A DNA stretch of 64,000 bases. Source: Hyphomonas oceanitis SCH89 (GTDB taxonomy: Bacteria > Pseudomonadota > Alphaproteobacteria > Caulobacterales > Hyphomonadaceae). The stretch is taken from assembly GCF_000685295.1 (NCBI RefSeq), contig NZ_ARYL01000022.1:1-64000 (forward strand), given 5' to 3'. The notes beneath the pieces are model-generated. The model had not been told where the DNA came from and ran no database searches. It saw only the letters and a program-made list of their open reading frames with translations. Both the position numbers and the translations under genes were made by a program. Of the stretch, positions 1-64,000 are shown piece by piece (positions within the stretch are counted from its first letter, which is position 1; each line of letters begins with the position of its first letter).

Positions 1-127
1 GGTAGTAGGTCTGTTCGGTCACACCGACGGCCCGCGCCGCCGAAGCAGCTGTCTCACCGCGTGCGAGGCGAACCTCCACCTCCCGCAGTTTCGCAATAAT
101 CTCTTCAGGCTTGGCTTTCTTGCCCAT
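1..127 (-). CDS. IS3-family transposase OrfA (partial, N-terminus only)
   Basis: The minus-strand translation starts MGKKAKPEEIIAKLREVEV and continues to a G-V-T-E-Q-T-Y-Y helix, the typical helix-turn-helix start of IS3-family OrfA proteins, which bind the terminal repeats and are fused to OrfB by programmed frameshifting. A GGAGTTGAGAC ribosome-binding site lies just upstream of the ATG at 127. Only 42 codons are in the window; the gene runs off the left edge. Confidence 0.9.
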   Translation of the reverse strand, partial: MGKKAKPEEIIAKLREVEVRLARGETAASAARAVGVTEQTYY

Positions 128-188
128 GTCTCAACTCCATAATCGGAGCCGGCACTAACTCAAATAACGGACCACTTTGCGGGAGGCA
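1..188 (-). mobile_element. IS3-family insertion sequence, one end (continues past the left edge)
   Basis: The first 127 bases encode, on the minus strand, the N-terminus of an IS3-type OrfA. After its start comes an AT-richer stretch (about 155-188) whose sequence, with a TAACTCAAAT run followed by GGACCACTTT and a G-rich tip, has the look of an IS3-family terminal inverted repeat and ends in CA. The far end and the target duplication lie outside the window, so the exact boundary (188 or 193) is inferred. The element has entered the 3' part of the neighbouring lipoprotein gene. Confidence 0.75.
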
Positions 189-409
189 GAGCAGGATGTC
201 TTGCCGACTGTCTTGAGCAGCCCGGCACCAAATTTCAGTGCGATTGCGCTATCGATTGCTCGTTGATTGCCGCAATCGTCCAGTATGATGCGAAGGTCTG
301 CATTTGGCCCTCCCAGGACACCTTCGCCGTCGGCGCCTGCCTGCCGAAGCGTTCCGCAGCCTGACAGCAGCAAGCTGCTCGCGAGTACCCCGGTAAATAC
401 AGTCCGCAT
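155..409 (-). pseudogene. Small lipoprotein gene truncated by the IS element
   Basis: From the ATG at 409 (AAGGA seven bases upstream) the product begins with a lipoprotein signal peptide ending in a lipobox L-L-L-S-G-C, so it should be lipid-anchored in the envelope. The following 60 or so residues have no recognisable domain. The last 12-13 codons, ending at the TAG at 155, coincide with the IS terminal repeat: the residues C-S-A-S-R-K-V-V-R-Y-L-S are IS-encoded. The original C-terminus has therefore been lost and replaced by a short IS-derived tail. It lies 30 bp downstream of the two minus-strand protease genes and could be the third gene of that unit. Whether the shortened protein is still made is unknown. 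Confidence 0.65.
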
Positions 410-438
410 ATGAATGTCCTTCGTGCACATTGTTCAGT

Positions 439-1425
439 TCAATCCACCGGACTGACATTTATTCCGAGCGCTCCCAGCCCCAACGACGCCGAGACTGCAG
501 GCTGTACCGGTTGGTCGACGCTTGAATCGGTGCCAACATGAAATGCTATAAGGTTACCTGTGTATTCGTCGAAAATTGGCGCCCCAGAGCTTCCGCCCAA
601 AGTCCCGCATGAATGGAGAAAATAGGCAGGTAGCTGGTCCAAACCCGACGACAGCAACCGGCAATTTATCCTCGACAGACGCAGCGGATAACCGTTTGGA
701 TGATGAAGGATAAGCAGTTCCTGTCCTTCGACAGCATCAGATACTGCCGAAATGCCAGTTACACGGTCAGCAGAACAGCTGGTCACTGAGAGGAGTGCGA
801 GATCGATACCAGAGTCATACGCCGAGCCGCAAAGTTCCGCTGGACGCCACTCAGCCGTGGTCATGTGATTCATGTATCCGAATATGACGCCAATCTCGTG
901 CGAAAGGTCATCGCCACGGTCGTCAAGCGAGGCGCCTGCAAAGCAATGACCCGCACTCACGATATAGTCATCTGAAATGCGCAGGCCCGTACACACGCTG
1001 AGCCGTCTCGAATCTTGCGATTTCCGATTTTCTCCGACGATCGTCGTCGTCGACTGGGACAGGATATCGATCCTCACGACATTCTCACCCCATTCTACGA
1101 AACGTGACGTCGAATTGAAGTCGGCGGCCTTTTCCAATGTCGGAATTGCATTTTCAGGCGGCGTTGCCACGATGCTGCCGAACCCGGCCGGGCAGTTGAG
1201 GTCGACGTTGCCAAAGCACCCGGGATGAAACAGTGATTTCTGATCCAGATTGTCCGCTTTGACCTCGGTCCGCTCCGACGTCGCTACGATGGCCAACACG
1301 CTCTCGACACCGCCGCCAACAAGCCGTCGTGCATCGGATTTGAATTCGGATAACAGCAGGAATCCCACGGAAAAGCCAACTACCGCGGACCCAGTCAATA
1401 TCAGTGGTCTGGAAAAAATCACCAT
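439..1425 (-). CDS. Membrane-anchored trypsin-like serine protease
   Basis: This 328-residue protein has one hydrophobic N-terminal segment (about residues 7-27), read as a signal anchor, and a trypsin-fold (S1/PA clan) domain from about residue 105. The catalytic triad is visible: His160 in S-A-G-H-C, Asp208 in G-I-D-L-A-L-L and Ser280 in G-G-S-S-G-A-P. Several cysteines fit an exported enzyme. The G-S-S-G-A-P form of the serine motif is closer to the glutamyl endopeptidase-like secreted S1 proteases than to GDSGGP trypsins. It starts 22 bp after the stop of the neighbouring protease gene, so the two are probably co-transcribed. Substrate unknown. Confidence 0.85.
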   Translation of the reverse strand: MVIFSRPLILTGSAVVGFSVGFLLLSEFKSDARRLVGGGVESVLAIVATSERTEVKADNLDQKSLFHPGCFGNVDLNCPAGFGSIVATPPENAIPTLEKAADFNSTSRFVEWGENVVRIDILSQSTTTIVGENRKSQDSRRLSVCTGLRISDDYIVSAGHCFAGASLDDRGDDLSHEIGVIFGYMNHMTTAEWRPAELCGSAYDSGIDLALLSVTSCSADRVTGISAVSDAVEGQELLILHHPNGYPLRLSRINCRLLSSGLDQLPAYFLHSCGTLGGSSGAPIFDEYTGNLIAFHVGTDSSVDQPVQPAVSASLGLGALGINVSPVD

Positions 1426-1447
1426 GTTTCTGACAGTTTGTCCCCCT

Positions 1448-2737
1448 CTAGTCCTGCAGCCAACCCCGCTGGATATCGGCTATGGATTCCCTGATGTCCG
1501 AAGAGAGGCGCACATACTTTCCGCCGTTTCCGCAGCCCAGCGAGCCGGCCGGAACATTCGGGGTCTCGACTGCCGAACTGGTCACCCCAGCCAACCGAAA
1601 GTCGGCACTGTCATAGGCGACTGCCCCAAAGTAACCCTCAACCGTGTAGTGTGTACCAGCCACCGGGACAAATAGCGGACCCCCGCTGTCCCCGTCACAT
1701 GTGTCGGAATCGTAGGATGCGACGGGTTTCACAGCGCCAGCGACGATATGCATTCCCGGATGACATCCATACTGGGTGGCATCGGGTATGGATTGGCCGT
1801 CTGCGGGAAAAAACCCGCGGCAGTCCCGCGATGCGATCACCACATCTGTGAACATCTTGTCCCCAAATTTCAGCACCGGATTGCCGCTGTCAAATTCTCT
1901 TCGATACCCGAAGCCAACCACGCGGCCAGCCCGAGCATCATCAAGATCAGCGTCGGACGCCAGTCGGACGGGTTCGACATCGACGGGCTCCGAGAGCCGA
2001 AGGAGCGCAAGATCCAGGCCAGATGTGGCGTTCAGCGGATACGCAATATCTGCGACCCTGCGCACGCGGGAAAACTCACCCTTTCGAAAGGATTTTCCAA
2101 AAATCACGTAACTGTTGATATCAACTGCATTCCCGCTTCCGACGCAATGGCGCGCCGTCAGAACAGCAGCAGGCCCGACTAAGTTGCCAGTACAGATTGG
2201 TCGCCGCTTTCGAGATGATGAGACCAGAACGACAGTATGCGGCCATTCCGCAAGCGATAGTGCAGGCATACCATTAAACACCTCACCTTCACTACCATCG
2301 GGCTGAAGCGCATCGACCGTGTCGCGGATCCGACTATCCAACCCAATACCGTGCATCATGGGATGGTTGCACTCGGCGAATATTGAGTCTGCTCCATCGC
2401 AGTCCAGGTTTGCGTCGATCAAACCTGCTGACTTGAGCTGGTTGAGTGATACCTGCGGCTCCTTCAGATCCCCCACACGCACACTTTCGTCCGATCCGTC
2501 GTCTGCAAGTTCAAACGCTTCCGTCGAAAGCGTCTGAGGTGAGTGCAGGTTCGTTGTCGCAAGCTCAGTCGTACCGGACCCCTCTTCGGCGGTCGTGATG
2601 TCGTGCTCCAACATCTGAATTTCATCAGCGTCCGATCGGACCTCCGTGGGATCCGCAGCTTGTTGTTCCGCATTGCACGCGCAGACGAATAAAAGCAGAA
2701 TAGCACCCACAGCCGCCTTCAACATAATGGTCGTCAC
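1448..2737 (-). CDS. Secreted or lipid-anchored trypsin-like serine protease
   Basis: A 429-residue protein whose hydrophobic N-terminus contains Cys19 and Cys21 after L-L-L-F-V, a possible lipobox. An acidic, low-complexity stretch (about 25-150) follows, then a canonical trypsin domain (about 155-425). The triad is His197 (T-A-R-H-C), Asp242 (L-D-L-A-L-L) and Ser351 (C-D-G-D-S-G-G-P). A start at the GTG at 2737 is preferred because GGGG lies seven bases upstream; the in-frame ATG at 2725 lacks a nearby Shine-Dalgarno. It is divergent from the giant protease at 2904 and the promoters of both must lie in the 166 bp between them. The acidic stretch could act as a pro-region, which is inference. 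Confidence 0.85.
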   Translation of the reverse strand: MTTIMLKAAVGAILLLFVCACNAEQQAADPTEVRSDADEIQMLEHDITTAEEGSGTTELATTNLHSPQTLSTEAFELADDGSDESVRVGDLKEPQVSLNQLKSAGLIDANLDCDGADSIFAECNHPMMHGIGLDSRIRDTVDALQPDGSEGEVFNGMPALSLAEWPHTVVLVSSSRKRRPICTGNLVGPAAVLTARHCVGSGNAVDINSYVIFGKSFRKGEFSRVRRVADIAYPLNATSGLDLALLRLSEPVDVEPVRLASDADLDDARAGRVVGFGYRREFDSGNPVLKFGDKMFTDVVIASRDCRGFFPADGQSIPDATQYGCHPGMHIVAGAVKPVASYDSDTCDGDSGGPLFVPVAGTHYTVEGYFGAVAYDSADFRLAGVTSSAVETPNVPAGSLGCGNGGKYVRLSSDIRESIADIQRGWLQD

Positions 2738-2903
2738 GCTGCTACCCCGCCGTGTTGAATTATCCTGCTGAGATAGAAACGTATTTCAAGTATCTCCGCT
2801 TGGCAACATTTCGTTAATCATTTAGTTTGGCGTCCGTCGGCGGTGGGGTCGGCGCGTTCCGGTCCCTTTTCGACAGGACGCCGGCTAGGACTGGGAGCAG
2901 AGC

Positions 2904-5900
2904 GTGCGAACTCTAGTCGTCTTCACGATCACAATCGCTTTTGTGGTTGGCGCTCTGTTCGCGGCTCTCTCAGGCAGGGATATGTCCGGGAACGGACGTC
3001 ATGATGACAGCATGGAGAGTGATGGACCCGAGCCGGTTGCCTATGATCGTCTTGTGACACTGTCCTTTGACCGGAAGTCGCCCTGCGCAAACGCCGACGA
3101 TTGCTCCAGCCGGCGAAAGGCACTCACGGAAACTCAGAAAGCACGTTATTCCGATCTTGAACGTCTCAATCGATATACAGGCACGAGCAACAACTACGAA
3201 CGCGTCGATGGAATAGATGTCTCGACACCCGCCCGGCGCCTCGCTCGTAGCGTCGGTCGCCTCGACTTGACCACAAACACGGAAACCTACCCTTGCACCG
3301 GAACGATCGTTTCCAGAGAATATGTCCTCACCGCGGCGCATTGCCTGGTCGATCCAGAGACCGGTGTCCTGCGGAGCGATATTGAGCATATCGAGCTTGA
3401 GCTTGGCTACCTTGAGGAGGATGACAAGTATGATCAGGATAGCGATCGCCGCAACACCCTGTTGATTGAAGTGCCGGACGCAGCTGACTTATCTCGCATA
3501 TTCTACGCTGTACCCTTTCGAAAAGGTTCGCGCATGGAGACGGTTACGGGAGGAGCCTGCTCAGAACTTGGAATGACGTCGAGACACACCGATGGAGACG
3601 ATGACCTCGAAATCTGTGGCGGATGCCTAGACATGACGGATTTTGCACTTCTGAAAATAAAGGATGGATACACAGAAGACGTAGAACAGGCATTTCCGGT
3701 CGCAAAGCTGGCCCGCATCGATCCGAGCGTGGGGCTGGATATGCAACTGGTTCATCACCCGGCAGGAGGCATCCAGCTATTAACGCGACGCTATTGTCGG
3801 CCTCAGCCTTCTCGATCGGGCGGCGTCATGCTGAACGCATCTGTATTCAGGCATACATGCGAAACCCAGCCAGGAAGCTCCGGCGCACCCATCTTTTCGC
3901 CCCGGCACGATACGATCCTTGCGATACACACTTGCTGCTCAGACCTGAAGGTTCGCACATCGAGCGCGGCGGAGTCCTCCAATCATGCGATGACGGTCTC
4001 CGCTATGGCCGCCCTATCGACCGAAATTTCTGACCTTCTTGACGACGATGTCGCTCCTGTCCGCGATCTGGAGCGAGCAGGGGAAGCGCGACGCCTGTCA
4101 TTGGAGGCGAAGGCTATCATGGAGTCCAGCCCGCACGCAGCACTTGAGCGAGCACACGCAGCCATGTCGCTATTGCAGGCGACGGACAACCCGGCTCAGC
4201 AATACCGCATAGACGCCGAAACTCAGAGCGTCCAGAAAATCGCCAACGAAGTCCTCAACAATCCAGCCCTTCCCGATGTGAAGTTGACTTCCGGTTCGAA
4301 CACGCAATGGGCGGAAATCGTTCCTGGGGGCAAATTCATGGTTGAAATTGCCAAAGACGAGGACAGGGATGACGCTCGAATTGTTCAGCTTCGGACACGC
4401 GCAACGGATAACTACCTGTCAACGGGCAAATTTGGATCGGAACTCAGCCGCACACGAATTATACTCAACGACAAAGCCGACCCGTTGTGGACTTCCAGCA
4501 AAAGAGAATACCTGGTCACGCCCTCTGGTAAATTCCTGATCGTTTTCTCCAATAGCACCGGACCCAATCATGGCTCAGCCTTGAAATTATACACTGTGCC
4601 TGCCTTGACGCCAGTCTTCTCGGTAAATGTACCTGCGCAGGAAGCCGATGTGGGCACGGCCGGTCAACCTCCAGCATCTGAGGGGTTCGGCTTCAACTTC
4701 GATCAAGATGCGATCCGCTCGAATAACCCTCTCCGGATACATCTTGACGACGGCCACTTCGTGCTTGGATACGACAATTACATGGTCTTGACCGGCCCGG
4801 AATGGCCGCGCGTCGTTCGGCTTAACTGCAAGGAGGCTGAATGCATTTATGGCGTGCGGGATGGGCGTGTGCTTGCTGCCGAAGCAGTCGCGGGCGACGA
4901 CGAAACTTCAGACCGCGTAAGCTTGAATTGGATATCCGCAGACGGATCGCGCCAGCAGGTGATCCAGGCTGACGATCCCGCTGCACTCACAGTATCTCGA
5001 GACCTATTGCATATCGCGCGCGATATTCCGGATAGTGACCATAAAGTGGAAATACTCAATCTCGAAACGCTTGCGCGCGTTTTCGTGTTCGATCGTCCGG
5101 ATGTCATGCTACGTAGCCAGAGTCCGGGAAGCGGCTACTATGACGGACCAGACTTTCCGATGTCGCGCTATGGTAATCGCGGCGTTGCAGTTTTTCGTGA
5201 TAGCGCTTACGAGGCCTGGGCTCTTGCTACAGAACCATGCGCATTGCCCTGCAACTCAACTTCCGCCTTTGACCTGATCAAGATCGATCTGAAAACTGGA
5301 ACGATATTGGCGCGCTACAAAGATGTTTCAGACGTCATTGGTGCAGGCGATATACTGGACGCGGGCTTGCTGAATCTGCCTGATGGGAGCACCTTGATTT
5401 GGTCTGCGAACAATTTGGCGAACGTTCAACCTGACGAAAAGTCTTCGGCACTCACGCTCGTGTGGGAGGCAGTCAAACGGGAAACACCAAACAGCTTGAA
5501 GGCAGGCGCGAACAGACGCCTTTCAGCGCCTGAGATAAGCCTTGTCGGAGACAGTCCGATCATTCTTATTCGCGGAGATACAGATACCAGTTTCTCCAAT
5601 TTGGATTCAAAGGAATTTGTACCGTTCAGGCTGGAACCAGAGTTCAGGATTGCCCGTTCCGATCAGCTTATTCCATCGCCATCTGGCAACTGGATCTCCG
5701 TTACCAGCAGGGAATCTCGGCGTATTGAACTTTATGATGTATCGAACCTGTCGAAAACGCCTGGCACACAATCGCGCACCAACTTTTCCCCCATGGCAAC
5801 TCTGAGACCAACAATCTCTTTCAGCGCCATGCGGTCTGGCGGGGATATTCCCGTCTGGCACTCCGCCGCAACGATGCAAAGCCAGGTCGATGTGATCGTC

Positions 5901-7268
5901 AAGAAATTCATTGAAGAGGACAGGATTGTCTGGGATGTCTACACGCCCTCGAATGAGCCACTCAGCGGCGCTTTCTTGCACCAATACGTCGAAGGAACCG
6001 ACTCGGAATCCTATTTTTCATCGCTTGATCGTGGCACCCTCTTTCGGAGGTCAGAAACACAGGGATGGAGGCTGGGACGGGGATTGGGTTCAGACGTTTG
6101 CGTATTCACGCGTTTGAAGATGGGCCTTGGCGGAGCAACGTTACGGAGCGAACGCAGCCACGATGTTCCCTGTCAGCTTCGCAAATTTCATCTTACCGAC
6201 ACGCGATTATTGTTTTGGGAACCGACCAATGATGATCTGGCCCGCGTACACCGTTTGGAGTTCGACCCTCAGCAGAATTTCGAGCCGACAGAAGATATCT
6301 ATCTTAGTCGGCAGTGTCGGTCCCAGTCGACCTCAGAACACGAACCAAACGCTACACGCGCCGTTGCGGAACAGTCTGAAAGAATGATCGTTTCACTCGA
6401 AAGTGACTTCGCCAGCAATGCCCGCAGCGCCATGGTCTCCTGTTACGATGACAACGGTTGGAGTGGCACGGCACTCCTGTCTTTCGCAAAAGACGAGACT
6501 CAAGTGCACAACATTGCCGACTTTCAGGACCCAGCCAACAGGTTCGAGCCTCTCGGCGCGGTCTTCCTGTCAGGTCGCTGGTTTGTAAATGGAATATTGC
6601 TTCTCGCTGATGAGACAGAAGTATACGCCGTTCGCATTATGGATGAGCGAGGCGTTGAGATTGACACCCTCGAGTATGAATTTCCAATCCGCTTGGCGGC
6701 GCTCCGCCAGCAGAACCGTATTGCCATATTTGGCGACAGCATCTCCAGGATCGAGGCAGACCAAACATGTGGGTGCAATATTGATTTGGTCGACCCACTT
6801 ACTCTCAAAAAGCGATCCGTCAGATTGCCCATCCGCAGCCGAAGCGTTGGGGTCGCGGAAACCGGTAATGGCGACGAGCTGTTTGTTGTTCAGTATGATG
6901 GACAGGTGAGTTTCCTCGACCCGGAAATTGGAAACAGCGAGGGACAAGCTCCATCTGCTCTTACGGGTAAATCCATTAGCTCCCCTGGACTTGCGAAAGT
7001 TCTTGGGTACACAGCCATAACCGACGTCGCCGAACAGCGCTTTGTCACGATCAGGTCATCAGGTGGAGACCGGCCCAGGGTATTTGACTTGAGCACGGGT
7101 GCTGAAGTGACAGGTCTTGGTTCGGGAAAGTACCCTAGGGATATCATGTTTGATCGCGCTACGATGAAGCTGACTTCGCTTAGTGAAAGCGCCTTTGGTT
7201 ACGATGCGGGCCAGGATTTGCTGGAAAAGCTGCAGGCTCGAAGTGATCTGCTCAAAGGCCTGCCGTAA
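2904..7268 (+). CDS. Giant trypsin-like protease with long C-terminal beta-rich, propeller-like region
   Basis: A 1454-residue protein starting at GTG 2904 with GGGAG just upstream. Residues 5-22 form a single hydrophobic segment (signal or anchor). A trypsin-like domain covers about 110-380, with His146 (T-A-A-H-C), Asp246 (T-D-F-A-L-L) and Ser326 (P-G-S-S-G-A-P). A short charged helical linker (about 385-455) follows. The remaining 1000 residues are rich in short beta strands with recurring patterns such as F-D-x-D, S-P-S-G-N-W and D-L-x-T-G. This looks like one or two WD40/PQQ-type beta-propellers, but I cannot count blades by eye. The propeller may select substrates for the protease. Its divergent placement beside two smaller S1 proteases suggests one proteolytic system. 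No family name can be given for the C-terminal part. Confidence 0.8.
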   Translation: MRTLVVFTITIAFVVGALFAALSGRDMSGNGRHDDSMESDGPEPVAYDRLVTLSFDRKSPCANADDCSSRRKALTETQKARYSDLERLNRYTGTSNNYERVDGIDVSTPARRLARSVGRLDLTTNTETYPCTGTIVSREYVLTAAHCLVDPETGVLRSDIEHIELELGYLEEDDKYDQDSDRRNTLLIEVPDAADLSRIFYAVPFRKGSRMETVTGGACSELGMTSRHTDGDDDLEICGGCLDMTDFALLKIKDGYTEDVEQAFPVAKLARIDPSVGLDMQLVHHPAGGIQLLTRRYCRPQPSRSGGVMLNASVFRHTCETQPGSSGAPIFSPRHDTILAIHTCCSDLKVRTSSAAESSNHAMTVSAMAALSTEISDLLDDDVAPVRDLERAGEARRLSLEAKAIMESSPHAALERAHAAMSLLQATDNPAQQYRIDAETQSVQKIANEVLNNPALPDVKLTSGSNTQWAEIVPGGKFMVEIAKDEDRDDARIVQLRTRATDNYLSTGKFGSELSRTRIILNDKADPLWTSSKREYLVTPSGKFLIVFSNSTGPNHGSALKLYTVPALTPVFSVNVPAQEADVGTAGQPPASEGFGFNFDQDAIRSNNPLRIHLDDGHFVLGYDNYMVLTGPEWPRVVRLNCKEAECIYGVRDGRVLAAEAVAGDDETSDRVSLNWISADGSRQQVIQADDPAALTVSRDLLHIARDIPDSDHKVEILNLETLARVFVFDRPDVMLRSQSPGSGYYDGPDFPMSRYGNRGVAVFRDSAYEAWALATEPCALPCNSTSAFDLIKIDLKTGTILARYKDVSDVIGAGDILDAGLLNLPDGSTLIWSANNLANVQPDEKSSALTLVWEAVKRETPNSLKAGANRRLSAPEISLVGDSPIILIRGDTDTSFSNLDSKEFVPFRLEPEFRIARSDQLIPSPSGNWISVTSRESRRIELYDVSNLSKTPGTQSRTNFSPMATLRPTISFSAMRSGGDIPVWHSAATMQSQVDVIVKKFIEEDRIVWDVYTPSNEPLSGAFLHQYVEGTDSESYFSSLDRGTLFRRSETQGWRLGRGLGSDVCVFTRLKMGLGGATLRSERSHDVPCQLRKFHLTDTRLLFWEPTNDDLARVHRLEFDPQQNFEPTEDIYLSRQCRSQSTSEHEPNATRAVAEQSERMIVSLESDFASNARSAMVSCYDDNGWSGTALLSFAKDETQVHNIADFQDPANRFEPLGAVFLSGRWFVNGILLLADETEVYAVRIMDERGVEIDTLEYEFPIRLAALRQQNRIAIFGDSISRIEADQTCGCNIDLVDPLTLKKRSVRLPIRSRSVGVAETGNGDELFVVQYDGQVSFLDPEIGNSEGQAPSALTGKSISSPGLAKVLGYTAITDVAEQRFVTIRSSGGDRPRVFDLSTGAEVTGLGSGKYPRDIMFDRATMKLTSLSESAFGYDAGQDLLEKLQARSDLLKGLP

Positions 7269-7319
7269 GCCCGTGAATCTTGTTGCTAATCGTGCACCCA
7301 CTTGAGCGAGCCGGCACGT

Positions 7320-7745
7320 CGGACCCAGCCCCTGATCCAGGCCGCTTATTTGGAGACTCCATTCACCTTTTTTTGGTTAGGTGGTGGTGGTCAAAGCCCG
7401 CTGATCGGAGCTCTTGCGTAGCTCAGGCGAAGCGGGCCGGGCCCGCCTGACATTATCACCGAACGTCGCCGCAGCGAGGCCGCCGAGGGATGTGTGTGAG
7501 CGGACGGCATTTTAATCGATCCGCCGGGCTTCGATAATGCTGCGAGCCTCGTGGAGGCTGTCATGCTGCGATCTCTGCATGGTAAGGCAGTGTCAGCGCA
7601 GCGGGCAGGATGGACTCCGGCGCCGATGGCTTCTAGCGGCGACCTGCAGCGCGTCGCGATTATCTGCTTTTCGAAGCGCGGCTCGCCAATGTCGGCGTTC
7701 AGGATCTTTGAGACCAGATGTTGGGTAGAACGCGCTTTCCGGATC
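7320..7745 (-). mobile_element. Decayed IS3-family element relic and flanking gene-free DNA
   Basis: This gap between the giant protease and the catabolic cluster contains the degenerate end of an IS3-type OrfB (7377-7616). Beyond it, towards 7320, there is a sequence resembling an IS terminal region, with GGAGTCTCC and GGCCTGGATCAGGGGC on the minus strand. From 7620 to 7745 I recognise nothing; the open minus-strand frame there is a read-through after the stop of the next gene. The left limit is approximate. Confidence 0.6.
7377..7616 (-). pseudogene. IS3-family transposase OrfB, C-terminal fragment with stop codons
   Basis: One minus-strand frame of 80 codons reads like the end of an IS3 OrfB integrase: S-L-H-E-A-R-S-I-I-E-A-R-R-I-D, then a stop, then N-A-V-R-S-H-T-S-L-G-G-L-A. 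This matches the usual family ending SL-x-EAR-x-IIEAWR-x-DYN-x-x-RPHSSLG. TAA (7512-7514) stands where Tyr is expected and TGA (7593-7595) where the LRDECL Asp is expected, so the frame is dead. Upstream catalytic parts are missing. It is an old relic unrelated in state to the intact-looking element at the left edge. Confidence 0.8.
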
Positions 7746-8420
7746 TCAGATGGCTCCGTCGAGGCTGATGTGCGGATCCGGGCTTCCGCACGCGCAGGGC
7801 ATATCGGTCAGGCGACCTGAAAATCCGGTTTTCAAACCACTGACAGGATCGATCCGGTGCTGGCGCGATGAAAGAACCAGCTCCTCATTGTCCACCACCA
7901 CCTCCCATTCACGACCGTCGATATGCAGCCCCCCCTTGGCGCATTCCAGCGCGAGCGCAGGTCCAATAAGGACGACTCGTCGTGCCGCCACGCCCGGCAT
8001 TGCCCTTACGGCATCATAGGCATCTGGCCGCGCCCAGACCGTGCGGCCTTTGAACACAGCTGCTGCGTCATGGCCCATCATTTTGAGCCCCTCCAGCACT
8101 TCGTTCCCGACGCCGCAGATAGCGACCGGATCAAACTGGCGCGCGAGCGATTCCACACGTCCTGCATCGAACGGGCTGAGATCGGCATTTGTGCCATAGA
8201 GTCCCAGCAATTGCAGCGCGAACTCAAAAGGTGCGAACTGAACCACTTCCTGTACAACCGACACCGTCAGGACATATGCACCAGGCTTGAACGCAAAACT
8301 GCGGAGCGTGCGTGCCATCTGAACGCCGGCACGGTCAAGCTCGGTGCGTTTGACGGAATAGAACTGCGTCTTTCCGTGTACGGTATAACAACCAATCTGG
8401 TCTGGATGAGATGTCGTCAT
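7746..8420 (-). CDS. Unknown protein resembling an N-terminal lobe of PaaK-type CoA ligases
   Basis: A 224-residue soluble protein whose ATG overlaps the stop of the PaaK-like ligase gene by four bases, so the two are translationally coupled. Residues about 10-125 look like a sub-domain of adenylate-forming enzymes (a strand, then a helix containing P-F-E-F-A-L-Q-L-L-G and N-A-D, then D-P-V-A-I-C-G-V-G). The phosphate loop, the Y-x-T-G-D motif and the C-terminal lobe of a complete ligase are all absent. The C-terminus (about 140-224) has a beta-rich pattern with two cysteines near the end (C-A-C-G). It is the last gene of the five-gene unit that begins at 12960. A role as a partner or scaffold of the ligase is a guess. 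Confidence 0.7.
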   Translation of the reverse strand: MTTSHPDQIGCYTVHGKTQFYSVKRTELDRAGVQMARTLRSFAFKPGAYVLTVSVVQEVVQFAPFEFALQLLGLYGTNADLSPFDAGRVESLARQFDPVAICGVGNEVLEGLKMMGHDAAAVFKGRTVWARPDAYDAVRAMPGVAARRVVLIGPALALECAKGGLHIDGREWEVVVDNEELVLSSRQHRIDPVSGLKTGFSGRLTDMPCACGSPDPHISLDGAI

Positions 8421-9733
8421 GTCTTTGTCACCCTTGGAATCTTGTGAGGCGGTCCGAGCTTCAGGAGTTCCTGCTCGTCGACCAGTTCCAGCACGAGTGG
8501 CACCTCGATCGCGACGGATATCCGCTCGTACAGGCGTAGTTTGAGGGCGTCCTCAGAATCCTTGAGTCGAGTTACATCGTACCCGATGCGCAGTTTGAGT
8601 TCGTCCATCTCCCGGTCAGCACGAATAATCTGGAACAGGTTGGCGCGCGTCTCGTCATGTTTCTCGACCAGACCCATGATCTCGCGCGGCAGGATACTGC
8701 GGCCCTTGACCAAAATCTGATCTGTCGCCCTGCCGAGCAGCTTGAACCGCGCATGGGTGCGCCCGCATCCGCAAGGCGAACGGTCAATCGACACAAGGTC
8801 TCCCGTACGATAGCGCACGAGCGGGCTGAGGCGATCCACCAAGCTTGTCACAACGAGTTCACCGATATCGCCATCGGCAACCGGCTCCGCCGTGATCGGA
8901 TCAACAGCTTCAATAAAAGCGATATCTTCATAGGCGTGAAAGCCATTGTGCTCCCGGCACTCACATGCTCCCGCGACATCACCCAGGCTGGTCGTCTCAA
9001 ACAATTCAAGTCCCCAGGACCTGGTTAGCGCCTTCTGGCGGTCGCCCAGCGGTTCGCCGCCGAAGATCGCGCCCTTGTACGACTTGAAAACGTCGACAGG
9101 GTCTTCACCTGTCTTCTCGAAATACTGCTCGAACGCATTGATCAGCGGATTCGGGAAGATGCTCATCGACGTCGGACGGAAGCGTTTTGACGCGTCCACG
9201 ATCCGCGGAATTTCGAAGGGTGAGATGCTGAAGCATATTTCGGCAATGCCGAGTTCACTCAAGCTGCGGCGCCGGTGCCCACCCCGGAACGTGAACAGCA
9301 TGTGGCAGACATGGTCACCGGGCCGGACGCCAATGTGCCAATGGTCGCGCGCATAGGTCTCCTCAGCTGGCGTACGGCGCCAGTTCGGCACCGGCGTGGG
9401 GTCGCCCGTCGTACCGGATGTCGTGCCAACCGAAACAGTTTGTCCCGGGCTGTCAACACTCATCCCGCCCGTGGGATCATTGTGCGCATCGCGGTAAGCG
9501 CGGATATCGTCCTTGGTCAGGAAAGGCGCCTTCTCGCGAAAGTCTGCCACGGATTTTATGTCGCCCGGCTTCACGCCTGCGTCCGCCCATACCTTCCTGA
9601 TCAGCGGTGCATTCGCGACCGCGTATTCGCACATCACGGCAAGCGAGGCTTCCTGGTGGCGATCAAGGTATTCACGGCTGGCTGACTCGATCGGATCGAG
9701 CACATCCGGATAGATAATTGCATTTGACGCCAT
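8417..9733 (-). CDS. Phenylacetate-CoA ligase family (PaaK-like) adenylate-forming enzyme
   Basis: At 438 residues it has the length of PaaK-type ligases, which activate a carboxylic acid to an acyl-AMP and then to the CoA thioester. The phosphate-binding loop T-S-G-T-T-G-D-P-T is at about 105-113. There is a Y-R-T-G-D motif in the second half, followed by a C-G-C-G-R cluster and a G-R-A-T-D-Q-I-L-V hinge. The start has GGAGGAGACG upstream. It lies 29 bp downstream of a second, degenerate ligase and is coupled to the 224-residue unknown protein. The substrate is probably an aromatic or alicyclic carboxylate, but the sequence does not decide this. Confidence 0.85.
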   Translation of the reverse strand: MASNAIIYPDVLDPIESASREYLDRHQEASLAVMCEYAVANAPLIRKVWADAGVKPGDIKSVADFREKAPFLTKDDIRAYRDAHNDPTGGMSVDSPGQTVSVGTTSGTTGDPTPVPNWRRTPAEETYARDHWHIGVRPGDHVCHMLFTFRGGHRRRSLSELGIAEICFSISPFEIPRIVDASKRFRPTSMSIFPNPLINAFEQYFEKTGEDPVDVFKSYKGAIFGGEPLGDRQKALTRSWGLELFETTSLGDVAGACECREHNGFHAYEDIAFIEAVDPITAEPVADGDIGELVVTSLVDRLSPLVRYRTGDLVSIDRSPCGCGRTHARFKLLGRATDQILVKGRSILPREIMGLVEKHDETRANLFQIIRADREMDELKLRIGYDVTRLKDSEDALKLRLYERISVAIEVPLVLELVDEQELLKLGPPHKIPRVTKT

Positions 9734-9762
9734 TTTTGGTCGTCTCCTCCCTGACTGGCCGG

Positions 9763-11319
9763 CTAACCGACGCTTGGATATCCTCCGCCACCGAACAACT
9801 TGTCGACGGCTTCCCGGTCGACAAACCCCACCGCACTGCGCGGCAGGGATTCGGCGAACTCAACGATCTTCGGCTTCTTGTAGGATGCGAGCTGGGCCCG
9901 GCAATGTTCGATCAGTTGTTCAGGGTCGACACTGGCGCCCGGTTTGCGAACAACCACTGCCTTGACGTTCTGGTCCCATGTTGGATCGGGAACACCGATG
10001 ACACAGACGTCTGCGACACCCTCGTGCTGGCGCAGACACGCCTCCACTTCGGCCGGATAGATGTTCTCGACCCCCGACTTGATCATCGTGGTTTTCGGGC
10101 CAACGAAGACGAGCGATCCATCCTCCAGGCGTTTGCCGAGGTCATTGGTGCGGTGCCAGCCATCAACAACGCGGCGGGCATTCTCTTCAGGTCGGTTCCA
10201 GTAGCCGCACATGACCAGCGGGCCGCGGGCATGGATCTCTCCGGCTTCACCGACAGGTAGCTCGATTCCGTCTTCTCCGGCGACCTTGACCTGAAGGAAC
10301 GGCGATGGACGTCCGGCCGCCACGCCCCCCATCCAGGTTGCAATGGTGAGGCCGCCAATCTCCGTCTGACCGTAGCCGCCTGGCGCCTGCATCATCGGCG
10401 ACGCGGCAGGCATTACCATGGGCATGCGATAGTCCGACATGCCCGGATCCGCAAACAGGCTGGACGTGTCGTACTTGCCGTCGGCGTTCAGTTCCCGCAT
10501 CTGCGCAATCGTCGGCGCGGCGATGAACGCATGCGTCAGTTTCTCGGCAGAGATCATTTCAAGCAACTGCTGCGCATCGACGCGCGAAACGAAAGCATTT
10601 CGTCCGCCTGCCATGAACGTCGCCAGCGTGCCCATCAGCACGCCAAGATGGAACATCGGGCCCGAAACGAGGTAGCCGGATTTTTCCGTGACGCCCTGCG
10701 CAACCTGACTGAGCCACGCAACGATCAACAGGGACTCATGACTGAGCAAGGCCGCTCCCGGTCGACCGCTGAATCCTGCCGTATAGATCGCCAGCAGCGG
10801 TGTCGACGGTTCCACAGGCGCAAAATCTGTCTCAGGGTCAACTGACGCGATCAGGCCCTCATAATTGTCGCCATCCGCGCAGCCATCGTGACATATCCAG
10901 TTGGAATCCGGGCGCCACGCCTTGCGTGCACCGCGGTTGATCTCACCGATTTCCGCTTCCTGCCAGAAAACCACTTTGGGGTCGAAATCATCCAGCGCGA
11001 ACGCGATCTCATCCGGTGACCAGCGCCAGTTCGCAGGGCACAGAATTGCGCCGACACGCGCACACGCGAGCAACGTCTCCAGCACCCGGAAACTGTTCTG
11101 CCCGAGCCAAAGAATACGATCGCCCCGTTCCACGCCGCGCGCACGCAATACGGCGGCCAACCGGTTCACACGTTCATCGAGCTGCGCATAGGTGAACCTG
11201 TGATCACCATCGATAACGGACGGCATTTTCGGACGGCTACGCGCCTGCTCATGCAGCAGGTCGCCAAGACCATAGGCGTGGACACCGAGATAGGGGGCGA
11301 GTGCATCGTGTAGTTTCAT
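9763..11319 (-). CDS. AMP-binding (acyl-CoA synthetase) family protein with degenerate active site
   Basis: A 518-residue member of the ANL superfamily over its whole length, with the core motif Y-G-Q-T-E and the hinge region S-G-V-E-N-I-Y-P-A-E-V-E intact. Two functional sites deviate. The P-loop (about 179-189) reads Y-T-A-G-F-S-G-R-P-G instead of Y-T-S-G-T-T-G-x-P-K, so its lysine is missing. The C-terminal A10 motif reads P-R-S-A-V-G-F-V-D-R, with Phe499 where the catalytic Lys is expected. The T-G-D motif is T-N-D. From family knowledge, loss of the A10 lysine severely impairs adenylation, so the protein may be a thioesterification-only enzyme or a pseudoenzyme paired with the adjacent PaaK-like ligase. 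It lies four bases after the DUF35 gene. Confidence 0.8.
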   Translation of the reverse strand: MKLHDALAPYLGVHAYGLGDLLHEQARSRPKMPSVIDGDHRFTYAQLDERVNRLAAVLRARGVERGDRILWLGQNSFRVLETLLACARVGAILCPANWRWSPDEIAFALDDFDPKVVFWQEAEIGEINRGARKAWRPDSNWICHDGCADGDNYEGLIASVDPETDFAPVEPSTPLLAIYTAGFSGRPGAALLSHESLLIVAWLSQVAQGVTEKSGYLVSGPMFHLGVLMGTLATFMAGGRNAFVSRVDAQQLLEMISAEKLTHAFIAAPTIAQMRELNADGKYDTSSLFADPGMSDYRMPMVMPAASPMMQAPGGYGQTEIGGLTIATWMGGVAAGRPSPFLQVKVAGEDGIELPVGEAGEIHARGPLVMCGYWNRPEENARRVVDGWHRTNDLGKRLEDGSLVFVGPKTTMIKSGVENIYPAEVEACLRQHEGVADVCVIGVPDPTWDQNVKAVVVRKPGASVDPEQLIEHCRAQLASYKKPKIVEFAESLPRSAVGFVDREAVDKLFGGGGYPSVG

Positions 11320-11323
11320 CGTA

Positions 11324-11764
11324 TCAGGCCTTGTGAAAGATCGGCAGTTTCCAGCCGTCCTGGATATCGTTCCACTCGACTGCCACTTTCATGCCGATCG
11401 TGACGTCTTCGGCTGGCATGCCGACAAGATTTGAAACGAGCCTCGCCCCAGGTGCCCCATCGAGGTCCACGACGATCGGGACATAGACGAAGTCCGGCAC
11501 ATCCGGGAACGGGGAACGCGTGCAGATCGCAAAACTGAAGACTGTGGCTGTTCCCGGCAGTGTCGGCCACTTCACATCCTGGCTCTGGCATCCCGGACAG
11601 AACGCGGTGGGTGGCATGCGGAAATGTCCGCACTTCCCGCATTGGCATGCGGTCAGGCGCTCTTCCTTGGCCGCCTGCCAATACGGCTCGGTCCAGGTGT
11701 CTGTCGTTATCTGGATATGATCGCCCGGAACGGCCTGCGCCACGCCATACTTGATTCCCGACAT
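11324..11764 (-). CDS. DUF35 OB-fold/zinc-ribbon partner of the thiolase-like protein
   Basis: A 146-residue protein with a rubredoxin-like zinc ribbon (Cys-x-Cys-x2-Cys about residues 41-46, second C-x2-C about 58-61) followed by an OB-fold, the DUF35 architecture. The ATG at 11764 is chosen because GGAGGG lies seven bases upstream and it forms a TGATG overlap with the thiolase-like stop. Obligatory pairing of DUF35 proteins with SCP-x-like thiolases or aldolases is established for the steroid Ltp2/ChsH2 system. The coupling seen here suggests an equivalent complex in which this protein presents the acyl-CoA. Confidence 0.88.
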   Translation of the reverse strand: MSGIKYGVAQAVPGDHIQITTDTWTEPYWQAAKEERLTACQCGKCGHFRMPPTAFCPGCQSQDVKWPTLPGTATVFSFAICTRSPFPDVPDFVYVPIVVDLDGAPGARLVSNLVGMPAEDVTIGMKVAVEWNDIQDGWKLPIFHKA

Positions 11765-12960
11765 CACGAATCCCTCCGAAGAATACAGCCCGACACAGGC
11801 AGTGAGGCTGGCCCGCCGGTGACGAGCGCAAATTCTGCGTCTTTCACTTGGTTGATGGCAACGCCGCGCAGCTGCTCAACGGCTTCGCGTGTATGTGTTG
11901 CACCTATGATATACGCTTCCGACAACTGGCCACCGTGCGTGTTCACAGGGGTCGAACCGCCCTTGTACCGTATGGCCCCGCTCTCTACGTACTCCCCGCC
12001 TTCGCCCTTCTTGCAGAAGCCATAATCCTCAAGCTGCATAACGACCATGGCGCTGAAATGGTCGTAGATAAGCGCCACGTCGATATCCGACGGCGCCAAG
12101 CCGGATTGTTGCCACAAGCGATCGCCAATCGGCTTGTGCCCCGACGATCCGAAGTCCGGATCCGGCATGCCCATCCAGGCAAACGCCCTGCCCCAGTTGC
12201 GTGTGCCGCCATGGGCAGCAGCGTGTATTAGAACCGGCTTTTGTTTCAGGTCTCTGGCACGCTCGGTCGAGGTCGTGATCCACGCCACAGCACCATCGGT
12301 TTCGAGACAGAAGTCGAGCCGGCACAACGGGTCGGCCAGCATTGGACTGGCGAAATATTCGTCGAGCGTCAGCTCGTTCCTTCGAATGGCCTGCGGCCGG
12401 TTCATCGCATTGAGGCGCTGGCTGATGACCACTTCAGCAAATGCTTCGCGGCGTGTTCCATAGAGATGCATGTGACGCCGAGCCAAAACGCTCATCAGGT
12501 GGCCCGGGCCGACCAGGCCTGATGGTTGCAAAAATGAATTTTCAGGGCTGGGCGCAGACGCGCCGAATACTGTTCCGAGCCGCTGGCGATACTGCTGGAG
12601 TGCCATGACCGTGACGACATAGTTCGCGTCCTCGTTCTGGATGGCCGCCGTCGCCAGCCCGACCGCACCGGCCGCGCCGCCGCCGCCGCTCGTTAGCGCA
12701 GCTGTAAAGCCGACCTCTTCGATTCCCAGCATTTCCATGAGCGAGGCCGTGTCGACCTTGTCGCCATAGCCCATCTGCGCGCCCGAATAATATGCAAACC
12801 CGTCAATCTGCTTGACGTTGATCCCCGCATCGTCGCACGCCTTGAGGATGGCTTCGCCGACCATTTCATTGATGGTTCGCGGATAGCTTTTGCCCCGGAT
12901 GTAATAGTCCGTCGCGCCGACGCCAGCGATGGCGCATTTGTCCTGATTGACCCAGACCAA
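11764..12960 (-). CDS. Thiolase-like (SCP-x/Ltp2-type) protein, probable acyl-CoA retro-aldolase or lipid-transfer thiolase
   Basis: A 398-residue thiolase-fold protein without the nucleophilic cysteine: the expected C-x-S-G site reads L-T-S-G-G-G-G (Ser91 region). The C-terminal half keeps the family's Y-D-H-F motif (about 299-302) and a His-Gly-Gly (His343) at the position of the usual G-H-P. This pattern is typical of SCP-x-like proteins such as the steroid aldolase Ltp2, which cleaves a C-C bond of a beta-hydroxyacyl-CoA together with a DUF35 partner. Here the DUF35 gene follows directly. The start is TTG 12960 with GGAGG six bases upstream. It heads a five-gene minus-strand unit and has a perfect copy of the cluster operator 38 bp upstream. 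Confidence 0.85.
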   Translation of the reverse strand: MVWVNQDKCAIAGVGATDYYIRGKSYPRTINEMVGEAILKACDDAGINVKQIDGFAYYSGAQMGYGDKVDTASLMEMLGIEEVGFTAALTSGGGGAAGAVGLATAAIQNEDANYVVTVMALQQYRQRLGTVFGASAPSPENSFLQPSGLVGPGHLMSVLARRHMHLYGTRREAFAEVVISQRLNAMNRPQAIRRNELTLDEYFASPMLADPLCRLDFCLETDGAVAWITTSTERARDLKQKPVLIHAAAHGGTRNWGRAFAWMGMPDPDFGSSGHKPIGDRLWQQSGLAPSDIDVALIYDHFSAMVVMQLEDYGFCKKGEGGEYVESGAIRYKGGSTPVNTHGGQLSEAYIIGATHTREAVEQLRGVAINQVKDAEFALVTGGPASLPVSGCILRRDS

Positions 12961-12998
12961 AACAGTCCTCCTGTTCCTCTGGCGCTATGCACCAGATA

Positions 12999-13013
12999 TA
13001 TAACTAGGTTATA
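12999..13013. promoter_or_regulatory. Cluster operator, perfect TATAAC-TAG-GTTATA copy
   Basis: Exact inverted repeat with 6-bp arms and 3-bp centre. On the minus strand its right arm reads TATAAC and makes a plausible -10, with TGGACA 18 bp away (13032-13037) as -35, so a bound protein would cover the promoter of the thiolase-like/DUF35/ligase unit. Confidence 0.75.
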
Positions 13014-13072
13014 ATGCGCTTCTTTCGCCAGTGTCCAGACCTGTCTGTGGAAAACAAATGGCAACCTGATAC

Positions 13073-14299
13073 TCAGGCAAAGTGAAGGCGACGGTACTTG
13101 CCTTTGAAATAGAGCAACGGGTCGCGACGCGGTTCGTATTTCGCGCGCTCCACTTTTCCGACAAGGATGACGTGATCACCGCCGTCGTGCAGGGCATGTC
13201 GCGAACACTCAAAATTCACCAGCGCCCCCCCGATCAGCGGAACATTCTTCTGGCCGCGCTGCCAAGGCGTCTTGGCGAAGCGGTCCTCACCCGGCCGCGC
13301 GAATGCATTCGACACAGGCTGCTGACCGATGTGAAGCACGTTCACCCCGAAATGCTCGGCTTCCTCGATCACTTTCAGGCTGCCGGATGTCTTGGCGATG
13401 CAGACCAGGAGCAAGGGCGGGTCGAGCGACACCGATGTGAACGAGTTGGCGGTGAGGCCGACAGGCTCGCCCTTGGGGCTCATCGCCGTCACAATCGTCA
13501 CACCCGTCGCAAAGCATCCGAGCGCATCGCGCAGGGTACGCGCATCCGAGCCTGACCTGTAATCGGGCATGAAGCGCGGCACCCGTCGCTCGAGGAAATC
13601 AAGCAGCGTGGCGTTGAACAGGTCAGACCGGTCGAAGGCAACCATATGGCCAGCCTCTCTGATCTCCGCGAACTCGGCATTCTCGAACTTCTTCACATAG
13701 CGCCCGGCAGCATCTGCTGGCGTGAGTTCGCTCAGCGCCCCCCGCACGAACAGGACCGGCAGCTTGATGTTTTCGGCTGCTGCGGACACCCGGCGCGTCG
13801 CTGCCTCAAGATCCATGCCCTTCAGGAATTTCGGATCCCAATCTTTCTTCGTGTCTGTACGCTCGGCATACTTGCGCAAGGATTCGCTGACCTTGTGCGC
13901 TGCGGCGGCGTCTATTTCGGGTGGCGCATCGACGAGAACCAGTCCGGCAGCAAGATGCCCACCATCCTCGCCAATCGCCGCAGCTGCTATCCAGCCACCG
14001 AGAGAGGCCGCAACAATAACGGGTCGCGACGGCAATTGTGCCAGCACACATTTCAGGTCCTCAACGAATGCGTCGAGATCGTACCTGGCATCCGGCGGCC
14101 ATTCACTGGTCCCGTGTCCACGCAGGTCGAGATTGATGACCTGCCGACCAGCCGTAACCAGCGACGCTGCCACATCGCCCCAGACTTGCCGTGTCTGGCC
14201 ACCGCCATGAAGCAGGAGAACGGCCGGGTCGTCGGGAGAGCCGCTGACTTCAGCGCGAAGCGTAATGCCACCAAAGCCCTTAAATTCCTGTTCGGCCAT
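13073..14299 (-). CDS. Alpha/beta-hydrolase fused to a flavin reductase domain
   Basis: A 408-residue fusion. Residues 1 to about 240 are an alpha/beta-hydrolase with oxyanion motif H-G-G-G (about 31-34), nucleophile Ser99 in A-A-S-L-G-G and His218 in E-A-G-H; the acid is not certain. Residues about 255-408 are an FMN-reductase-like (flavin reductase/HpaC-type) domain with F-A-T-G-V-T-I-V and T-A-N-S-F-T-S-V motifs, which normally supplies reduced flavin to a two-component monooxygenase. In known pathways such domains are separate (for example the steroid enzymes HsaD and HsaB). No oxygenase partner gene is adjacent. It follows the GntR gene by 23 bp and is probably co-transcribed with it. 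Intact reading through the junction argues against a sequencing artefact. Confidence 0.85.
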   Translation of the reverse strand: MAEQEFKGFGGITLRAEVSGSPDDPAVLLLHGGGQTRQVWGDVAASLVTAGRQVINLDLRGHGTSEWPPDARYDLDAFVEDLKCVLAQLPSRPVIVAASLGGWIAAAAIGEDGGHLAAGLVLVDAPPEIDAAAAHKVSESLRKYAERTDTKKDWDPKFLKGMDLEAATRRVSAAAENIKLPVLFVRGALSELTPADAAGRYVKKFENAEFAEIREAGHMVAFDRSDLFNATLLDFLERRVPRFMPDYRSGSDARTLRDALGCFATGVTIVTAMSPKGEPVGLTANSFTSVSLDPPLLLVCIAKTSGSLKVIEEAEHFGVNVLHIGQQPVSNAFARPGEDRFAKTPWQRGQKNVPLIGGALVNFECSRHALHDGGDHVILVGKVERAKYEPRRDPLLYFKGKYRRLHFA

Positions 14300-14322
14300 C
14301 GGCCATTCCTCCCTCGGTCATC

Positions 14323-15039
14323 TTATGATTCTTTGGTCAGCCACTCGACGATCATGGCGGTGCGGCGCGCCATCAACAGGCGGGCGATCTCGGGATCGCC
14401 TGCGAGAATCGCATCACAAAGCTGAACCTGGAGGACGCGCGAGCGCTCCCGGTCTTCCGCCTGCTGGTAAAACCGGATGCTCTGCTCTTCACGGCCGAAC
14501 GTGTAGCCAATCTCCATGAAGAGGCCGATCGCGGGGTTGCCGCTCATCTCGGACAGGAGGCGCGCGAGACGGGTCTCCTGTAGGATCGTTGATTCCGGCG
14601 TGTCATCCGCTCCGGTTATCGCGGCCAGCGCGTCCCGGTGTGCGCGAAGCGCCTCTCGCAGTCCGTCCTCCTTGCACGCAGCGGCAAGAGCCGCCGCCTC
14701 AGTTGCGATCAGGCGCGTGACCACATGCACATCCATGAGTGTGGCACCGTTGAGTCGCAGGTATCTGGCGGGGGCGCGGATCACGTCGGCCGCCGAAGGC
14801 CGTGTCGCAAAGAAGCCGCCACCCTGCCCCTTGCGAACGGAAATCAGCCGGTCACTTTCCACGATCTTGGCCGCCTGGCGCAGGGTTGGGCGGCTGACGC
14901 CGAGACGCTCCAGCAGTTCGACTTCGGCGCCGAGATGGTCGCCTTCATTCGCAGCGAGTGAAAGGTCGGCCAGCCGTCGCGCCGTCTCCGATACGCGGCT
15001 GCGTGGGGAAACTCCCGACTCGACTGTTTCGTAAGGCAT
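14323..15039 (-). CDS. GntR-family (FadR/FCD-type) transcriptional regulator
   Basis: A 238-residue protein with an N-terminal winged helix (core L-G-V-S-R-P-T-L-R-Q-A, about residues 40-50) and a helical FCD-like ligand domain, the architecture of FadR-type regulators that sense acyl-CoAs or organic acids. The ATG at 15039 is chosen over the upstream frame start because GGAGT lies eight bases before it. It is divergent from the amidohydrolase gene. Two GTTACCTATT boxes (15061 and 15124) with the GT-N-AC core typical of this subfamily flank the intergenic region and are the likely operator of this protein. Confidence 0.88.
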   Translation of the reverse strand: MPYETVESGVSPRSRVSETARRLADLSLAANEGDHLGAEVELLERLGVSRPTLRQAAKIVESDRLISVRKGQGGGFFATRPSAADVIRAPARYLRLNGATLMDVHVVTRLIATEAAALAAACKEDGLREALRAHRDALAAITGADDTPESTILQETRLARLLSEMSGNPAIGLFMEIGYTFGREEQSIRFYQQAEDRERSRVLQVQLCDAILAGDPEIARLLMARRTAMIVEWLTKES

Positions 15040-15060
15040 GGCGCACTCCTGATCAAATTG

Positions 15061-15070
15061 GTTACCTATT
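15061..15070. promoter_or_regulatory. Putative GntR box, copy 1 (GTTACCTATT)
   Basis: Ten-base box with a GT-T-AC core, repeated identically at 15124-15133, 63 bp (six helical turns) away. It lies between the GntR gene and the divergent amidohydrolase gene. A related GTAACCTATA is found upstream of the second GntR gene. Confidence 0.5.
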
Positions 15071-15085
15071 TTGGCGATTTTGGTC

Positions 15086-15100
15086 AATAACCTAGTTGTA
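15086..15100. promoter_or_regulatory. Cluster operator, 13/15 match
   Basis: AATAACCTAGTTGTA on the plus strand, keeping the ACCTAGTT core. It sits between the two GTTACCTATT boxes in the divergent GntR-amidohydrolase promoter region. Confidence 0.65.
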
Positions 15101-15123
15101 TAACTCGCATTTTTGAATTATTA

Positions 15124-15133
15124 GTTACCTATT
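15124..15133. promoter_or_regulatory. Putative GntR box, copy 2 (GTTACCTATT)
   Basis: Exact direct repeat of the box at 15061-15070, here about 40 bp upstream of the amidohydrolase start. Confidence 0.5.
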
Positions 15134-15174
15134 AGAAGTCCAAAATGACACGCAATGCAATCGGGAGACACTCC

Positions 15175-16281
15175 ATGCAGAACTTTGTTTTCAGTGCCGA
15201 CGCCCATGTGGTCGAACCGCCCACGCTATTCCTCGACGGCCTTCCCGCCTCGCTGAAGGATCATGCCATCCATGCCCGCAAGGAGGGCGACTACCTGATC
15301 ACCGGAACCAAGGACAAGACGATCTACCGGCTGCGCGTGGGTGCCAAGGGCGACAAGGAACTCGGTGACCGCGAGCGCCGCGGCGTGAGGGAAATCCCGG
15401 GACGCTTGCTGGACATGGAGCTGGACGGCATCAATGCAGAGATCGTCTTCCCTTCGCTCGGCCTGTGGCTCTACTGCCTCGACGATGCCGAAGCCGAAGC
15501 GGCCTCGTGCAAGGTCTACAATGACTGGAATAACAATTACTTCAGCGGCAATCTCGACACGTTCGTGCGTTGCGGCGTCCTGCCCGTTCAGGACTTCTCC
15601 AATACGCTTGAGGAAATCAAACGCCTCGCCAAGCTCGGCTTCACCGCCGCCATGCTGCCGGCCGTCACTCCCCCGGGCATTCCGAAATACAATGACGAGG
15701 CCTGGGACCCGATCTTTGCCCTCGGCGGCAATCTTGGCATCGTCTTTGTCCTGCACACCGGCACGGGTCTTGAAACCGTCGTTCATGAACGCGGCCCGGG
15801 CGCGGCCGTCATCAACTATTCCAACCAGATGGGCGACGCCATCAACTCCTGCCAGTATCTCGTGGCTGGCGGCGTGCTCGATCGCAACCCGAAAGCCAAG
15901 GTCGCTTTCATCGAAAGTGGGGCAAGCTGGCTCTCCGCCATCGCCGAGCGCATGGACGAAGTCTATGTCGCCCACCACATGTTCGTACGCCCGAAACTCT
16001 CGATGATGCCGAGCGAGGTCATCAAACGCCAGGTGTTCGTATCGTTTCAGCACGATCGCGCCTGTATCCTCCACCGCAACGAGATTGGCGTCGAGAACTA
16101 TATGTGGGCATCTGATTACCCCCACGCCGAAGGCACGTTCCCGAAATCGAAAGATATCGTCGAAGGCCTCTTCGCCGGTGTCGATATTTCAGAGACGGAC
16201 AAGCGCCTGATCCTCGGCGGCAATGCTGCACGTCTGTTCCGCCTCGACAATCCTGCCGTCGCGGATCTCGTTACGGCCTGA
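15175..16281 (+). CDS. Amidohydrolase family (ACMSD-like metal-dependent hydrolase/decarboxylase), copy 1
   Basis: A 368-residue TIM-barrel protein of the amidohydrolase-2/ACMSD group. It shows the N-terminal metal motif D-A-H (about residues 9-11), the barrel His in V-L-H-T-G-T-G, and a late S-D-Y-P-H-A-E-G motif with the conserved Asp. ACMSD-like enzymes decarboxylate or hydrolyse carboxylated rings. The ATG at 15175 is chosen because GGGAG precedes it by nine bases. A paralogue with the same motifs lies at 42977-44182. The gene is divergent from GntR and followed by a strong terminator. Confidence 0.85.
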   Translation: MQNFVFSADAHVVEPPTLFLDGLPASLKDHAIHARKEGDYLITGTKDKTIYRLRVGAKGDKELGDRERRGVREIPGRLLDMELDGINAEIVFPSLGLWLYCLDDAEAEAASCKVYNDWNNNYFSGNLDTFVRCGVLPVQDFSNTLEEIKRLAKLGFTAAMLPAVTPPGIPKYNDEAWDPIFALGGNLGIVFVLHTGTGLETVVHERGPGAAVINYSNQMGDAINSCQYLVAGGVLDRNPKAKVAFIESGASWLSAIAERMDEVYVAHHMFVRPKLSMMPSEVIKRQVFVSFQHDRACILHRNEIGVENYMWASDYPHAEGTFPKSKDIVEGLFAGVDISETDKRLILGGNAARLFRLDNPAVADLVTA

Positions 16282-16311
16282 TACTCCGGTCCTCCAACTG
16301 GAACACCTTGA

Positions 16312-16350
16312 CCCTCTCAGCCCGCAATGGCTGGGAGGGTTTCTTTTTGT
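16312..16350 (+). terminator. Rho-independent terminator after the amidohydrolase gene
   Basis: An 11-bp stem (CCCTCTCAGCC with GGCTGGGAGGG, one T-G pair), a six-base loop CGCAAT and then TTTCTTTTT. It overlaps the last codons of the convergent MFS gene. Confidence 0.85.
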
Positions 16351-17606
16351 GCTGCTTCGTCGCGACCAACCGTTCTTGCAGCCATGAAAGCCCCGAACGC
16401 GCCAACCAGCAGGCCGACCGTGATCGTTGCCAATGCATACCGTATGGACTGTTCTCCGAACGCCCCGGTATAAGCATCGCTCAAGGCGCCTGCCAGAAAT
16501 GTTCCAAAACCGATACCACTCAGAATGATCAGCAGGTTGATCAACGCACTGACTGTCGCCCTCATGCCCGTCGGCACGATGGCAAATGCCATGGTCGTGA
16601 CTGGCGCGATCCAGAGTGTCATCAGAAACTTGAGCAGGACAAAGCTGATAAGTGCCCCCACGGCACCTGGCAGAAATACAAAGGCCAGCGTAAACGGAAA
16701 GGCCGTCAGCAGGCTCCAGCCTGCAAGCCGCGCATTGAAGCGCAGGTCGTGCGTCCCGAACTTGTCACCCAGCCAGCCTGCCACAAGATTGCCCGTTACA
16801 AGTCCGGCAAGGATCGCATAACCGAGGTATTGAAGGTCCGCCTTCTCGAAATGATGCACGCGGAGCAGGAATGACGCGCCCCACATCAACAGGCCAAATC
16901 CGGTGATCGGGACGGAGACGCAGATCAGCGCGACCCAGCCAAGGGTCGGACGCTCCGCAACAATCCTGAAGACCTGCGACAAAGGGACGAACACGGCAGG
17001 TGCAACGCCCGCCACCCCCTCGCGCGCGCGCCTTGGCTCAGCGACAAACAGCCAGACGACCAAAGCCAATGCGATGCCCGGCAAGCCCAGAGTGATGAAC
17101 ACATGGCGCCATTCCATTCGGGCTGACAACAGGCCTGCCAGTATGACACCGAGGGAAAGCCCTGTCGCGCTTGCAGCCTGCATGAAGCCGATAACGCGCG
17201 TACGTTGTTCCACAGGGAAGATGTCGGTCAAAAGGCTGAATGCAGCCGGGCCGGCACCACTTTCACCGACGGCGAGTGTCATGCGCGCCGCCAGCATTTG
17301 CCAGGCGTTGCCAACCAGGCCGCACGCTGCCGTGGCCAGACTCCAAAGGCCAAGACTCAGCCCGATGACACGCGGTCGATCCGACCCATCGGCATAACGC
17401 GCAATCGGCAGTGCAGACAATGCGAATACAATCGCAAATCCGGGTCCTGCCAGCAGGCTGAGCATCGTGTCGGAAAGCGCGAACTCCGCCTTGATGTCAT
17501 CCTGGACAACTGAAAACGCCTGCCGATCGACATAGTTCAGCACTGACACAAGACCCAGTAGGCCAAGCGCGGCGTAGCGACGTCCTGCCGAAATAGAAGG
17601 TGTCAA
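16317..17606 (-). CDS. MFS transporter (spinster-like), copy 1
   Basis: A 429-residue protein with about twelve hydrophobic segments and the N-terminal N-Y-V-D-R-Q motif of spinster-like major facilitator proteins. It should move a small organic molecule across the inner membrane. The TTG start at 17606 overlaps the stop of the phosphotransferase gene by four bases, with AAAGGA upstream. As third gene after a TonB receptor it would complete import of the same substrate. A second receptor-MFS pair is at 35820-39539. Confidence 0.85.
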   Translation of the reverse strand: MTPSISAGRRYAALGLLGLVSVLNYVDRQAFSVVQDDIKAEFALSDTMLSLLAGPGFAIVFALSALPIARYADGSDRPRVIGLSLGLWSLATAACGLVGNAWQMLAARMTLAVGESGAGPAAFSLLTDIFPVEQRTRVIGFMQAASATGLSLGVILAGLLSARMEWRHVFITLGLPGIALALVVWLFVAEPRRAREGVAGVAPAVFVPLSQVFRIVAERPTLGWVALICVSVPITGFGLLMWGASFLLRVHHFEKADLQYLGYAILAGLVTGNLVAGWLGDKFGTHDLRFNARLAGWSLLTAFPFTLAFVFLPGAVGALISFVLLKFLMTLWIAPVTTMAFAIVPTGMRATVSALINLLIILSGIGFGTFLAGALSDAYTGAFGEQSIRYALATITVGLLVGAFGAFMAARTVGRDEAAQKETLPAIAG

Positions 17607-18796
17607 TCGAGCGATCCTTTGCGGACGATCTGGGAAATGAGGCCGGCAACATCATGGTCGATTAGCGCGCCCGCGAGCGTCTGGCTGGACCGCAGCCGGC
17701 TTTCCGGCATGTGGCCGTATCCGCCGAAGACATAGCCCTTCATGTGGGCATCCCACTGTTCGAGAATGAACAGGCCATAGTCGCGCCACGCCTGTTCCGG
17801 ATCCACCGTAACGCCTCCCGCACCGAGCCCTGCGACATAGCGGTCAAAGAGTCCTCGCCCGTGAGACTGGCGCATCTCATTCGGGATCGCCGAGTTGAGA
17901 AAATAGGCAAGGTCACGCAGGCCGTGCCCGCGGAACATGACCTGCCAGTCAAACAGGCCGGCTGTACCATCCGGCGCGCTGTATGTGTTTCCAAGATGCG
18001 AGTCGCCGTGAAGAACCGTCGGCGTCAGCGTCGCCCAGTAGCGATAGACGGCCTCATCGTTCTCGCTCCAGTATTTCAGCAGCTTACGAATGGCTTCAGG
18101 CTGCGCCGCGCCGAGTTCTGTTTCCGGATATTTCCTGCGCGCTTCTATGTACGATTTCCGATGCCATTTCCGCCCGAACTTCTGCAGGCGCGGGCGCAAC
18201 CAGGCGAGATCGCCCGCGAACCGGTCTGAGTTCCAATACGTCGCGTGCAGGTGCGCCAGCGCATCGACGACGGCCCCGGCATGCTCAACCGAACACTCAT
18301 GATGCGCCCAGTACGGAGTCAGCCCCTTTGCCTCCAGGTCCTCCATGATCAGAAGGAACCGCCCACCCGGGTAGAACTCCGCATGGAAGGCCTTCGGCGC
18401 GATCATGGAGACTTCGGGCTGGAGCTGGGAATAGAAGCGCATCTCGTTCTCGGCCATGTGCAGCATGGCCAGCGTTTCGCGCAGGTAGGGGCCGTGCGGC
18501 GTTGCCTTGGCGAATACCGACGGCGGCAGGCCCGCAGCAAGCCCCGCATCGTTCCATGTCAGTTTCCAGCGGCGCCGGTCGGTCATGCCGTCATGCCCGT
18601 CGATGATTTCGGCATGCTCCAGTTTGGCCCCGGGCACGCCTGCCCCGATGAGCTCGCCGAGCCATTCCGGCGTGACATCTGCGGCCCTATGCGGCGCCTC
18701 GATCTTCAGGCCTTCGGCATGCGCAAGGGCCATGTCGGCTGCTTCAAGCGCATCGAGGGCATATTCGGCGAGCGCTGTGTTGATACTCATTGTCAT
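17603..18796 (-). CDS. Phosphotransferase family protein (aminoglycoside phosphotransferase/choline kinase-like fold)
   Basis: A 397-residue kinase-fold protein with the Brenner motif H-G-D-S-H-L-G-N (about 263-270) and a metal-binding F-D-W (about 282-284). The N-lobe is less conserved. Members of this group phosphorylate small hydroxylated molecules; several are encoded in lipid and steroid catabolic clusters, but the substrate is not predictable here. The ATG at 18796 has GAGG eight bases upstream. It lies between the TonB receptor and the MFS gene in one apparent operon, after a stable intergenic hairpin. Confidence 0.8.
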   Translation of the reverse strand: MTMSINTALAEYALDALEAADMALAHAEGLKIEAPHRAADVTPEWLGELIGAGVPGAKLEHAEIIDGHDGMTDRRRWKLTWNDAGLAAGLPPSVFAKATPHGPYLRETLAMLHMAENEMRFYSQLQPEVSMIAPKAFHAEFYPGGRFLLIMEDLEAKGLTPYWAHHECSVEHAGAVVDALAHLHATYWNSDRFAGDLAWLRPRLQKFGRKWHRKSYIEARRKYPETELGAAQPEAIRKLLKYWSENDEAVYRYWATLTPTVLHGDSHLGNTYSAPDGTAGLFDWQVMFRGHGLRDLAYFLNSAIPNEMRQSHGRGLFDRYVAGLGAGGVTVDPEQAWRDYGLFILEQWDAHMKGYVFGGYGHMPESRLRSSQTLAGALIDHDVAGLISQIVRKGSLD

Positions 18797-18816
18797 GATC
18801 AAATCCTCAAACAGGA

Positions 18817-18842
18817 AGGGCGAGACCTTTCAGTCTCGCCCT
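18817..18842 (-). terminator. Intergenic hairpin between TonB receptor and phosphotransferase genes
   Basis: Perfect 10-bp stem AGGGCGAGAC/GTCTCGCCCT with a six-base loop. On the transcribed minus strand no long T-run follows, so it may stabilise the receptor mRNA or act as a partial terminator setting a high receptor to downstream-gene ratio. Confidence 0.6.
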
Positions 18843-18874
18843 CCAGGAATGGTTTCAAACGCGGGACGTCCGCA

Positions 18875-21238
18875 TTATTTGGCGCCGAAACGGTAGGTGC
18901 CCGTGATCCCGTATGTCGCTGGCTCACGGCTCTGGCCACTCACATAGCCGAAGTTCGAGATGTACAGGCTCGTCCGGTTGTCACGATTGTCGAGTACGTT
19001 ACGACCCCATACGGCGAGTTCGAAACCGTTCCCGAAATCGATCCCGACCCGGGCGTTGAGGGCACCGCTGGCTGGCGAGGCAATCGCGTCCTGTAGCGCG
19101 TCCGACCCTGTCGACACTTCGCTGTTGAAGTATTCGTCACGCCAGGCGTAGTCGAGCCGTCCGGTGAGTTGGCCGAGTTCGATAGGCGCGCTGTAGATTG
19201 CGGCCAGGTTGAATTCGGATTCCGGAATGGCAATGAAGTGCCGGTCTGAGACGTCAACGCCTGCATCCAAGTATTCATCATACTCGGAATCAATGACCGA
19301 TGCGCCAGCCTGTACGCTGAAATAATCATTCAGGATGGCCGTCAGTTCTACTTCGACGCCGGTATTCTTCACCTTCGCCGCATTCTGGACGACCGTCGCA
19401 TTGGCGCCGCCGACAGCAATGATGACGGAGCGCTGGGCATCGTCGATCTCGTTGGTAAACGCTGCCACGTTCAGGCGCAGCCGGTTGTCCAGAAGATCTC
19501 CCTTGAAGCCGGCTTCGATCTCTTTCACGATCTCCGGATCGAAATCCAGGTCGCCAGTCCCATTCAGGCGCAGATTCTGGCCACCCGAGCGATAGCCGCG
19601 GCTATACTTGGTATAGACGAGAACATTGTCAGTCAGCTTGTAATCGACCCCGAGCGTATAGGACACGTCGTCGAACGTATCCGAATAGGTTTCCTGACAG
19701 TTCGGCGGCGTCTGGCCGCCAAGGCAAAAGAACACAACGCCGCTCGGAACGAAGGAACGCGAATTGTTCGTCGTGACGCCCTTTTCGTCTTCAGAATAAC
19801 GGACACCAGCCGTCACCGCGAGCTTGTCCGTCACGTCATACGTGCCCTGCGCGTAGACACCGACACTCGTATTGTCGATGTCGCCGCGATAGTTGAGTTC
19901 AAACGGACCAGCCCCCGGGACAGCGAAAAGCAGCGTCCGTGTATTGGTCTTGTCGAACCCGGTCTCCTCGAAATAGGTCGCCCCGACAACATAGCTCAAC
20001 CGGTCTTCTAGCAGGCTGCCAGCATACTGGCCTTCGATGGACGATTGTTCGAGGCTGATGCCTGAACCGGTTGCATGCATCGATGTCACATCAGTGCCAC
20101 CAAGCGAGCCGCCATCAAGGTCGAGAACGCCCGCCGATTTCACTTTGCGCTGGCCGGCAATCAGCTTGAACTGGCCGCCCTCAACGTCCCATGTCAGTGT
20201 ACCATTATACGTCTGGCTGCTTGCCCGCAGAAATGGGTTCGCATCAAGGGCAACATCGTCACCATCCGAGCCTTTCACCACATTTACATAGTCGGGAATA
20301 ACGACTGGGAACGTCGTTCCGGGCGCCGCCAGAGGGTTGATCCCTGCAAGAAAAGCCCCCGTCAGTCCGGCAGCATAGATCGTGCCACTACCCGGACCAT
20401 TCATGTTCTGGTCGAACCATTCGCCCGAAAGGACGAGTCGGATCGAATCTGTCGGCGTATAAAGAATCTTGGCGCGCGCGTTGCTGATATCGCGATTGTT
20501 GTAGTCTTCACCGGTCACAAGGTCGTTGATGTAACCATCACGTGAGCTCATTTGGATCGCACCGCGAACCGCAAGAACATCATTGATGATCGGGGCGTTG
20601 AATATCCCCTTATAGGTTTGTGCACTGAGATTTCCCAGGCTTGCTTCCAGTGTCCCCGACATGCCGTCAAAATTCGGATCGGCCGTTGTGATGAGAATAG
20701 CACCGCCGGTCGTGTTACGGCCAAACAGGGTCCCCTGCGGGCCCTTCAAAACCTGCACGCCTTCGATATCAAGAAGATCAATATTGAGGCCATAGGCACG
20801 CGCCCAGTAATAACCATCAACATAGGTTCCGACAGACGGATCGAGCGTCGCAAGAACGTCGTTCTGGACCTGGCCGCGCATCGAGAAGATCGAGGCCGTA
20901 GGATTGGAGCTCCCTTCGCGGATTGTCAGGCCGGGCGTGAAGGCTGCCAGGTCGTTGACCTGCACGACGCCTTTTTCTACCAGTTCGGCGCCTGTGAAGG
21001 CAGTGACAGCAACAGGAACATCCTGGAGGTTTTCCTCAACCTTCCGTGCCGTGACGGTCACGATTCCAAGCCGGCGTGCGGTCGCTTCTGCATCAGCCGC
21101 ATCTTGCGCGACAGCCGGTAAACCGATGATCGCGGCACCCAGAGCCGCCGCCGAGACACCGAGAATATTGAATTTACAAGCCTGCGCGCCGGATGGCGAC
21201 TGGACGGAGCTGTGGTTCGTATTGAATCTCTTTGTCAT
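18875..21238 (-). CDS. TonB-dependent outer-membrane receptor, copy 1
   Basis: A 787-residue receptor with a signal peptide ending near A-V-A-Q-D-A, a TonB-box-like I-V-T-V-T-A-R-K stretch and a plug domain with the motif G-P-Q-G-T-L-F-G-R-N-T-T-G-G. A 22-strand-type barrel with alternating hydrophobic strands follows, to a C-terminal Y-R-F-G-A-K. Such receptors take up large or hydrophobic nutrients with energy from TonB. The ATG at 21238 is chosen because GGGAGG directly precedes it. The cluster operator lies 47 bp upstream. Confidence 0.92.
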   Translation of the reverse strand: MTKRFNTNHSSVQSPSGAQACKFNILGVSAAALGAAIIGLPAVAQDAADAEATARRLGIVTVTARKVEENLQDVPVAVTAFTGAELVEKGVVQVNDLAAFTPGLTIREGSSNPTASIFSMRGQVQNDVLATLDPSVGTYVDGYYWARAYGLNIDLLDIEGVQVLKGPQGTLFGRNTTGGAILITTADPNFDGMSGTLEASLGNLSAQTYKGIFNAPIINDVLAVRGAIQMSSRDGYINDLVTGEDYNNRDISNARAKILYTPTDSIRLVLSGEWFDQNMNGPGSGTIYAAGLTGAFLAGINPLAAPGTTFPVVIPDYVNVVKGSDGDDVALDANPFLRASSQTYNGTLTWDVEGGQFKLIAGQRKVKSAGVLDLDGGSLGGTDVTSMHATGSGISLEQSSIEGQYAGSLLEDRLSYVVGATYFEETGFDKTNTRTLLFAVPGAGPFELNYRGDIDNTSVGVYAQGTYDVTDKLAVTAGVRYSEDEKGVTTNNSRSFVPSGVVFFCLGGQTPPNCQETYSDTFDDVSYTLGVDYKLTDNVLVYTKYSRGYRSGGQNLRLNGTGDLDFDPEIVKEIEAGFKGDLLDNRLRLNVAAFTNEIDDAQRSVIIAVGGANATVVQNAAKVKNTGVEVELTAILNDYFSVQAGASVIDSEYDEYLDAGVDVSDRHFIAIPESEFNLAAIYSAPIELGQLTGRLDYAWRDEYFNSEVSTGSDALQDAIASPASGALNARVGIDFGNGFELAVWGRNVLDNRDNRTSLYISNFGYVSGQSREPATYGITGTYRFGAK

Positions 21239-21284
21239 ATTATTTCCTCCCACGAACCCACGTCATGGGGCTCTGTTTTACTTG

Positions 21285-21299
21285 TATAACTAGGTGCAC
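21285..21299. promoter_or_regulatory. Cluster operator, 11/15 match upstream of TonB receptor 1
   Basis: TATAACTAGGTGCAC: the left arm and the AACTAGGT core are exact and the right arm is degenerate. The reverse complement of the same degenerate form occurs at 34068. Confidence 0.6.
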
Positions 21300-21342
21300 T
21301 GTGAATGACAAGACTTTAGGGAATCCGGTAATCCACGTTGGC

Positions 21343-22353
21343 TCAACTGTGACTTTCGAGCATCAGTGCGAGATGCGGAACATCAGCCAGTGCCCGCAGG
21401 ACATCATTGAGGTGCGTGCAGCCGAGTGTCCCGGGCAATTGGTCAAGAACTTCATTCCGGAAATCTTTTAAGGGCGTCCCGATCAGCCGGTCGATGTTCG
21501 CAGCCGCAGCAGGGCACTCGCGGTATGGCAGGACTCGCGGGTCCGCCGCGACCGAAAGCAATGCCATCCCGTTCAGATCGGCCGTTGCCGATACCCGGTA
21601 TTCGTGAACGGCGTCCCTCCCGCCATGCGGCGCTGTGGAACTGTCCTGAAAGCCGGCTTCAATCCGGATCAGGCCCGCATCCTGCCAAATGTCGATCCAG
21701 CGCCCCCGGCGCATGCCCACACCTTCCTGCGCTGCAAGCGGGTGCCACCCGGCCGGGTCGTCCGGATTGACCAGAGACCCCACCCGTGCGCTCGACTGGA
21801 TGTCGTGGCGGGGCCGCCCGAGCTCATCCAGCGATGTGGCACCCGGTCGGAACCCGGCACAGATGCCTTCCATTTTGGGAAAGTTGCGACGCGCCGATTC
21901 GCTCACACCCTCGGGGCTGGCCCAGTCATCGCGCCAGCGTGACCAGGCCCAGCCGGCAACCAGGCTTGCACCGGCAAAATCGTCGAGCAGCAGGTGCAGC
22001 GGTGTCGCGATCGCTTGCATGGCGCCGAGTTGAGCTGCGATTGCAGTCCGCGACTGGCCCCCTCCTCGCACCCCGACCAGGCTCGCAGCATCTGGAAGAC
22101 GCGGTATTGTCTCAATCGCCCTGATCTCCCGGCCCATCGTCGCGACGATTTCGAACGCCCCCGTGGCAACGGTCGAACAATCTGCAAGATCTCGCCCCGT
22201 CAAGGCATCGCGCGCGTTGCCCGACATGATCATCGGTCCGCTTCGGCCTTCGGGCCAGGACGAGTCGATCGTGCTGGTACGGCGTACGGAGTTCGTTCGC
22301 CGCACAGGTGCGGGTCCGGCGGACGTGTTGGGTGCGTGATCGGGATCGGCCAT
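21343..22353 (-). CDS. DUF2889 family protein
   Basis: A 336-residue protein that begins after the SDR stop (13 bp gap), with ATG 22353 and AGGA upstream. The N-terminal part shows the DUF2889 signature of paired arginines followed by T-S-T-I-D-S-S-W-P-E-G and G-N-A-R-D. No catalytic motif or membrane segment is evident. DUF2889 genes recur in proteobacterial CoA-catabolic clusters, but the function is not known to me. The longer open frame upstream (to 22515) is low-complexity and overlaps the SDR, so it was not used. Confidence 0.75.
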   Translation of the reverse strand: MADPDHAPNTSAGPAPVRRTNSVRRTSTIDSSWPEGRSGPMIMSGNARDALTGRDLADCSTVATGAFEIVATMGREIRAIETIPRLPDAASLVGVRGGGQSRTAIAAQLGAMQAIATPLHLLLDDFAGASLVAGWAWSRWRDDWASPEGVSESARRNFPKMEGICAGFRPGATSLDELGRPRHDIQSSARVGSLVNPDDPAGWHPLAAQEGVGMRRGRWIDIWQDAGLIRIEAGFQDSSTAPHGGRDAVHEYRVSATADLNGMALLSVAADPRVLPYRECPAAAANIDRLIGTPLKDFRNEVLDQLPGTLGCTHLNDVLRALADVPHLALMLESHS

Positions 22354-22366
22354 CAAGAATATCCTG

Positions 22367-23149
22367 TCACCGGGGCGGCATCCTGATGGCGCCGTCGAGC
22401 CGGATATTCTGCCCATTGAAGTAGATGTTACGCACGAACTCAAGCACGAGCGAGGCAAACTCCGTCGGCTTGCCGAGCCGCTTCGGGAACGGTACCGAAG
22501 CAGCAAGGCTTTCAAGCACCTTTTCCGGCACGCCCATCATCGGCGGCGTCGCAAAAATTCCAGGCATGATCGAGTTGATGCGGATACCTTCGTTCATCAG
22601 GTCGCGCGCGATCGGCAGGACTAGCCCATTGATCCCGGCCTTGGATGAGCCATACGCCACCTGGCCGATCTGGCCGTCCTGCGCGGCGACGGAAGCCGTT
22701 AGTGTAATCACGCCGCGTTCACCATCTTCCAGTGGATCGAGCGACAACATGCCTTCGGCCGTCATCGCGGAACACCTGTAGGATGCCACAAGGTTCAGCT
22801 GCACAATCCTGTCGAATTCCTTTGTCGGATAGCGCTTGATCGCGCCGGTCTCCCGGTTGCGCGAGACGATCTTGCTCGCGCTGCCGCCGCCGGCGCAACC
22901 AACGAAAATTCGTTCCTGACCATTGGCCGCGCGCGCCTTGGCGAAGCCGGCCTCGCAGCTCTCTTCATCCATCACGTTGACCTGGCAAAACACGGCGCCA
23001 ATTTCCCTGGCCGCCGCCTCGCCCTTTTCGGCGTTGATGTCGAAAATCGACACTTTCGCACCGGCGTCCGCCAAAGCGCGCGCTGTCGCGTTGCCCAGCC
23101 CGCTCGCGCCGCCCGTTACGATGGCGGCCGTGTCCTTGGTGATTATCAT
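22367..23149 (-). CDS. SDR-family 3-hydroxyacyl-CoA dehydrogenase (HSD10/type II-like)
   Basis: A 260-residue short-chain dehydrogenase with the cofactor motif T-G-G-A-S-G-L-G (about 12-19) and catalytic Y-G-S-S-K. Its overall pattern, including V-N-V-M-D and the C-terminal R-L-D-G-A-I-R-M, is like mammalian HSD10/type II 3-hydroxyacyl-CoA dehydrogenase, which oxidises beta-hydroxyacyl-CoAs and some hydroxysteroids with NAD. It sits between a CoA ligase and the DUF2889 gene on one strand, consistent with one operon. Confidence 0.85.
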   Translation of the reverse strand: MIITKDTAAIVTGGASGLGNATARALADAGAKVSIFDINAEKGEAAAREIGAVFCQVNVMDEESCEAGFAKARAANGQERIFVGCAGGGSASKIVSRNRETGAIKRYPTKEFDRIVQLNLVASYRCSAMTAEGMLSLDPLEDGERGVITLTASVAAQDGQIGQVAYGSSKAGINGLVLPIARDLMNEGIRINSIMPGIFATPPMMGVPEKVLESLAASVPFPKRLGKPTEFASLVLEFVRNIYFNGQNIRLDGAIRMPPR

Positions 23150-23177
23150 ACTTGTCTCCGTCTCAGGTTCGGTGATG

Positions 23178-24683
23178 TTAGGGGGATGTCTCGAAAAGCT
23201 TGCGGATCTGCACCACGGCCGGCTTCATTGACGCCGTGCGCGGCAGGTCACGCACCGCCAGGAACCGCACCGGTGTCTGGTAGGGCAACAATTTGTCCTT
23301 CAGGTAGGCTTTGAGGTCTGCAACTGGTGGCAGCGTCGCGCCATCGGCGAGAATGATCGCAGCGACTGGCACTTCGCCGAGACGCGAGTCGGGTACGCCG
23401 ACCACCGCCGCTTCACGGATCGCAGGATGCTGCTCCATCACGCGCACAACATCGTCCGGATGAATCTTGAAGCCGCCACGCACAATGGCATTATCGGCCC
23501 GCCCCTTGATGAACAGGAACCGGTCCGCATCCAGCACGGCCCGGTCAGTCGTGCGGCGCCATGAGTCTGCATCGCCAAGCTGCGGCGCCTTCAGCTCCAG
23601 CAAGCCCTCGACGCCTGCCGCCACCGGCTCGCCCGACTCCGCGTCCACGATCCGCGCTGTCACATCGTGATGCAACCGCCCCGCAGCGCCGCGCTTGTCA
23701 CTCCAGTGCAGACGGAAATCCTTCAGGGACCAGCCTGCGATCGCTCCGGCGAACTCGGTCGCGCCGTAATTGCCCAGGATCGGCAGGTCGTAGCGCGTGA
23801 GGAATTCGTCGACGATGGCGGGGTCCAGCGGAGCCGTGCCGCTGATAATCGCCGACAGGCTCGAGAACGTATCCGCCGGCAGATTCGCTTCCAGTATCAT
23901 GCGCAGCGCGGCAGGTACGCCTGGCGCGACCTTGGGCCTGTGCCGGACAACCGCATGCGCCCAGTTCTCCACCGAGAACCGCTCGACAAGGCATATCCGG
24001 CGTCCCGCCATCAGCGCGCCAATGACACCGTAGATCCCGCCAATATGCGTCACGGGATTGATGATCAGGGTCGTATTGTCCCGCAGCTTCACTTGCGGCG
24101 TCAGCTCACGTGACTTTTCGTACTTCGCCACGGCCGCAAAGCTGGCATCAAACGCGGCGCGTGTCAGCGGCACGCGCTTGGGCTTGCCTGTCGTGCCGCT
24201 TGTCAGCATTTCGATGGCGATGGCCTGAGACCCGGCCTCATTCGGCAGCTCACCGCGGCCCTTCGTCTTCAGAACCGTTGCGCCCAGCAAGGGGTCAATC
24301 TCGATGATGGCCGCGCCGGACGCTTCAAGCGCCGTCCGTATCCCGGGACGGGCGAGGTCCGACGCCTCACCGACGACGACAGGCACAGCGAGGCTGGCGA
24401 TATCGCCTGCGAGCGTCTCGTCGGGATAGAGCGGGTTCAATGTGACGAGGCACCGGTCCGATGCGAGCACGGACAGGATCGCCGCCACGTGACCCGGCCG
24501 GTTGTGCAGCAGCACGCCGACGCGCCCACCCGCAGGAATGTCCAGCGCGGTCAACAAATCGCTGATCGCATCGACCTGCGCGTTCAGTTCGCCCCAAGTA
24601 TACCAGACATCCTTGTGATCAATGACCGGCGCTGCCTCGTCGAGTGCCATGACGGCGCGCAGTGTGTCTGTGATGATGGCCAT
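23178..24683 (-). CDS. Acyl-CoA synthetase (AMP-dependent ligase), copy A
   Basis: A 501-residue ANL-superfamily ligase with the P-loop L-T-S-G-T-T-G-K-P-K, Y-G-A-T-E, the hinge region G-R-A-D-N-A-I-V-R-G-G-F-K-I-H-P and an A10 lysine in T-A-S-M-K-P. It activates a carboxylic acid to its CoA ester. It is clearly paralogous to the ligase at 50958-52481 (shared G-W-S-L-x-D-F-R and T-T-D-R-A-V blocks), suggesting related substrates. It is first gene of a unit with the HSD10-like SDR and DUF2889; a perfect operator copy lies 45 bp upstream. Confidence 0.88.
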   Translation of the reverse strand: MAIITDTLRAVMALDEAAPVIDHKDVWYTWGELNAQVDAISDLLTALDIPAGGRVGVLLHNRPGHVAAILSVLASDRCLVTLNPLYPDETLAGDIASLAVPVVVGEASDLARPGIRTALEASGAAIIEIDPLLGATVLKTKGRGELPNEAGSQAIAIEMLTSGTTGKPKRVPLTRAAFDASFAAVAKYEKSRELTPQVKLRDNTTLIINPVTHIGGIYGVIGALMAGRRICLVERFSVENWAHAVVRHRPKVAPGVPAALRMILEANLPADTFSSLSAIISGTAPLDPAIVDEFLTRYDLPILGNYGATEFAGAIAGWSLKDFRLHWSDKRGAAGRLHHDVTARIVDAESGEPVAAGVEGLLELKAPQLGDADSWRRTTDRAVLDADRFLFIKGRADNAIVRGGFKIHPDDVVRVMEQHPAIREAAVVGVPDSRLGEVPVAAIILADGATLPPVADLKAYLKDKLLPYQTPVRFLAVRDLPRTASMKPAVVQIRKLFETSP

Positions 24684-24727
24684 GGCGCCGCCTCCCGGAA
24701 TTCAGAGCAGCGCTCACGCGCCACTTA

Positions 24728-24742
24728 TATAACTAGGTTATA
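24728..24742. promoter_or_regulatory. Cluster operator, perfect TATAAC-TAG-GTTATA copy
   Basis: Exact match. On the minus strand TATAAC (24737-24742) is placed 16 bp after TTGCAT (24759-24764), a plausible -10/-35 pair for the ligase operon, so binding here would block transcription. Confidence 0.75.
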
Positions 24743-24778
24743 CTCTGAGAGATACGCAATGCAATACGCGACGCGACG

Positions 24779-25345
24779 TCAGTCCGCGTCGATGATCATC
24801 TGCAGTGATCGTGCAAGCCAGGTTCGGACCCCAGGGGAAACCTGTCCTTCGAAGGGAGCTAGCGGCAACACAAGCCGGTAGGTGAAAAATCCCGTCGCAA
24901 TCGCCATGATCTGCGCGGCCCGCGCTTCAGCATCATGGCCCCCGATCCACGCCTCAAGCGGCTTGAGCGTCGATTCACGCAGGAGACGTACAGCAATGGC
25001 CTGCGTGCCTTTGTCGGCCGCCGCGAAGACGAGCATGGGCAGGGGATTGATCCGCCCTTCGGGATCCGACGTGAACAGTCGCGCCACGGCATCACCAAAA
25101 TCCTTGCGCGGCACGCCTGTCAGCAAGCCGGAATCGAGCACTTCACTCAGCGCTTCCTCGAACAGTTTTTCCTTCGATCCGAAGTAACGGCTCACCAGAG
25201 CCGGGTTCGCCCCGGCCTGCGCCGTGATCTCCTTCAGTGATGCTTCGCCATAGGGCCGCGTCGAGAAGACCTGCTGCGCCGCCACAAGGATTGCCTCGCG
25301 CGTGCGCGCCGCGTCCCTTTTTCGGATGTCCTGAACTTCGTTCAT
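24779..25345 (-). CDS. TetR-family transcriptional repressor
   Basis: A 188-residue protein with an N-terminal TetR helix-turn-helix (A-R-T-R-E-A-I-L through L-V-S-R-Y-F-G-S-K-E-K-L, about residues 12-57) and a helical ligand domain. The motif spacing is like the NfxB/CerR-type C-terminal groups. It is divergent from the P450 gene, with a perfect 16-bp palindrome in the P450 promoter between them, so it very likely represses the P450 operon and perhaps itself. A degenerate copy of the cluster operator overlaps its start codon. Whether it also controls the other operator sites is open. Confidence 0.88.
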   Translation of the reverse strand: MNEVQDIRKRDAARTREAILVAAQQVFSTRPYGEASLKEITAQAGANPALVSRYFGSKEKLFEEALSEVLDSGLLTGVPRKDFGDAVARLFTSDPEGRINPLPMLVFAAADKGTQAIAVRLLRESTLKPLEAWIGGHDAEARAAQIMAIATGFFTYRLVLPLAPFEGQVSPGVRTWLARSLQMIIDAD

Positions 25346-25358
25346 GCACTTGGTTATA
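25344..25358. promoter_or_regulatory. Half-site of the cluster operator at the TetR start codon
   Basis: The right half GGTTATA is exact, the rest is degenerate (10/15). It overlaps the ATG of the TetR gene and is the weakest of the listed sites. Confidence 0.35.
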
Positions 25359-25364
25359 TATGTA

Positions 25365-25392
25365 TTGACAGTTTTGTAAATCGTGATTTACT
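25365..25392 (+). promoter_or_regulatory. P450 operon promoter with embedded palindromic operator
   Basis: TTGACA (25365-25370) and TTTACT (25387-25392) are 16 bp apart. The perfect inverted repeat GTAAATC-GT-GATTTAC (25376-25391) fills the spacer and overlaps the -10, the classical arrangement for repression by a dimer such as the divergent TetR protein. Confidence 0.75.
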
Positions 25393-25420
25393 TAACAAAA
25401 ATAGCCGGGAGAGCAAACAT

Positions 25421-26620
25421 ATGTCAGCCGTCGCAGCCCCAGATCACATCTCGCCAGACCGGATCGTCGAATTCGACTATCTCGATGATCCCCGCCTTGC
25501 TGCGGATATCCATGACGGCCTCCTCGCCCTCAAGACCGAGGCGCCCGGTATCTTCTGGACGCCCGCCAATGGCGGACACTGGGTCGTCTCGGATTCTGAC
25601 CTCATATCCAAAATCCTGAAGACACCGGCGCTCTTCTCCAGCAAGCAGCTGCAGATTCCGCCACGCGATGACGCGCCCCGCATGATCCCGGAATCGCTCG
25701 ATCCGCCTGAGCACCTGCTCTATCGCCGCCTGATGATGGAGTATTTCGAACGCTCCCGCATTGCCCACCTCCAGGCCCGCGTCGACCACTGGACCGACCT
25801 CGTCCTCAGCGAACTGAAGGACAAGCCCGGCTGCGAATTCGTCGATGCTGTCGCGTCCCGCCTGCCCATCTATGTCTTCATGGAGTTCGCCGGCTTCCCG
25901 CTGGACCGCGCGGAAGATTTTCGGGGCCTTGTCGAAGGCATGTTCCGCTCCACTGATCCCATAAAGCGCCAGGAATACGCCATGCGCATCATGGGAGAGC
26001 TGCAGCAGGTCATCTCCGCCAAGATGGAGAGCCCAGGGGAAGACATCCTCAGCAAACTGATCCAGGCCGATTTTCAGGGCCGCAAGCTCACCTTCGAGGA
26101 ACTGATGTCCATCGGCTTCCTCATGTTTATCGCCGGCCTCGACACGGTCACCAATGCCATGACCTTCGGCATTCGCCACATGGCCCGCGATGTGGACTTC
26201 CGCCGCAAGCTCACCGCCAATCCCGAGCGTGTTCCGGAGGCTGTCGAGGAACTGATGCGCCGCTACACCTTCCCGACCCTTCCGCGCCAGGTCACCGAAG
26301 ACATGGAATTCGGCGGCGTGACCATGAAGGCCGGTGACATGGTGCTTTGCCTGATCGCCCTGGTCGGCATCGACGAAGACCTCAACCCCGACGCACTCAA
26401 GGTCGATCTCGACCGTGACAAGCGCACGCATTTCGGCTTCGGCACCGGCGGCCACACCTGCCTCGGCCGTCACCTCGCCAAGATGGAACTGGAAACGCTC
26501 TACCGCCGCTGGCTGGAAGACTTTCCGGATTTTGAAATCGATCCGACACATGCCCCCGCCACCCCGCGCGGCGGCGCAGTCATGGGCATACCGGAGCTCT
26601 GGCTCCGCCTGAACGCTTGA
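25421..26620 (+). CDS. Cytochrome P450
   Basis: A 399-residue soluble bacterial P450. The I-helix motif is A-G-L-D-T-V-T (238-244), the E-x-x-R pair is Glu277/Arg280, and the heme loop F-G-F-G-T-G-G-H-T-C-L-G has Cys347 as the axial ligand. It hydroxylates an unactivated carbon and needs a ferredoxin and reductase, which are not encoded in the window. The start has GGGAG at the right distance. It is followed by an aldehyde dehydrogenase and an SDR on the same strand (gaps of about 19 bp), which would oxidise the new alcohol or aldehyde towards a carboxylate for CoA activation. Confidence 0.95.
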   Translation: MSAVAAPDHISPDRIVEFDYLDDPRLAADIHDGLLALKTEAPGIFWTPANGGHWVVSDSDLISKILKTPALFSSKQLQIPPRDDAPRMIPESLDPPEHLLYRRLMMEYFERSRIAHLQARVDHWTDLVLSELKDKPGCEFVDAVASRLPIYVFMEFAGFPLDRAEDFRGLVEGMFRSTDPIKRQEYAMRIMGELQQVISAKMESPGEDILSKLIQADFQGRKLTFEELMSIGFLMFIAGLDTVTNAMTFGIRHMARDVDFRRKLTANPERVPEAVEELMRRYTFPTLPRQVTEDMEFGGVTMKAGDMVLCLIALVGIDEDLNPDALKVDLDRDKRTHFGFGTGGHTCLGRHLAKMELETLYRRWLEDFPDFEIDPTHAPATPRGGAVMGIPELWLRLNA

Positions 26621-26639
26621 ACCCTGGGAGAATAAGAAT

Positions 26640-28094
26640 ATGGCCGAGACAACTCTGCCCGACGTGAAGATATGGATCGGCCACAAGGGCCTCAGCAGCG
26701 GATCCGGCGGCACCCACGCCCACCTCAACCCGGTGACCGGTGAGAAACAGGCCGACATTCCGCTCGCCGGCAAGGCTGAGGTCGACCAGGCCGTCGAAAC
26801 GGCTGCTGAAGCGTTCAAGACCTGGCGCATGACCCGGCCCGAGCAACGCCGCGACATCCTCAACAAGTTTGCCGAACTGATCGACCAGCACAAGGACGAG
26901 TTCGCCGCCCTTGCTGCCAAGGATGGCGGCACACCCCTGATGGGCGGCATGGGCATGGCCATGCTCTCGGTGCAGTGGACCAAGTATTATGCCGGCTGGT
27001 GCGACAAGCTCGATGGCGATCTCTATTCCACCTATGATACGCGCGGCGAGTTCGCCTATTCGGTGCCCGAGCCGCTCGGCGTCGTCGGCATCATCATCAC
27101 CTGGAACGGCCCGCTCATCTCGCTTTCAATGAAGGTCGCTCCCGCGCTCGCAGCCGGTAATTGCGTCGTCGTGAAGCCTGCCGAGATCACGCCCTTCGCG
27201 CCGGACCTCTATGCCCGCCTCGCAAAAAAGGCCGGCATTCCGGATGGAGTCCTCTCGATCATCCCCGGTGGCATTGAAGCCGGCGAAGCCCTCGTCACGC
27301 ACCCGAAGATCGAGAAGCTCAGCTTCACCGGCGGTCCCATCGCGGCCCGCAAGATCATGGCCGCCTGCGCCGAGAACATCAAACCCTCCGTCATGGAACT
27401 CGGCGGCAAGTCGGCCAGCCTCATGTTCCCCGACGCCGACATCGACGCCGCTTGCGCCCGCGCCATCCAGTGGAGCATCGGCGTCATGGCCGGTCAGGGG
27501 TGTGCCCTGCCGACCCGCCTTCTCGTCCACAAGGACATCTATGCGGAAGTCTGCGAAAAGCTCGTCGCCATCGCCTCGCAATACAAGGTCGGCGATCCGT
27601 TCGAGGAAGGCGTTACCGTCGGCCCGGTCATTAACCGCGCCGCCTGCGACCGGATTGTCGGCATGCTCGACCGCGCCAAGGCTGAAAAGTCAGGCCGCAT
27701 CCTGATGGGCGGCAATCATTGCGGCGGCAAGCTCGCCAATGGCAATTTCGTCGAGCCGACGATCATCGCCGACGTCGATCCCAGGAGCGAGATCGCCCAG
27801 ATCGAAATCTTCGGCCCCGTCCTCCTTGTCTTCAAGTTCGAAACCGAAGACGAAGCCGTCGCCCTCGCCAATGACACGGAATACGGCCTCGCCGCCTATA
27901 TCCAGTCGAACGACATCAAACGCATCCACCGCGTGGCCGAGCGCCTGAAAGCAGGCGGCGTCTACGTCAATGGCGCCGTCCAGATCAATCCGCACACGCC
28001 GTTTGGCGGCCTTGGTCTCTCCGGCTTCGGCAAGGAGGGCGGCCGCGCCGGCATCGACGAATTCCTGCGCTATAAGACCGTCGCGATCGCTTAA
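26640..28094 (+). CDS. NAD(P)-dependent aldehyde dehydrogenase
   Basis: A 484-residue ALDH-superfamily enzyme with the catalytic Cys288 in G-Q-G-C, general base Glu253 in M-E-L-G-G-K, and Asn156 in T-W-N-G-P. The cofactor loop reads F-T-G-G-P instead of the usual F-T-G-S, a minor deviation. It converts an aldehyde to a carboxylic acid. Position between the P450 and an SDR suggests a hydroxylation-oxidation route producing the acid that the cluster's ligases activate. Confidence 0.92.
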   Translation: MAETTLPDVKIWIGHKGLSSGSGGTHAHLNPVTGEKQADIPLAGKAEVDQAVETAAEAFKTWRMTRPEQRRDILNKFAELIDQHKDEFAALAAKDGGTPLMGGMGMAMLSVQWTKYYAGWCDKLDGDLYSTYDTRGEFAYSVPEPLGVVGIIITWNGPLISLSMKVAPALAAGNCVVVKPAEITPFAPDLYARLAKKAGIPDGVLSIIPGGIEAGEALVTHPKIEKLSFTGGPIAARKIMAACAENIKPSVMELGGKSASLMFPDADIDAACARAIQWSIGVMAGQGCALPTRLLVHKDIYAEVCEKLVAIASQYKVGDPFEEGVTVGPVINRAACDRIVGMLDRAKAEKSGRILMGGNHCGGKLANGNFVEPTIIADVDPRSEIAQIEIFGPVLLVFKFETEDEAVALANDTEYGLAAYIQSNDIKRIHRVAERLKAGGVYVNGAVQINPHTPFGGLGLSGFGKEGGRAGIDEFLRYKTVAIA

Positions 28095-28112
28095 GCTTCA
28101 AGGACACATGAC

Positions 28113-28898
28113 ATGACATTCTCAATCGACCAGTTCCGCCTTGACGGCAAAGTGGCCATCGTCACCGGCGCCGGTGGGCGCGGCAATTCCATCGGTCGCG
28201 CCTACGCCATGGGCCTAGCGGCCGCTGGCGCCTCCGTCGTCGTTGCCGACATCAATGAAGAGGGCGCCAAGGCCGTCGCCACAGAAATCACCGCCGCAGG
28301 CGGCAAGGCGCTCGGCGTGCGCACCGACATCACGGACCCGGCCTCAGTCGCTGCCATGGTCGCTGCAGCCGAGAAGGCGTTCGGCGGTGTCGACATCCTC
28401 GTCAACAATGCGGCCCTGATGGTCGAGATCGTGGCTACCCCCGCCATCCAGCACACGACCGAGCAATGGAACCGTGCCTTCGCGGTCAACGTCACCGGCG
28501 CCCTGAACTGTTCGCAGGCCGTCGTGCCGCTGATGGCCAAGCGTGGCGGCGGCAAGATCATCAACCAGGTCTCCGGCGGCGCCTATCCGCCCTCCACCGT
28601 CTACGGCATAACTAAGATCGCCCTTGTCGGCCTGACCACCACGCTCGCCCGCGAGCTCGGCAGCCAGAACATTAACGTCAACGCCATCGCCCCCGGCAAC
28701 ACGATGTCCGATGCCGGCGCCATGCTGACACCGCCTGACTCGCCTTTCATCAAGGCACTCGAAGCAAGCATCGCCATGCGCATGCGCGGCGAACCTGACG
28801 AACTGGTCGGCCCGCTCCTCCTCCTCTGCTCGCCGGCAGGCGCCTGGATGACCGGACAGGTTCTCCATGTCGATGGCGGCTGGATTATCCGGCCTTAG
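28113..28898 (+). CDS. SDR-family oxidoreductase
   Basis: A 261-residue classical SDR with the cofactor site T-G-A-G-G-R-G-N-S-I-G (about 19-29), N-N-A-A (about 93) and catalytic Y-G-I-T-K. A C-terminal V-D-G-G-W-I-I-R-P closes the substrate region. It is third gene of the P450 operon, 18 bp after the aldehyde dehydrogenase. Oxidation of an alcohol formed by the P450 is likely, but the substrate is not decided by the sequence. Confidence 0.88.
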   Translation: MTFSIDQFRLDGKVAIVTGAGGRGNSIGRAYAMGLAAAGASVVVADINEEGAKAVATEITAAGGKALGVRTDITDPASVAAMVAAAEKAFGGVDILVNNAALMVEIVATPAIQHTTEQWNRAFAVNVTGALNCSQAVVPLMAKRGGGKIINQVSGGAYPPSTVYGITKIALVGLTTTLARELGSQNINVNAIAPGNTMSDAGAMLTPPDSPFIKALEASIAMRMRGEPDELVGPLLLLCSPAGAWMTGQVLHVDGGWIIRP

Positions 28899-28923
28899 TC
28901 CTCAAGGAACACCAGGACGATAT

Positions 28924-29355
28924 GGATCCTCCGCGCCGTCCTGCTGGCCGCCTGGCCTGCCATGGTCTTCGTCAGCGTCCGGGAGGTTACCGGTCTCGGC
29001 GCTGCAAAACGCCTTCCGGGACCGCGCCGATCAGCAGCATGAGAAGGGCAGTTCCACGAGGTTTCCATACACCGGTCCATATACATCGCCTGGTTCTTCG
29101 CGGGGGCCTTCCGCATACAGGCATGGGCTGGCCGGGAAAGCATTCCCGACATCTTTCGCAAACCACCCGGGCGCGTCATTTCGCCCGCATGGTTGAACGC
29201 AATCGGGGGCGTGTTCAATTTCACCGTCGCGTTGGCGCTCCTGTGACCTGAGTCCGGCCCTTCGGATCCCGGACTGGCTTTGCTGTCTTCGGCGCCGGCT
29301 GGCTGGTGATGGGATGGTGTCTCTCGACCCATATCACCTCGCTGAAGCGACTCGG
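28924..29355 (+). pseudogene. Remnant of a small membrane-protein gene (frameshifted)
   Basis: This 457-bp gap has no intact gene, but three successive plus-strand frames read like pieces of one membrane protein. The first is W-I-L-R-A-V-L-L-A-A-W-P-A-M-V-F-V-S-V-R, stopping near 29041. The next contains S-I-Y-I-A-W-F-F-A-G-A-F-R-I-Q and later L-N-A-I-G-G-V-F-N-F-T-V-A-L-A-L-L, stopping near 29244. The last contains G-A-G-W-L-V-M-G-W-C-L-S. At least two stop or frame changes separate them. The tail runs into the 3' end of the isochorismatase-like gene, so part may have been lost. Family unknown. Confidence 0.5.
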
Positions 29356-29967
29356 TCAGGCGATCGATCCAAGCACAGACGCGCTGTCGCTCATCGTGGC
29401 GACGAGCGGCAGGTGCATCGTCACCTGAATCCTGTGCGTCTCCGCCGTCCCGCCAGCCGTACAGTCTTCAGCGATCACCACATGATACCCGTTCCCGACC
29501 GCTTCGCACGATCCGCCCATCAAGGCGACATTTGTCGAGACGCCCGCGAATACGACTGTGTCCACATCGAGCCCGCGCAATGTCGCGTCCAGGTCCGTCC
29601 CGGTAAAAGCGGTCATGCCATGGTGGCGTTCGCTGACAATATCGCCCGCACCAACACGCACATCCTCATGAATGGCCGCCGATGGTGTGCCCTTCATCAG
29701 GTAACCGCCCTTCTCGATGCGCGCGGCCAGCACGCAATTGCGGTTCCATCCCAAACCCTGCGGCCGCATCGTCACGATGCAATGTATGACCGGATGGCCG
29801 GCTATCCGGAAGCCGTCAGCGAGAGCGTTGATCCTCGGTACGATCCCACGTTCGGCCACCTGCTCCACAAGCGGCGACTGGGTATAGGCCCCATTCGCGA
29901 TGCCATTCTGGATTTCCGAAATGAGCAGCGCTGGCCGCCTGCCCGGTTCCAGTCCCCGAACGCCCAT
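29356..29967 (-). CDS. Isochorismatase-like (cysteine hydrolase fold) protein
   Basis: A 203-residue protein with the Rossmann-like isochorismatase fold. Strand 1 ends L-L-I-S-E-I-Q-N-G, with Glu in place of the usual catalytic Asp; a late loop reads G-V-S-T-N-V-A-L, with Ala at the position where the nucleophilic Cys is normal. A Cys occurs a few residues later (G-S-C-E-A) but off register. It may therefore not be a classical cysteine hydrolase. The ATG overlaps the stop of the preceding SDR as TGATG, making it the last of four coupled genes. Confidence 0.78.
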   Translation of the reverse strand: MGVRGLEPGRRPALLISEIQNGIANGAYTQSPLVEQVAERGIVPRINALADGFRIAGHPVIHCIVTMRPQGLGWNRNCVLAARIEKGGYLMKGTPSAAIHEDVRVGAGDIVSERHHGMTAFTGTDLDATLRGLDVDTVVFAGVSTNVALMGGSCEAVGNGYHVVIAEDCTAGGTAETHRIQVTMHLPLVATMSDSASVLGSIA

Positions 29968-30812
29968 CACCCCTTGTCCTCTTCCACAACTGACCTCAGC
30001 GCCGCATTTGGGTTCTCGCCTCTGGGTCGCGGCGGGTTGAGGTTTACCCGCCCGCCATCCACCAGGATCGTCTCGCCTGTCACATAGGACCCCGCCCGGG
30101 ATGCGAGGAACACCACCGCCCCCGCCACATCCTCCGGCTCACCCGGCCGCTGCAGGGGAATGCCGCTCACGATCTGCGCCAGCGCTTCAGGCCGATCGAA
30201 GACAGGTCTAGACGACTTGCTCCGGATGAAGCCCGGCGAGACACAGTTCACGCGAATGCCGTCGACCGCGAACTCATCGGCCAGTATCCGGCTCATGTGC
30301 GCGACACCCGCCTTCGAGACCGAATAGGCCAGCATCCCGGCATTGACCGAATGTCCCGCCAGCGAGCCGATGAGGATCATGCTGCCACCCCCCTGTTTCG
30401 CGATCACCGGCCTGAAGGCCTGGCAGAGCCGGAAATTGTTGTGAATATTGGTCTGCAGCAGCCGGTCGAAGCGCTCCGGCGGTGTGCTCGCTGCCGGCCC
30501 GATGAAAGACAGGGCCGCCGCATTGCAGACAAGGATATCCACCCTACCAAAACAGGCCGTTGCTTTCTCGGCAAACTGATTGATCCCAGCCCGGTCATCG
30601 AGGTCGAACGGCACGGCCCTGGCAACCCTCTCGCCTGGTCGGCCCGGTGTCCGGTTGATCGCCTCGGCGGCGTCTTCGCAGCGTTCCGCATTACGGCTCG
30701 ACACGATCACATTGGCACCCTGCCTGACCAGCTGTTCCGCAATGCCACGGCCGATCCCCTGGGTCGACCCTGTTACCACGGCTGTCTTGCCTGTAAGATC
30801 GAAGAGGCTCAC
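29967..30812 (-). CDS. SDR-family oxidoreductase
   Basis: A 281-residue classical SDR with T-G-S-T-Q-G-I-G, C-N-A-A and catalytic Y-S-V-S-K; C-terminal E-T-I-L-V-D-G-G. A GTG start at 30812 is preferred, since GAGG lies eight bases upstream and it leaves a short gap after the previous stop; the ATG at 30848 lies inside the previous gene without a Shine-Dalgarno. It lies in the four-gene unit 32327 to 29356 with two other SDR-fold proteins. Confidence 0.83.
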   Translation of the reverse strand: MSLFDLTGKTAVVTGSTQGIGRGIAEQLVRQGANVIVSSRNAERCEDAAEAINRTPGRPGERVARAVPFDLDDRAGINQFAEKATACFGRVDILVCNAAALSFIGPAASTPPERFDRLLQTNIHNNFRLCQAFRPVIAKQGGGSMILIGSLAGHSVNAGMLAYSVSKAGVAHMSRILADEFAVDGIRVNCVSPGFIRSKSSRPVFDRPEALAQIVSGIPLQRPGEPEDVAGAVVFLASRAGSYVTGETILVDGGRVNLNPPRPRGENPNAALRSVVEEDKG

Positions 30813-30822
30813 TTTGCGCGCC

Positions 30823-31449
30823 TCATGCGCCGGGCAGGAGGAAGTCATCGACGTCGATACCGGTAATGCTACCGGTCACATAGGCCGCAAAATCGCTGAC
30901 GAGATAGGACGCCAGCGCGCCGAGTGAACGCAACTCCTGCTTCGTACCTCCGCCAACGACACGGCTGGCAATCGTGTTCACGCGAATGCCGTCCCGCGCC
31001 CATTCCACCGCCAGCGTCTTGGTCAGGTTGCCCAAACCGCCGGACGCGGCCGCCTGCACCGTCCCGCCGCCGTCTTCGGGCAGGTCAAGGAACAGGATCG
31101 ATCCCGTCAGCCCCTGCGCGATCAGGCTTTTCGCCAGCTCCGCCGCATAGAAGAACCGGCTGTCCAGCCCGGCTTGCATGCCCGCGCGCCACGCTGCAAG
31201 GTCAAGCTTCTCCGCACGCATAGTCGACACCGGCCCGCCCGCATGCACCAGCAGAGTCACCGGGTCGCGCGCCGCTGCGCTTGCCGCCACTATCGCTTCA
31301 GCCGCCACCGCATGGCTGCCCGCTACCGGCCCACGCGCAATCGTCGCGCCGGCCGCCGCTAGTTCATGCGCCACGGCTTCCACGCCCTCGCCCTCACCAA
31401 TGACAATCGCCACCGGGTCTTCTAGCCAGCTCGGCACTGTGCGGCTCAT
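30823..31449 (-). CDS. SDR-fold protein lacking the catalytic residues
   Basis: A 208-residue SDR-like protein. The glycine-rich cofactor loop is altered to I-V-I-G-E-G-E-G-V. The active-site helix, which should contain Y-x-x-x-K, reads Q-A-A-A-S-G-G-L-G-N-L-T-K with neither Tyr nor Lys in register. The rest of the fold (L-A-V-E-W-A-R-D-G-I-R-V-N-T-I) is well conserved. It overlaps the preceding DECR-like SDR by four bases and precedes another SDR, so it is probably a non-catalytic partner of one of them. A decayed gene is less likely, because the frame is intact and coupled. Confidence 0.78.
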   Translation of the reverse strand: MSRTVPSWLEDPVAIVIGEGEGVEAVAHELAAAGATIARGPVAGSHAVAAEAIVAASAAARDPVTLLVHAGGPVSTMRAEKLDLAAWRAGMQAGLDSRFFYAAELAKSLIAQGLTGSILFLDLPEDGGGTVQAAASGGLGNLTKTLAVEWARDGIRVNTIASRVVGGGTKQELRSLGALASYLVSDFAAYVTGSITGIDVDDFLLPGA

Positions 31450-32327
31450 GCGGTATACCCCCAGACATTCGATCGCTGGTTCGGCGGCACAAAGTCCGGC
31501 GACATCAGCGCCCGCCTCAGGCTCTCGCCCCCGTCAATCATCATCACCTGCCCCGTTATGGCCGATGCAAACGGCGAACAGAGGAAAGCCGCCGCCCAGC
31601 CGAATTCCTGCATCCGCCCCGTGCGCCCGGCCGGGATCATCCGACCGAGGTTTTCCACCACGTCCGGGTCATCGCCATTCGTTGAGGCGCCATGCGGGAA
31701 GAAGCCCGCCGCCACGCAGTTCACGCGGATACCGCTGTCCTTCCAATCCCTCGCGAAGGCTCGTGTCATCGTCGCCACGGCCGTCTTCGCCGCAGCCGAG
31801 TGCGCATCACCCGGAAACCCGGTCCAGATATATTGCGCGCTATTGTTGACGATCGCGCCCCGCGCACCCAGCGCCAAGCGCCGCCGGGCAAACTCCGTCG
31901 AGCACAGGAAGGTGCCATCAATCGCGATCCGCGTGATCGCGTTCCACGCATTCGTCGACAGGGCCTCTGCCAGCGCGGGGAAATTCCCGCCCGCATTGTT
32001 CGCCAGGATGCTCACCGGCCCCAGCGCCGCTTCCGCCGTATCGAACGCCGCGCTCACCGCTACCGGGTCACGCACATCAGCGCTCACCGCCAGCGCCGTC
32101 TCACCCATGGCCTCGATCTCGGCCACCACGGCTTGCGCCTTTTCAAGGTCTCGGCCGACAATCGCCAGCTTGGCACCACCCTGCGCAAAGGCCAGCGCCA
32201 TGCCACGCCCCATGCCTGAGCTGCCGCCAGTCACCATCACGACATCCTCGGAGAACACCGCCTCCGGCAGGAAGGATCGCTCCGCAAAGGGCGGCTCCAC
32301 GATCCGGTTAGGTCTCTTGGTCGCCAT
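31446..32327 (-). CDS. SDR-family oxidoreductase, 2,4-dienoyl-CoA reductase-like
   Basis: A 293-residue SDR with T-G-G-S-S-G-M-G and N-N-A-G-G-N-F. The active-site helix reads H-S-A-A-A-K instead of Y-x-x-x-K. Replacement of Tyr by other residues before A-A-K, and the N-N-A-G-G-N-F sequence, are seen in peroxisomal or bacterial 2,4-dienoyl-CoA reductases, which reduce conjugated dienoyl-CoAs with NADPH. It is the first gene of a four-gene unit; a degenerate cluster operator lies 60-75 bp upstream. Confidence 0.82.
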   Translation of the reverse strand: MATKRPNRIVEPPFAERSFLPEAVFSEDVVMVTGGSSGMGRGMALAFAQGGAKLAIVGRDLEKAQAVVAEIEAMGETALAVSADVRDPVAVSAAFDTAEAALGPVSILANNAGGNFPALAEALSTNAWNAITRIAIDGTFLCSTEFARRRLALGARGAIVNNSAQYIWTGFPGDAHSAAAKTAVATMTRAFARDWKDSGIRVNCVAAGFFPHGASTNGDDPDVVENLGRMIPAGRTGRMQEFGWAAAFLCSPFASAITGQVMMIDGGESLRRALMSPDFVPPNQRSNVWGYTA

Positions 32328-32386
32328 CAGGCGCCTCCCTCGATTTTACGTATCTTGCGCCGTCTGTGGACATCATGCCATTGATC

Positions 32387-32401
32387 TGTAACCTGGTAAT
32401 C
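32387..32401. promoter_or_regulatory. Cluster operator, 11/15 match in a divergent promoter region
   Basis: TGTAACCTGGTAATC, between the SDR unit (minus strand) and the NTF2-like gene (plus strand). Its position favours the start at 32417 for the latter. Confidence 0.5.
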
Positions 32402-32416
32402 GAAGCGACCACATCC

Positions 32417-32848
32417 ATGCCCCACTCCGAACAAGCTGAACGGGCCGCCATTACCCAGCTCATGGCGCGCTACACGATCAACGGCGACCGGGGCGACGTC
32501 AAAGGCCTCGCCGCCTGTTTTGCACACGACGGCGTGCTGGAATTCCCGGGTGCGCGCGCCGAAGGCCCGGATAACATTGTCAAGGCGCTTACCAGCGGCA
32601 CACGTGATCCCGCCCTCAGCCTCGTACGCCACCATCTCACGTCGTCCCTGGTCGAACTCGGCGGGTCGTCCGGCGCCACAGGCCGCACCTATTTCCAGGT
32701 CTTTTCGAATATCGGCCTGGACCATGCCGGTGTCTATGTCGATCGTTTCGTCCGCCTCCCCGGGGGCTGGTATTTCCACCACCGCCAGGTCCGCATCGAC
32801 TGGCAGTCGCCGGACTCCCTGTTCCGAAAGTTCGAGACGCGCCACTAG
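32417..32848 (+). CDS. NTF2/SnoaL-like protein
   Basis: A 143-residue small alpha+beta-barrel protein of the SnoaL/NTF2 group, beginning with the helix A-I-T-Q-L-M-A-R-Y and G-D-R-G-D, which is typical of this family. The fold includes ketosteroid isomerases, dehydratases and cyclases, but catalytic residues cannot be assigned with confidence. The frame opens at GTG 32366; I prefer the ATG at 32417 because family members start here and an operator-like site lies upstream. Its 3' end overlaps the convergent acyl-CoA dehydrogenase gene by four bases. Confidence 0.75.
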   Translation: MPHSEQAERAAITQLMARYTINGDRGDVKGLAACFAHDGVLEFPGARAEGPDNIVKALTSGTRDPALSLVRHHLTSSLVELGGSSGATGRTYFQVFSNIGLDHAGVYVDRFVRLPGGWYFHHRQVRIDWQSPDSLFRKFETRH

Positions 32849-34008
32849 AGCCCCCGTGCGATCAGCACTTTCATGATCTCGTTCGACCCGCCATAGATCC
32901 GCTGGATCCGCGAGTTCTTCCACTGCTTGGCAATCGGGAACTCGTTCACGTAGCCATAGCCGCCATGCAATTGCAGGCAGGCGTCCATGATCTCCCATTC
33001 GGTGTCGGTCACCCACATCTTGGCGATCGCTGATGTGTCATTATCCAGCGTGCCATTGCAGGCCTTCTCGATACAGTCATTGACGAACGTACGCGCCACG
33101 ACGGCTTTCGCCTTGCAGGCGGCGAGCTGGAACTGCGTGTTCTGGAATTCGAAGACTGACTGGCCGAACGCCTTGCGGTCCTTGGTATAATCGAGCGTCC
33201 AGTTGATCGCCTTCTCCATCGCGATCACGGAATTGACTGCGATGATCAGGCGCTCGCGCGGCAGCTCCGCCATCAGCTGGAAGAAGCCCTTTCCCTCGAC
33301 GCCGCCCAGCAGGTTCTCAGCCGGGATATAGACGTCATCGAAGAAGAGTTCCGACGTGTCCTGCGCCTCGTGCCCGATCTTGTCGAGCTTGTTTCCCCGC
33401 CGGAAGCCCTCGACCTTGTCTGTCTCCACGACCAGAAGCGACACGCCCCGCGCGCCCTTGCTCGGATCGGTCTTAGCGACGACGACAATAAAGTCGGCAA
33501 TCTGTCCGTTGGAGATGAATGTCTTCGACCCGTTGATGCGATAGCCATCACCATCCTTCAGCGCCGTCGTGCGGATCGCCTGCAGGTCGGACCCTGCGCC
33601 CGGCTCGCTCATCGCAATCGCGCACACACGTTCGCCCGATACCAGTTTCGGCAGCCAGCGCTGCTTCTGTTCCTCGGTGCCGTGCAGCTGGATATAGGGC
33701 GACACGATCACATTGTGCAGCGTGATGGCAAAGCCGTCGAGACCCAGCCGCGCGCACGTCTCGCACAGGACGATATCGTGCCGGAAATCCCCGCCCGGCC
33801 CGCCATATTCCTCCGGCAGGCTGACGCCCAGGAATCCGGCCTCGCCAACTTCGGTCCAGAACTCGCGCTCGACCTGCCCGTCATCGACCCATTTCTGAAT
33901 CCGTTCGGGCGGCGCGGCCCGTGAAAAGAAGCGCTGCGCCGCATCGGCGAACATGCGCAATTCCTCGTCCTGCATGAAGTCGGGTAGGGGCAGCGTGAGC
34001 GTGGACAT
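32845..34008 (-). CDS. Acyl-CoA dehydrogenase
   Basis: A 387-residue flavoprotein of the acyl-CoA dehydrogenase family with the flavin/substrate motif A-M-S-E-P-G-A-G-S-D-L. The C-terminal motif reads I-Y-G-G-S-N-E-I-M, where Gly replaces the Glu of medium-chain enzymes. Long-chain and isovaleryl-type enzymes with this feature carry the catalytic Glu on another helix. It introduces an alpha,beta double bond into an acyl-CoA. The ATG at 34008 has GAGG upstream. It has a cluster operator about 60 bp upstream and its own transcription start, separate from the ligase further upstream. Confidence 0.9.
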   Translation of the reverse strand: MSTLTLPLPDFMQDEELRMFADAAQRFFSRAAPPERIQKWVDDGQVEREFWTEVGEAGFLGVSLPEEYGGPGGDFRHDIVLCETCARLGLDGFAITLHNVIVSPYIQLHGTEEQKQRWLPKLVSGERVCAIAMSEPGAGSDLQAIRTTALKDGDGYRINGSKTFISNGQIADFIVVVAKTDPSKGARGVSLLVVETDKVEGFRRGNKLDKIGHEAQDTSELFFDDVYIPAENLLGGVEGKGFFQLMAELPRERLIIAVNSVIAMEKAINWTLDYTKDRKAFGQSVFEFQNTQFQLAACKAKAVVARTFVNDCIEKACNGTLDNDTSAIAKMWVTDTEWEIMDACLQLHGGYGYVNEFPIAKQWKNSRIQRIYGGSNEIMKVLIARGL

Positions 34009-34067
34009 GGGCGGCAAACCTCGCGGTCAAAGGGTCAATGCCCGCAGGCGGGCCATGATCCTTAAAA

Positions 34068-34082
34068 GCACACCTAGTTATA
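34068..34082. promoter_or_regulatory. Cluster operator, 11/15 match upstream of the acyl-CoA dehydrogenase
   Basis: GCACACCTAGTTATA; the core ACCTAGTT and one arm are exact. It overlaps no gene and lies just after the stop of the ligase at 34087. Confidence 0.6.
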
Positions 34083-34086
34083 TAAC

Positions 34087-35610
34087 TCAATGCCCGGCGG
34101 CACGCGTCCTCAAGTCCGCCTTCAATACCTTGCCTGTCGCGTTGCGTGGCAACGCCGCAATCAGCTCTACCACTTCCGGCGTCTTCTGCTTCGCGATGCC
34201 GAGCGCCGCGAAATGCGCCTTCACGTCTTCGAGCGAGGGGGCAGCGCCATCGGTCATTTCCACATAGACTTTCACCCGCTCACCCAGCCGCTCGTCCGGC
34301 ATGGCCACCGCGGCTGCGTCAACAATGCCTGACATGCGCCGCATCGCATCTTCCACTTCGCGCGAGGAAATGTTCTCACCGCCGCGGATGATGATGTCCT
34401 TCTTTCGGTCGGTGATGTGCAGGTACCCGTCAGCATCCACATGCCCGACATCGCCAGTGCGATACCATCCACCCGGCAGGAACGCTTTCTGGTTCAGGCG
34501 CGTGTCAAAGTAGCCGAGAAACAGTTCCGGTCCGCGCGTCACGATCTCACCGTCACCCGTCTCCAGCACCTTGTCGTCTTCATCCACGATCAGGATTTCC
34601 GACCCCGGCATCACACGTCCTTCGGTATTCAGCCGCGACTCCAGCGAATCCTCCGCCTTGCCCATCGTCACCGTCGGATGCTCGCTCGAGCCATACGCGT
34701 GCACGACACTGATCCCGAGATCGACGCAACGCTGCACCAGCGCAGCCGGCACTGGCGCGGCTCCGAGCACATAATTCTGCAGGCTCGACAGGTCGCGCCC
34801 GTCTTCGGCCGCCGCATCCAGCAGGCCGCTCATGTGAAACGGCGTGCCGGACGATGCGGTGATCTTGTACGTGTCCACTAGCCGCGCCGCCTCTTGTGCA
34901 TTCCACTGGTCCATCGCCACAACCGGCGTACCGTGCGCCACAAAGCGCAGCAACTGCAATGCCCCCGCGACATGTCCCGGCGGCCAGGGTGACAGGAAAG
35001 TCTCCTCCTCTACCGGACCGCGCGCCTCCGCCTGCGAATCCAGCTCCGCCAGCAGCGTCGCGCCGGAATGCATCACGCCTTTCGGATCCGCCGTCGTGCC
35101 AGACGTATAGACCAGGAAGGAAAAAGCTTCCGGCGCCACGCGCGCAGGGTCGCCGCCTGGTTCACCGGCTTCGAGCACGGCATAGCTGTCGCCCGCAACA
35201 AAGTGATGTTTCAGGTCCGGCAGGTCGCCACACGCCGCCAGCAACGCCGCATAATCCGTGCCCCGAAATTCATCCGGCGTGACGATCGCTTTTGCGCGCG
35301 ACTGGCGCAGCACGAAAGCCAGATCCTTCGCCTTGTAGATTGTCACGATCGGCAGGAATACGGCGCCCGCATAGGCCGCACCGACCAGCGCTGTCAGCCA
35401 TTCGGCCCAGGCCGGCAGCATGACCGCCACGACATCGCCTTTGCCAATGCCCAATTCCCGGAAACGCGCACCTACCGCCTCGCCACGCTGAAACAAATCG
35501 GCCAGCGTTGTGATTTCAGGACGCACATCGGAATGCACGACAAGGCGCGCCTCCGGCTGTGCTCTGGCCGCCAGCACAAACGCATCATGCAAACTTGAAT
35601 GAAATGCCAT
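34087..35610 (-). CDS. Acyl-CoA synthetase (AMP-dependent ligase)
   Basis: A 507-residue ligase with all ANL motifs intact: P-loop Y-T-S-G-T-T-A-D-P-K, Y-G-S-S-E, Y-R-T-G-D, D-R-K-K-D-I-I-I-R-G-G and the A10 lysine in N-A-T-G-K. Closest in motif pattern to 2,3-dihydroxybenzoate/cyclohexanecarboxylate-type CoA ligases, but the substrate is uncertain. The ATG at 35610 follows GGGAG; the longer upstream frame lacks a ribosome-binding site. It is divergent from TonB receptor 2. Confidence 0.88.
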   Translation of the reverse strand: MAFHSSLHDAFVLAARAQPEARLVVHSDVRPEITTLADLFQRGEAVGARFRELGIGKGDVVAVMLPAWAEWLTALVGAAYAGAVFLPIVTIYKAKDLAFVLRQSRAKAIVTPDEFRGTDYAALLAACGDLPDLKHHFVAGDSYAVLEAGEPGGDPARVAPEAFSFLVYTSGTTADPKGVMHSGATLLAELDSQAEARGPVEEETFLSPWPPGHVAGALQLLRFVAHGTPVVAMDQWNAQEAARLVDTYKITASSGTPFHMSGLLDAAAEDGRDLSSLQNYVLGAAPVPAALVQRCVDLGISVVHAYGSSEHPTVTMGKAEDSLESRLNTEGRVMPGSEILIVDEDDKVLETGDGEIVTRGPELFLGYFDTRLNQKAFLPGGWYRTGDVGHVDADGYLHITDRKKDIIIRGGENISSREVEDAMRRMSGIVDAAAVAMPDERLGERVKVYVEMTDGAAPSLEDVKAHFAALGIAKQKTPEVVELIAALPRNATGKVLKADLRTRAAGH

Positions 35611-35734
35611 GTCGTCTCCCGATCGAATTTTCAGTCGCAGGCGTTTCACAATGCGCGAGCCCGGACAAGCCTGATGAATCCATCTTGACCTCAAAATAGA
35701 TCGTCGACAGGACTTGCTATACTATGTTTAGTTA

Positions 35735-35749
35735 GTACACTAGGTTTAA
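35735..35749. promoter_or_regulatory. Variant cluster operator (CACTAGGT core) upstream of TonB receptor 2
   Basis: GTACACTAGGTTTAA, 9/15 to the consensus, sharing the CACTAGGT variant core with the site at 40429. It is placed between the ligase at 35610 and TonB receptor 2, 71 bp before the latter's start. Confidence 0.45.
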
Positions 35750-35819
35750 CAACTAAAAATTGACGGCGGGTCGCTCGGAATTCCGGGTGTCCCGAATATT
35801 CACAGGGGAGAAACAAAAC

Positions 35820-38102
35820 ATGTTACGTGGCCATAGGACTGTCGCATCCGCATCGCGGTTTTTGATCATGCTCGGCACGGCATCGGCTATCGCCATATCT
35901 GCGGCGAACGCTCAAGATACAGCGGAGGAGGTCCTTGCGCCGATTGATGAAACGACAGACCGGGTCAATCGCCTTGGCACGATTGTGATTACCGCGCAAA
36001 AACGCGAGGAAAACCTTCAGGACGTTCCAATCGCCGTAACAGCCTTCTCCGCCGACTCAATCGAGAAGCTTGGTTTTGATCAGATCAATCAGGTCGCATG
36101 GCAGACTCCGAATTTTACGGTCACCGGGCTTCAGGGTGAAGGTGGAGGCGGATCGACGAATGCTTGGCTCAGCCTCCGCGGTATCAGCTTCGTTGACTTC
36201 TCGAACGTCAATGATGGACCCGTCGCGCTGTATATCGACGAAGTTTTCCAGCCCGCGCAGGGCGCCGCACTGAGCCAACTATTCGACGTGGAGAGGGTTG
36301 AGGTCCTGAAGGGTCCGCAGGGAACCCTGTTCGGCCGCAATACGACTGCGGGTCTGGTCCACTTCATCTCGCGCGACCCGGGCGACACACTCAATGGGTA
36401 TGTCAGTGCCGAGGTCGGTGAATTTGACAAGCGCGTTCTTGAAGGCGCCATCGGCGGCCCCGTCACGGACGGACTGAAAATGCGCCTGTCTGCCCGTTAT
36501 AGCGAAAATGGGGAACTGCAGACCAATCCGATCACAGGACAGGGAGGATTCGGCGAGTCGGAAGTTATCGCCCTTCGCGGTACCCTCATGGCAGATCTGA
36601 CGCCAGATGCGGATCTTACGATCCGCGCCAATCACACGCAATCACGCGGCACCACCACAAGCCCCGTCTTCTTCGGAATCCTCGAGCAGGATGGCGTCAC
36701 GAATTGTGCCGTCGGCAATGTTGAGGCAGGCAACTGCTACACCCGGCTTGGATTGCAGATTCCCACTCAAGACTTCGAAGATGCGTATGCCGAATTCCCG
36801 CTGCCGATGAATTACAACAAATCCGGCGTTTCCGCGCGGGTGCGCTGGGATTTCGGATGGGCGGATTTCACGTCCATCACGAGCTATGAACAATACGACA
36901 CCGTAACGCGTTACGCCACAACTCCAGGTGCCTATCTCTCAACCGGAGGGGCCTCCTATCTTGCGCCATTCTTCACTGCCGACACAGAAGCGCTCAGTCA
37001 GGAATTCAGGCTCAATGGTGCAAACGAAAATGCCAAATGGGTCGTGGGTGCATATGCCTACAAGGACGAACGCAAGATTGAGAACACGACGGCATTCGTG
37101 TCATCGAATTTTCCGGGCAACGAGCTGAGCCTTGGCAGCGGCAATGGTCAGGTCGATACCAATGCCTGGGCTGTATTCGCCCAGGTTGATAACGAATTGA
37201 CTGAAAAATTGTCACTGGTTGTCGGCGGACGCTACACCGATGAAGAGCGGACACTCGAGGAAATGATGACACGCGGCGGCGATTCGATCGCGGCTCCGGA
37301 ATCAACATCGTTCAGCAATTTCTCCGGCGACATCACCCTCAACTACAAGCCCAGCGACAATATCCTGACCTATGCCAAACTGTCTCGCGGATTCAAGAGC
37401 GGTGGCTTCGCCGCAAACGCCACCAGTCTGGCCGCCCGTGGTCCGGCTACGGCGGAGAATCTCACGGCCTGGGAGGCGGGACTCAAGTCGGACCTGTTCG
37501 GCGACCGGTTGCGCATAAACGGAGCGGTCTTCCTGTATGATTTCGAAGGCCTACAGGCGAATGCCGGCACGTCTGATCAACAGGGAAATATTGTCGTCGA
37601 CTTCCTCAATGCCGGTGATGCCACGGTTACCGGTGCGGAATTGGAGATCACGGCGGTTCCCACTGACTCCCTGTATCTCTCATTGGGCGTTGGACTGCTT
37701 GATTCCGAGATCAAGTCAGATCTTATTTTTGACGGCAGCGTGGTGAACGGCAACAGCCTGCCAGGCGCTCCAGAATTGAATGCGAACGCCTTGATTCGTT
37801 ACACCCTCCCGCGCACCAGTGTTGGCGAGTTCGACCTGCAACTCGATGGACGGTATCAGACGGAAACAAGCCTGAATATCGACGCTAACCCTTACGAAAT
37901 TCAGGGTGCCTACGGAATCGCCAATCTGAGACTTATGTGGACATCGTCTGATGGCGGACTCAACGGCCAAGTATTTCTCGAGAACCTGACGGACGAAACA
38001 TACTACACGAACAAGTTCTATTCGCCTGGCCTTTTCGATGTGGTCTTTGCCCAGCGAAACCTTCCCCGGACCTGGGGCGTGCGGCTCGGCTACAAGTTCT
38101 GA
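35820..38102 (+). CDS. TonB-dependent outer-membrane receptor, copy 2
   Basis: A 760-residue receptor with a signal peptide ending near A-N-A-Q-D, TonB-box-like G-T-I-V-I-T-A-Q-K, plug motif G-P-Q-G-T-L-F-G-R-N-T-T-A-G and a beta-barrel ending W-G-V-R-L-G-Y-K-F with the terminal Phe needed for outer-membrane insertion. The ATG at 35820 follows GGGGAG. It resembles copy 1 in the N-terminal half (shared R-E-E-N-L-Q-D-V-P or E-E-N-L-Q-D-V-P) and is likewise followed by a hairpin and an MFS gene. Confidence 0.92.
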   Translation: MLRGHRTVASASRFLIMLGTASAIAISAANAQDTAEEVLAPIDETTDRVNRLGTIVITAQKREENLQDVPIAVTAFSADSIEKLGFDQINQVAWQTPNFTVTGLQGEGGGGSTNAWLSLRGISFVDFSNVNDGPVALYIDEVFQPAQGAALSQLFDVERVEVLKGPQGTLFGRNTTAGLVHFISRDPGDTLNGYVSAEVGEFDKRVLEGAIGGPVTDGLKMRLSARYSENGELQTNPITGQGGFGESEVIALRGTLMADLTPDADLTIRANHTQSRGTTTSPVFFGILEQDGVTNCAVGNVEAGNCYTRLGLQIPTQDFEDAYAEFPLPMNYNKSGVSARVRWDFGWADFTSITSYEQYDTVTRYATTPGAYLSTGGASYLAPFFTADTEALSQEFRLNGANENAKWVVGAYAYKDERKIENTTAFVSSNFPGNELSLGSGNGQVDTNAWAVFAQVDNELTEKLSLVVGGRYTDEERTLEEMMTRGGDSIAAPESTSFSNFSGDITLNYKPSDNILTYAKLSRGFKSGGFAANATSLAARGPATAENLTAWEAGLKSDLFGDRLRINGAVFLYDFEGLQANAGTSDQQGNIVVDFLNAGDATVTGAELEITAVPTDSLYLSLGVGLLDSEIKSDLIFDGSVVNGNSLPGAPELNANALIRYTLPRTSVGEFDLQLDGRYQTETSLNIDANPYEIQGAYGIANLRLMWTSSDGGLNGQVFLENLTDETYYTNKFYSPGLFDVVFAQRNLPRTWGVRLGYKF

Positions 38103-38128
38103 ACCCGATAATCGCAGGTATGTCATCA

Positions 38129-38160
38129 CCGCGCGCCACAATAATCAGGTGGTTGCGCGG
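38129..38160 (+). terminator. Intergenic hairpin between TonB receptor 2 and MFS transporter
   Basis: CCGCGC-G-CCAC pairs with GTGG-TT-GCGCGG around a nine-base loop; there is no T-run. It has the same position as the hairpin after TonB receptor 1. Confidence 0.45.
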
Positions 38161-38198
38161 TAGGTGGCCCGTACACCAGATCTTGGATGGAGGCAGAT

Positions 38199-39539
38199 AT
38201 GGTCGAAAAGACGCATGTCCGGAATACAGACGAACAGACTGAGTACGCTTTTCCTCCCGCAACGCTGGCATGGCTCAGCGTTGCAGTCCTGCTCATCATG
38301 GGACTCATGGCGTTTCTGGACCGTCAGATAATCGCGCTCCTGGTGGACTCCATCAAGTTGGACCTAGGGGTTTCCGATTTCCAGGTAAGCTTGCTGCAGG
38401 GTCTGGCATTCGGAATTTTATATGCAACGGCAGGATTGCCGCTTGGGTACGCTGTTGATCGATATTCCCGTCGCTGGGTCATTTTTTGGGGCGTGATGGC
38501 CTGGTCGATATGTGCCATGCTCTGCGGGCTTTCAGAAACGTACGGCACATTGCTCGCAGCACGGATAGGGGTTGGATTGGGCGAGGCCGCGCTAGGGCCA
38601 GCGGCCTATTCGATACTGAGTGACCTGTTCCCGAAAAAACGCCTCGCGCTGGCACTCTCGGTCTACTCGATCGGGTCGCTGCTCGGAGCATCGGTTGCTT
38701 ATGCGATTGGTGGCGCGGTTGTTACCTGGGCTGCCCATGGCGGCACCTTGCCGCTCTTGCCGGATCTTGAAATATGGCAGATTGCCTTCGTGGTAACGGG
38801 CTTTCCGGGCATTCTGATTGCTTTTCTCGTCTTTGCCATGCCGGAACCGAAGCGCCGACACCTGTTGGCGGCAGAAGCGGCGCCGCTAAAGGCCGTGTTC
38901 GCTTTCATGGGGGCTCATGCCCGCTTCATCATCTGCCTGATCGGCGGCTCTGCCTGCATGATGGTGTGTGCCTATGCCGGAATGTCCTGGACCGCCGTCA
39001 TCCTTCACCGCGTCTACGGCTGGTCGATCGCAACAGTCGGCATGTCGCTCGGGGCCTGGTCCGCCGTGCTCGGTGTATTTGGCTTGCTGATGAATGGGGC
39101 ATTGGTGGACTTGCTTTACACGCGGGGCGTTCGTGATGCGCACCTGCGTTACTATGTCTATGGCATGGGAATCATCGCATTCGCAGCACCAGTCATTCTC
39201 ATTATGCCTTTTGGCGCATTGGGTTTCCTGCTTGCCATGGCGCCCGTCAAGATTTTGGGCAACTTCATCGGCGTGTCTGCTGCAGCGCTACAGATCGCAA
39301 CTCCCGCAGAGTTGCGCGGTCGCATGTCGGCTGTATTTATCGCATCGATCTCGATTGCCGGGCTGACGATCGGTCCGTCATTTCCAGCATTCCTGACAGA
39401 CTTCGTATTTCAAGATCAACTGGCCGTGAAGAAATCTCTCGCAGCGACTTATATCGTGTTCGCACCACTTGGCGCGGCGTTCTTTTTTTTCGGGATGAAA
39501 CCGTTCCGGAGCTTCACGCCGGTTGAAACGGCGCGATGA
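38199..39539 (+). CDS. MFS transporter (spinster-like), copy 2
   Basis: A 446-residue protein with about twelve transmembrane segments and the motif F-L-D-R-Q in the first helix region, as in copy 1 (V-D-R-Q). The ATG at 38199 has GGAGG six bases before it; the upstream ATG at 38187 does not. It lies 96 bp after TonB receptor 2 and probably forms an import pair with it. Its 3' end is 14 bp from the convergent GntR gene, leaving no room for a separate terminator. Confidence 0.87.
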   Translation: MVEKTHVRNTDEQTEYAFPPATLAWLSVAVLLIMGLMAFLDRQIIALLVDSIKLDLGVSDFQVSLLQGLAFGILYATAGLPLGYAVDRYSRRWVIFWGVMAWSICAMLCGLSETYGTLLAARIGVGLGEAALGPAAYSILSDLFPKKRLALALSVYSIGSLLGASVAYAIGGAVVTWAAHGGTLPLLPDLEIWQIAFVVTGFPGILIAFLVFAMPEPKRRHLLAAEAAPLKAVFAFMGAHARFIICLIGGSACMMVCAYAGMSWTAVILHRVYGWSIATVGMSLGAWSAVLGVFGLLMNGALVDLLYTRGVRDAHLRYYVYGMGIIAFAAPVILIMPFGALGFLLAMAPVKILGNFIGVSAAALQIATPAELRGRMSAVFIASISIAGLTIGPSFPAFLTDFVFQDQLAVKKSLAATYIVFAPLGAAFFFFGMKPFRSFTPVETAR

Positions 39540-39553
39540 CTCCGGGCGTCGAA

Positions 39554-40366
39554 CTAAACGTTCAGCGCGTCGACAACCCGCTCACCTTCGCCGGGACCCG
39601 CCCAACGCGCATGGGCGTTCTTGAGGTGCAAGCGCCAGTGCGCAACGGCAGCTTCTTCTTCGTGCGCTTCGATCAGCTGAATCAGCTTGCGATACGACTT
39701 CATACCACCCAGGAGACGTTTCTTTCGGGTCTCGGGATCGATCGGATCGCGGCGCATGACGTCAGTCTTGTGATTGGCCATCAGGTCCAGGAGCATCTGG
39801 TTGATGAAGGTAAGCGTCTGGTTGCCGGCCAGCTTGACCAGCAGCAGGTGGAAATCTGCAACGCCGCGGGTGAAAGCCTCGATGCGCGACCCGTCGACAA
39901 GCGACAATAGGTACTCAAGATGCTCGCTCAGGGCCGCTACCGCATCCGTGTTGTTGCGCATCTGGCACAGTGTGCGCACGACGTATGGCTCAAGCGCCAT
40001 CTGCGACGCATACAGATCGGCAATCGTCGTTCCCTGCGATTGCAGGACATACCCGGCATAGCGGGACGCCACTTCGGCGCGTGGGCGGTGCACCTGCGCC
40101 CCGGAGCGCGATCCGCGTGTCACGGAGATAAGGTTCTCGGCTTCGAGGATGCGATAGGCTTCACGCAGGGTCGGGCGCGAGACACCGAGTGTTTCCATCA
40201 GCTGACCTTCCGGCGGCAGCGTGTCGCCCTCAGTCAACTCGCCGCGTACGATCTGGCCACGGATCTTGTCGGCAACGACTTCGGAGGTTTTTGGCGTCCG
40301 GATACGCTGTTGCGCACCACCGTTCGGCCGCAGGTCTTCACGTGTCATCGTCGATTTCGTTGTCAT
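39554..40366 (-). CDS. GntR-family (FadR/FCD-type) transcriptional regulator
   Basis: A 270-residue regulator. The winged helix (about residues 25-90) contains L-G-V-S-R-P-T-L-R-E-A-Y and a G-S-R-S-G-A-Q-V wing; the helical C-terminal domain has the FCD His-type positions (D-F-H-L-L, H-W-R-L-H-L). It is divergent from the CoA ligase at 40503. The intergenic region holds a GTAACCTATA box, resembling the GTTACCTATT boxes of the first GntR gene, and a variant cluster operator. The start at ATG 40366 has GGACGAA upstream. Confidence 0.88.
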   Translation of the reverse strand: MTTKSTMTREDLRPNGGAQQRIRTPKTSEVVADKIRGQIVRGELTEGDTLPPEGQLMETLGVSRPTLREAYRILEAENLISVTRGSRSGAQVHRPRAEVASRYAGYVLQSQGTTIADLYASQMALEPYVVRTLCQMRNNTDAVAALSEHLEYLLSLVDGSRIEAFTRGVADFHLLLVKLAGNQTLTFINQMLLDLMANHKTDVMRRDPIDPETRKKRLLGGMKSYRKLIQLIEAHEEEAAVAHWRLHLKNAHARWAGPGEGERVVDALNV

Positions 40367-40415
40367 TTCGTCCAACTTTCTGTCGCGCCCTGAACCAGGC
40401 GCTTTGTATCGCCCA

Positions 40416-40425
40416 GTAACCTATA
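40416..40425. promoter_or_regulatory. Putative GntR box (GTAACCTATA)
   Basis: Ten bases with a GT-A-AC core, about 50 bp upstream of the second GntR gene and similar to the two boxes at 15061 and 15124. Confidence 0.4.
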
Positions 40426-40428
40426 ATA

Positions 40429-40443
40429 GTTTACCTAGTGTAA
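40429..40443. promoter_or_regulatory. Variant cluster operator (ACCTAGTG core)
   Basis: GTTTACCTAGTGTAA, 9/15 to the consensus; within GTTTACCTAGTGTAAC six of eight half-site positions pair. It is in the divergent region between GntR and the ligase at 40503. Confidence 0.45.
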
Positions 40444-40502
40444 CATCTCAGGCAAAACTCTGCCAGATCAACCAATCCTGTACAATATTGACGGAATTAC
40501 AA

Positions 40503-42050
40503 ATGTCTCACCCAAGACTCCATGCAAGTGTCGCGCCGGACAAGCCCGCTGTGATCGTCGCCGAAACCGGCGAATTTCTCTCTTATGGCGATTTGGAACG
40601 CTCGGCAAACCAGGGCGCCCATCTCCTGCGCCGTCTCGGGCTGCAGTCAGGCGATACGATCGCCCTCTGGCTGCCGAACATCCCGGCCTACTTCACCCTC
40701 TACTGGGCCGCCCAGCGCGCAGGGCTCTACATCGCCCCCGTGGCAACCGCGCTCACCGCCGAGGAGGCCGCCTATATCCTCTCCGACAGCGGCGCACAGC
40801 TCCTGGTCACGCATGAGGCCGTTAAGGGCGCAGCCGACCTTCTGGCCAGCCACCTTCCGTCCTCCGTCGCGCATGCCTATCAGCTTGGCGCGGGCCTGGC
40901 AGGTCTCGCCGACTGGAACACGGCCATCGCACAAGAACCCGCCACACACATCGCTGACGAGGCACCCGGCTTCCACATGGTCTATTCTTCCGGCACGACC
41001 GGGCGGCCCAAGGGCATCCGCCAGCCGCTCGCCACCGGCGCGGCGACAGATCCCCATCCCCTCGCCGAGCGCATGCGCGCCGCCTACGGCATGGACGAGA
41101 CCAGCGTCTACCTCTCCCCGGCGCCCCTCTACCATACCGCGCCCCTCGCCTTCTCGACCTCATGCCACCGCCTCGGCGCCACCGTCGTGATGATGCAGAA
41201 GTTTGATCCCCAACGCGCCCTGAAGACCATCGAGACGTACAAAGTCACGATCAGCCAGATGGTCCCCACCATGTTCGTGCGGCTCCTCCGCCTGCCGGAG
41301 GTCATACGCCTCGGTTATGACATCTCGAGCCTGAAAACCCTGATCCATGCCGCCGCGCCCTGCCCGGTCGATATCAAGCACCAGATGATCGACTGGCTCG
41401 GTCCCATCCTGCTTGAATATTACGGCGGCTCGGAAGGAAATGGCGCCACTAATATCACATCCGAAGAATGGCTGGAGAAGCCGGGCTCCGTCGGCCGCGC
41501 CAGCGTCGGCATCCTGCATATCTGCGATGAAGACGGCCGCGAGCTCACCCCGGGCAAACCAGGTATTGTCTATTTCGAGGGCGCTTCCGATTTCCACTAC
41601 CACAATGATCCTGAAAAGACGCGCAAGTCCCGCCATCCGGATCACGCCAACTGGTCAACGCTCGGAGATATCGGTTATCTTGATACGGACGGTTATCTCT
41701 TTCTCACAGACCGCAAGAGCTTCATGATCATTTCCGGCGGCGTGAACATCTACCCCCAGGAGGCCGAGAACGCACTCGTCTCGCACCCTGCAGTTATGGA
41801 TGCCGCCGTGATAGGTGTGCCCGACCCGGAAATGGGTGAACAGGTCAAGGCCGTCGTCCAGCCGGTCGACCCAAAGGATGCCACACCCGAATTTGCCGCC
41901 GAACTCATGGCCTGGTGCCGGGCAAAGCTCTCGCCAGTCAAATGCCCCAAAAGCGTGGACTTCGACCCGGACTTGCCTCGCGGCGACAATGGCAAGCTCT
42001 ACAAGCGCCAGATCCGTGACCGCTACTGGCCAGCCCGTACCGACACCTGA
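40503..42050 (+). CDS. Acyl-CoA synthetase (AMP-dependent ligase)
   Basis: A 515-residue ligase with Y-S-S-G-T-T-G-R-P-K-G, Y-G-G-S-E-G, L-G-D-I-G, D-R-K-S-F-M-I-I-S-G-G-V-N-I-Y-P and the A10 lysine in G-D-N-G-K-L-Y. The motifs are of FadD13/FadD-like acyl-CoA synthetases, with an intact active site. The open frame extends 282 bases upstream through the GntR promoter; the ATG at 40503 is the real start, as family members begin here. It is followed by an SDR 27 bp downstream. Confidence 0.88.
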   Translation: MSHPRLHASVAPDKPAVIVAETGEFLSYGDLERSANQGAHLLRRLGLQSGDTIALWLPNIPAYFTLYWAAQRAGLYIAPVATALTAEEAAYILSDSGAQLLVTHEAVKGAADLLASHLPSSVAHAYQLGAGLAGLADWNTAIAQEPATHIADEAPGFHMVYSSGTTGRPKGIRQPLATGAATDPHPLAERMRAAYGMDETSVYLSPAPLYHTAPLAFSTSCHRLGATVVMMQKFDPQRALKTIETYKVTISQMVPTMFVRLLRLPEVIRLGYDISSLKTLIHAAAPCPVDIKHQMIDWLGPILLEYYGGSEGNGATNITSEEWLEKPGSVGRASVGILHICDEDGRELTPGKPGIVYFEGASDFHYHNDPEKTRKSRHPDHANWSTLGDIGYLDTDGYLFLTDRKSFMIISGGVNIYPQEAENALVSHPAVMDAAVIGVPDPEMGEQVKAVVQPVDPKDATPEFAAELMAWCRAKLSPVKCPKSVDFDPDLPRGDNGKLYKRQIRDRYWPARTDT

Positions 42051-42077
42051 TACCCTGACCTCAGGAGACACACGCCC

Positions 42078-42905
42078 ATGACAGACACACCCATCCACCC
42101 CGCCCTCACCGCAGGCCGCTTGGCAATCGTTACCGGCGGCGCCAGCGGCATCGGCCTTCCCGCCGCCCACCGGTTCAAGGATCTTGGCCTCACGGTCTGT
42201 ATCCTCGATCGCAATCTCTCGTCCCTCGACATCGAAGGGCACGGTTTCATCGTCCACGAACAGGACATTTCAGACGCGCGATCCGTCAGCGCGCTCGCGG
42301 CATCCCTCATTGCGGAACATGGCCCGCCCGCCGTCCTGATGAACAATGCCGGCATCGGCGGCGGCGGCGACATACTCGCAGACATCGATGCGTGGGAGGC
42401 CGTCATCGCCACCAATCTCATGGGCATGGTCTATGGCCTGAAGGCGTTCCTGCCGGCCATGCTGGCGGGCGACCAACCCGGCCTCATCATCAACACAGGC
42501 TCCAAGCAGGGCATTACCCAGCCGCCCGGCAACACCGCCTACAATGTCAGCAAGTCCGGCGTGAAAGCCCTGACCGAGGGCCTCGCCCACACGCTGCGGG
42601 ACAAGACCGGCAGCCGCATCACTGCTCACCTCCTGATCCCCGGCTTCACTTATACGGGCATGATCGCCCGGCACATCCCCACCCAGCCGCCCGGCGCGTG
42701 GTCTTCGGAGCAAGTCGTTGATTTCATGATGCAATCGCTTGACCGCGGCGACTTCTACATCCTCTGCCCCGACAATGACACGCCGCGCGAAACAGACGAG
42801 AAACGCATCCTCTGGAACGCCGGCGACATCATAGAGAACCGCCCCGCCCTGTCACGCTGGCACCCGGACTATAAGGATGCGTTCGACGCCTTCATGGTGG
42901 ACTGA
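42078..42905 (+). CDS. SDR-family oxidoreductase
   Basis: A 275-residue SDR with T-G-G-A-S-G-I-G, N-N-A-G and catalytic Y-N-V-S-K. A longer C-terminal part (W-S-S-E-Q-V-V-D-F-M and a region rich in charged residues) distinguishes it from the other SDRs here. AGGAG lies before the ATG. Co-transcribed with the ligase at 40503. Substrate unknown. Confidence 0.85.
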   Translation: MTDTPIHPALTAGRLAIVTGGASGIGLPAAHRFKDLGLTVCILDRNLSSLDIEGHGFIVHEQDISDARSVSALAASLIAEHGPPAVLMNNAGIGGGGDILADIDAWEAVIATNLMGMVYGLKAFLPAMLAGDQPGLIINTGSKQGITQPPGNTAYNVSKSGVKALTEGLAHTLRDKTGSRITAHLLIPGFTYTGMIARHIPTQPPGAWSSEQVVDFMMQSLDRGDFYILCPDNDTPRETDEKRILWNAGDIIENRPALSRWHPDYKDAFDAFMVD

Positions 42906-42919
42906 CTGCCCCAAACGCA

Positions 42920-42944
42920 CACGCCCGCACAAGTGGCGGGCGTG
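42920..42944. terminator. Hairpin between convergent SDR and amidohydrolase genes
   Basis: Perfect 9-bp stem CACGCCCGC/GCGGGCGTG with loop ACAAGTG, without a T-run. It lies between two convergent genes and probably ends both transcripts. Confidence 0.6.
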
Positions 42945-42976
42945 GCGTATCCTGATATCTGTGTTGGGCTTGTTCC

Positions 42977-44182
42977 TCAGGCGTCAACCAGCGCGCGCGC
43001 CCGTTCGGCCACCTTCGCCTCGAGGTTCGCGCGCTTGAACAGCTTCGCCGCATTCCCGCCGAGCACCGCGATGAAATCTTCCATCGTGGCATCGGCATTC
43101 TCTGCCATCATACGGTCCACCACCTTGCCCGAGAACGGGAACGTCCCTTCCGAGTGCGGATAGTCCGTCGCAAACAACAGCGCGCCGATGCCCACACCCT
43201 TGCGCGTGGCAACAGAGCCGACGTCATTCTGCAGGGCACAGTGAACCTGATCGCGGACGATCTGGCTCGGCAGGCGTGACAGCTTAGGGTGGATAACCGG
43301 CGCATGGCCATGATAAATCTCGTCCATCCGCTCGGCGAGCCCCCACAGCCAGCCGGCCGAATGTTCGGCAAACAGGATGTGCGCCTTCGGATTGCGGTCC
43401 AGAACGCCGCCGCCGACCAGCTGCGTGATGATGTCCACCGCATCGTTCATCTGACGGGTATAGTTGAACATGCCCGAGCCCGGCCCCTTCAGGGCGCGAA
43501 TGTTCACGTCGCCGACGCCTGTATGGAACACGAGCGGGATATTGTTTTCGCCCGCAAAGGCAAAGATCGGGTCCCAGCGTTCGTCATTGTAATTGTTGAG
43601 CCCTTCCCACAGGCAGAAGGCCGCATAGCCCATCGCTGCCGTCCGCTTGCACTCGGCCAGCGCATCCTCGAAATCGATACAGGGGATCATGGCTGCGGGC
43701 ACCAGGCGCCCCTCGGACGCTTTGCAATAGTCCCACGCCCAGTCGTTATAAATCTGGCAGGCCACGCGCTGGCCTTCACGATCGGCAATGCGCGGCAGCA
43801 TCAGGCCCAGCGACGGGAAGACGAGTTCGGCGTCCACACCGTCGCGGTCCATGTCCTGGAAGCGCAGCGCAAGGTCGCGCGCGCCAAGGCGCCGCGTATC
43901 CACCGCGCAATCGCTCACGAAATTGTCCCTGGCGTCCGTGCAGGATCTGTCGTCCGCCGTCTCCGATTGAGCCGAGAAGGATGCATCCTTCTGCCCTGTC
44001 TTGTGCGCATGGAAATTGGCCTTTACCTTCAGGATCACCTGGTCGCCGATCCGCGTGATCCGGTAGTCGCCGTCCTTTTCACCATGAATGACGAACTGGC
44101 TGAGATGCTCCGGCATGTTCTTGAAAAAAAGGTCTGCGGGTTCCGCGATATGGGCGTCGCAGCTGAAGAGAAATGGTTTCAT
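42977..44182 (-). CDS. Amidohydrolase family (ACMSD-like metal-dependent hydrolase/decarboxylase), copy 2
   Basis: A 401-residue paralogue of the enzyme at 15175-16281, with D-A-H (about 9-11), F-H-T-G-V-G and a late T-D-Y-P-H-S-E-G. It carries an extra segment of about 30 residues (around 60-95) after the first strands. The ATG has GGGAG upstream. It has its own upstream region of 165 bp with a CAGATA-A-TATCTG palindrome and no copy of the cluster operator. Confidence 0.85.
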   Translation of the reverse strand: MKPFLFSCDAHIAEPADLFFKNMPEHLSQFVIHGEKDGDYRITRIGDQVILKVKANFHAHKTGQKDASFSAQSETADDRSCTDARDNFVSDCAVDTRRLGARDLALRFQDMDRDGVDAELVFPSLGLMLPRIADREGQRVACQIYNDWAWDYCKASEGRLVPAAMIPCIDFEDALAECKRTAAMGYAAFCLWEGLNNYNDERWDPIFAFAGENNIPLVFHTGVGDVNIRALKGPGSGMFNYTRQMNDAVDIITQLVGGGVLDRNPKAHILFAEHSAGWLWGLAERMDEIYHGHAPVIHPKLSRLPSQIVRDQVHCALQNDVGSVATRKGVGIGALLFATDYPHSEGTFPFSGKVVDRMMAENADATMEDFIAVLGGNAAKLFKRANLEAKVAERARALVDA

Positions 44183-44298
44183 TGTGTGCTCCCTGAATGC
44201 GTCCTGATGGATGTCTATCCAAGCATGACGCTACAGGTGGGAACCTGCTAAAACTATCCGGAAGACTACTTAATAGATACCTTTATAATGAGTAACGT

Positions 44299-44311
44299 CA
44301 GATAATATCTG
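44299..44311. promoter_or_regulatory. Palindrome upstream of amidohydrolase copy 2
   Basis: Perfect inverted repeat CAGATA-A-TATCTG, 117 bp upstream of the start at 44182 and 37 bp downstream of the NMO stop at 44348. It differs from the cluster operator. Confidence 0.4.
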
Positions 44312-44347
44312 CTGTTTTGAGCATTTTAATCTTTTAACAGGAACCCT

Positions 44348-45334
44348 TTATGCATTCCTGTGCATACCCGCCAGCCGCTTGTCGAGGATCGCGTCGGCTT
44401 CGCCGATGATCCGGTCGATCAGTTCCTTCACAGTCGGAATATCGTGGATCAGGCCCTGCACCATGCTGGCCCAGAACACACCCTTGGTCAGGTCGCCCGT
44501 CTGCAGCAATTCGCGTCCCGCCGTGCCCGCCACCAGCTCTGCCACGTCCCTGAACTTCGCGTCCGGCTGGGCCAGCCGCCGCGCGACCTCGTCGGAGACC
44601 TCGCTCTTGCCCACCCGCGCCGTATTCTTGAAATTGCGGAAGATCAGGTGCGTGCCGCGCTCGTCATTGTCGACATAGGCCTGTTTCACATTGGGGTGGA
44701 TCTGCGCTTCCTGCGTGGCGCAGAAGCGCGTGCCCATATTGATGCCCTCCGCGCCCAGCGCCAGCGCCGCAACAAGGCCGCGCCCGTCACCGAAGCCGCC
44801 CGAGGCAATCATCGGAATCTTCACCTGGTCCGCCGCGCAAGGGATAAGGACCAGTCCCGGAACGTCGTCCTCGCCCGGGTGTCCAGCGCATTCGAACCCG
44901 TCAATCGAGATCGCATCGACGCCCTTGCGCTCGGCCGACACAGAATGGCGCACCGAAGTGCACTTGTGCAGGATGCGAATGCCGTGCGGCTTCATCATCT
45001 CCCAGAATTCGGCCACGGCCGACGTTCCGGCCGTTTCGACAATCGTGATGCCGCCATCGATGATCGCTTTGACATATCCGGCATAGTCCGGCGAATTCAT
45101 GGTCGGGAACACGGTCAGGTTCACGCCGAACGGCTTGTCCGTCATGCTGCGGCAGCGCTCGATCTCCTCGCGCAGCGCCTGCGGCGAGGGCTGCGTCAGG
45201 GCCGTCAGCAGGCCGAGGCCGCCTGCATTCGACACAGCCGAGGCCAGCTCGGCAACGCCAACGCTCTGCATGCCGCCCTGAACGATCGGATGCTCGATAT
45301 CCAGCAATTCGGTGATACGTGTCTTGAAGGCCAT
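44348..45334 (-). CDS. Nitronate monooxygenase-like FMN protein, copy 1
   Basis: A 328-residue TIM-barrel flavoprotein of the nitronate monooxygenase/2-nitropropane dioxygenase family, with the FMN motifs P-I-V-Q-G-G-M, G-G-F-G-D-G-R and N-M-G-T-R-F. Many family members act not on nitronates but as reductases of acyl-CoA intermediates, as does the steroid-pathway protein IpdC, and the neighbouring genes favour such a role (inference). It is divergent from a second, shorter member at 45407, and the operator between them overlaps both promoters. Confidence 0.85.
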   Translation of the reverse strand: MAFKTRITELLDIEHPIVQGGMQSVGVAELASAVSNAGGLGLLTALTQPSPQALREEIERCRSMTDKPFGVNLTVFPTMNSPDYAGYVKAIIDGGITIVETAGTSAVAEFWEMMKPHGIRILHKCTSVRHSVSAERKGVDAISIDGFECAGHPGEDDVPGLVLIPCAADQVKIPMIASGGFGDGRGLVAALALGAEGINMGTRFCATQEAQIHPNVKQAYVDNDERGTHLIFRNFKNTARVGKSEVSDEVARRLAQPDAKFRDVAELVAGTAGRELLQTGDLTKGVFWASMVQGLIHDIPTVKELIDRIIGEADAILDKRLAGMHRNA

Positions 45335-45364
45335 GGTCGCTTCCCTTTTCGTCCGGACTAGTTA

Positions 45365-45379
45365 TTATACTAGGTTATA
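45365..45379. promoter_or_regulatory. Cluster operator, 12/15 match between two divergent NMO-like genes
   Basis: TTATACTAGGTTATA. On the minus strand TATAAT and on the plus strand TATACT lie within or beside it, so one bound protein could control both divergent transcripts. Confidence 0.65.
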
Positions 45380-45406
45380 TACTTGATGTGCGAGAGAGGC
45401 GAGCCC

Positions 45407-46357
45407 TTGTCAACCAGGATCGACCGTTTCAGCCTCCGGCTGCCCCTCATGGCGGCGCCCATGTCCATCGCCTCGAACGTGGCCCTCGTCAGCGCCTGCT
45501 CCCGCGCCGGCATCATCGGCTGCTTCCCCACCCATAATGCCGCCCGTGATGGCGGGCTCGCCAGCTGGATCGACCGGATCGAGACCGCCCGCCACAAGCA
45601 CGCCGATCACGGCGGCGACCCGGCCCCCTTCGCCGTCAACATCAACGTCTCCCGCCACAAGCCGGCGGAATCCCTGGCGGGCGAAATCGCCGCCTGTCGC
45701 GCCGCGCGCCTCCCCCTCATCACGACAAATGCCGGCGATCCTTCGGAACTCGTCAAACAGGTTCACGACTGGGGCGGCCTGGTCATACATGACGCCACCA
45801 CCGTCGAGCAGGCAGAGAAGGCCGTCGCCGCCGGGGTCGATGGCCTTATGCTGGTCTGCGCCGGCGCCGGTGGTCTCGGCGGCCTGCTCAGCCCCTTCGC
45901 CTTCGTGCCCAGGGTGCGTCGCTTCTTTGACGGCATCATCCAGCTCGCGGGCGGCGTCGCCACTGGCGAAGGCATCGCGGCGGCTGAATTGCTCGGCGCC
46001 GACATGGTCTGCATGGGCACCCGATTCATCGCCACCGAGGAGTCAGGCGTGGTCCCCGGCCACAAGCGAATGCTCACGGAAGTGTCGATGAGCGATGTGC
46101 TCTGGACCGACGCCATCTGCGGCATCAGTGCCAATTTCCTGCGCCCCTCCATCGCCGCCAATCAGCTCGACCCCGACCACCTTCCACCCCTCTCCCACAC
46201 CGGCCGCCCCACTCTGCCCCCCGGCGTAAAACCCTGGAGCATGGTCTGGTCCGGCGGACACAGCGCCGCACTCATCGACACCATTCCGACTGTCGTCGCG
46301 CTCGTGGAAGAGCTGGAACGGGGCTATCTGTCCGCCCGGCAAAGCCGGACGCGATAA
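45407..46357 (+). CDS. Nitronate monooxygenase-like FMN protein, copy 2
   Basis: A 316-residue member of the same flavoprotein family as its divergent neighbour, but only distantly similar. It has P-L-M-A-A-P-M, G-A-G-G-L-G-G, A-G-G-V-A-T-G-E-G and C-M-G-T-R-F-I-A. I prefer TTG 45407, with GAGAGG seven bases upstream; an ATG at 45386 is in frame, but lies only seven bases after the operator and lacks a ribosome-binding site. Probably an FMN-dependent oxidoreductase for a CoA ester or unsaturated ketone; not proven by sequence. Confidence 0.82.
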   Translation: MSTRIDRFSLRLPLMAAPMSIASNVALVSACSRAGIIGCFPTHNAARDGGLASWIDRIETARHKHADHGGDPAPFAVNINVSRHKPAESLAGEIAACRAARLPLITTNAGDPSELVKQVHDWGGLVIHDATTVEQAEKAVAAGVDGLMLVCAGAGGLGGLLSPFAFVPRVRRFFDGIIQLAGGVATGEGIAAAELLGADMVCMGTRFIATEESGVVPGHKRMLTEVSMSDVLWTDAICGISANFLRPSIAANQLDPDHLPPLSHTGRPTLPPGVKPWSMVWSGGHSAALIDTIPTVVALVEELERGYLSARQSRTR

Positions 46358-46595
46358 ACTTGCCTTCCGCGTGGCCGCCATGGGTACAGGCGTCTTCGAC
46401 TGGATCGGCGGGCGCGCACTCCCCACGAGGCCCCTCAGGCTAGCCTGTGATCACTTGAGCCTCATTGAAGATATCGCAGGAGAGGCACTGTACAGGCGCT
46501 CTTCAAATCAGATCTCGCAACAGCCGACAGGCTCCACTTTTGCGGATTTTGATGCTGGAAAATGTCGTTCATCCCGAAATCCGGATACAGCACAC
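46358..46595. other. Gene-free intergenic region between convergent genes
   Basis: No convincing gene, operator or strong terminator was seen in these 238 bases. The plus-strand frame downstream of the NMO stop is a read-through shadow. Confidence 0.5.
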
Positions 46596-47666
46596 CTACC
46601 AGCCGCCCATGTCAGCTGCCCGTGCACGGTGTACCGCCGGGCTGCCCAGTACGGCGCGATCGAACACCGACCGTCGGAACCAGATGTTCAATCCGTACTC
46701 CCACGTATACCCAATACCGCCATGGGCCGCGATCGCATCGCGCGCAACTTGCGTGAACCGGTCGCAGATATGCGCCTTGGCGATCGCTGCGGCCCGCGAA
46801 GCGTCCGGTAGTTCGCTGTCCCACGCATAGGCCGCATACCACAGCAGGCCGCGCGACGGCTCCACACTCAATGCCATCGTCGCCAGCTGGTGCTTCAGCG
46901 CCTGGAACCTTGCGATCTGCTGGCCGAATTGCTGGCGCTCCTGCGCATAGGCGACCGACAGGTCGGTACAATACTGCGCCCCGCCCAGGGCATCGGCTGC
47001 GACCAGTACAAGCGCCGCATCGAAGATGCGCTGCACCATCGGGTCTTCTGCCTCGAACAGGATGTCCGCTTTCGCGTCCTTGAACAGGACGCTGGAGGCC
47101 GGACGTGTCCGGTCGGTGGAGGCAATTGGAGTCACCTCCACCCCGTCGCCAGGTTGCACCAGCGCCAGCGCGCCGCCTTTCAAACCAACGAGAAGCGCTC
47201 CCACACTCCCCGCAGACGGCGCGAACCGAACCTCACCATTGGCTTTTCCGTCCTTGATTTCGACTGTCCAGCTCTCCGGCAGCCAGTCGCCACCAAAGGC
47301 AAAGCTCGCCACCGTCTCACCGCTCGCCACGCCCGGCAGCAGCGCCTCGCGCGCCGCCATATTGCCTGTCTTCGACAGGGCCAGCGCCGTCAGCATCTGC
47401 CCGATCACCGGTCCCGGCGCTGCACCGCGCCCGAGAGCCTCGACCGAAATCGCCGCTTCCAGAAGGCCAAGACCGCTGCCTCCGGCTTCCTCGTCGAGCA
47501 TAAGCCCGGCCAGGCCAAGCTCCATCAGGGCGTTCCAGCTCTTCGGCTCGAAATCGCTTTCATCATCCAGGAAGGCCATCAACGCCTCGCGCGGCAATGC
47601 AGCCTGCAGCGCGCCCTGCACGGTATCCTGAATGGCAATCTGGTCGCTATCGAGATGGAACCTCAT
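46596..47666 (-). CDS. Acyl-CoA dehydrogenase, short subunit of a probable heteromer (pair 1)
   Basis: A 356-residue acyl-CoA dehydrogenase-like protein, short for the family and divergent in the middle. The C-terminal helix has A-A-H-G-G-I-G-Y-T-W-E-Y, and the usual Y-E-G-T motif is absent. The ATG overlaps the stop of the 398-residue enzyme next door by four bases (ATGA) with GGAGAAGGG upstream. Adjacent unlike subunits that assemble as alpha2-beta2 flavoenzymes are established for steroid-degrading acyl-CoA dehydrogenases (ChsE4/ChsE5 type). The long frame upstream of the ATG is not coding. Confidence 0.85.
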   Translation of the reverse strand: MRFHLDSDQIAIQDTVQGALQAALPREALMAFLDDESDFEPKSWNALMELGLAGLMLDEEAGGSGLGLLEAAISVEALGRGAAPGPVIGQMLTALALSKTGNMAAREALLPGVASGETVASFAFGGDWLPESWTVEIKDGKANGEVRFAPSAGSVGALLVGLKGGALALVQPGDGVEVTPIASTDRTRPASSVLFKDAKADILFEAEDPMVQRIFDAALVLVAADALGGAQYCTDLSVAYAQERQQFGQQIARFQALKHQLATMALSVEPSRGLLWYAAYAWDSELPDASRAAAIAKAHICDRFTQVARDAIAAHGGIGYTWEYGLNIWFRRSVFDRAVLGSPAVHRARAADMGGW

Positions 47667-48859
47667 TTGCCCTTCTCCATGGCCAGGTCGCGCGGCAGGC
47701 CAAGGCCCCGTTCCGCAATGATATTGCGCTGGATATTCGTCGTACCCCCAGCGATCGAATTGCCAAGCGAGCCCATGATCTGGTCCAGCCATTTCTCGGG
47801 CCCGCGCCCACGCGTGCCTGCCGGGGCCGGCTCGACCAGCGCCTCGTCGCCGAGAATATCCTGCGCCGTCAGGGCCATGTCATGACCAATTTCAGTCAGC
47901 AGCAACTTCATCATGAGGCTGATCATTCCCGGCGATTCCCCCGCAATGGCATTCGACATGATCCGGTAACTGGAATAGCGGTGCGCCATCACCCAGCCCT
48001 CGATCTTGCCGAGCGCCTCACGGATCAGCGGGTCTTCGATGGCCGGCCTGCCATTGCGCTGAACGTCCCTGGCCAGTTCGACCAGTTTTTCGAACTGGCT
48101 GCCGAGTCCTGCGGCCGAACCGATGCTCGCCCGCTCATGCTTCAGCGTCGTGCGCGAGACATTCCAGCCTTCGCCGCGTTCACCGACAATCCAGTCGGCC
48201 GGCGTTTCGGCATTGTCGAAGAAGAATTCGAAGAAGCCGCTCTCACCCGTCATCTGGCGGATCGGGCGGCGCGTGATTCCCGGCTGGTCCAGGTCGATCA
48301 GCAGGTAGGAAATACCGTCATGCTTGCCGGCGTCCGGCTCGGTGCGGATCAGAGCGAACATGTGCGTCGCCTTGCCGCCCTGGCTCGTCCAGATCTTCTG
48401 GCCGTTAATGATCCACTTGCCGTCAACCAGTTCGCCCCTGGTGCGCACCGAAGCGAGGTCAGAGCCCGTACCTGGTTCGGAATAACCCTGCCCCCAGACA
48501 TATTCACCCGCCATGGTCGGCCGGATGAACAGGTCTTTCTGCTTCTGTGTCCCGCGCTCCAGCAGGGTCGGCACCAGCATGTTCATGCCATTGCCAGCCA
48601 CTTCCATCGGCGCATAGGCGCGGGCGAATTCCTCGCGGATCACCTGCGCCGTGATCACGTCTGGCGCCTGCTCCGAACCGCCGAATTCCTTCGGGATACC
48701 GCGATAGAGATAGCCCGCTTCAGTCGCCTTCAGACGGAATGCCGAGACATAGGCCCCCATGGCTCCGCGTTCGACGCCCTTCGGCGCCCAGTTCTCTTTC
48801 AGGAAGGCCCGCACATGCTTGCGGAAGGCTTCCGCCTCTGCGCCATAAGTCAGGTCCAT
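47663..48859 (-). CDS. Acyl-CoA dehydrogenase, long subunit of a probable heteromer (pair 1)
   Basis: A 398-residue acyl-CoA dehydrogenase with the motif Y-S-E-P-G-T-G-S-D-L, W-I-I-N-G-Q-K-I-W-T-S and a C-terminus N-I-Q-R-N-I-I-A-E-R-G-L-G-L-P. It starts at ATG 48859, five bases after the enoyl-CoA hydratase stop, with GAGGG upstream. It is translationally coupled to the short subunit at 46596. The pair would desaturate a bulky acyl-CoA. Confidence 0.88.
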   Translation of the reverse strand: MDLTYGAEAEAFRKHVRAFLKENWAPKGVERGAMGAYVSAFRLKATEAGYLYRGIPKEFGGSEQAPDVITAQVIREEFARAYAPMEVAGNGMNMLVPTLLERGTQKQKDLFIRPTMAGEYVWGQGYSEPGTGSDLASVRTRGELVDGKWIINGQKIWTSQGGKATHMFALIRTEPDAGKHDGISYLLIDLDQPGITRRPIRQMTGESGFFEFFFDNAETPADWIVGERGEGWNVSRTTLKHERASIGSAAGLGSQFEKLVELARDVQRNGRPAIEDPLIREALGKIEGWVMAHRYSSYRIMSNAIAGESPGMISLMMKLLLTEIGHDMALTAQDILGDEALVEPAPAGTRGRGPEKWLDQIMGSLGNSIAGGTTNIQRNIIAERGLGLPRDLAMEKGK

Positions 48860-48863
48860 CCGC

Positions 48864-49652
48864 TCAGCCCTCGCCCATTTCTTTCGTCGCCTTGTAGATG
48901 CGGCCTGCGGCCTGCGTGGATAGGCCCATGTAAAGGCTCTCCTGGTCGAGGTGCTGTTCGAACATTCCATCCTCGGCATTGTTGAGATTGGCTTTCATGT
49001 AGCGCCAGCCCATGCGCGGCCCCGCCGCGAGGCGTTTCGCCACTTTCAGCGTCTCGTCCCGCAATGTCTCGTCAGGGAACAGGCGCGTATACAGCCCGAA
49101 CGCCAGCGCTGCTTCCGCATCCAGCTTTTCGCCCATGAAGAACAATTCGCGCGCCTTGGCCGTGCCGAGGATTTTCGTCCAGAACCAGGTCGACCCGAAA
49201 TCACCGCTGCCGCCAATCCGGTCAAAGGCCGACAGGAAGGTTGCGGATTCGCCAGCCAGCCGCAGGTCGCATGCCCCGGCAATACCAATGCCCGCACCTG
49301 CCACCGGCCCGTTGACCATCGCTATGGTCGGCTTGCCCATCTCGTGCAACAGACGCGCTGTTTCCATGTGAGACCTGAGCCGCACATGACCCTGCTCGGT
49401 CGGTCCGCCCACTTCCGGCGTTACCTCTGCGGGGGCGCGATTGCCTTTCAGGTCACCGCCAGAGCAGAAACCCCGGCCCGCGCCCGTCACGACGACGCAG
49501 CCGACCGTCGCATCCTTCGCCGCATCCGCCACGGCCACCGCGAGCGGTGCCATGATGGAATCATTGAGGGCATTCAGCCGGTCCGGCCGGTTCAGCGTGA
49601 TGATCCGGACACCACCTGTATCCTCGACAAGGACGGTCGCTTCCTCGCTCAT
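48864..49652 (-). CDS. Enoyl-CoA hydratase/isomerase family protein
   Basis: A 262-residue crotonase-fold protein with T-L-N-R-P-D-R-L-N-A-L, the oxyanion glycines F-C-S-G-G-D-L and G-P-V-A-G-A-G. The site corresponding to the second hydratase Glu reads G-G-S-G-D-F-G-S-T-W, an Asp-containing pattern more like PaaG/MenB-type isomerases and lyases than standard hydratases. Its start overlaps the stop of the MaoC gene (ATGA). It lies in a five-gene minus-strand unit running from the ligase at 52481 to 46596. Confidence 0.85.
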   Translation of the reverse strand: MSEEATVLVEDTGGVRIITLNRPDRLNALNDSIMAPLAVAVADAAKDATVGCVVVTGAGRGFCSGGDLKGNRAPAEVTPEVGGPTEQGHVRLRSHMETARLLHEMGKPTIAMVNGPVAGAGIGIAGACDLRLAGESATFLSAFDRIGGSGDFGSTWFWTKILGTAKARELFFMGEKLDAEAALAFGLYTRLFPDETLRDETLKVAKRLAAGPRMGWRYMKANLNNAEDGMFEQHLDQESLYMGLSTQAAGRIYKATKEMGEG

Positions 49653-50932
49653 TTCTTCGAGAGTTCCCAGTGACGCGCCATCATGCGCGCTGCTTCCTCG
49701 GCGAGCTCAGCCGGCACTTCGGGATACATCGCCAAACGCCCCTTTTTCGGCAGGGCTATGGTCGCCGTCCCTTTCACCGTCACTTCATCGCGCTGGTTCA
49801 TGAACTGGACCATGACATCGACCAGGTACTGGCCGTTCTCCTCGCGCTTGGCGACTACTTCGCCGGTCACGAACTGGGTGTCGCCCATATAGTTGAACTT
49901 GCGGATTTCATCATGCACGTGGGTGACGATGCCGTCATCGCCGGCCCAGTCCTGCAGGTAGTGGAACAGGTAATTTTCGCGCATTACCCCATAATCATAG
50001 GCCATTGGGTTGCCGATGGCCTGGGCCCATTTCGGGTCCCAGTGAAGGCGTTGCGCAACGTCCGGAATGCCCTGCTCGTTCTTCACGTAGAAGGGCGCAA
50101 TGCGCTTGCGGTTCTTGTGCGCCAGGCGCCCCACGGTCGGCGCATAGGGCACAAAACCATAACCGCCCGAATGGAAACAGATCACGTCGGTGACCGTCAG
50201 CGGCCCCTTGGCCATGTTACCCAGCGACTCGCCGACCTTGACGTCGTCGAAATAGCGCGTCTCGGCGCCGCGCACGGTCTCGGCAGCATATACCGCCTCA
50301 ATCTTTTCAAATTCCTCGTCTGTATAGGTCGCCGGCTGGATGGCAGAATACTTGCCCTTCTTGGCGGCGGTCTTGCGCTCGGTCAGGATGCGCAGGATGC
50401 GGTAGACGGCGACCACTTCGCCGCGCTGGTTCACCTTGACGTCCTTGCGGGTGCAGATCACGGACCGGCCACCAAACTCGGACGATTTCACGTCGCAGGT
50501 CTCGTCGCCATTATAAGAATAGATCGTGTCGCCCGGACGCATCGGACGGTAGAAGTCCCAGGTCGATCCCGACACGAACACATGGATCCCGCGGAACAGC
50601 GATTTGCGCAGCTTCTTGATCTCGTCAGGCGTCGGATCGCCCAGCATCGGCGAATTGACGGAGCCGATCATCATACCGGGGGCAATCACGCCGCCCCAGC
50701 GGGTGCCAGCGGCATAATCCGGATCGCAGAACAGCGGATTATCGTCACCGCAGCCGTGCGACCAGTTGCGGATATTGTCCTCGGTTGCAGTCTGGTTGTA
50801 TTCGCGATGCTTGGACGGCGACATATGCCCCAGCAGCTTCATCTGCCGTTCGATGTCTTCGTCCGTAATGGCGTAGTCGACTGCTTTCTTCCACTCGTCG
50901 CTCTCGAGAATGTCGTCCTTGGCCTCGGCCAT
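49649..50932 (-). CDS. Fused double-hotdog MaoC-type enoyl-CoA hydratase
   Basis: A 427-residue protein with two hotdog-fold halves. The N-terminal half (about 30-200) carries D-D-N-P-L-F-C-D-P-D-Y-A, the N-terminal MaoC signature; the C-terminal half (about 230-410) includes Y-D-Y-G-V-M-R-E-N and W-A-G-D-D-G. MaoC enzymes hydrate trans-2-enoyl-CoAs, including bulky ones that crotonases reject. The ATG at 50932 has GGAG upstream. It is followed by the crotonase-like gene, so both a MaoC and a crotonase activity act in one unit. Confidence 0.86.
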   Translation of the reverse strand: MAEAKDDILESDEWKKAVDYAITDEDIERQMKLLGHMSPSKHREYNQTATEDNIRNWSHGCGDDNPLFCDPDYAAGTRWGGVIAPGMMIGSVNSPMLGDPTPDEIKKLRKSLFRGIHVFVSGSTWDFYRPMRPGDTIYSYNGDETCDVKSSEFGGRSVICTRKDVKVNQRGEVVAVYRILRILTERKTAAKKGKYSAIQPATYTDEEFEKIEAVYAAETVRGAETRYFDDVKVGESLGNMAKGPLTVTDVICFHSGGYGFVPYAPTVGRLAHKNRKRIAPFYVKNEQGIPDVAQRLHWDPKWAQAIGNPMAYDYGVMRENYLFHYLQDWAGDDGIVTHVHDEIRKFNYMGDTQFVTGEVVAKREENGQYLVDVMVQFMNQRDEVTVKGTATIALPKKGRLAMYPEVPAELAEEAARMMARHWELSKK

Positions 50933-50957
50933 AATGTGCTCTCCTTTGGATCCGCGC

Positions 50958-52481
50958 TCAGGCGGTGGCTTGAATTGGGTCTTCGAACAGGGCGCGCACA
51001 TCGGCGAGCGCCGGTTTCAGCGACGGGGTGCGCGGCACGTCGTCGACAAACATGAACTTCACGGGCACCTGGTAGGCAATGAGATGCTCGCGCGCATAGG
51101 CTTTGAGTTCGCCGGCATCCGGCTTCGCAACGCCGCTCTTCAACATGATCGCCGCGACAGGCACCGCGCCGAGGCGTCGATCGGGAATGCCAACCACGAC
51201 CGCTTCACGCACGGCCGGATGGCCTTCCAGCACCTTGTTGACATCATCCGGATGAACCTTGAACCCGCCGCGCAGGATGGCATTGTCCGCCCGCCCCTTG
51301 ATGAACAGGAAGTCGTCCTCATCAATCACTGCCCGGTCGGTCGTCCGCAACCAAGCACCCTCATTGCCGAACTGGCGCGCCTGCATTTCCAGAACGCCCT
51401 CTTCGCCGCGCGGCAGTTCTTCCCCGGTCTCTGCATTGACGACACGGCCTTTTACGCCCGTCTGGAACTTGCCGACGCTGCCAGGCTTGGACGCATAGTA
51501 TTTGCGGAAATCTCCAAGCGACCATCCTGCCACCGCTCCGGAAAACTCCGTTGCGCCATAGTTCTGCAGAACCGGCAGGTCATAGCGGTCGAGGAATTCC
51601 TGCGTGATCGCCGGGTCCAGCGGCTGGGCCCCGGTCCGCAGGGCCACGAGGCTCGCCAGGTCTTCACGTGGCAAATTCGCGTCGAGGATCATGCGCAGGC
51701 CTGTCGGCACCGCCCCGGCTACTTTCGGCCGGTGGCGCACGATCGCATCGCGCCAGACGTCGACTGAAAACTTCTCGATAATGCACGCCTTGCGACCCGC
51801 CAGGATGGTCGACAGCGCATGCCAGAGTCCGCCGATATGGGCCATGGGCCCGCCCAGCAATTGCACGCCGCTGCGCAGGCGCGGCGGATCGTCCGGGCTG
51901 CGGTCGGATTCATAGGACATCGCCGACTTGAAGCTCTGCAGGAAAGCGTCGCGCTGCAGCGGAATACGCTTCGGCGTACCCGTCGTACCGCTGGTCAGCA
52001 TCTCGATGATGACGCCCGGCTGCTCGCGGCGAATGTTTGCACCGGTGATTTTCTCGAAGCCGGGACGCAGGCGCGCGCCCTTCAATACCGGCTGCGTCTC
52101 GATAACCGCCGTGCCGGCTGCCTTCAACGTGTCGAGCAGGCCGGGCCGCGCGAAATCCTCGTCGATTCCGATCACGACTGGCAGGTCGAGCCGTTCAAGG
52201 TCGGCGCGCAGCTTGTCTTCCGGCAGCATATGATTGATCGACACCATTGTGCCATCGACGCTCACCGCGCTCAGAATTGCCGCGACCACGTCCGGATGGT
52301 TGCGGATCATGACGCCTATCCGCGCCCCTTCACCCAGGCCAAGCTCCGTCAGGGCGGCCTTTATGGCGTCGATGGACCGCTTCAAATCCCCCCATGTCGA
52401 CCATGTGTCATGAAAATCGATCACATCAGCCGATGGATCGATTTCCAGCACACCGTTCAGAAGGTCGGAGAGAAAGGACAT
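50958..52481 (-). CDS. Acyl-CoA synthetase (AMP-dependent ligase), copy B
   Basis: A 507-residue paralogue of the ligase at 23178-24683, with L-T-S-G-T-T-G-T-P-K, Y-G-A-T-E, G-R-A-D-N-A-I-L-R-G-G-F-K-V-H-P and an A10-type lysine in T-P-S-L-K-P. The ATG at 52481 follows GGGAG; the frame upstream to 52535 runs through the operator and is not coding. It heads the unit with MaoC, crotonase and the first acyl-CoA dehydrogenase pair, and has a perfectly symmetric operator 50 bp upstream. Confidence 0.88.
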   Translation of the reverse strand: MSFLSDLLNGVLEIDPSADVIDFHDTWSTWGDLKRSIDAIKAALTELGLGEGARIGVMIRNHPDVVAAILSAVSVDGTMVSINHMLPEDKLRADLERLDLPVVIGIDEDFARPGLLDTLKAAGTAVIETQPVLKGARLRPGFEKITGANIRREQPGVIIEMLTSGTTGTPKRIPLQRDAFLQSFKSAMSYESDRSPDDPPRLRSGVQLLGGPMAHIGGLWHALSTILAGRKACIIEKFSVDVWRDAIVRHRPKVAGAVPTGLRMILDANLPREDLASLVALRTGAQPLDPAITQEFLDRYDLPVLQNYGATEFSGAVAGWSLGDFRKYYASKPGSVGKFQTGVKGRVVNAETGEELPRGEEGVLEMQARQFGNEGAWLRTTDRAVIDEDDFLFIKGRADNAILRGGFKVHPDDVNKVLEGHPAVREAVVVGIPDRRLGAVPVAAIMLKSGVAKPDAGELKAYAREHLIAYQVPVKFMFVDDVPRTPSLKPALADVRALFEDPIQATA

Positions 52482-52530
52482 GCGTAAGGCTCCCTGCAGC
52501 TGCAGCGCGTCGCTGCAATTTTCTATCTTA

Positions 52531-52545
52531 TACAACTAAGTTGTA
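52531..52545. promoter_or_regulatory. Cluster operator, most symmetric copy
   Basis: TACAAC-TAA-GTTGTA, 12/15 to the consensus but a perfect inverted repeat that extends to 8-bp arms (52529-52547). Compensating changes on both arms show that symmetry, not only sequence, is kept. Confidence 0.75.
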
Positions 52546-52574
52546 TATCTGGAAAGAGCGGATGCGCGATTTGC

Positions 52575-53780
52575 CTACTTCAGTTCGCTGAAAGGCACGC
52601 CCTTGTCGGCCCGCATTTCACCCGGCATGCCCAGCACGCGCTCGGCGATCTGGTTGCGCAACACCTCGTCGGCGCCCCCGGCGATCCGTAAGGCGGACGC
52701 CCAGATATAATCGTGCCAGATCTCGCCTGTGACGGAATCATCGGCTTCGATCGCCAGCGCGCCGGCGCCGCGGATCTCCATCGCCAGGGCAGATGTCTTC
52801 TGAAGGCGGCTCGCATAGGACAGCTTCATCATCGCTGCGAGTGCGCCGGGACTCTCCCCGCGCGACACCATGGTCCGCAGCCGCGCCTGCAGGTAGTTCT
52901 GCGCCTGCTCCTCGGCATAGGCTGTCGCCAGCGCCAGCTTGACCGACGCATCGTCCAGCTGCGTTCCCGCACCTGCCGGCGTGTCGGCGGCATAGTCCAT
53001 CAGGCTCGCGATCTTGCCCTCTTCGCCCTGATTCAAGCGCTCCCCCATCAGCACGGTCATGCAACAGGCCCAGCCCTCGCCGACGCCGCCGATCATGTCG
53101 GTTTCGGGAATGCGCACGTCGGTCAGGAATGTCTCGTTGAAATCCGACGCGCCGGAAATCTGCCGGATCGGCCGCACCTCTATGCCGGGCGACTTCATGT
53201 CGACCACGAAGAAGGTCAGCCCCTTGTGCTTCACCACGCCCGGATCGGTGCGCACCACGAGGATGCCCCAGTCGGAATGATGCGCCCAACTCGACCAGAC
53301 CTTCTGCCCGTTGACCACCCAGTCGTCGCCATCCTTCACCGCCCGCGTCCGCACAGCCGCAAGGTCGGAGCCTGCCGAGGGTTCGGAGAACAGTTGGCAC
53401 CAGGTCAGCTCGCCCTTGAGGGTGGCATCCACGAACCTTTCGATCTGTTTCGGCGTACCATGCTTGCCGATCACCGGCAGCGCCATGCCCAACCCGATCC
53501 CGATATAAGGCCCTTTCGGCAAGTGGTAGCGGCCCTCTTCCTCGTCGAAGACGACCGCCTCGATGATCGTGCCGCCACGCCCGCCAAGCGTCTTGGGCAG
53601 CGTGATCCCGGCATAGCCGCCATCATATTTCTCGCGCTGCCACGCCTTGCCGCGCGCAACCTGTTCAGCATCGGACAATACCTGCCCCGGCGCGATGGCA
53701 TGTTTCGGCGCTTGCGCCGCCAGCCAGGCTCTCACTTCGGCGCGGAAGGCCGCTTCGTCTTTGGTGTCGTTGAAATCCAT
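52575..53780 (-). CDS. Acyl-CoA dehydrogenase, long subunit of a probable heteromer (pair 2)
   Basis: A 401-residue acyl-CoA dehydrogenase with F-S-E-P-S-A-G-S-D-L, W-V-V-N-G-Q-K-V-W-S-S and a C-terminus V-L-R-N-Q-I-A-E-R-V-L-G-M-P, of the same type as the long subunit of pair 1. ATG 53780 lies five bases after the stop of the 370-residue partner. The cluster operator at 52531 lies downstream of its stop and belongs to the next transcription unit. Confidence 0.88.
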   Translation of the reverse strand: MDFNDTKDEAAFRAEVRAWLAAQAPKHAIAPGQVLSDAEQVARGKAWQREKYDGGYAGITLPKTLGGRGGTIIEAVVFDEEEGRYHLPKGPYIGIGLGMALPVIGKHGTPKQIERFVDATLKGELTWCQLFSEPSAGSDLAAVRTRAVKDGDDWVVNGQKVWSSWAHHSDWGILVVRTDPGVVKHKGLTFFVVDMKSPGIEVRPIRQISGASDFNETFLTDVRIPETDMIGGVGEGWACCMTVLMGERLNQGEEGKIASLMDYAADTPAGAGTQLDDASVKLALATAYAEEQAQNYLQARLRTMVSRGESPGALAAMMKLSYASRLQKTSALAMEIRGAGALAIEADDSVTGEIWHDYIWASALRIAGGADEVLRNQIAERVLGMPGEMRADKGVPFSELK

Positions 53781-53784
53781 GATC

Positions 53785-54897
53785 CTAAGCCGCCTCGCCG
53801 TCTTGTGCCCGCACCGCAGTGACCAGCTGGTCCGCCCAATAGCCTTTCGGCCCAAGGGTCAGCGCCAGCGTCCGTTCGCGCCGGTAGTAAAAATGGCAAT
53901 TGGCCTCGAACGTGTAACCGATGCCGCCATGCACCTGCAGGTTCTCCCGCGCCGCTGCACCGAAGGCCTCAAGCGAACTCAGCCGCGCCGCCGCTGCGGC
54001 CAGCGGCAGGTCGTCCGGCGCCTCATTTGCGGCCCAGCCCGCATAATAGGCATTCGACCGGGCGAGCTCCGTTGCCATCAGGATATCCGCCAGCTTGTGC
54101 TTGATGGCCTGGTAGCTTGCGAGCGGCCTGCCAAACATCTGGCGCTCCATGGTATAATCCCGGCCCATGTGGACACACGCCTCTGCCGCACCCACCGCCT
54201 CGAACGCTGCCTGCACGGCCGCGCGGTTCAGCACGCCGTCAATCACGTCGCTGTCCGCGCCGTCCAGCAGTTCGGCCTTGGCGCCGTCAAAATCGATCCG
54301 GTAATGCGCGCGCAACGCATCAAAACTGTCGAGCCTGGTCCGCGTCACCCCTGCCTGGTCCAGCTTGACCAGCGCCAGCGTCTCGCGCCCGTTGTGTGCG
54401 CACACGACAATGGCGACGCCCGCAATCCCCGCATCCGCCACCGGCGTCTTCGTCCCGATCAGCTCGCCACCGGCAAACCGCACGCCCGGCTTCGCCGGTC
54501 GCCAGCCCGTTTTTCCTTCCGCGTTGGCAAACGCAGCAACAACCTCACCGCTGGCCAGCAAAGGCAGCCATACCGCCTTTTGCGCCTCGCTCCCCGCAAC
54601 TGCCAGCGCATCGGCAGCGCACACGATCGACGAGAAGAACGGCAAGGCGCAATTCGCCCGGCCAAGCTCCTCACTGATGACGCCAAGGTCGAGATCGGCC
54701 AGTCCCAGTCCGCCATATGCTTCCGGAATGCGTGCTCCAAGGAATCCCATTTCCGCCAGCTCGCGCCACAATGGTTCGTCCCATTCGGCCCCTGCATCGA
54801 CAAGTTCGCGCAACCGGTCGTAGGGTGCGCGCTCGGCCAGCAGGCCCCGCGCCTGTTCGGCCAGCATTTTCTGCTCGTCAGAAAGATCGAAATTCAT
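53785..54897 (-). CDS. Acyl-CoA dehydrogenase, short subunit of a probable heteromer (pair 2)
   Basis: A 370-residue acyl-CoA dehydrogenase-like protein with Q-V-H-G-G-I-G-Y-T-F-E near the C-terminus and no Y-E-G-T motif, matching the short subunit of pair 1 in type. ATG 54897 is preferred, with GAGG upstream. The gene starts the unit of pair 2; the operator at 54940 overlaps its probable -35 (TTGACC on the minus strand). It is divergent from the crotonase at 55024. Confidence 0.86.
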   Translation of the reverse strand: MNFDLSDEQKMLAEQARGLLAERAPYDRLRELVDAGAEWDEPLWRELAEMGFLGARIPEAYGGLGLADLDLGVISEELGRANCALPFFSSIVCAADALAVAGSEAQKAVWLPLLASGEVVAAFANAEGKTGWRPAKPGVRFAGGELIGTKTPVADAGIAGVAIVVCAHNGRETLALVKLDQAGVTRTRLDSFDALRAHYRIDFDGAKAELLDGADSDVIDGVLNRAAVQAAFEAVGAAEACVHMGRDYTMERQMFGRPLASYQAIKHKLADILMATELARSNAYYAGWAANEAPDDLPLAAAAARLSSLEAFGAAARENLQVHGGIGYTFEANCHFYYRRERTLALTLGPKGYWADQLVTAVRAQDGEAA

Positions 54898-54939
54898 GAA
54901 TTCCTCGCCCGTATTTCTTTTGTCCACAATATCTACTTA

Positions 54940-54954
54940 TATAACTAGGTCAAT
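54940..54954. promoter_or_regulatory. Cluster operator, 12/15 match in a divergent promoter region
   Basis: TATAACTAGGTCAAT, with an exact left arm and AACTAGGT core, between acyl-CoA dehydrogenase pair 2 (minus) and the crotonase at 55024 (plus). Confidence 0.65.
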
Positions 54955-55023
54955 TAGCACTGGTGACATGCCGTTGCGCCAAGTAGGATGCCCGAAACAC
55001 TAGCACCACCCGGAAGGAAACCC

Positions 55024-55818
55024 ATGACATACGAGACCATCACCCTCGACATCTCGGGCCATATAGCGACGATCACATTGAACCGCCCCGACGCCATGAA
55101 CTCCTTCACACGGAAGATGATGGACGAATGCGCGCACGCCTGGCGCCACATCGCTGAGACCGACGATATCCATTGCGCCGTCCTCCGCGCGGCTCCGGGC
55201 CGGGCCTTCTCGACCGGTGTTGACGTGAAGGCCGCCATGCAGCCGGGCGGCTCGGTCATGCATGACAATATCTGGACGGCCGAAGATCCGGGCGAAAAGC
55301 TGGGCCCCAAGTCGAATCGCTGCTGGAAGCCCGTGATCTGCGCCGTGAACGGGATGGCCGCCGGCGGGGCTTTCTACTGGATCAATGAAGCCGACATCGT
55401 GATCTGTTCCGAGGACGCCACCTTCTTCGACCCCCACGTCACCTATGGCATGACCGCTGCCCTTGAGCCCATCGGCGCCACCTACCGCATGCCCCTCGGC
55501 GACGTGCTGCGTATGGCCCTGCTAGGCAATGACGAACGCATTTCCGCGATGACCGCCCTGCGCCTTGGCCTTGTCACCGAGATCACCCCCAACGAGGCCC
55601 TTTGGGACCGGGCCCAGGCCCTGGCCGAAATCGTCGCCGCCAAGCCGCCCGCCGCAACAGCCGGCACGGTCAAGGCGATCTGGGAATCCCTCGACATGCC
55701 ACGCTCCGTCGCCCTGCGGACGGCCCTCAAATATTGCCAGATCGGCAATCCCGTCGGTACCGCACAGGTCGATCGTGCCGCGCTCATGGGCACGAAGCAG
55801 GGCTACACCGTCCGGTAG
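55024..55818 (+). CDS. Enoyl-CoA hydratase/isomerase family protein
   Basis: A 264-residue crotonase with T-L-N-R-P-D-A-M-N-S-F, oxyanion region F-S-T-G-V-D-V and G-M-A-A-G-G-A. The positions of the two catalytic glutamates read D-P-H-V and A-L-E-P, so the first Glu is replaced; an isomerase, lyase or C-C hydrolase role is possible. ATG 55024 follows GGAAGG. It is divergent from acyl-CoA dehydrogenase pair 2 and has a second operator after its stop, upstream of the thiolase. Confidence 0.85.
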   Translation: MTYETITLDISGHIATITLNRPDAMNSFTRKMMDECAHAWRHIAETDDIHCAVLRAAPGRAFSTGVDVKAAMQPGGSVMHDNIWTAEDPGEKLGPKSNRCWKPVICAVNGMAAGGAFYWINEADIVICSEDATFFDPHVTYGMTAALEPIGATYRMPLGDVLRMALLGNDERISAMTALRLGLVTEITPNEALWDRAQALAEIVAAKPPAATAGTVKAIWESLDMPRSVALRTALKYCQIGNPVGTAQVDRAALMGTKQGYTVR

Positions 55819-55843
55819 GGCGCTTGCGAAAAGCGCTAACTTA

Positions 55844-55858
55844 TGTAACTAGGTGATA
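55844..55858. promoter_or_regulatory. Cluster operator, 13/15 match upstream of the thiolase
   Basis: TGTAACTAGGTGATA, directly followed by a TATAAT (55857-55862) that could be the -10 of the thiolase transcript starting before 55909. Confidence 0.65.
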
Positions 55859-55908
55859 TAATTACGCCGCTGCGCGCGGCCGTCCCCTTTTACATCAGGA
55901 GATACAGA

Positions 55909-57147
55909 ATGGCTGACGCCTATATCATCGACACCGTTCGCACGCCCCGCGGCATCGGCAAGGTCGGCAAGGGCGCCCTTGCCCACCTCCATCCCCAGCA
56001 CCTCGGTGCAACCGTCCTGCGCGCCCTGCAGGAGCGCAACAATATCAAGACCGGGGAAGTCGACGACATCATCTGGGGCTGCGCCACGCAGGCAGGCAAG
56101 CAGGGCGCCGACCTTGGCCGCATGTCGGCCCTCCTGGCAGGCTATGACGTCAAGGCGTCCGGCGTGACGCTCGACCGCTTCTGCGGCTCCGGCATCACCA
56201 CCACCGCTTTCGCTGCGGGCCAGATCATGTCCGGCATGGAAGACCTGGTGATTGCCGGCGGAACGGACATGATGAGCTACACGTCCACGCTCGGCGACGG
56301 CAAGACACTGCCCCTCATGGACCGCGACAACCCGGCCCTGCGCGAAATCCACCCGCAATCGAACCAGGGCGTGTGCGCCGACGCCATCGCCTCAATCGAA
56401 GGTATATCCCGCGAGGCCACAGAAGCCCTCGCCGTCGAGAGCCAGCGCCGCGCCGCTCGCGCCATCTCTGAAGGCCGGTTCTCGAAGTCGCTCGTGACAG
56501 TCTATAACGAGGACGGAACGGTCGCGCTCGACCATGAGGAATTCCCGCGCCCCCAGACCACAGCCGAAAGCCTCGCAGCGCTGAAGCCCTCCTTCGCCAT
56601 GCTGGCCGACCTGCCCATCAATGAAGACGGCATCACCTACCGCTCGCTGGTCAACAAGGTCTACCCGGACGTCAAGATCGAGCACATCCACCATGCCGGC
56701 AATTCCTCCGGCGTGGTCGACGGCTCCGCTGCCATCCTGCTCGCCTCTCCCGAATATGCGAAGAAGCAGGGCTGGAAGCCACGCGCCCGGATCGTCGCCG
56801 TCGCCAACATGGGCGACTGCCCGACCCTGATGCTCAACGCACCCGTTCCCGCCGCGAAGAAAGTGCTCGAGAAGGCCGGCCTCACAACGGCCGATATCGA
56901 CGTCTGGGAAATCAACGAGGCCTTCGCCGTTGTCGCCGAGAAGTTCATCCGCGACCTCAATCTCGATCGCGAGAAGGTCAACGTGAATGGCGGCGCCATG
57001 GCCCTCGGCCACCCGATCGGCGCCACCGGAGCCATGCTGATCGGCACGGCCCTCGACGAGCTCGAGCGGACCGGTGGTCGCTACGGCCTCGTGACCATGT
57101 GCGCAGCAGGTGGTATGGCCCCGGCCATCATCATTGAACGCATGTAA
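55909..57147 (+). CDS. Acetyl-CoA acyltransferase (thiolase)
   Basis: A 412-residue thiolase with all catalytic residues: nucleophile Cys92 in D-R-F-C-G-S-G, His368 in G-H-P-I-G-A-T-G and Cys398 in M-C-A-A-G-G. It cleaves a 3-ketoacyl-CoA with CoA. AGGAG precedes the ATG. It is followed 21 bp later by a PaaG-like protein. It is the only complete catalytic thiolase in the operator-controlled cluster. Confidence 0.93.
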   Translation: MADAYIIDTVRTPRGIGKVGKGALAHLHPQHLGATVLRALQERNNIKTGEVDDIIWGCATQAGKQGADLGRMSALLAGYDVKASGVTLDRFCGSGITTTAFAAGQIMSGMEDLVIAGGTDMMSYTSTLGDGKTLPLMDRDNPALREIHPQSNQGVCADAIASIEGISREATEALAVESQRRAARAISEGRFSKSLVTVYNEDGTVALDHEEFPRPQTTAESLAALKPSFAMLADLPINEDGITYRSLVNKVYPDVKIEHIHHAGNSSGVVDGSAAILLASPEYAKKQGWKPRARIVAVANMGDCPTLMLNAPVPAAKKVLEKAGLTTADIDVWEINEAFAVVAEKFIRDLNLDREKVNVNGGAMALGHPIGATGAMLIGTALDELERTGGRYGLVTMCAAGGMAPAIIIERM

Positions 57148-57168
57148 TTCTGAAAAGAGAGTCCGGCC

Positions 57169-57957
57169 ATGCCGTATGAAAATGTGCTGCTCGATATGTC
57201 CGGCGGCGTGGCCCACCTCACCCTGAACCGGCCGGATGCGGCCAATGCGATGAACCTGGACCTGCTCCGGGAACTCGCAGAGGCGCTTCTCGAGTGCGAC
57301 GAGTCGCCCGACGTGCGTGCGGTGATCCTCACCGGAAATGGCCGCTTCTTTTCCGCTGGCGGAGACCTTGCCGCCTTTGCAGGCGACCTTGACCGCCTGT
57401 CCTTCCTCCTGAAGCAGCTGACGTTTCACCTGCATGCCGCTGTCTCCCGCATCGCCCGCATGCGCCAGCCGGTCATCGCCGCCGTCAATGGCCCCGCTGC
57501 TGGCGCGGGCATGGCGCTCGCTGCGGCCTGCGACCATGTCATCGCGGCGGACACGGCCAACTTCACAATTGCCTATACGGCTGCCGGCCTCTCGCCTGAC
57601 GGGTCCAGCACCTGGGCCTTGCCTCGCCGCATTGGCCCCGCCCGCACGCGCGAGCTGATGCTCACCAACCGCCGCCTCTCGGCCGCCGAAGCCCTGGACT
57701 GGGGCCTCGCCAATGAAGTGGCCCCCGCAGCCGACCTCGCCACCCGCACCAATGCGCTGGCTGCCCAGTTCGCCGCCGGACCAACCGCCGCCTATGGCCG
57801 CGTCAAGGAACTCCTCGCCGCCTCGGCCACCAACAATATCGAAACCCAGATGGAACTCGAAGCCCGGGCCATCGCGGACTCCGCACGCACGGCAGATGCC
57901 CGAGAAGGCATCGACGCCTTCCTCAACAAACGCAAACCCGCGTTCCGTGGCGAGTGA
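57169..57957 (+). CDS. Enoyl-CoA hydratase/isomerase family protein (PaaG-like)
   Basis: A 262-residue crotonase with T-L-N-R-P-D-A-A-N-A-M, F-S-A-G-G-D-L and G-P-A-A-G-A-G. The active-site stretch reads A-G-L-S-P-D-G-S-S-T-W, the Asp pattern of PaaG-type isomerases (1,2-epoxyphenylacetyl-CoA isomerase or enoyl-CoA isomerase), not the Glu pattern of hydratases. Second gene of the thiolase unit and last gene of the operator-controlled cluster. Confidence 0.85.
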   Translation: MPYENVLLDMSGGVAHLTLNRPDAANAMNLDLLRELAEALLECDESPDVRAVILTGNGRFFSAGGDLAAFAGDLDRLSFLLKQLTFHLHAAVSRIARMRQPVIAAVNGPAAGAGMALAAACDHVIAADTANFTIAYTAAGLSPDGSSTWALPRRIGPARTRELMLTNRRLSAAEALDWGLANEVAPAADLATRTNALAAQFAAGPTAAYGRVKELLAASATNNIETQMELEARAIADSARTADAREGIDAFLNKRKPAFRGE

Positions 57958-58209
57958 CAGGATGAGCCACAAACCCTCCTTTCGTAATTTAACCGATCTG
58001 TCTCATAGTCGCTGAGGGGAGCATCTTTCACCCAGCTGGAAATGTTTGCGAACCGCATGCTGCCACCGCCAAAAGGGCAGTGGTGAGCAGTAAACTTGTA
58101 AATCGCATTCTTCCCGATCCACCCGATATTTTTTGCTTACGGGTTTGCGACCCAACTCAACGCCAGAACTCCAGCCCCCTCCAAAAATGGAGGGAGAATG
58201 TGCCGGGTG
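57958..58209. other. Intergenic region marking the boundary of the operator-controlled cluster
   Basis: Between the convergent PaaG-like and HTD2-like genes. It is more AT-rich than its surroundings. A small hairpin (CCCTCC-AAAAAT-GGAGGG, 58177-58194) lies near the end of the minus-strand unit; no gene was seen. Confidence 0.5.
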
Positions 58210-59049
58210 TTAGGATTTGGAGACCGGGACAAACTTGCCCTTCATCGTCGTGTCACCGGGAGCGCGCTCGACCCAGGCTTCGCCCGCACCTCCGCCCGTC
58301 CGGCACAGATACGCAGTTTCGTCCACATAAAGCGGCGCAAGACCGCGATAGGAAAAGCCGATCCTCGAATGCCCCAGGGATGCCGCGACATCATTGATCA
58401 ACAAAGTGGCCTGAAGCGGACCATGCACGACAAGGTCTGGATAGTTCTCGACATCCTGGGCGTAGGAACGGTCGTAATGGATGCGGTGGGAATTGAATGT
58501 CAGAGCCGAGTAGCGGAACAGCATTACACTGTCGGCCCGGAACGGCCGGCCAGTCCCCTGCTCCCGACCAGGTAATCCCCGGCCCGCCGGCATGCCAGGA
58601 TTCCGGTAGACCAGGGTTTGTGTCTCGGAAATATGCGCGCGTCCCCGAACTTCGATTTCGTGAGACAGGGTCACAAAGATCAGTGTCCCGGACCCGCCCG
58701 CCTTTTCCTCGATACGGTCCACCTTGGTGTGCCGAACCACTTCGTCACCGATGCCGAGCGGCGAGCGGAACATAACATCGCCACCTGCCCACATACGCGA
58801 AGGCAGCGGCATTTCAGGAAGGAGACCAAGCGATCGCGTATGGCCGTCTTCGCCAAGATGGGCTGAAGGCACCATTGGCTGAAACAGAGTCCAATGAAAT
58901 CCTGGTGGCACTATCTCTTGATCTGCATCGACCAGATAGTCTTCAAGCGTGTGTCGAAACTGCCTGACAGCAGGCTCGCGCACACAGTCTGTGAGTGTTT
59001 CCTCGGTTCCAACCCAGTCCTGCAATGTATCGATATCAATAGCGGTCAT
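58210..59049 (-). CDS. FAS1/HTD2-like hotdog dehydratase (mesaconyl-C4-CoA hydratase type)
   Basis: A 279-residue protein of the HTD2/mesaconyl-CoA hydratase group. The N-terminal half is a degenerate MaoC-N hotdog (with M-W-A-G-G-D-V-M-F); the C-terminal hotdog contains the active-site stretch F-N-S-H-R-I-H-Y-D. Such enzymes hydrate or dehydrate branched C4-C5 unsaturated CoA esters. Its ATG overlaps the stop of the CitE-like gene, and the pairing with a CitE-like lyase is common for mesaconyl/citramalyl-CoA chemistry. Confidence 0.85.
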   Translation of the reverse strand: MTAIDIDTLQDWVGTEETLTDCVREPAVRQFRHTLEDYLVDADQEIVPPGFHWTLFQPMVPSAHLGEDGHTRSLGLLPEMPLPSRMWAGGDVMFRSPLGIGDEVVRHTKVDRIEEKAGGSGTLIFVTLSHEIEVRGRAHISETQTLVYRNPGMPAGRGLPGREQGTGRPFRADSVMLFRYSALTFNSHRIHYDRSYAQDVENYPDLVVHGPLQATLLINDVAASLGHSRIGFSYRGLAPLYVDETAYLCRTGGGAGEAWVERAPGDTTMKGKFVPVSKS

Positions 59050-59849
59050 GTGAGCCGCTCCAGGCGTTCCAGAATTGCGCGAGCCCGCTCAACGAGCGGT
59101 GCATCGATCATTTCTCCATCGACAGACCTGGCCTCACCGCCACTACCGCCGGACATGACTTTGCGAGCCCATGCAGCATCTTCCGGCGAAGGAGAAAATC
59201 CCTGACGCGCTGGCGCGATCTGATTGGGGTGGATCAACAGCTTGCCACCGAAACCCAGCATGTTGGCATGTTCAGCGTCTTCTCGGACGAGTGCCACATC
59301 ATCCATCCGGCTTGTCACCCCATCAAGGGGGGGCGCAATTCGTGCCGCCCTTGATGCCATGACCAGAGTTGAGCGCGCAACAAGGCAGGCCTCCCGCGTC
59401 GGCTGACAGCTGAGGTCAAGCGCGAAATCGATGGACCCGAAGATCAGCCGGTCGCAGCTTTCCGCCAAGTCGAAAGCAGCGCGCACGCCCCTTGCAGACT
59501 CGACAAGAGCGATCAAAGCCTGTCCAGGCCGTAACTCACTGCGTACCTTGGTAAGCTGCTCGGCGCATTCGGCCTTGGGCAATACGATGCCAGCGATGCC
59601 GCTCTGCACCGCAACGGCAATATCGGCCTGATGCCACGGGGTCTCCGTCCCATTGACGCGCAGCCAGATATCGGCGCCCTCCAGGCCAGCAAGCGCGTCA
59701 CGCGCCTTGGTGCGCGCATCGTCCTTGTCGTCTGCATTCACGGCATCTTCGAGATCCACGATGACAGTGTCAGTGCCGGATGCAGCCGCCTTTGCATATC
59801 GGTCCGGCCGGGTGGCGGGCACAAAGAGTGGAAAGGAATAAGGGCGCAT
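59046..59849 (-). CDS. HpcH/HpaI aldolase/citrate lyase family protein (CitE-like)
   Basis: A 267-residue TIM-barrel lyase with P-A-T-R-P-D-R, V-D-L-E-D-A-V and L-R-V-N-G, the CitE-like signature of malyl-CoA/citramalyl-CoA lyases. The ATG at 59849 is used; the long in-frame upstream extension runs inside the acyl-CoA dehydrogenase gene and is not family sequence. Together with the HTD2-like protein it would split a hydroxylated C4-C5 CoA ester, for example into acetyl-CoA or propionyl-CoA and a small keto acid. Confidence 0.85.
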   Translation of the reverse strand: MRPYSFPLFVPATRPDRYAKAAASGTDTVIVDLEDAVNADDKDDARTKARDALAGLEGADIWLRVNGTETPWHQADIAVAVQSGIAGIVLPKAECAEQLTKVRSELRPGQALIALVESARGVRAAFDLAESCDRLIFGSIDFALDLSCQPTREACLVARSTLVMASRAARIAPPLDGVTSRMDDVALVREDAEHANMLGFGGKLLIHPNQIAPARQGFSPSPEDAAWARKVMSGGSGGEARSVDGEMIDAPLVERARAILERLERLT

Positions 59850-59862
59850 TGCCTGACCGTAA

Positions 59863-61026
59863 TCAGAAAGAGCGTGGCATGCCAAGAACATGTTCGGCGA
59901 CATAGGAAAGGATGAGATTCGTCGAGATCGGCGCCACCTGGTAGAGCCTCGTCTCACGGAATTTCCGTTCGATGTCATACTCCTGGGCAAAGCCAAAGCC
60001 GCCATGAGCCTGCAGGCATTCATTCGCCGCTTGCCAGCTGGCATCCGCAGCCAGCAGCTTCGCCATATTGGCCTGTGCCCCGCAGTCCTGCCTTGCGTCG
60101 TAGCGTCGGCAGGCATCAAACCGCATAAGATTAGCCGCCTCGACATTCACGAACGCGCGCGCAATCGGGAATTGCACACCCTGATTTTGGCCTATCGGGC
60201 GGTCAAATACGACGCGTTCACCTGCATAGTTCACGGCGCGGTCGATGAACCAGTAGCCATCGCCGATACATTCCGCCGCGATCAGCGTTCGCTCCGCGTT
60301 CAGGCCGTCGAGAATGTAGCGGAAGCCTTTGCCCTCTTCCCCGATCAGATTCTCTTCGGGGATTTCGAGGTCATCAAAGAAGACCTCATTCGTCTCGTGA
60401 CCAACCATGTTGTTGATCAGCTTGATCTGCATGCCGGACCCGAGCGCCTGCTTCAGGTCGACAATGAAGACCGACAGGCCTTCGGACTTGCGCTTGACCT
60501 CGCTGAGCGGTGTTGTGCGGGCAAGCAGGATCATGAGATCGGAATGCTGGATCCGGCTGATCCAGACTTTCTGACCATTGACGACATAGCGATCGCCTTT
60601 CTTTACAGCCGTCGTCTTCAGTTTGGTCGTGTCCGTTCCCGTCGTCGGCTCGGTCACCGCCATGGACTGCAGGCGCAGCTCGCCGGTCGCGATCTTCGGC
60701 AGATATCGCGCCTTCTGTTCGGCTGACCCGTGACGCAGGAGTGTTCCCATATTGTACATCTGGCCATGGCAATGGCCCGCATTGCCACCATTGCGGTTGA
60801 TCTCTTCCATGATTATCGAGGCTTCTGTCAGGCCGAGACCGGAGCCGCCAAACTCCTCCGGAATCATGGCCGCAAGCCAGCCCGCTGAGGTCAGCGCGTC
60901 GATAAACTCCTCGGGATACGTCTCAGCCGCACCGTGCCTGCGGTGATACTCAGCTGGAAATTCAGCGCAGAGCGCGCGCAGTGCCGCGCGCAGCTCATCG
61001 TGCGTGTCTGGGGCACAGGTCTTCAT
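59863..61026 (-). CDS. Acyl-CoA dehydrogenase
   Basis: A 387-residue acyl-CoA dehydrogenase with T-E-P-T-T-G-T-D, V-W-I-S-R-I-Q and a C-terminus R-L-Y-Q-V-A-P-I-S-T-N-L-I where Y-E-G-T is normal, so the catalytic base is at another position or differs. GGGAG lies before the ATG. It sits 81 bp downstream of another acyl-CoA dehydrogenase and 13 bp upstream of the CitE-like gene. Confidence 0.88.
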   Translation of the reverse strand: MKTCAPDTHDELRAALRALCAEFPAEYHRRHGAAETYPEEFIDALTSAGWLAAMIPEEFGGSGLGLTEASIIMEEINRNGGNAGHCHGQMYNMGTLLRHGSAEQKARYLPKIATGELRLQSMAVTEPTTGTDTTKLKTTAVKKGDRYVVNGQKVWISRIQHSDLMILLARTTPLSEVKRKSEGLSVFIVDLKQALGSGMQIKLINNMVGHETNEVFFDDLEIPEENLIGEEGKGFRYILDGLNAERTLIAAECIGDGYWFIDRAVNYAGERVVFDRPIGQNQGVQFPIARAFVNVEAANLMRFDACRRYDARQDCGAQANMAKLLAADASWQAANECLQAHGGFGFAQEYDIERKFRETRLYQVAPISTNLILSYVAEHVLGMPRSF

Positions 61027-61107
61027 GGTGGAAACTCCCTTGGCGTCTTCTCATGGTCGCCGGACATCAGAGGCTGCCCGTCCGGGCGCCTTGAGTCCAG
61101 ACGACAC

Positions 61108-62262
61108 CTATTTCAGCATGTTGCGTGCGATGATGACCTGCTGGATCTGTGACGTGCCCTCATAGATCCGCAGCAGCCGGACATCGCGGTAGAGGCGCTC
61201 GATCTGGTAGTCGGCGATGTAACCAGCCCCCCCATGGATCTGGACGCAGCGGTCGGCGATACGCCCTGCGGCTTCGCTCGAGAACAGTTTCGCGCATGAC
61301 GCTTCCAGCACCGCGCTGCCATCCCTGTCATACTTTCGCGCCGCCGCCCGGCAAAGGTGCCGCGCCGCCAGCAGATCGGTCTGACTGTCTGCAAGGAGCG
61401 CCTGGACGAGTTGGTGCTGGCCGATCGGAACGCCGAACTGCTTGCGCTCGCGTGCATACTCGGTCGCGATACTGACCATGCGCTGGGACGTCCCGGTCGC
61501 CACGGCGGACAAATGAATTCGGCCACGATCGAGCACTTTCATCGCCGTGTAAAAGCCTTTTCCGAGATTGTCCGGGCCGCCGATAATAGCCGAAGATGGC
61601 AGGCGGACATCGTCCAGCAAAACGTCACAGGTCCGCGTTCCGCGTTGACCCATTTTCTTATCGGTTGTTCCGAGTGAGATACCGGGCGAACCTGCGGGCA
61701 TCAGGAATGCCGTGACACCGCTTGCACCCTCCTTGTCCGGGTCCGTCCGCGCGAGCAGCGTGAACATGCCGGCGCGGCTTGCATTCGTAATGTAACGTTT
61801 GGTCCCGTTAATGATGAAGTCATCGCCGTCGCGGCGGGCCGTGGTCTGGATGTGGGCCGCGTCCGAACCATGATCCGGCTCAGTCAGTGCGAAGGAGGAG
61901 ATGATCTCACCGGTCGCAAGCCGCGGCAGGAAAGCTTGCTTCTGCGCCTCCGTGCCGTCCATGACGAGCCCCTGGGACCCAATTCCGACGGTCGTCCCGA
62001 TCAGGGACCGAAACGCAAGCGAGGCATTGCAGAGCTCTTCAATGACAAGCGTCTCCTGCGCCATGTTCAGGCCGATGCCACCATAGGCTTCAGGAATGGA
62101 GATTCCGAACAGGCCGAGGTCCCGGATTTCCTGGATAATGTCTTCGGGAATGTCGTCAGCCTCTTCCACAGCTGCTTCTGCGGGAATGAGGCGTTCCTGC
62201 GTGAACCGCCGCACCACCTCCAAGAGCTGATCAAAAACGTCGCTCTCAATACCTGCATTCAT
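61108..62262 (-). CDS. Acyl-CoA dehydrogenase (short/branched-chain type)
   Basis: A 384-residue acyl-CoA dehydrogenase with the canonical motifs A-L-T-E-P-D-H-G-S-D, G-T-K-R-Y-I-T-N and a C-terminal I-Y-E-G-T-S-Q-I-Q containing the catalytic Glu. The pattern matches short- and branched-chain acyl-CoA dehydrogenases. ATG 62262 has GAGG upstream. It heads the right-end unit and is divergent from the IclR gene. Confidence 0.9.
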   Translation of the reverse strand: MNAGIESDVFDQLLEVVRRFTQERLIPAEAAVEEADDIPEDIIQEIRDLGLFGISIPEAYGGIGLNMAQETLVIEELCNASLAFRSLIGTTVGIGSQGLVMDGTEAQKQAFLPRLATGEIISSFALTEPDHGSDAAHIQTTARRDGDDFIINGTKRYITNASRAGMFTLLARTDPDKEGASGVTAFLMPAGSPGISLGTTDKKMGQRGTRTCDVLLDDVRLPSSAIIGGPDNLGKGFYTAMKVLDRGRIHLSAVATGTSQRMVSIATEYARERKQFGVPIGQHQLVQALLADSQTDLLAARHLCRAAARKYDRDGSAVLEASCAKLFSSEAAGRIADRCVQIHGGAGYIADYQIERLYRDVRLLRIYEGTSQIQQVIIARNMLK

Positions 62263-62442
62263 GGTTCTTGTCCTCGCCACCCACAACCGCGCTCACCTCA
62301 AATCGACTCGGCAGTAATTCCGCTATGCGAAACTATCATTTCATTTTTGCTACACAAGGCTTCATTTTTAAAATTGTGTGGGATAAACTTCCAGGCATCC
62401 CCTGCGGCCTTCGGATGGAAAAATCGTCGAAAGAGAAAGCAT
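62263..62442. promoter_or_regulatory. Divergent promoter region of the right-end unit, possible IclR site
   Basis: A 180-bp AT-rich region between the acyl-CoA dehydrogenase (minus) and IclR (plus). An inverted repeat ACACAA (62352-62357) and TTGTGT (62374-62379), 16 bp apart, spans a T/A-rich tract and could be the IclR operator. The cluster operator is absent here. Confidence 0.45.
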
Positions 62443-63285
62443 ATGTCTTCGCAAAAGCTGACGAGTTCAGACGTCTCACTGACGGCCGGACTCCCTCGCG
62501 CCCCTGAACTTTCAGATTTGGAACTATCCTATGGTGAAGACCGGAAATTTATCTGGTCGGTCGCGCGAACCTTGCAATTGCTGCAGGCTTTCCGCCCGGA
62601 AGAAGGCGCGATGGGAAATGGTGACCTGTCCGAACGCACCGGAATCGCCAAGGCAACGGTCAGCCGGATTACGTATACTCTGACCGAGCTCGGTTATCTT
62701 GAGCGCACGCGCAACCGGCAATACTTCCCGACGTCCAACCTTCTTTCGCTTTCTCATTCCGTGCTTGGCAGCTTCCGGATTCGCCAGCTCGCCCAGCGAA
62801 AAATGCAGGAAATCGCAAACCTGGCTGGCGGCACAGTTGGTATTTCATGGCCCGACAAGGACACCATGATCTACATCGCGGCCAGTATTGCCACGACGTC
62901 AGATGATCTGATGCCGGAGATCGGCACTCGCATGTCCATGGCAAAGAGCGCGGCGGGTCGCGCCTATCTATCGACTTTGGATGACGATGCGCTTCGCATC
63001 CTCTTCGCCCGATGGGCGGTCTTTTACGGTGCCGAATGGCCGGAGCTGGAAGATCGGGTCCGCGCGGCCATCGCCGACGTGAAGGACAAGGGCTTCTGCA
63101 TCGTCGAAGGTGAATGGCGCAAGAATGTTCGCGGCGTTGCGACGCCCGTCCTCGACCGGGACCACGACACCTGGCTCGCCCTCAATTGCGGCGGACCGGC
63201 CTTTGATCTCGACCGTGAACGCATTGAAGCCGACATCGGCCCACGGATGGTTCACTTCGCTCAATCCCTTTCGTCGCGCCCCTGA
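62443..63285 (+). CDS. IclR-family transcriptional regulator
   Basis: A 280-residue regulator with a winged helix (about residues 40-100; S-E-R-T-G-I-A-K-A-T-V-S-R) and an IclR effector domain (about 105-275; R-M-S-M-A-K-S-A-A-G-R-A-Y-L). ATG 62443 with AAAGAG upstream is chosen; the open frame extends far upstream only as a shadow of the acyl-CoA dehydrogenase gene. It probably controls the divergent unit and the downstream thiolase. Confidence 0.9.
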   Translation: MSSQKLTSSDVSLTAGLPRAPELSDLELSYGEDRKFIWSVARTLQLLQAFRPEEGAMGNGDLSERTGIAKATVSRITYTLTELGYLERTRNRQYFPTSNLLSLSHSVLGSFRIRQLAQRKMQEIANLAGGTVGISWPDKDTMIYIAASIATTSDDLMPEIGTRMSMAKSAAGRAYLSTLDDDALRILFARWAVFYGAEWPELEDRVRAAIADVKDKGFCIVEGEWRKNVRGVATPVLDRDHDTWLALNCGGPAFDLDRERIEADIGPRMVHFAQSLSSRP

Positions 63286-63320
63286 CCGCGCATCAACAGC
63301 TATTCCAGGAGAATCCCGCC

Positions 63321-64000
63321 ATGCCTCGCGCCGCCATTGTCAGTCCCGTCCGAACGCCTGTCGGCGCGTTCGGGAAATCCCTTCGCGACATGCCCGTCGA
63401 GAAACTCGGCGCCGTTGTGGTGAAGGAAGTCCTGAAGCGGACCGGCATCGATCCGGCCCTGATCGAGGATTTCGTATTTGCCCAGTCCTATGCCAATAGC
63501 GAGACACCCTGCGTCGGACGCTGGATCGCTCTGGAATCCGGCCTGCCGGTGACGGTTCCGGGCATGCAGCTTGATCGTCGGTGTGGTGGCGGCCTTCAAT
63601 CCATCGTCACCGGAGCCATGATGGTTCAATCCGGCGCATGCGATGTCGTCCTCGCCGGCGGCATCGAGAGCATGTCCAATATCGAGTACTACACGACCGA
63701 TATGCGCTGGGGCGCCCGATCCGGCACGACCCGCCTCTATGACCGCCTCGACCGTGGCCGCGAACGCTCCCAGCCGGAAGAGCGGTTTGGCTACATTTCC
63801 GGAATGATTGAAACAGCAGAAAATCTTGCGCGTGACTACCAGATCGAACGCGAGGAGGCAGACGCCTATGCCGCCAGAAGCCACCAGCGCGCTGCAGCAG
63901 CCTGGGACCAGGGAAAGTTTGATGCAGAAACTGTCTCCGTCGAGGTCCCGCAACGCAAGGGCGCACCTGTTATCTTCGAACGCGACGAAGGTATCCGCCC
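63321..64000 (+). CDS. Acetyl-CoA acyltransferase (thiolase), partial
   Basis: A thiolase starting at ATG 63321 (AGGAG upstream) and running off the right edge after about 226 residues. The N-terminal half has the signature V-R-T-P-V-G-A-F-G and the nucleophile Cys88 in D-R-R-C-G-G-G, followed by A-G-G-I-E-S-M-S. Its C-terminal motifs are outside the window. It follows the IclR gene by 35 bp, probably in one transcript. Confidence 0.92.
   Translation, partial: MPRAAIVSPVRTPVGAFGKSLRDMPVEKLGAVVVKEVLKRTGIDPALIEDFVFAQSYANSETPCVGRWIALESGLPVTVPGMQLDRRCGGGLQSIVTGAMMVQSGACDVVLAGGIESMSNIEYYTTDMRWGARSGTTRLYDRLDRGRERSQPEERFGYISGMIETAENLARDYQIEREEADAYAARSHQRAAAAWDQGKFDAETVSVEVPQRKGAPVIFERDEGIR

Follow-up and report, generated by a model that had tools for sequence, protein, structure and literature searches.

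The promoters of a 43-kb catabolic cluster of Hyphomonas oceanitis SCH89 carry a scattered operator motif that is real and is conserved in other bacteria. A single pathway-specific GntR repressor of the FCD type probably governs the cluster as one regulon. Judged from sequence, the likeliest reader is GntR-B (39554..40366, minus strand), with a second GntR-FCD regulator, GntR-A (14323..15039, minus strand), as a possible co-reader. The window, that is, the whole stretch of DNA analysed, comprises 64,000 nucleotides of contig NZ_ARYL01000022.1.

The original prediction described the motif as a 15-bp dyad, TATAACTAGGTTATA, with exact copies at 12999 and 24728 and thirteen graded sites in all. 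Both exact copies are found there. When up to 3 mismatches are allowed, the 15-mer gives 9 strand-hits, which fall on 7 sites; shuffles would yield 0.01. A scoring model of 28 columns, made from 77 sites of other genomes with the H. oceanitis genome left out, recovers 12 of the 13 sites with scores of 16.0-37.0; all 13 strings are present, but the one at 32387 scores below 6. All remaining places on the 71,204-bp contig that score at least 6 are overlapping registers of the same 12 sites, and the top score in Markov-simulated contigs (n = 40) was 13.3. The conserved block is a re-registered 16-bp element, ASTTRTATAACTAGGT. With up to 2 mismatches, it has 8 hits (7 sites) in the 4.28-Mb genome, and 8 of 8 lie inside the window. 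At 3 mismatches there are 22 hits genome-wide, below the 65 of a reversed-pattern control, so that the significance rests on the clustering and on the low-mismatch hits. Such controls often exceed the pattern at 2-3 mismatches (with up to 2 allowed, the control of one family genome reached 25 hits), and isolated genome hits were therefore left out of the evidence.

The operators are given here from left to right, with strand, score and the bases identical in the congener G022. AGATATATAACTAGGT (12994..13009, plus; 29.6; 16/16) lies upstream of the SCP2-thiolase operon (11764-12960 and the CoA ligases below it), and AGTTATACAACTAGGT (15090..15105, minus; 27.6; 15/16) between the divergent genes for GntR-A and an amidohydrolase (15145). 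They are followed by ACTTGTATAACTAGGT (21280..21295, plus; 32.8; 16/16) upstream of a TonB receptor (18875-21238), ACTTATATAACTAGGT (24723..24738, plus; 34.2; 15/16) upstream of an acyl-CoA ligase (23178-24683), and ACATATATAACCAAGT (25348..25363, minus; 21.4; 16/16) between divergent TetR and P450 genes. Upstream of an acyl-CoA dehydrogenase (32845-34008) stands AGTTATATAACTAGGT (34072..34087, minus; 33.1; 14/16). The operator at 35730..35754, to which no strand is assigned, consists of two overlapping weak registers (16.0 and 13.8) and separates a CoA ligase (34087-35610) from a divergent TonB receptor (35820). Similarly, AGATGTTACACTAGGT (40433..40448, minus; 17.5; 15/16) lies between GntR-B and a divergent CoA ligase (40503), and AGTTATTATACTAGGT (45360..45375, plus; 21.7; 11/16) between a divergent NMO-family pair (44348 and 45407). 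The last three are TCTTATACAACTAAGT (52526..52541, plus; 26.0; 15/16) upstream of a CoA ligase (50958-52481), a further ACTTATATAACTAGGT (54935..54950, plus; 37.0; 16/16) between a divergent acyl-CoA dehydrogenase (53785-54897) and enoyl-CoA hydratase (54988), and ACTTATGTAACTAGGT (55839..55854, plus; 31.8; unpaired in G022) upstream of a thiolase (55909). The thirteenth predicted site, 32387..32401 (minus), is upstream of an SDR gene (31446-32327). The corresponding promoter of G022 has no match scoring 10 or more; in three relatives (G235, G257 and G285) the promoter carries GATAAC(C/T)AGGT sites, and 32387 may thus be a decayed operator.

Non-coding DNA makes up 9.5% of the window, and all 12 model-supported sites stand outside refined coding sequence, between genes as foreseen, save that one overlaps the end of a stop codon by 1 base. 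Six of them stand between divergent genes, and the 12 serve about 18 promoters. With start codons of our own choice, the distance from site to start is 40-75 bp in 14 of 18 cases, with a full range of 10-136 bp. The protease block and the right-end IclR unit, where the original prediction saw no copy, indeed contain no site. The proposal that most sites overlap a -10 or -35 element was not confirmed, as a sigma-70 consensus scan finds promoters no more frequently than in shuffles and places them over only 2 of the 12 sites.

The sites are also retained in other genomes. In G022, 10 of the 12 could be paired (those at 35739 and 55839 have no partner), and 149 of 160 bases are identical, against 60% in the 60-bp flanks. 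In Henriciella and Novosphingobium, sites recur at the same promoters. By this pairing and recurrence, the idea of one operator common to uptake, CoA-activation and beta-oxidation promoters is well supported. Among 105 family genomes, the 4 with an orthologue of the TetR protein (E 1e-30 or better) hold 8-11 hits when up to 2 mismatches are allowed, and the other 101 hold 0-2, so that the sites belong to the catabolic cluster. In the genus of G132 (Novosphingobium), 13 of 195 genomes have at least 6 sites at up to 1 mismatch.

The shape of the operator is less simple than the 15-bp dyad, which is one among several overlapping weak symmetries. Simple complementarity ranks its axis first, in a comparison that used 46 sites (one of 47, L077 at 18290, was left out) and in which the core pairs are fixed by selection. 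Its right arm is poorly informative: over the 77 sites, columns +7 to +11 hold 0.01-0.65 bits each. When 30 axes were scored on held-out sites, TTAT|ATAA reached 26.9 bits, the TAG axis of the dyad 25.8 and TAT|AAC 25.0, with a median of 20.6. The dyad, second of the 30, was not retained as the true axis. An asymmetric model gives 32.4 bits, against at most 26.9 for any symmetric one, on held-out sites which had themselves been chosen by an asymmetric consensus. For the site at 52531, the symmetry ascribed to compensating base changes is present, but G022 does not conserve its right arm (GTTGTA here, GTGTGC there). The columns of TTRT-ATA-ACTA in the 77 sites show T 70%, G 40% (A 59%), T 97%, A 98%, C 98% and A 92%, figures that arise partly by construction, as AC and no more than 2 mismatches were required when the sites were chosen. 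According to excerpts of PMC4494728, FadR-subfamily sites are TKGT/ACMA boxes, mostly with 3 nt between GT and AC, and NanR-type operators carry direct repeats TGGTATAW. Set beside TKGT-ACMA and TNGT-N3-ACNA boxes, TTRT-ATA-ACTA may resemble the subfamily form, with A commoner than the canonical G in the left half; the 77-site column frequencies contain no TGGTATAW repeats.

Both FCD-type regulators of the cluster could read such a site, and GntR-B is most likely the better candidate. This preference comes from the sites at its own promoter, and from a Rhodococcus locus in which, of these regulators, GntR-B alone has homologues. An own-promoter site (score at least 8) is found at 23 of 25 GntR-B genes of at least 51% identity, compared with 16 of 23 for GntR-A. 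The overall figure for GntR-B is 26 of 37, with 3 of 12 at 42% identity or less; the nine lacking it are those of Massilia, both Streptomyces, two of three M. branderi, Rhodococcus GD02 and DMU1, and two Sphingobium paralogues. It is also missing in a 55% paralogue of G137, and the GntR-B promoter of Sphingomonas paeninsulae falls slightly under the score threshold. In Pfam, GntR-B matches GntR (65.9 bits, 2.5e-18) and FCD (58.0 bits, 1.7e-15), both over the cut-off, the domains looked for in the FadR subfamily; GntR-A matches FCD (9.8e-8) and GntR (7.7e-7). A fold search with a predicted structure of GntR-B placed the FCD regulators LldR (2di3) and NanR (6on4) on top, at TM-scores of about 0.4-0.5. 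This AlphaFold model, from a 3-sequence alignment, has a poor DNA-binding domain (block pLDDT about 39-50) and was set aside as a guide to DNA binding, that part being too weak to help.

The distant loci bear on the same choice. The plasmid of Sphingomonas paeninsulae has 5 hits in 31 kb around GntR-B and 1 in 31 kb around GntR-A, although this lone hit scores 25.6, above all five on the GntR-B side (12.0-21.1). The plasmid locus of Rhodococcus sp. BH4 has 7 hits, every one between genes; a 50-kb stretch of the same plasmid, taken as control, has 1. It encodes two GntR-B homologues (40-42%), and tblastn finds no relative of GntR-A or of TetR 24779 there. The last gene of the locus bears the annotation TetR/AcrR. 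Among related actinobacterial plasmid loci, 3 of 5 carry two or three GntR-B-type genes. The distant GntR-B neighbourhoods of Massilia, Streptomyces and Rhodococcus DMU1 show no motif at score 8.

It is conceivable, though rather unlikely, that GntR-A reads the operator alone or together with GntR-B, either as redundant homodimers or as a heterodimer. Both regulators are FCD GntRs with the same recognition segment, SRPTLR; both are present in 14 of 14 genomes searched by protein and within the clusters of G226, G235, G257 and G285; and every site-rich genome examined has two FCD-type GntRs along with the sites, the survey being one of site-rich genomes. Where GntR-A has an own-promoter site, it is strong and outscores those of GntR-B. 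However, this site lies in front of the divergent amidohydrolase gene as well and is absent from 7 of 23 GntR-A promoters, and the S. paeninsulae and BH4 loci speak for GntR-B. For a joint reading, there is the better fit of the asymmetric model on sites chosen by an asymmetric consensus, since an asymmetric site would suit a pair of readers that differ in their half-sites, and the redundant GntR pair with common sites known in Corynebacterium glutamicum (excerpts of PMC2230225). A still more tentative proposal is that the two would act as a dual-sensor switch over the whole cluster, for example as a heterodimer sensing early and late pathway intermediates.

The original prediction had named TetR (24779..25345, minus) beside the two GntR proteins. 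The latter were well chosen, but TetR as repressor of the whole cluster is now very improbable. It was favoured at first, as its orthologues accompany the sites in all four site-rich family genomes and in 10 of the 13 Novosphingobium-set genomes that are rich in sites, the motif is present at 14 of 15 close TetR loci compared with 4 of 65 that are distant, and in all four Hyphomonadaceae a shared-operator site overlaps the TetR start region. It was then countered by clusters without TetR and by a palindrome of its own. G226, G235 and G257, in which no orthologue is found at E 1e-25, keep 6, 8 and 7 sites, and the ligase-P450 gap of G226 and G235 retains its site and contains no TetR gene. G191, in turn, has the orthologue and one site at up to 1 mismatch, on a different contig, with one weak match (11.6) in the 40 kb around TetR. 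The shared operator (score at least 8) is found at 4 of 18 TetR promoters and absent in 14, and a distinct palindrome, GTAAAY-N4-RTTTAC, occurs at 13 of 18 and at 0 of 4 TetR-less loci. Its copy here, GTAAATCGTGATTTAC (25376..25391, no strand assigned), in the TetR/P450 gap, is the sole one in C22 and a candidate TetR operator. TetR thus appears to be a local regulator, dispensable for the shared operator.

A reader from elsewhere in the genome, for instance of the MarR family, has just as slim a chance: other families commonly have AT-rich dyads of similar size, but the low-mismatch genome hits are all in the cluster, as a cluster-encoded regulator predicts, and the association of GntR-B with the sites extends across orders and to Rhodococcus loci. 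That the promoters share the motif as a promoter element (-10/-35 of an alternative sigma factor) is hardly credible, for although it is AT-rich, asymmetric, at 40-75 bp before the start in most cases and in one orientation at 4 of 6 single-gene sites, the other two (34072 and 55839) are reversed, the distances spread over 10-136 bp, and six sites stand singly between two divergent genes.

It is proposed that a GntR-B dimer, the putative binder, occupies the 16-bp operator at 12 places. At the distance of 40-75 bp from the start found in 14 of 18 cases, the bound repressor would block RNA polymerase. The effector may be a pathway intermediate, perhaps an acyl-CoA thioester, which would bind the FCD domain and free the repressor from DNA. 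The release would jointly switch on outer-membrane uptake, CoA activation and beta-oxidation, along with the regulator's own gene. TetR would form a second, local layer, acting via the palindrome at 25376 on itself and on the P450-ALDH-SDR genes.

A conserved operator and a likely regulator are thus assigned to a large catabolic cluster common to Hyphomonadaceae and Novosphingobium; the operator can be used to find more pathway genes, and the regulator is directly testable. Moreover, where several regulators are clustered with one motif, genomes in which one of the candidates is missing can tell them apart.

By their listings, the literature searches returned no description of this regulon or cluster, and a search for the string TATAACTAGG gave no bacterial operator by title or opening of the abstract. 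Among known systems, KstR and KstR2 of steroid catabolism are TetR proteins with different motifs. They offer a parallel in that one local repressor has many operators over an acyl-CoA catabolic cluster, whereas the TetR protein here appears to govern its own promoter region only. With the FadR subfamily (LldR, NanR, PdhR, VanR), GntR-B has the GntR winged helix and FCD domain in common, and the operator seems to have an AC half-site accompanied by a weaker box, an arrangement that excerpts of PMC4494728 give for these repressors. The operator differs in being asymmetric, with A replacing the canonical G in most left halves, and in that 12 operators lie in one 43-kb cluster with two FCD regulators and TetR together. 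Atu1419 (VanR) of Agrobacterium fabrum is likewise an FCD GntR repressor with a palindrome over the -10 box, but its palindrome is the 10-bp ATGTATACAT, in three copies and one degenerate copy at two promoter regions (excerpts of PMC7797058). Similarly, GntR1 and GntR2 of C. glutamicum are two GntR regulators of one pathway, with demonstrated redundancy, and their sites, at 1-2 mismatches from TNGTNNNACNA, resemble the present case (excerpts of PMC2230225).

The contig carrying the cluster has 71,204 bases, the first 64,000 of which form the window, in a genome of 4.28 Mb. The same cluster is present in G022, a genome of the same genus (apparently the MAG HGW-Alphaproteobacteria-18), and in two genomes of the same family (apparently Henriciella mobilis and H. 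aquimarina). As the thirteen sites of the original prediction had been picked by eye, the motif model was rebuilt from 77 sites of other genomes only and then run over the host contig. Twelve of the thirteen scored 16 to 37, while the one at 32387 was missed; a related site is found at that promoter in three relatives, and G022 has no comparable match there. The only other places on the contig scoring at least 6 were overlapping registers of the twelve, and the top score in 40 simulated contigs was 13.3. All twelve sites lie in the non-coding 9.5% of the window (gene starts as refined here), one overlapping the end of a stop codon by 1 base. The 15-mer said to occur exactly at 12999 and 24728 was indeed present in two copies, with near forms far above chance. 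All eight genome-wide matches to the 16-bp form with at most two mismatches (seven sites) fell inside the window. At three mismatches, matches appeared outside it too and the reversed-pattern control was higher; thus, only low-mismatch matches and their clustering carry weight.

The 77-site model shows a conserved 16-bp block, ASTTRTATAACTAGGT, together with a weaker box whose last base is A at +12. Across ten sites paired with G022, 149 of 160 bases are identical, against 60% in the 60-bp flanks (gapped alignment). The right arm of the proposed inverted repeat is changed in the G022 counterparts of both exact 15-mers and of 52531, where the left part and the ACTAGGT/ACTAAGT core are almost intact. 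Among symmetric models on held-out sites, the centre TTAT|ATAA performed best, followed by the predicted TAG and then TAT|AAC. An asymmetric model outscored them all, with sites selected by an asymmetric consensus, which favours asymmetry. Four congeners, which have no TetR orthologue, show single sites of the near form TATAACAAGGTTATA.

Three regulators of the cluster can be considered as readers. The FCD-type GntR-B (39554-40366, minus strand) and GntR-A (14323-15039, minus strand) are both present in 14 of 14 genomes searched by protein and in four further fetched clusters. An own-promoter site (score of at least 8) was found for 23 of 25 GntR-B genes at 51% identity or more (21 genomes) and for 26 of 37 with distant ones included, being missing in 9 of 12 distant homologues; in S. 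paeninsulae it is marginally under threshold. GntR-A has one in 16 of 23. On the S. paeninsulae plasmid, five matches surround GntR-B versus one around GntR-A, though that one is the top score; a 50-kb control stretch gave two, both under 9. The Rhodococcus sp. BH4 plasmid locus has two GntR-B homologues (40-42%) and, by tblastn, no relative of GntR-A or of TetR. Its seven motif matches are all intergenic, with one in 50 kb elsewhere on the plasmid. Three actinobacterial plasmid catabolic loci (L217, L218, L234) each carry two or three GntR-B-type genes.

TetR (24779-25345, minus strand) at first seemed the reader because, among 105 family genomes, the four with its orthologue are the same four with 8 to 11 matches, the other 101 having 0 to 2. 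However, of 195 Novosphingobium genomes, 13 have six or more sites, and in three of these no TetR orthologue was found (E 1e-25; up to 17 candidates scored per genome), while their clusters retain operator sites. G226 and G235 keep the site in the ligase-P450 gap without the TetR gene; G191 has the orthologue and one such site only, on a different contig. A GTAAAY-N4-RTTTAC palindrome occurs at 13 of 18 TetR promoters and was not found in four of four TetR-less loci. The contig's only copy, GTAAATCGTGATTTAC (25376-25391, TetR/P450 gap), is likely TetR's own operator, and the shared operator stands at 4 of 18 TetR promoters. In another genome, G137, a second site-rich cluster copy (contig C29, L203-L205) has no TetR of its own, the sole orthologue lying on another contig. 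Several cluster genes of G226 (L193-L194) match in two pieces, possibly through assembly frameshifts or decay.

Given the TetR-less site-rich clusters, TetR's own palindrome, the own-promoter counts, and the S. paeninsulae and BH4 loci, GntR-B is the favoured reader, with GntR-A as its possible partner or rival. All the evidence is from sequence, and we infer from it both the binding and its regulatory direction, as well as the effector and the substrate.

Of the twelve sites, six separate a divergent gene pair and six precede a single gene, so about 18 promoters would be served. These belong to two TonB receptors, an SCP2-type thiolase operon, CoA ligases, acyl-CoA dehydrogenases, an enoyl-CoA hydratase, a thiolase, two nitronate-monooxygenase-family flavoproteins, an amidohydrolase, a P450 and three regulators. 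The site-to-start distance is 40-75 bp in 14 of 18, the remainder being 10, 33, 39 and 136. The gene at 13073-14299 joins an alpha/beta hydrolase and a flavin-reductase-like domain in one protein and has relatives in other clusters; outside the regulon, three consecutive genes (439-7268) carry trypsin-like protease domains. The cluster P450 is nearest to CYP101J2, CYP101D5 and P450cam; for the thiolase, the nearest is a lipid-transfer protein structure. These likenesses suggest a cyclic terpenoid or steroid-side-chain-like substrate.
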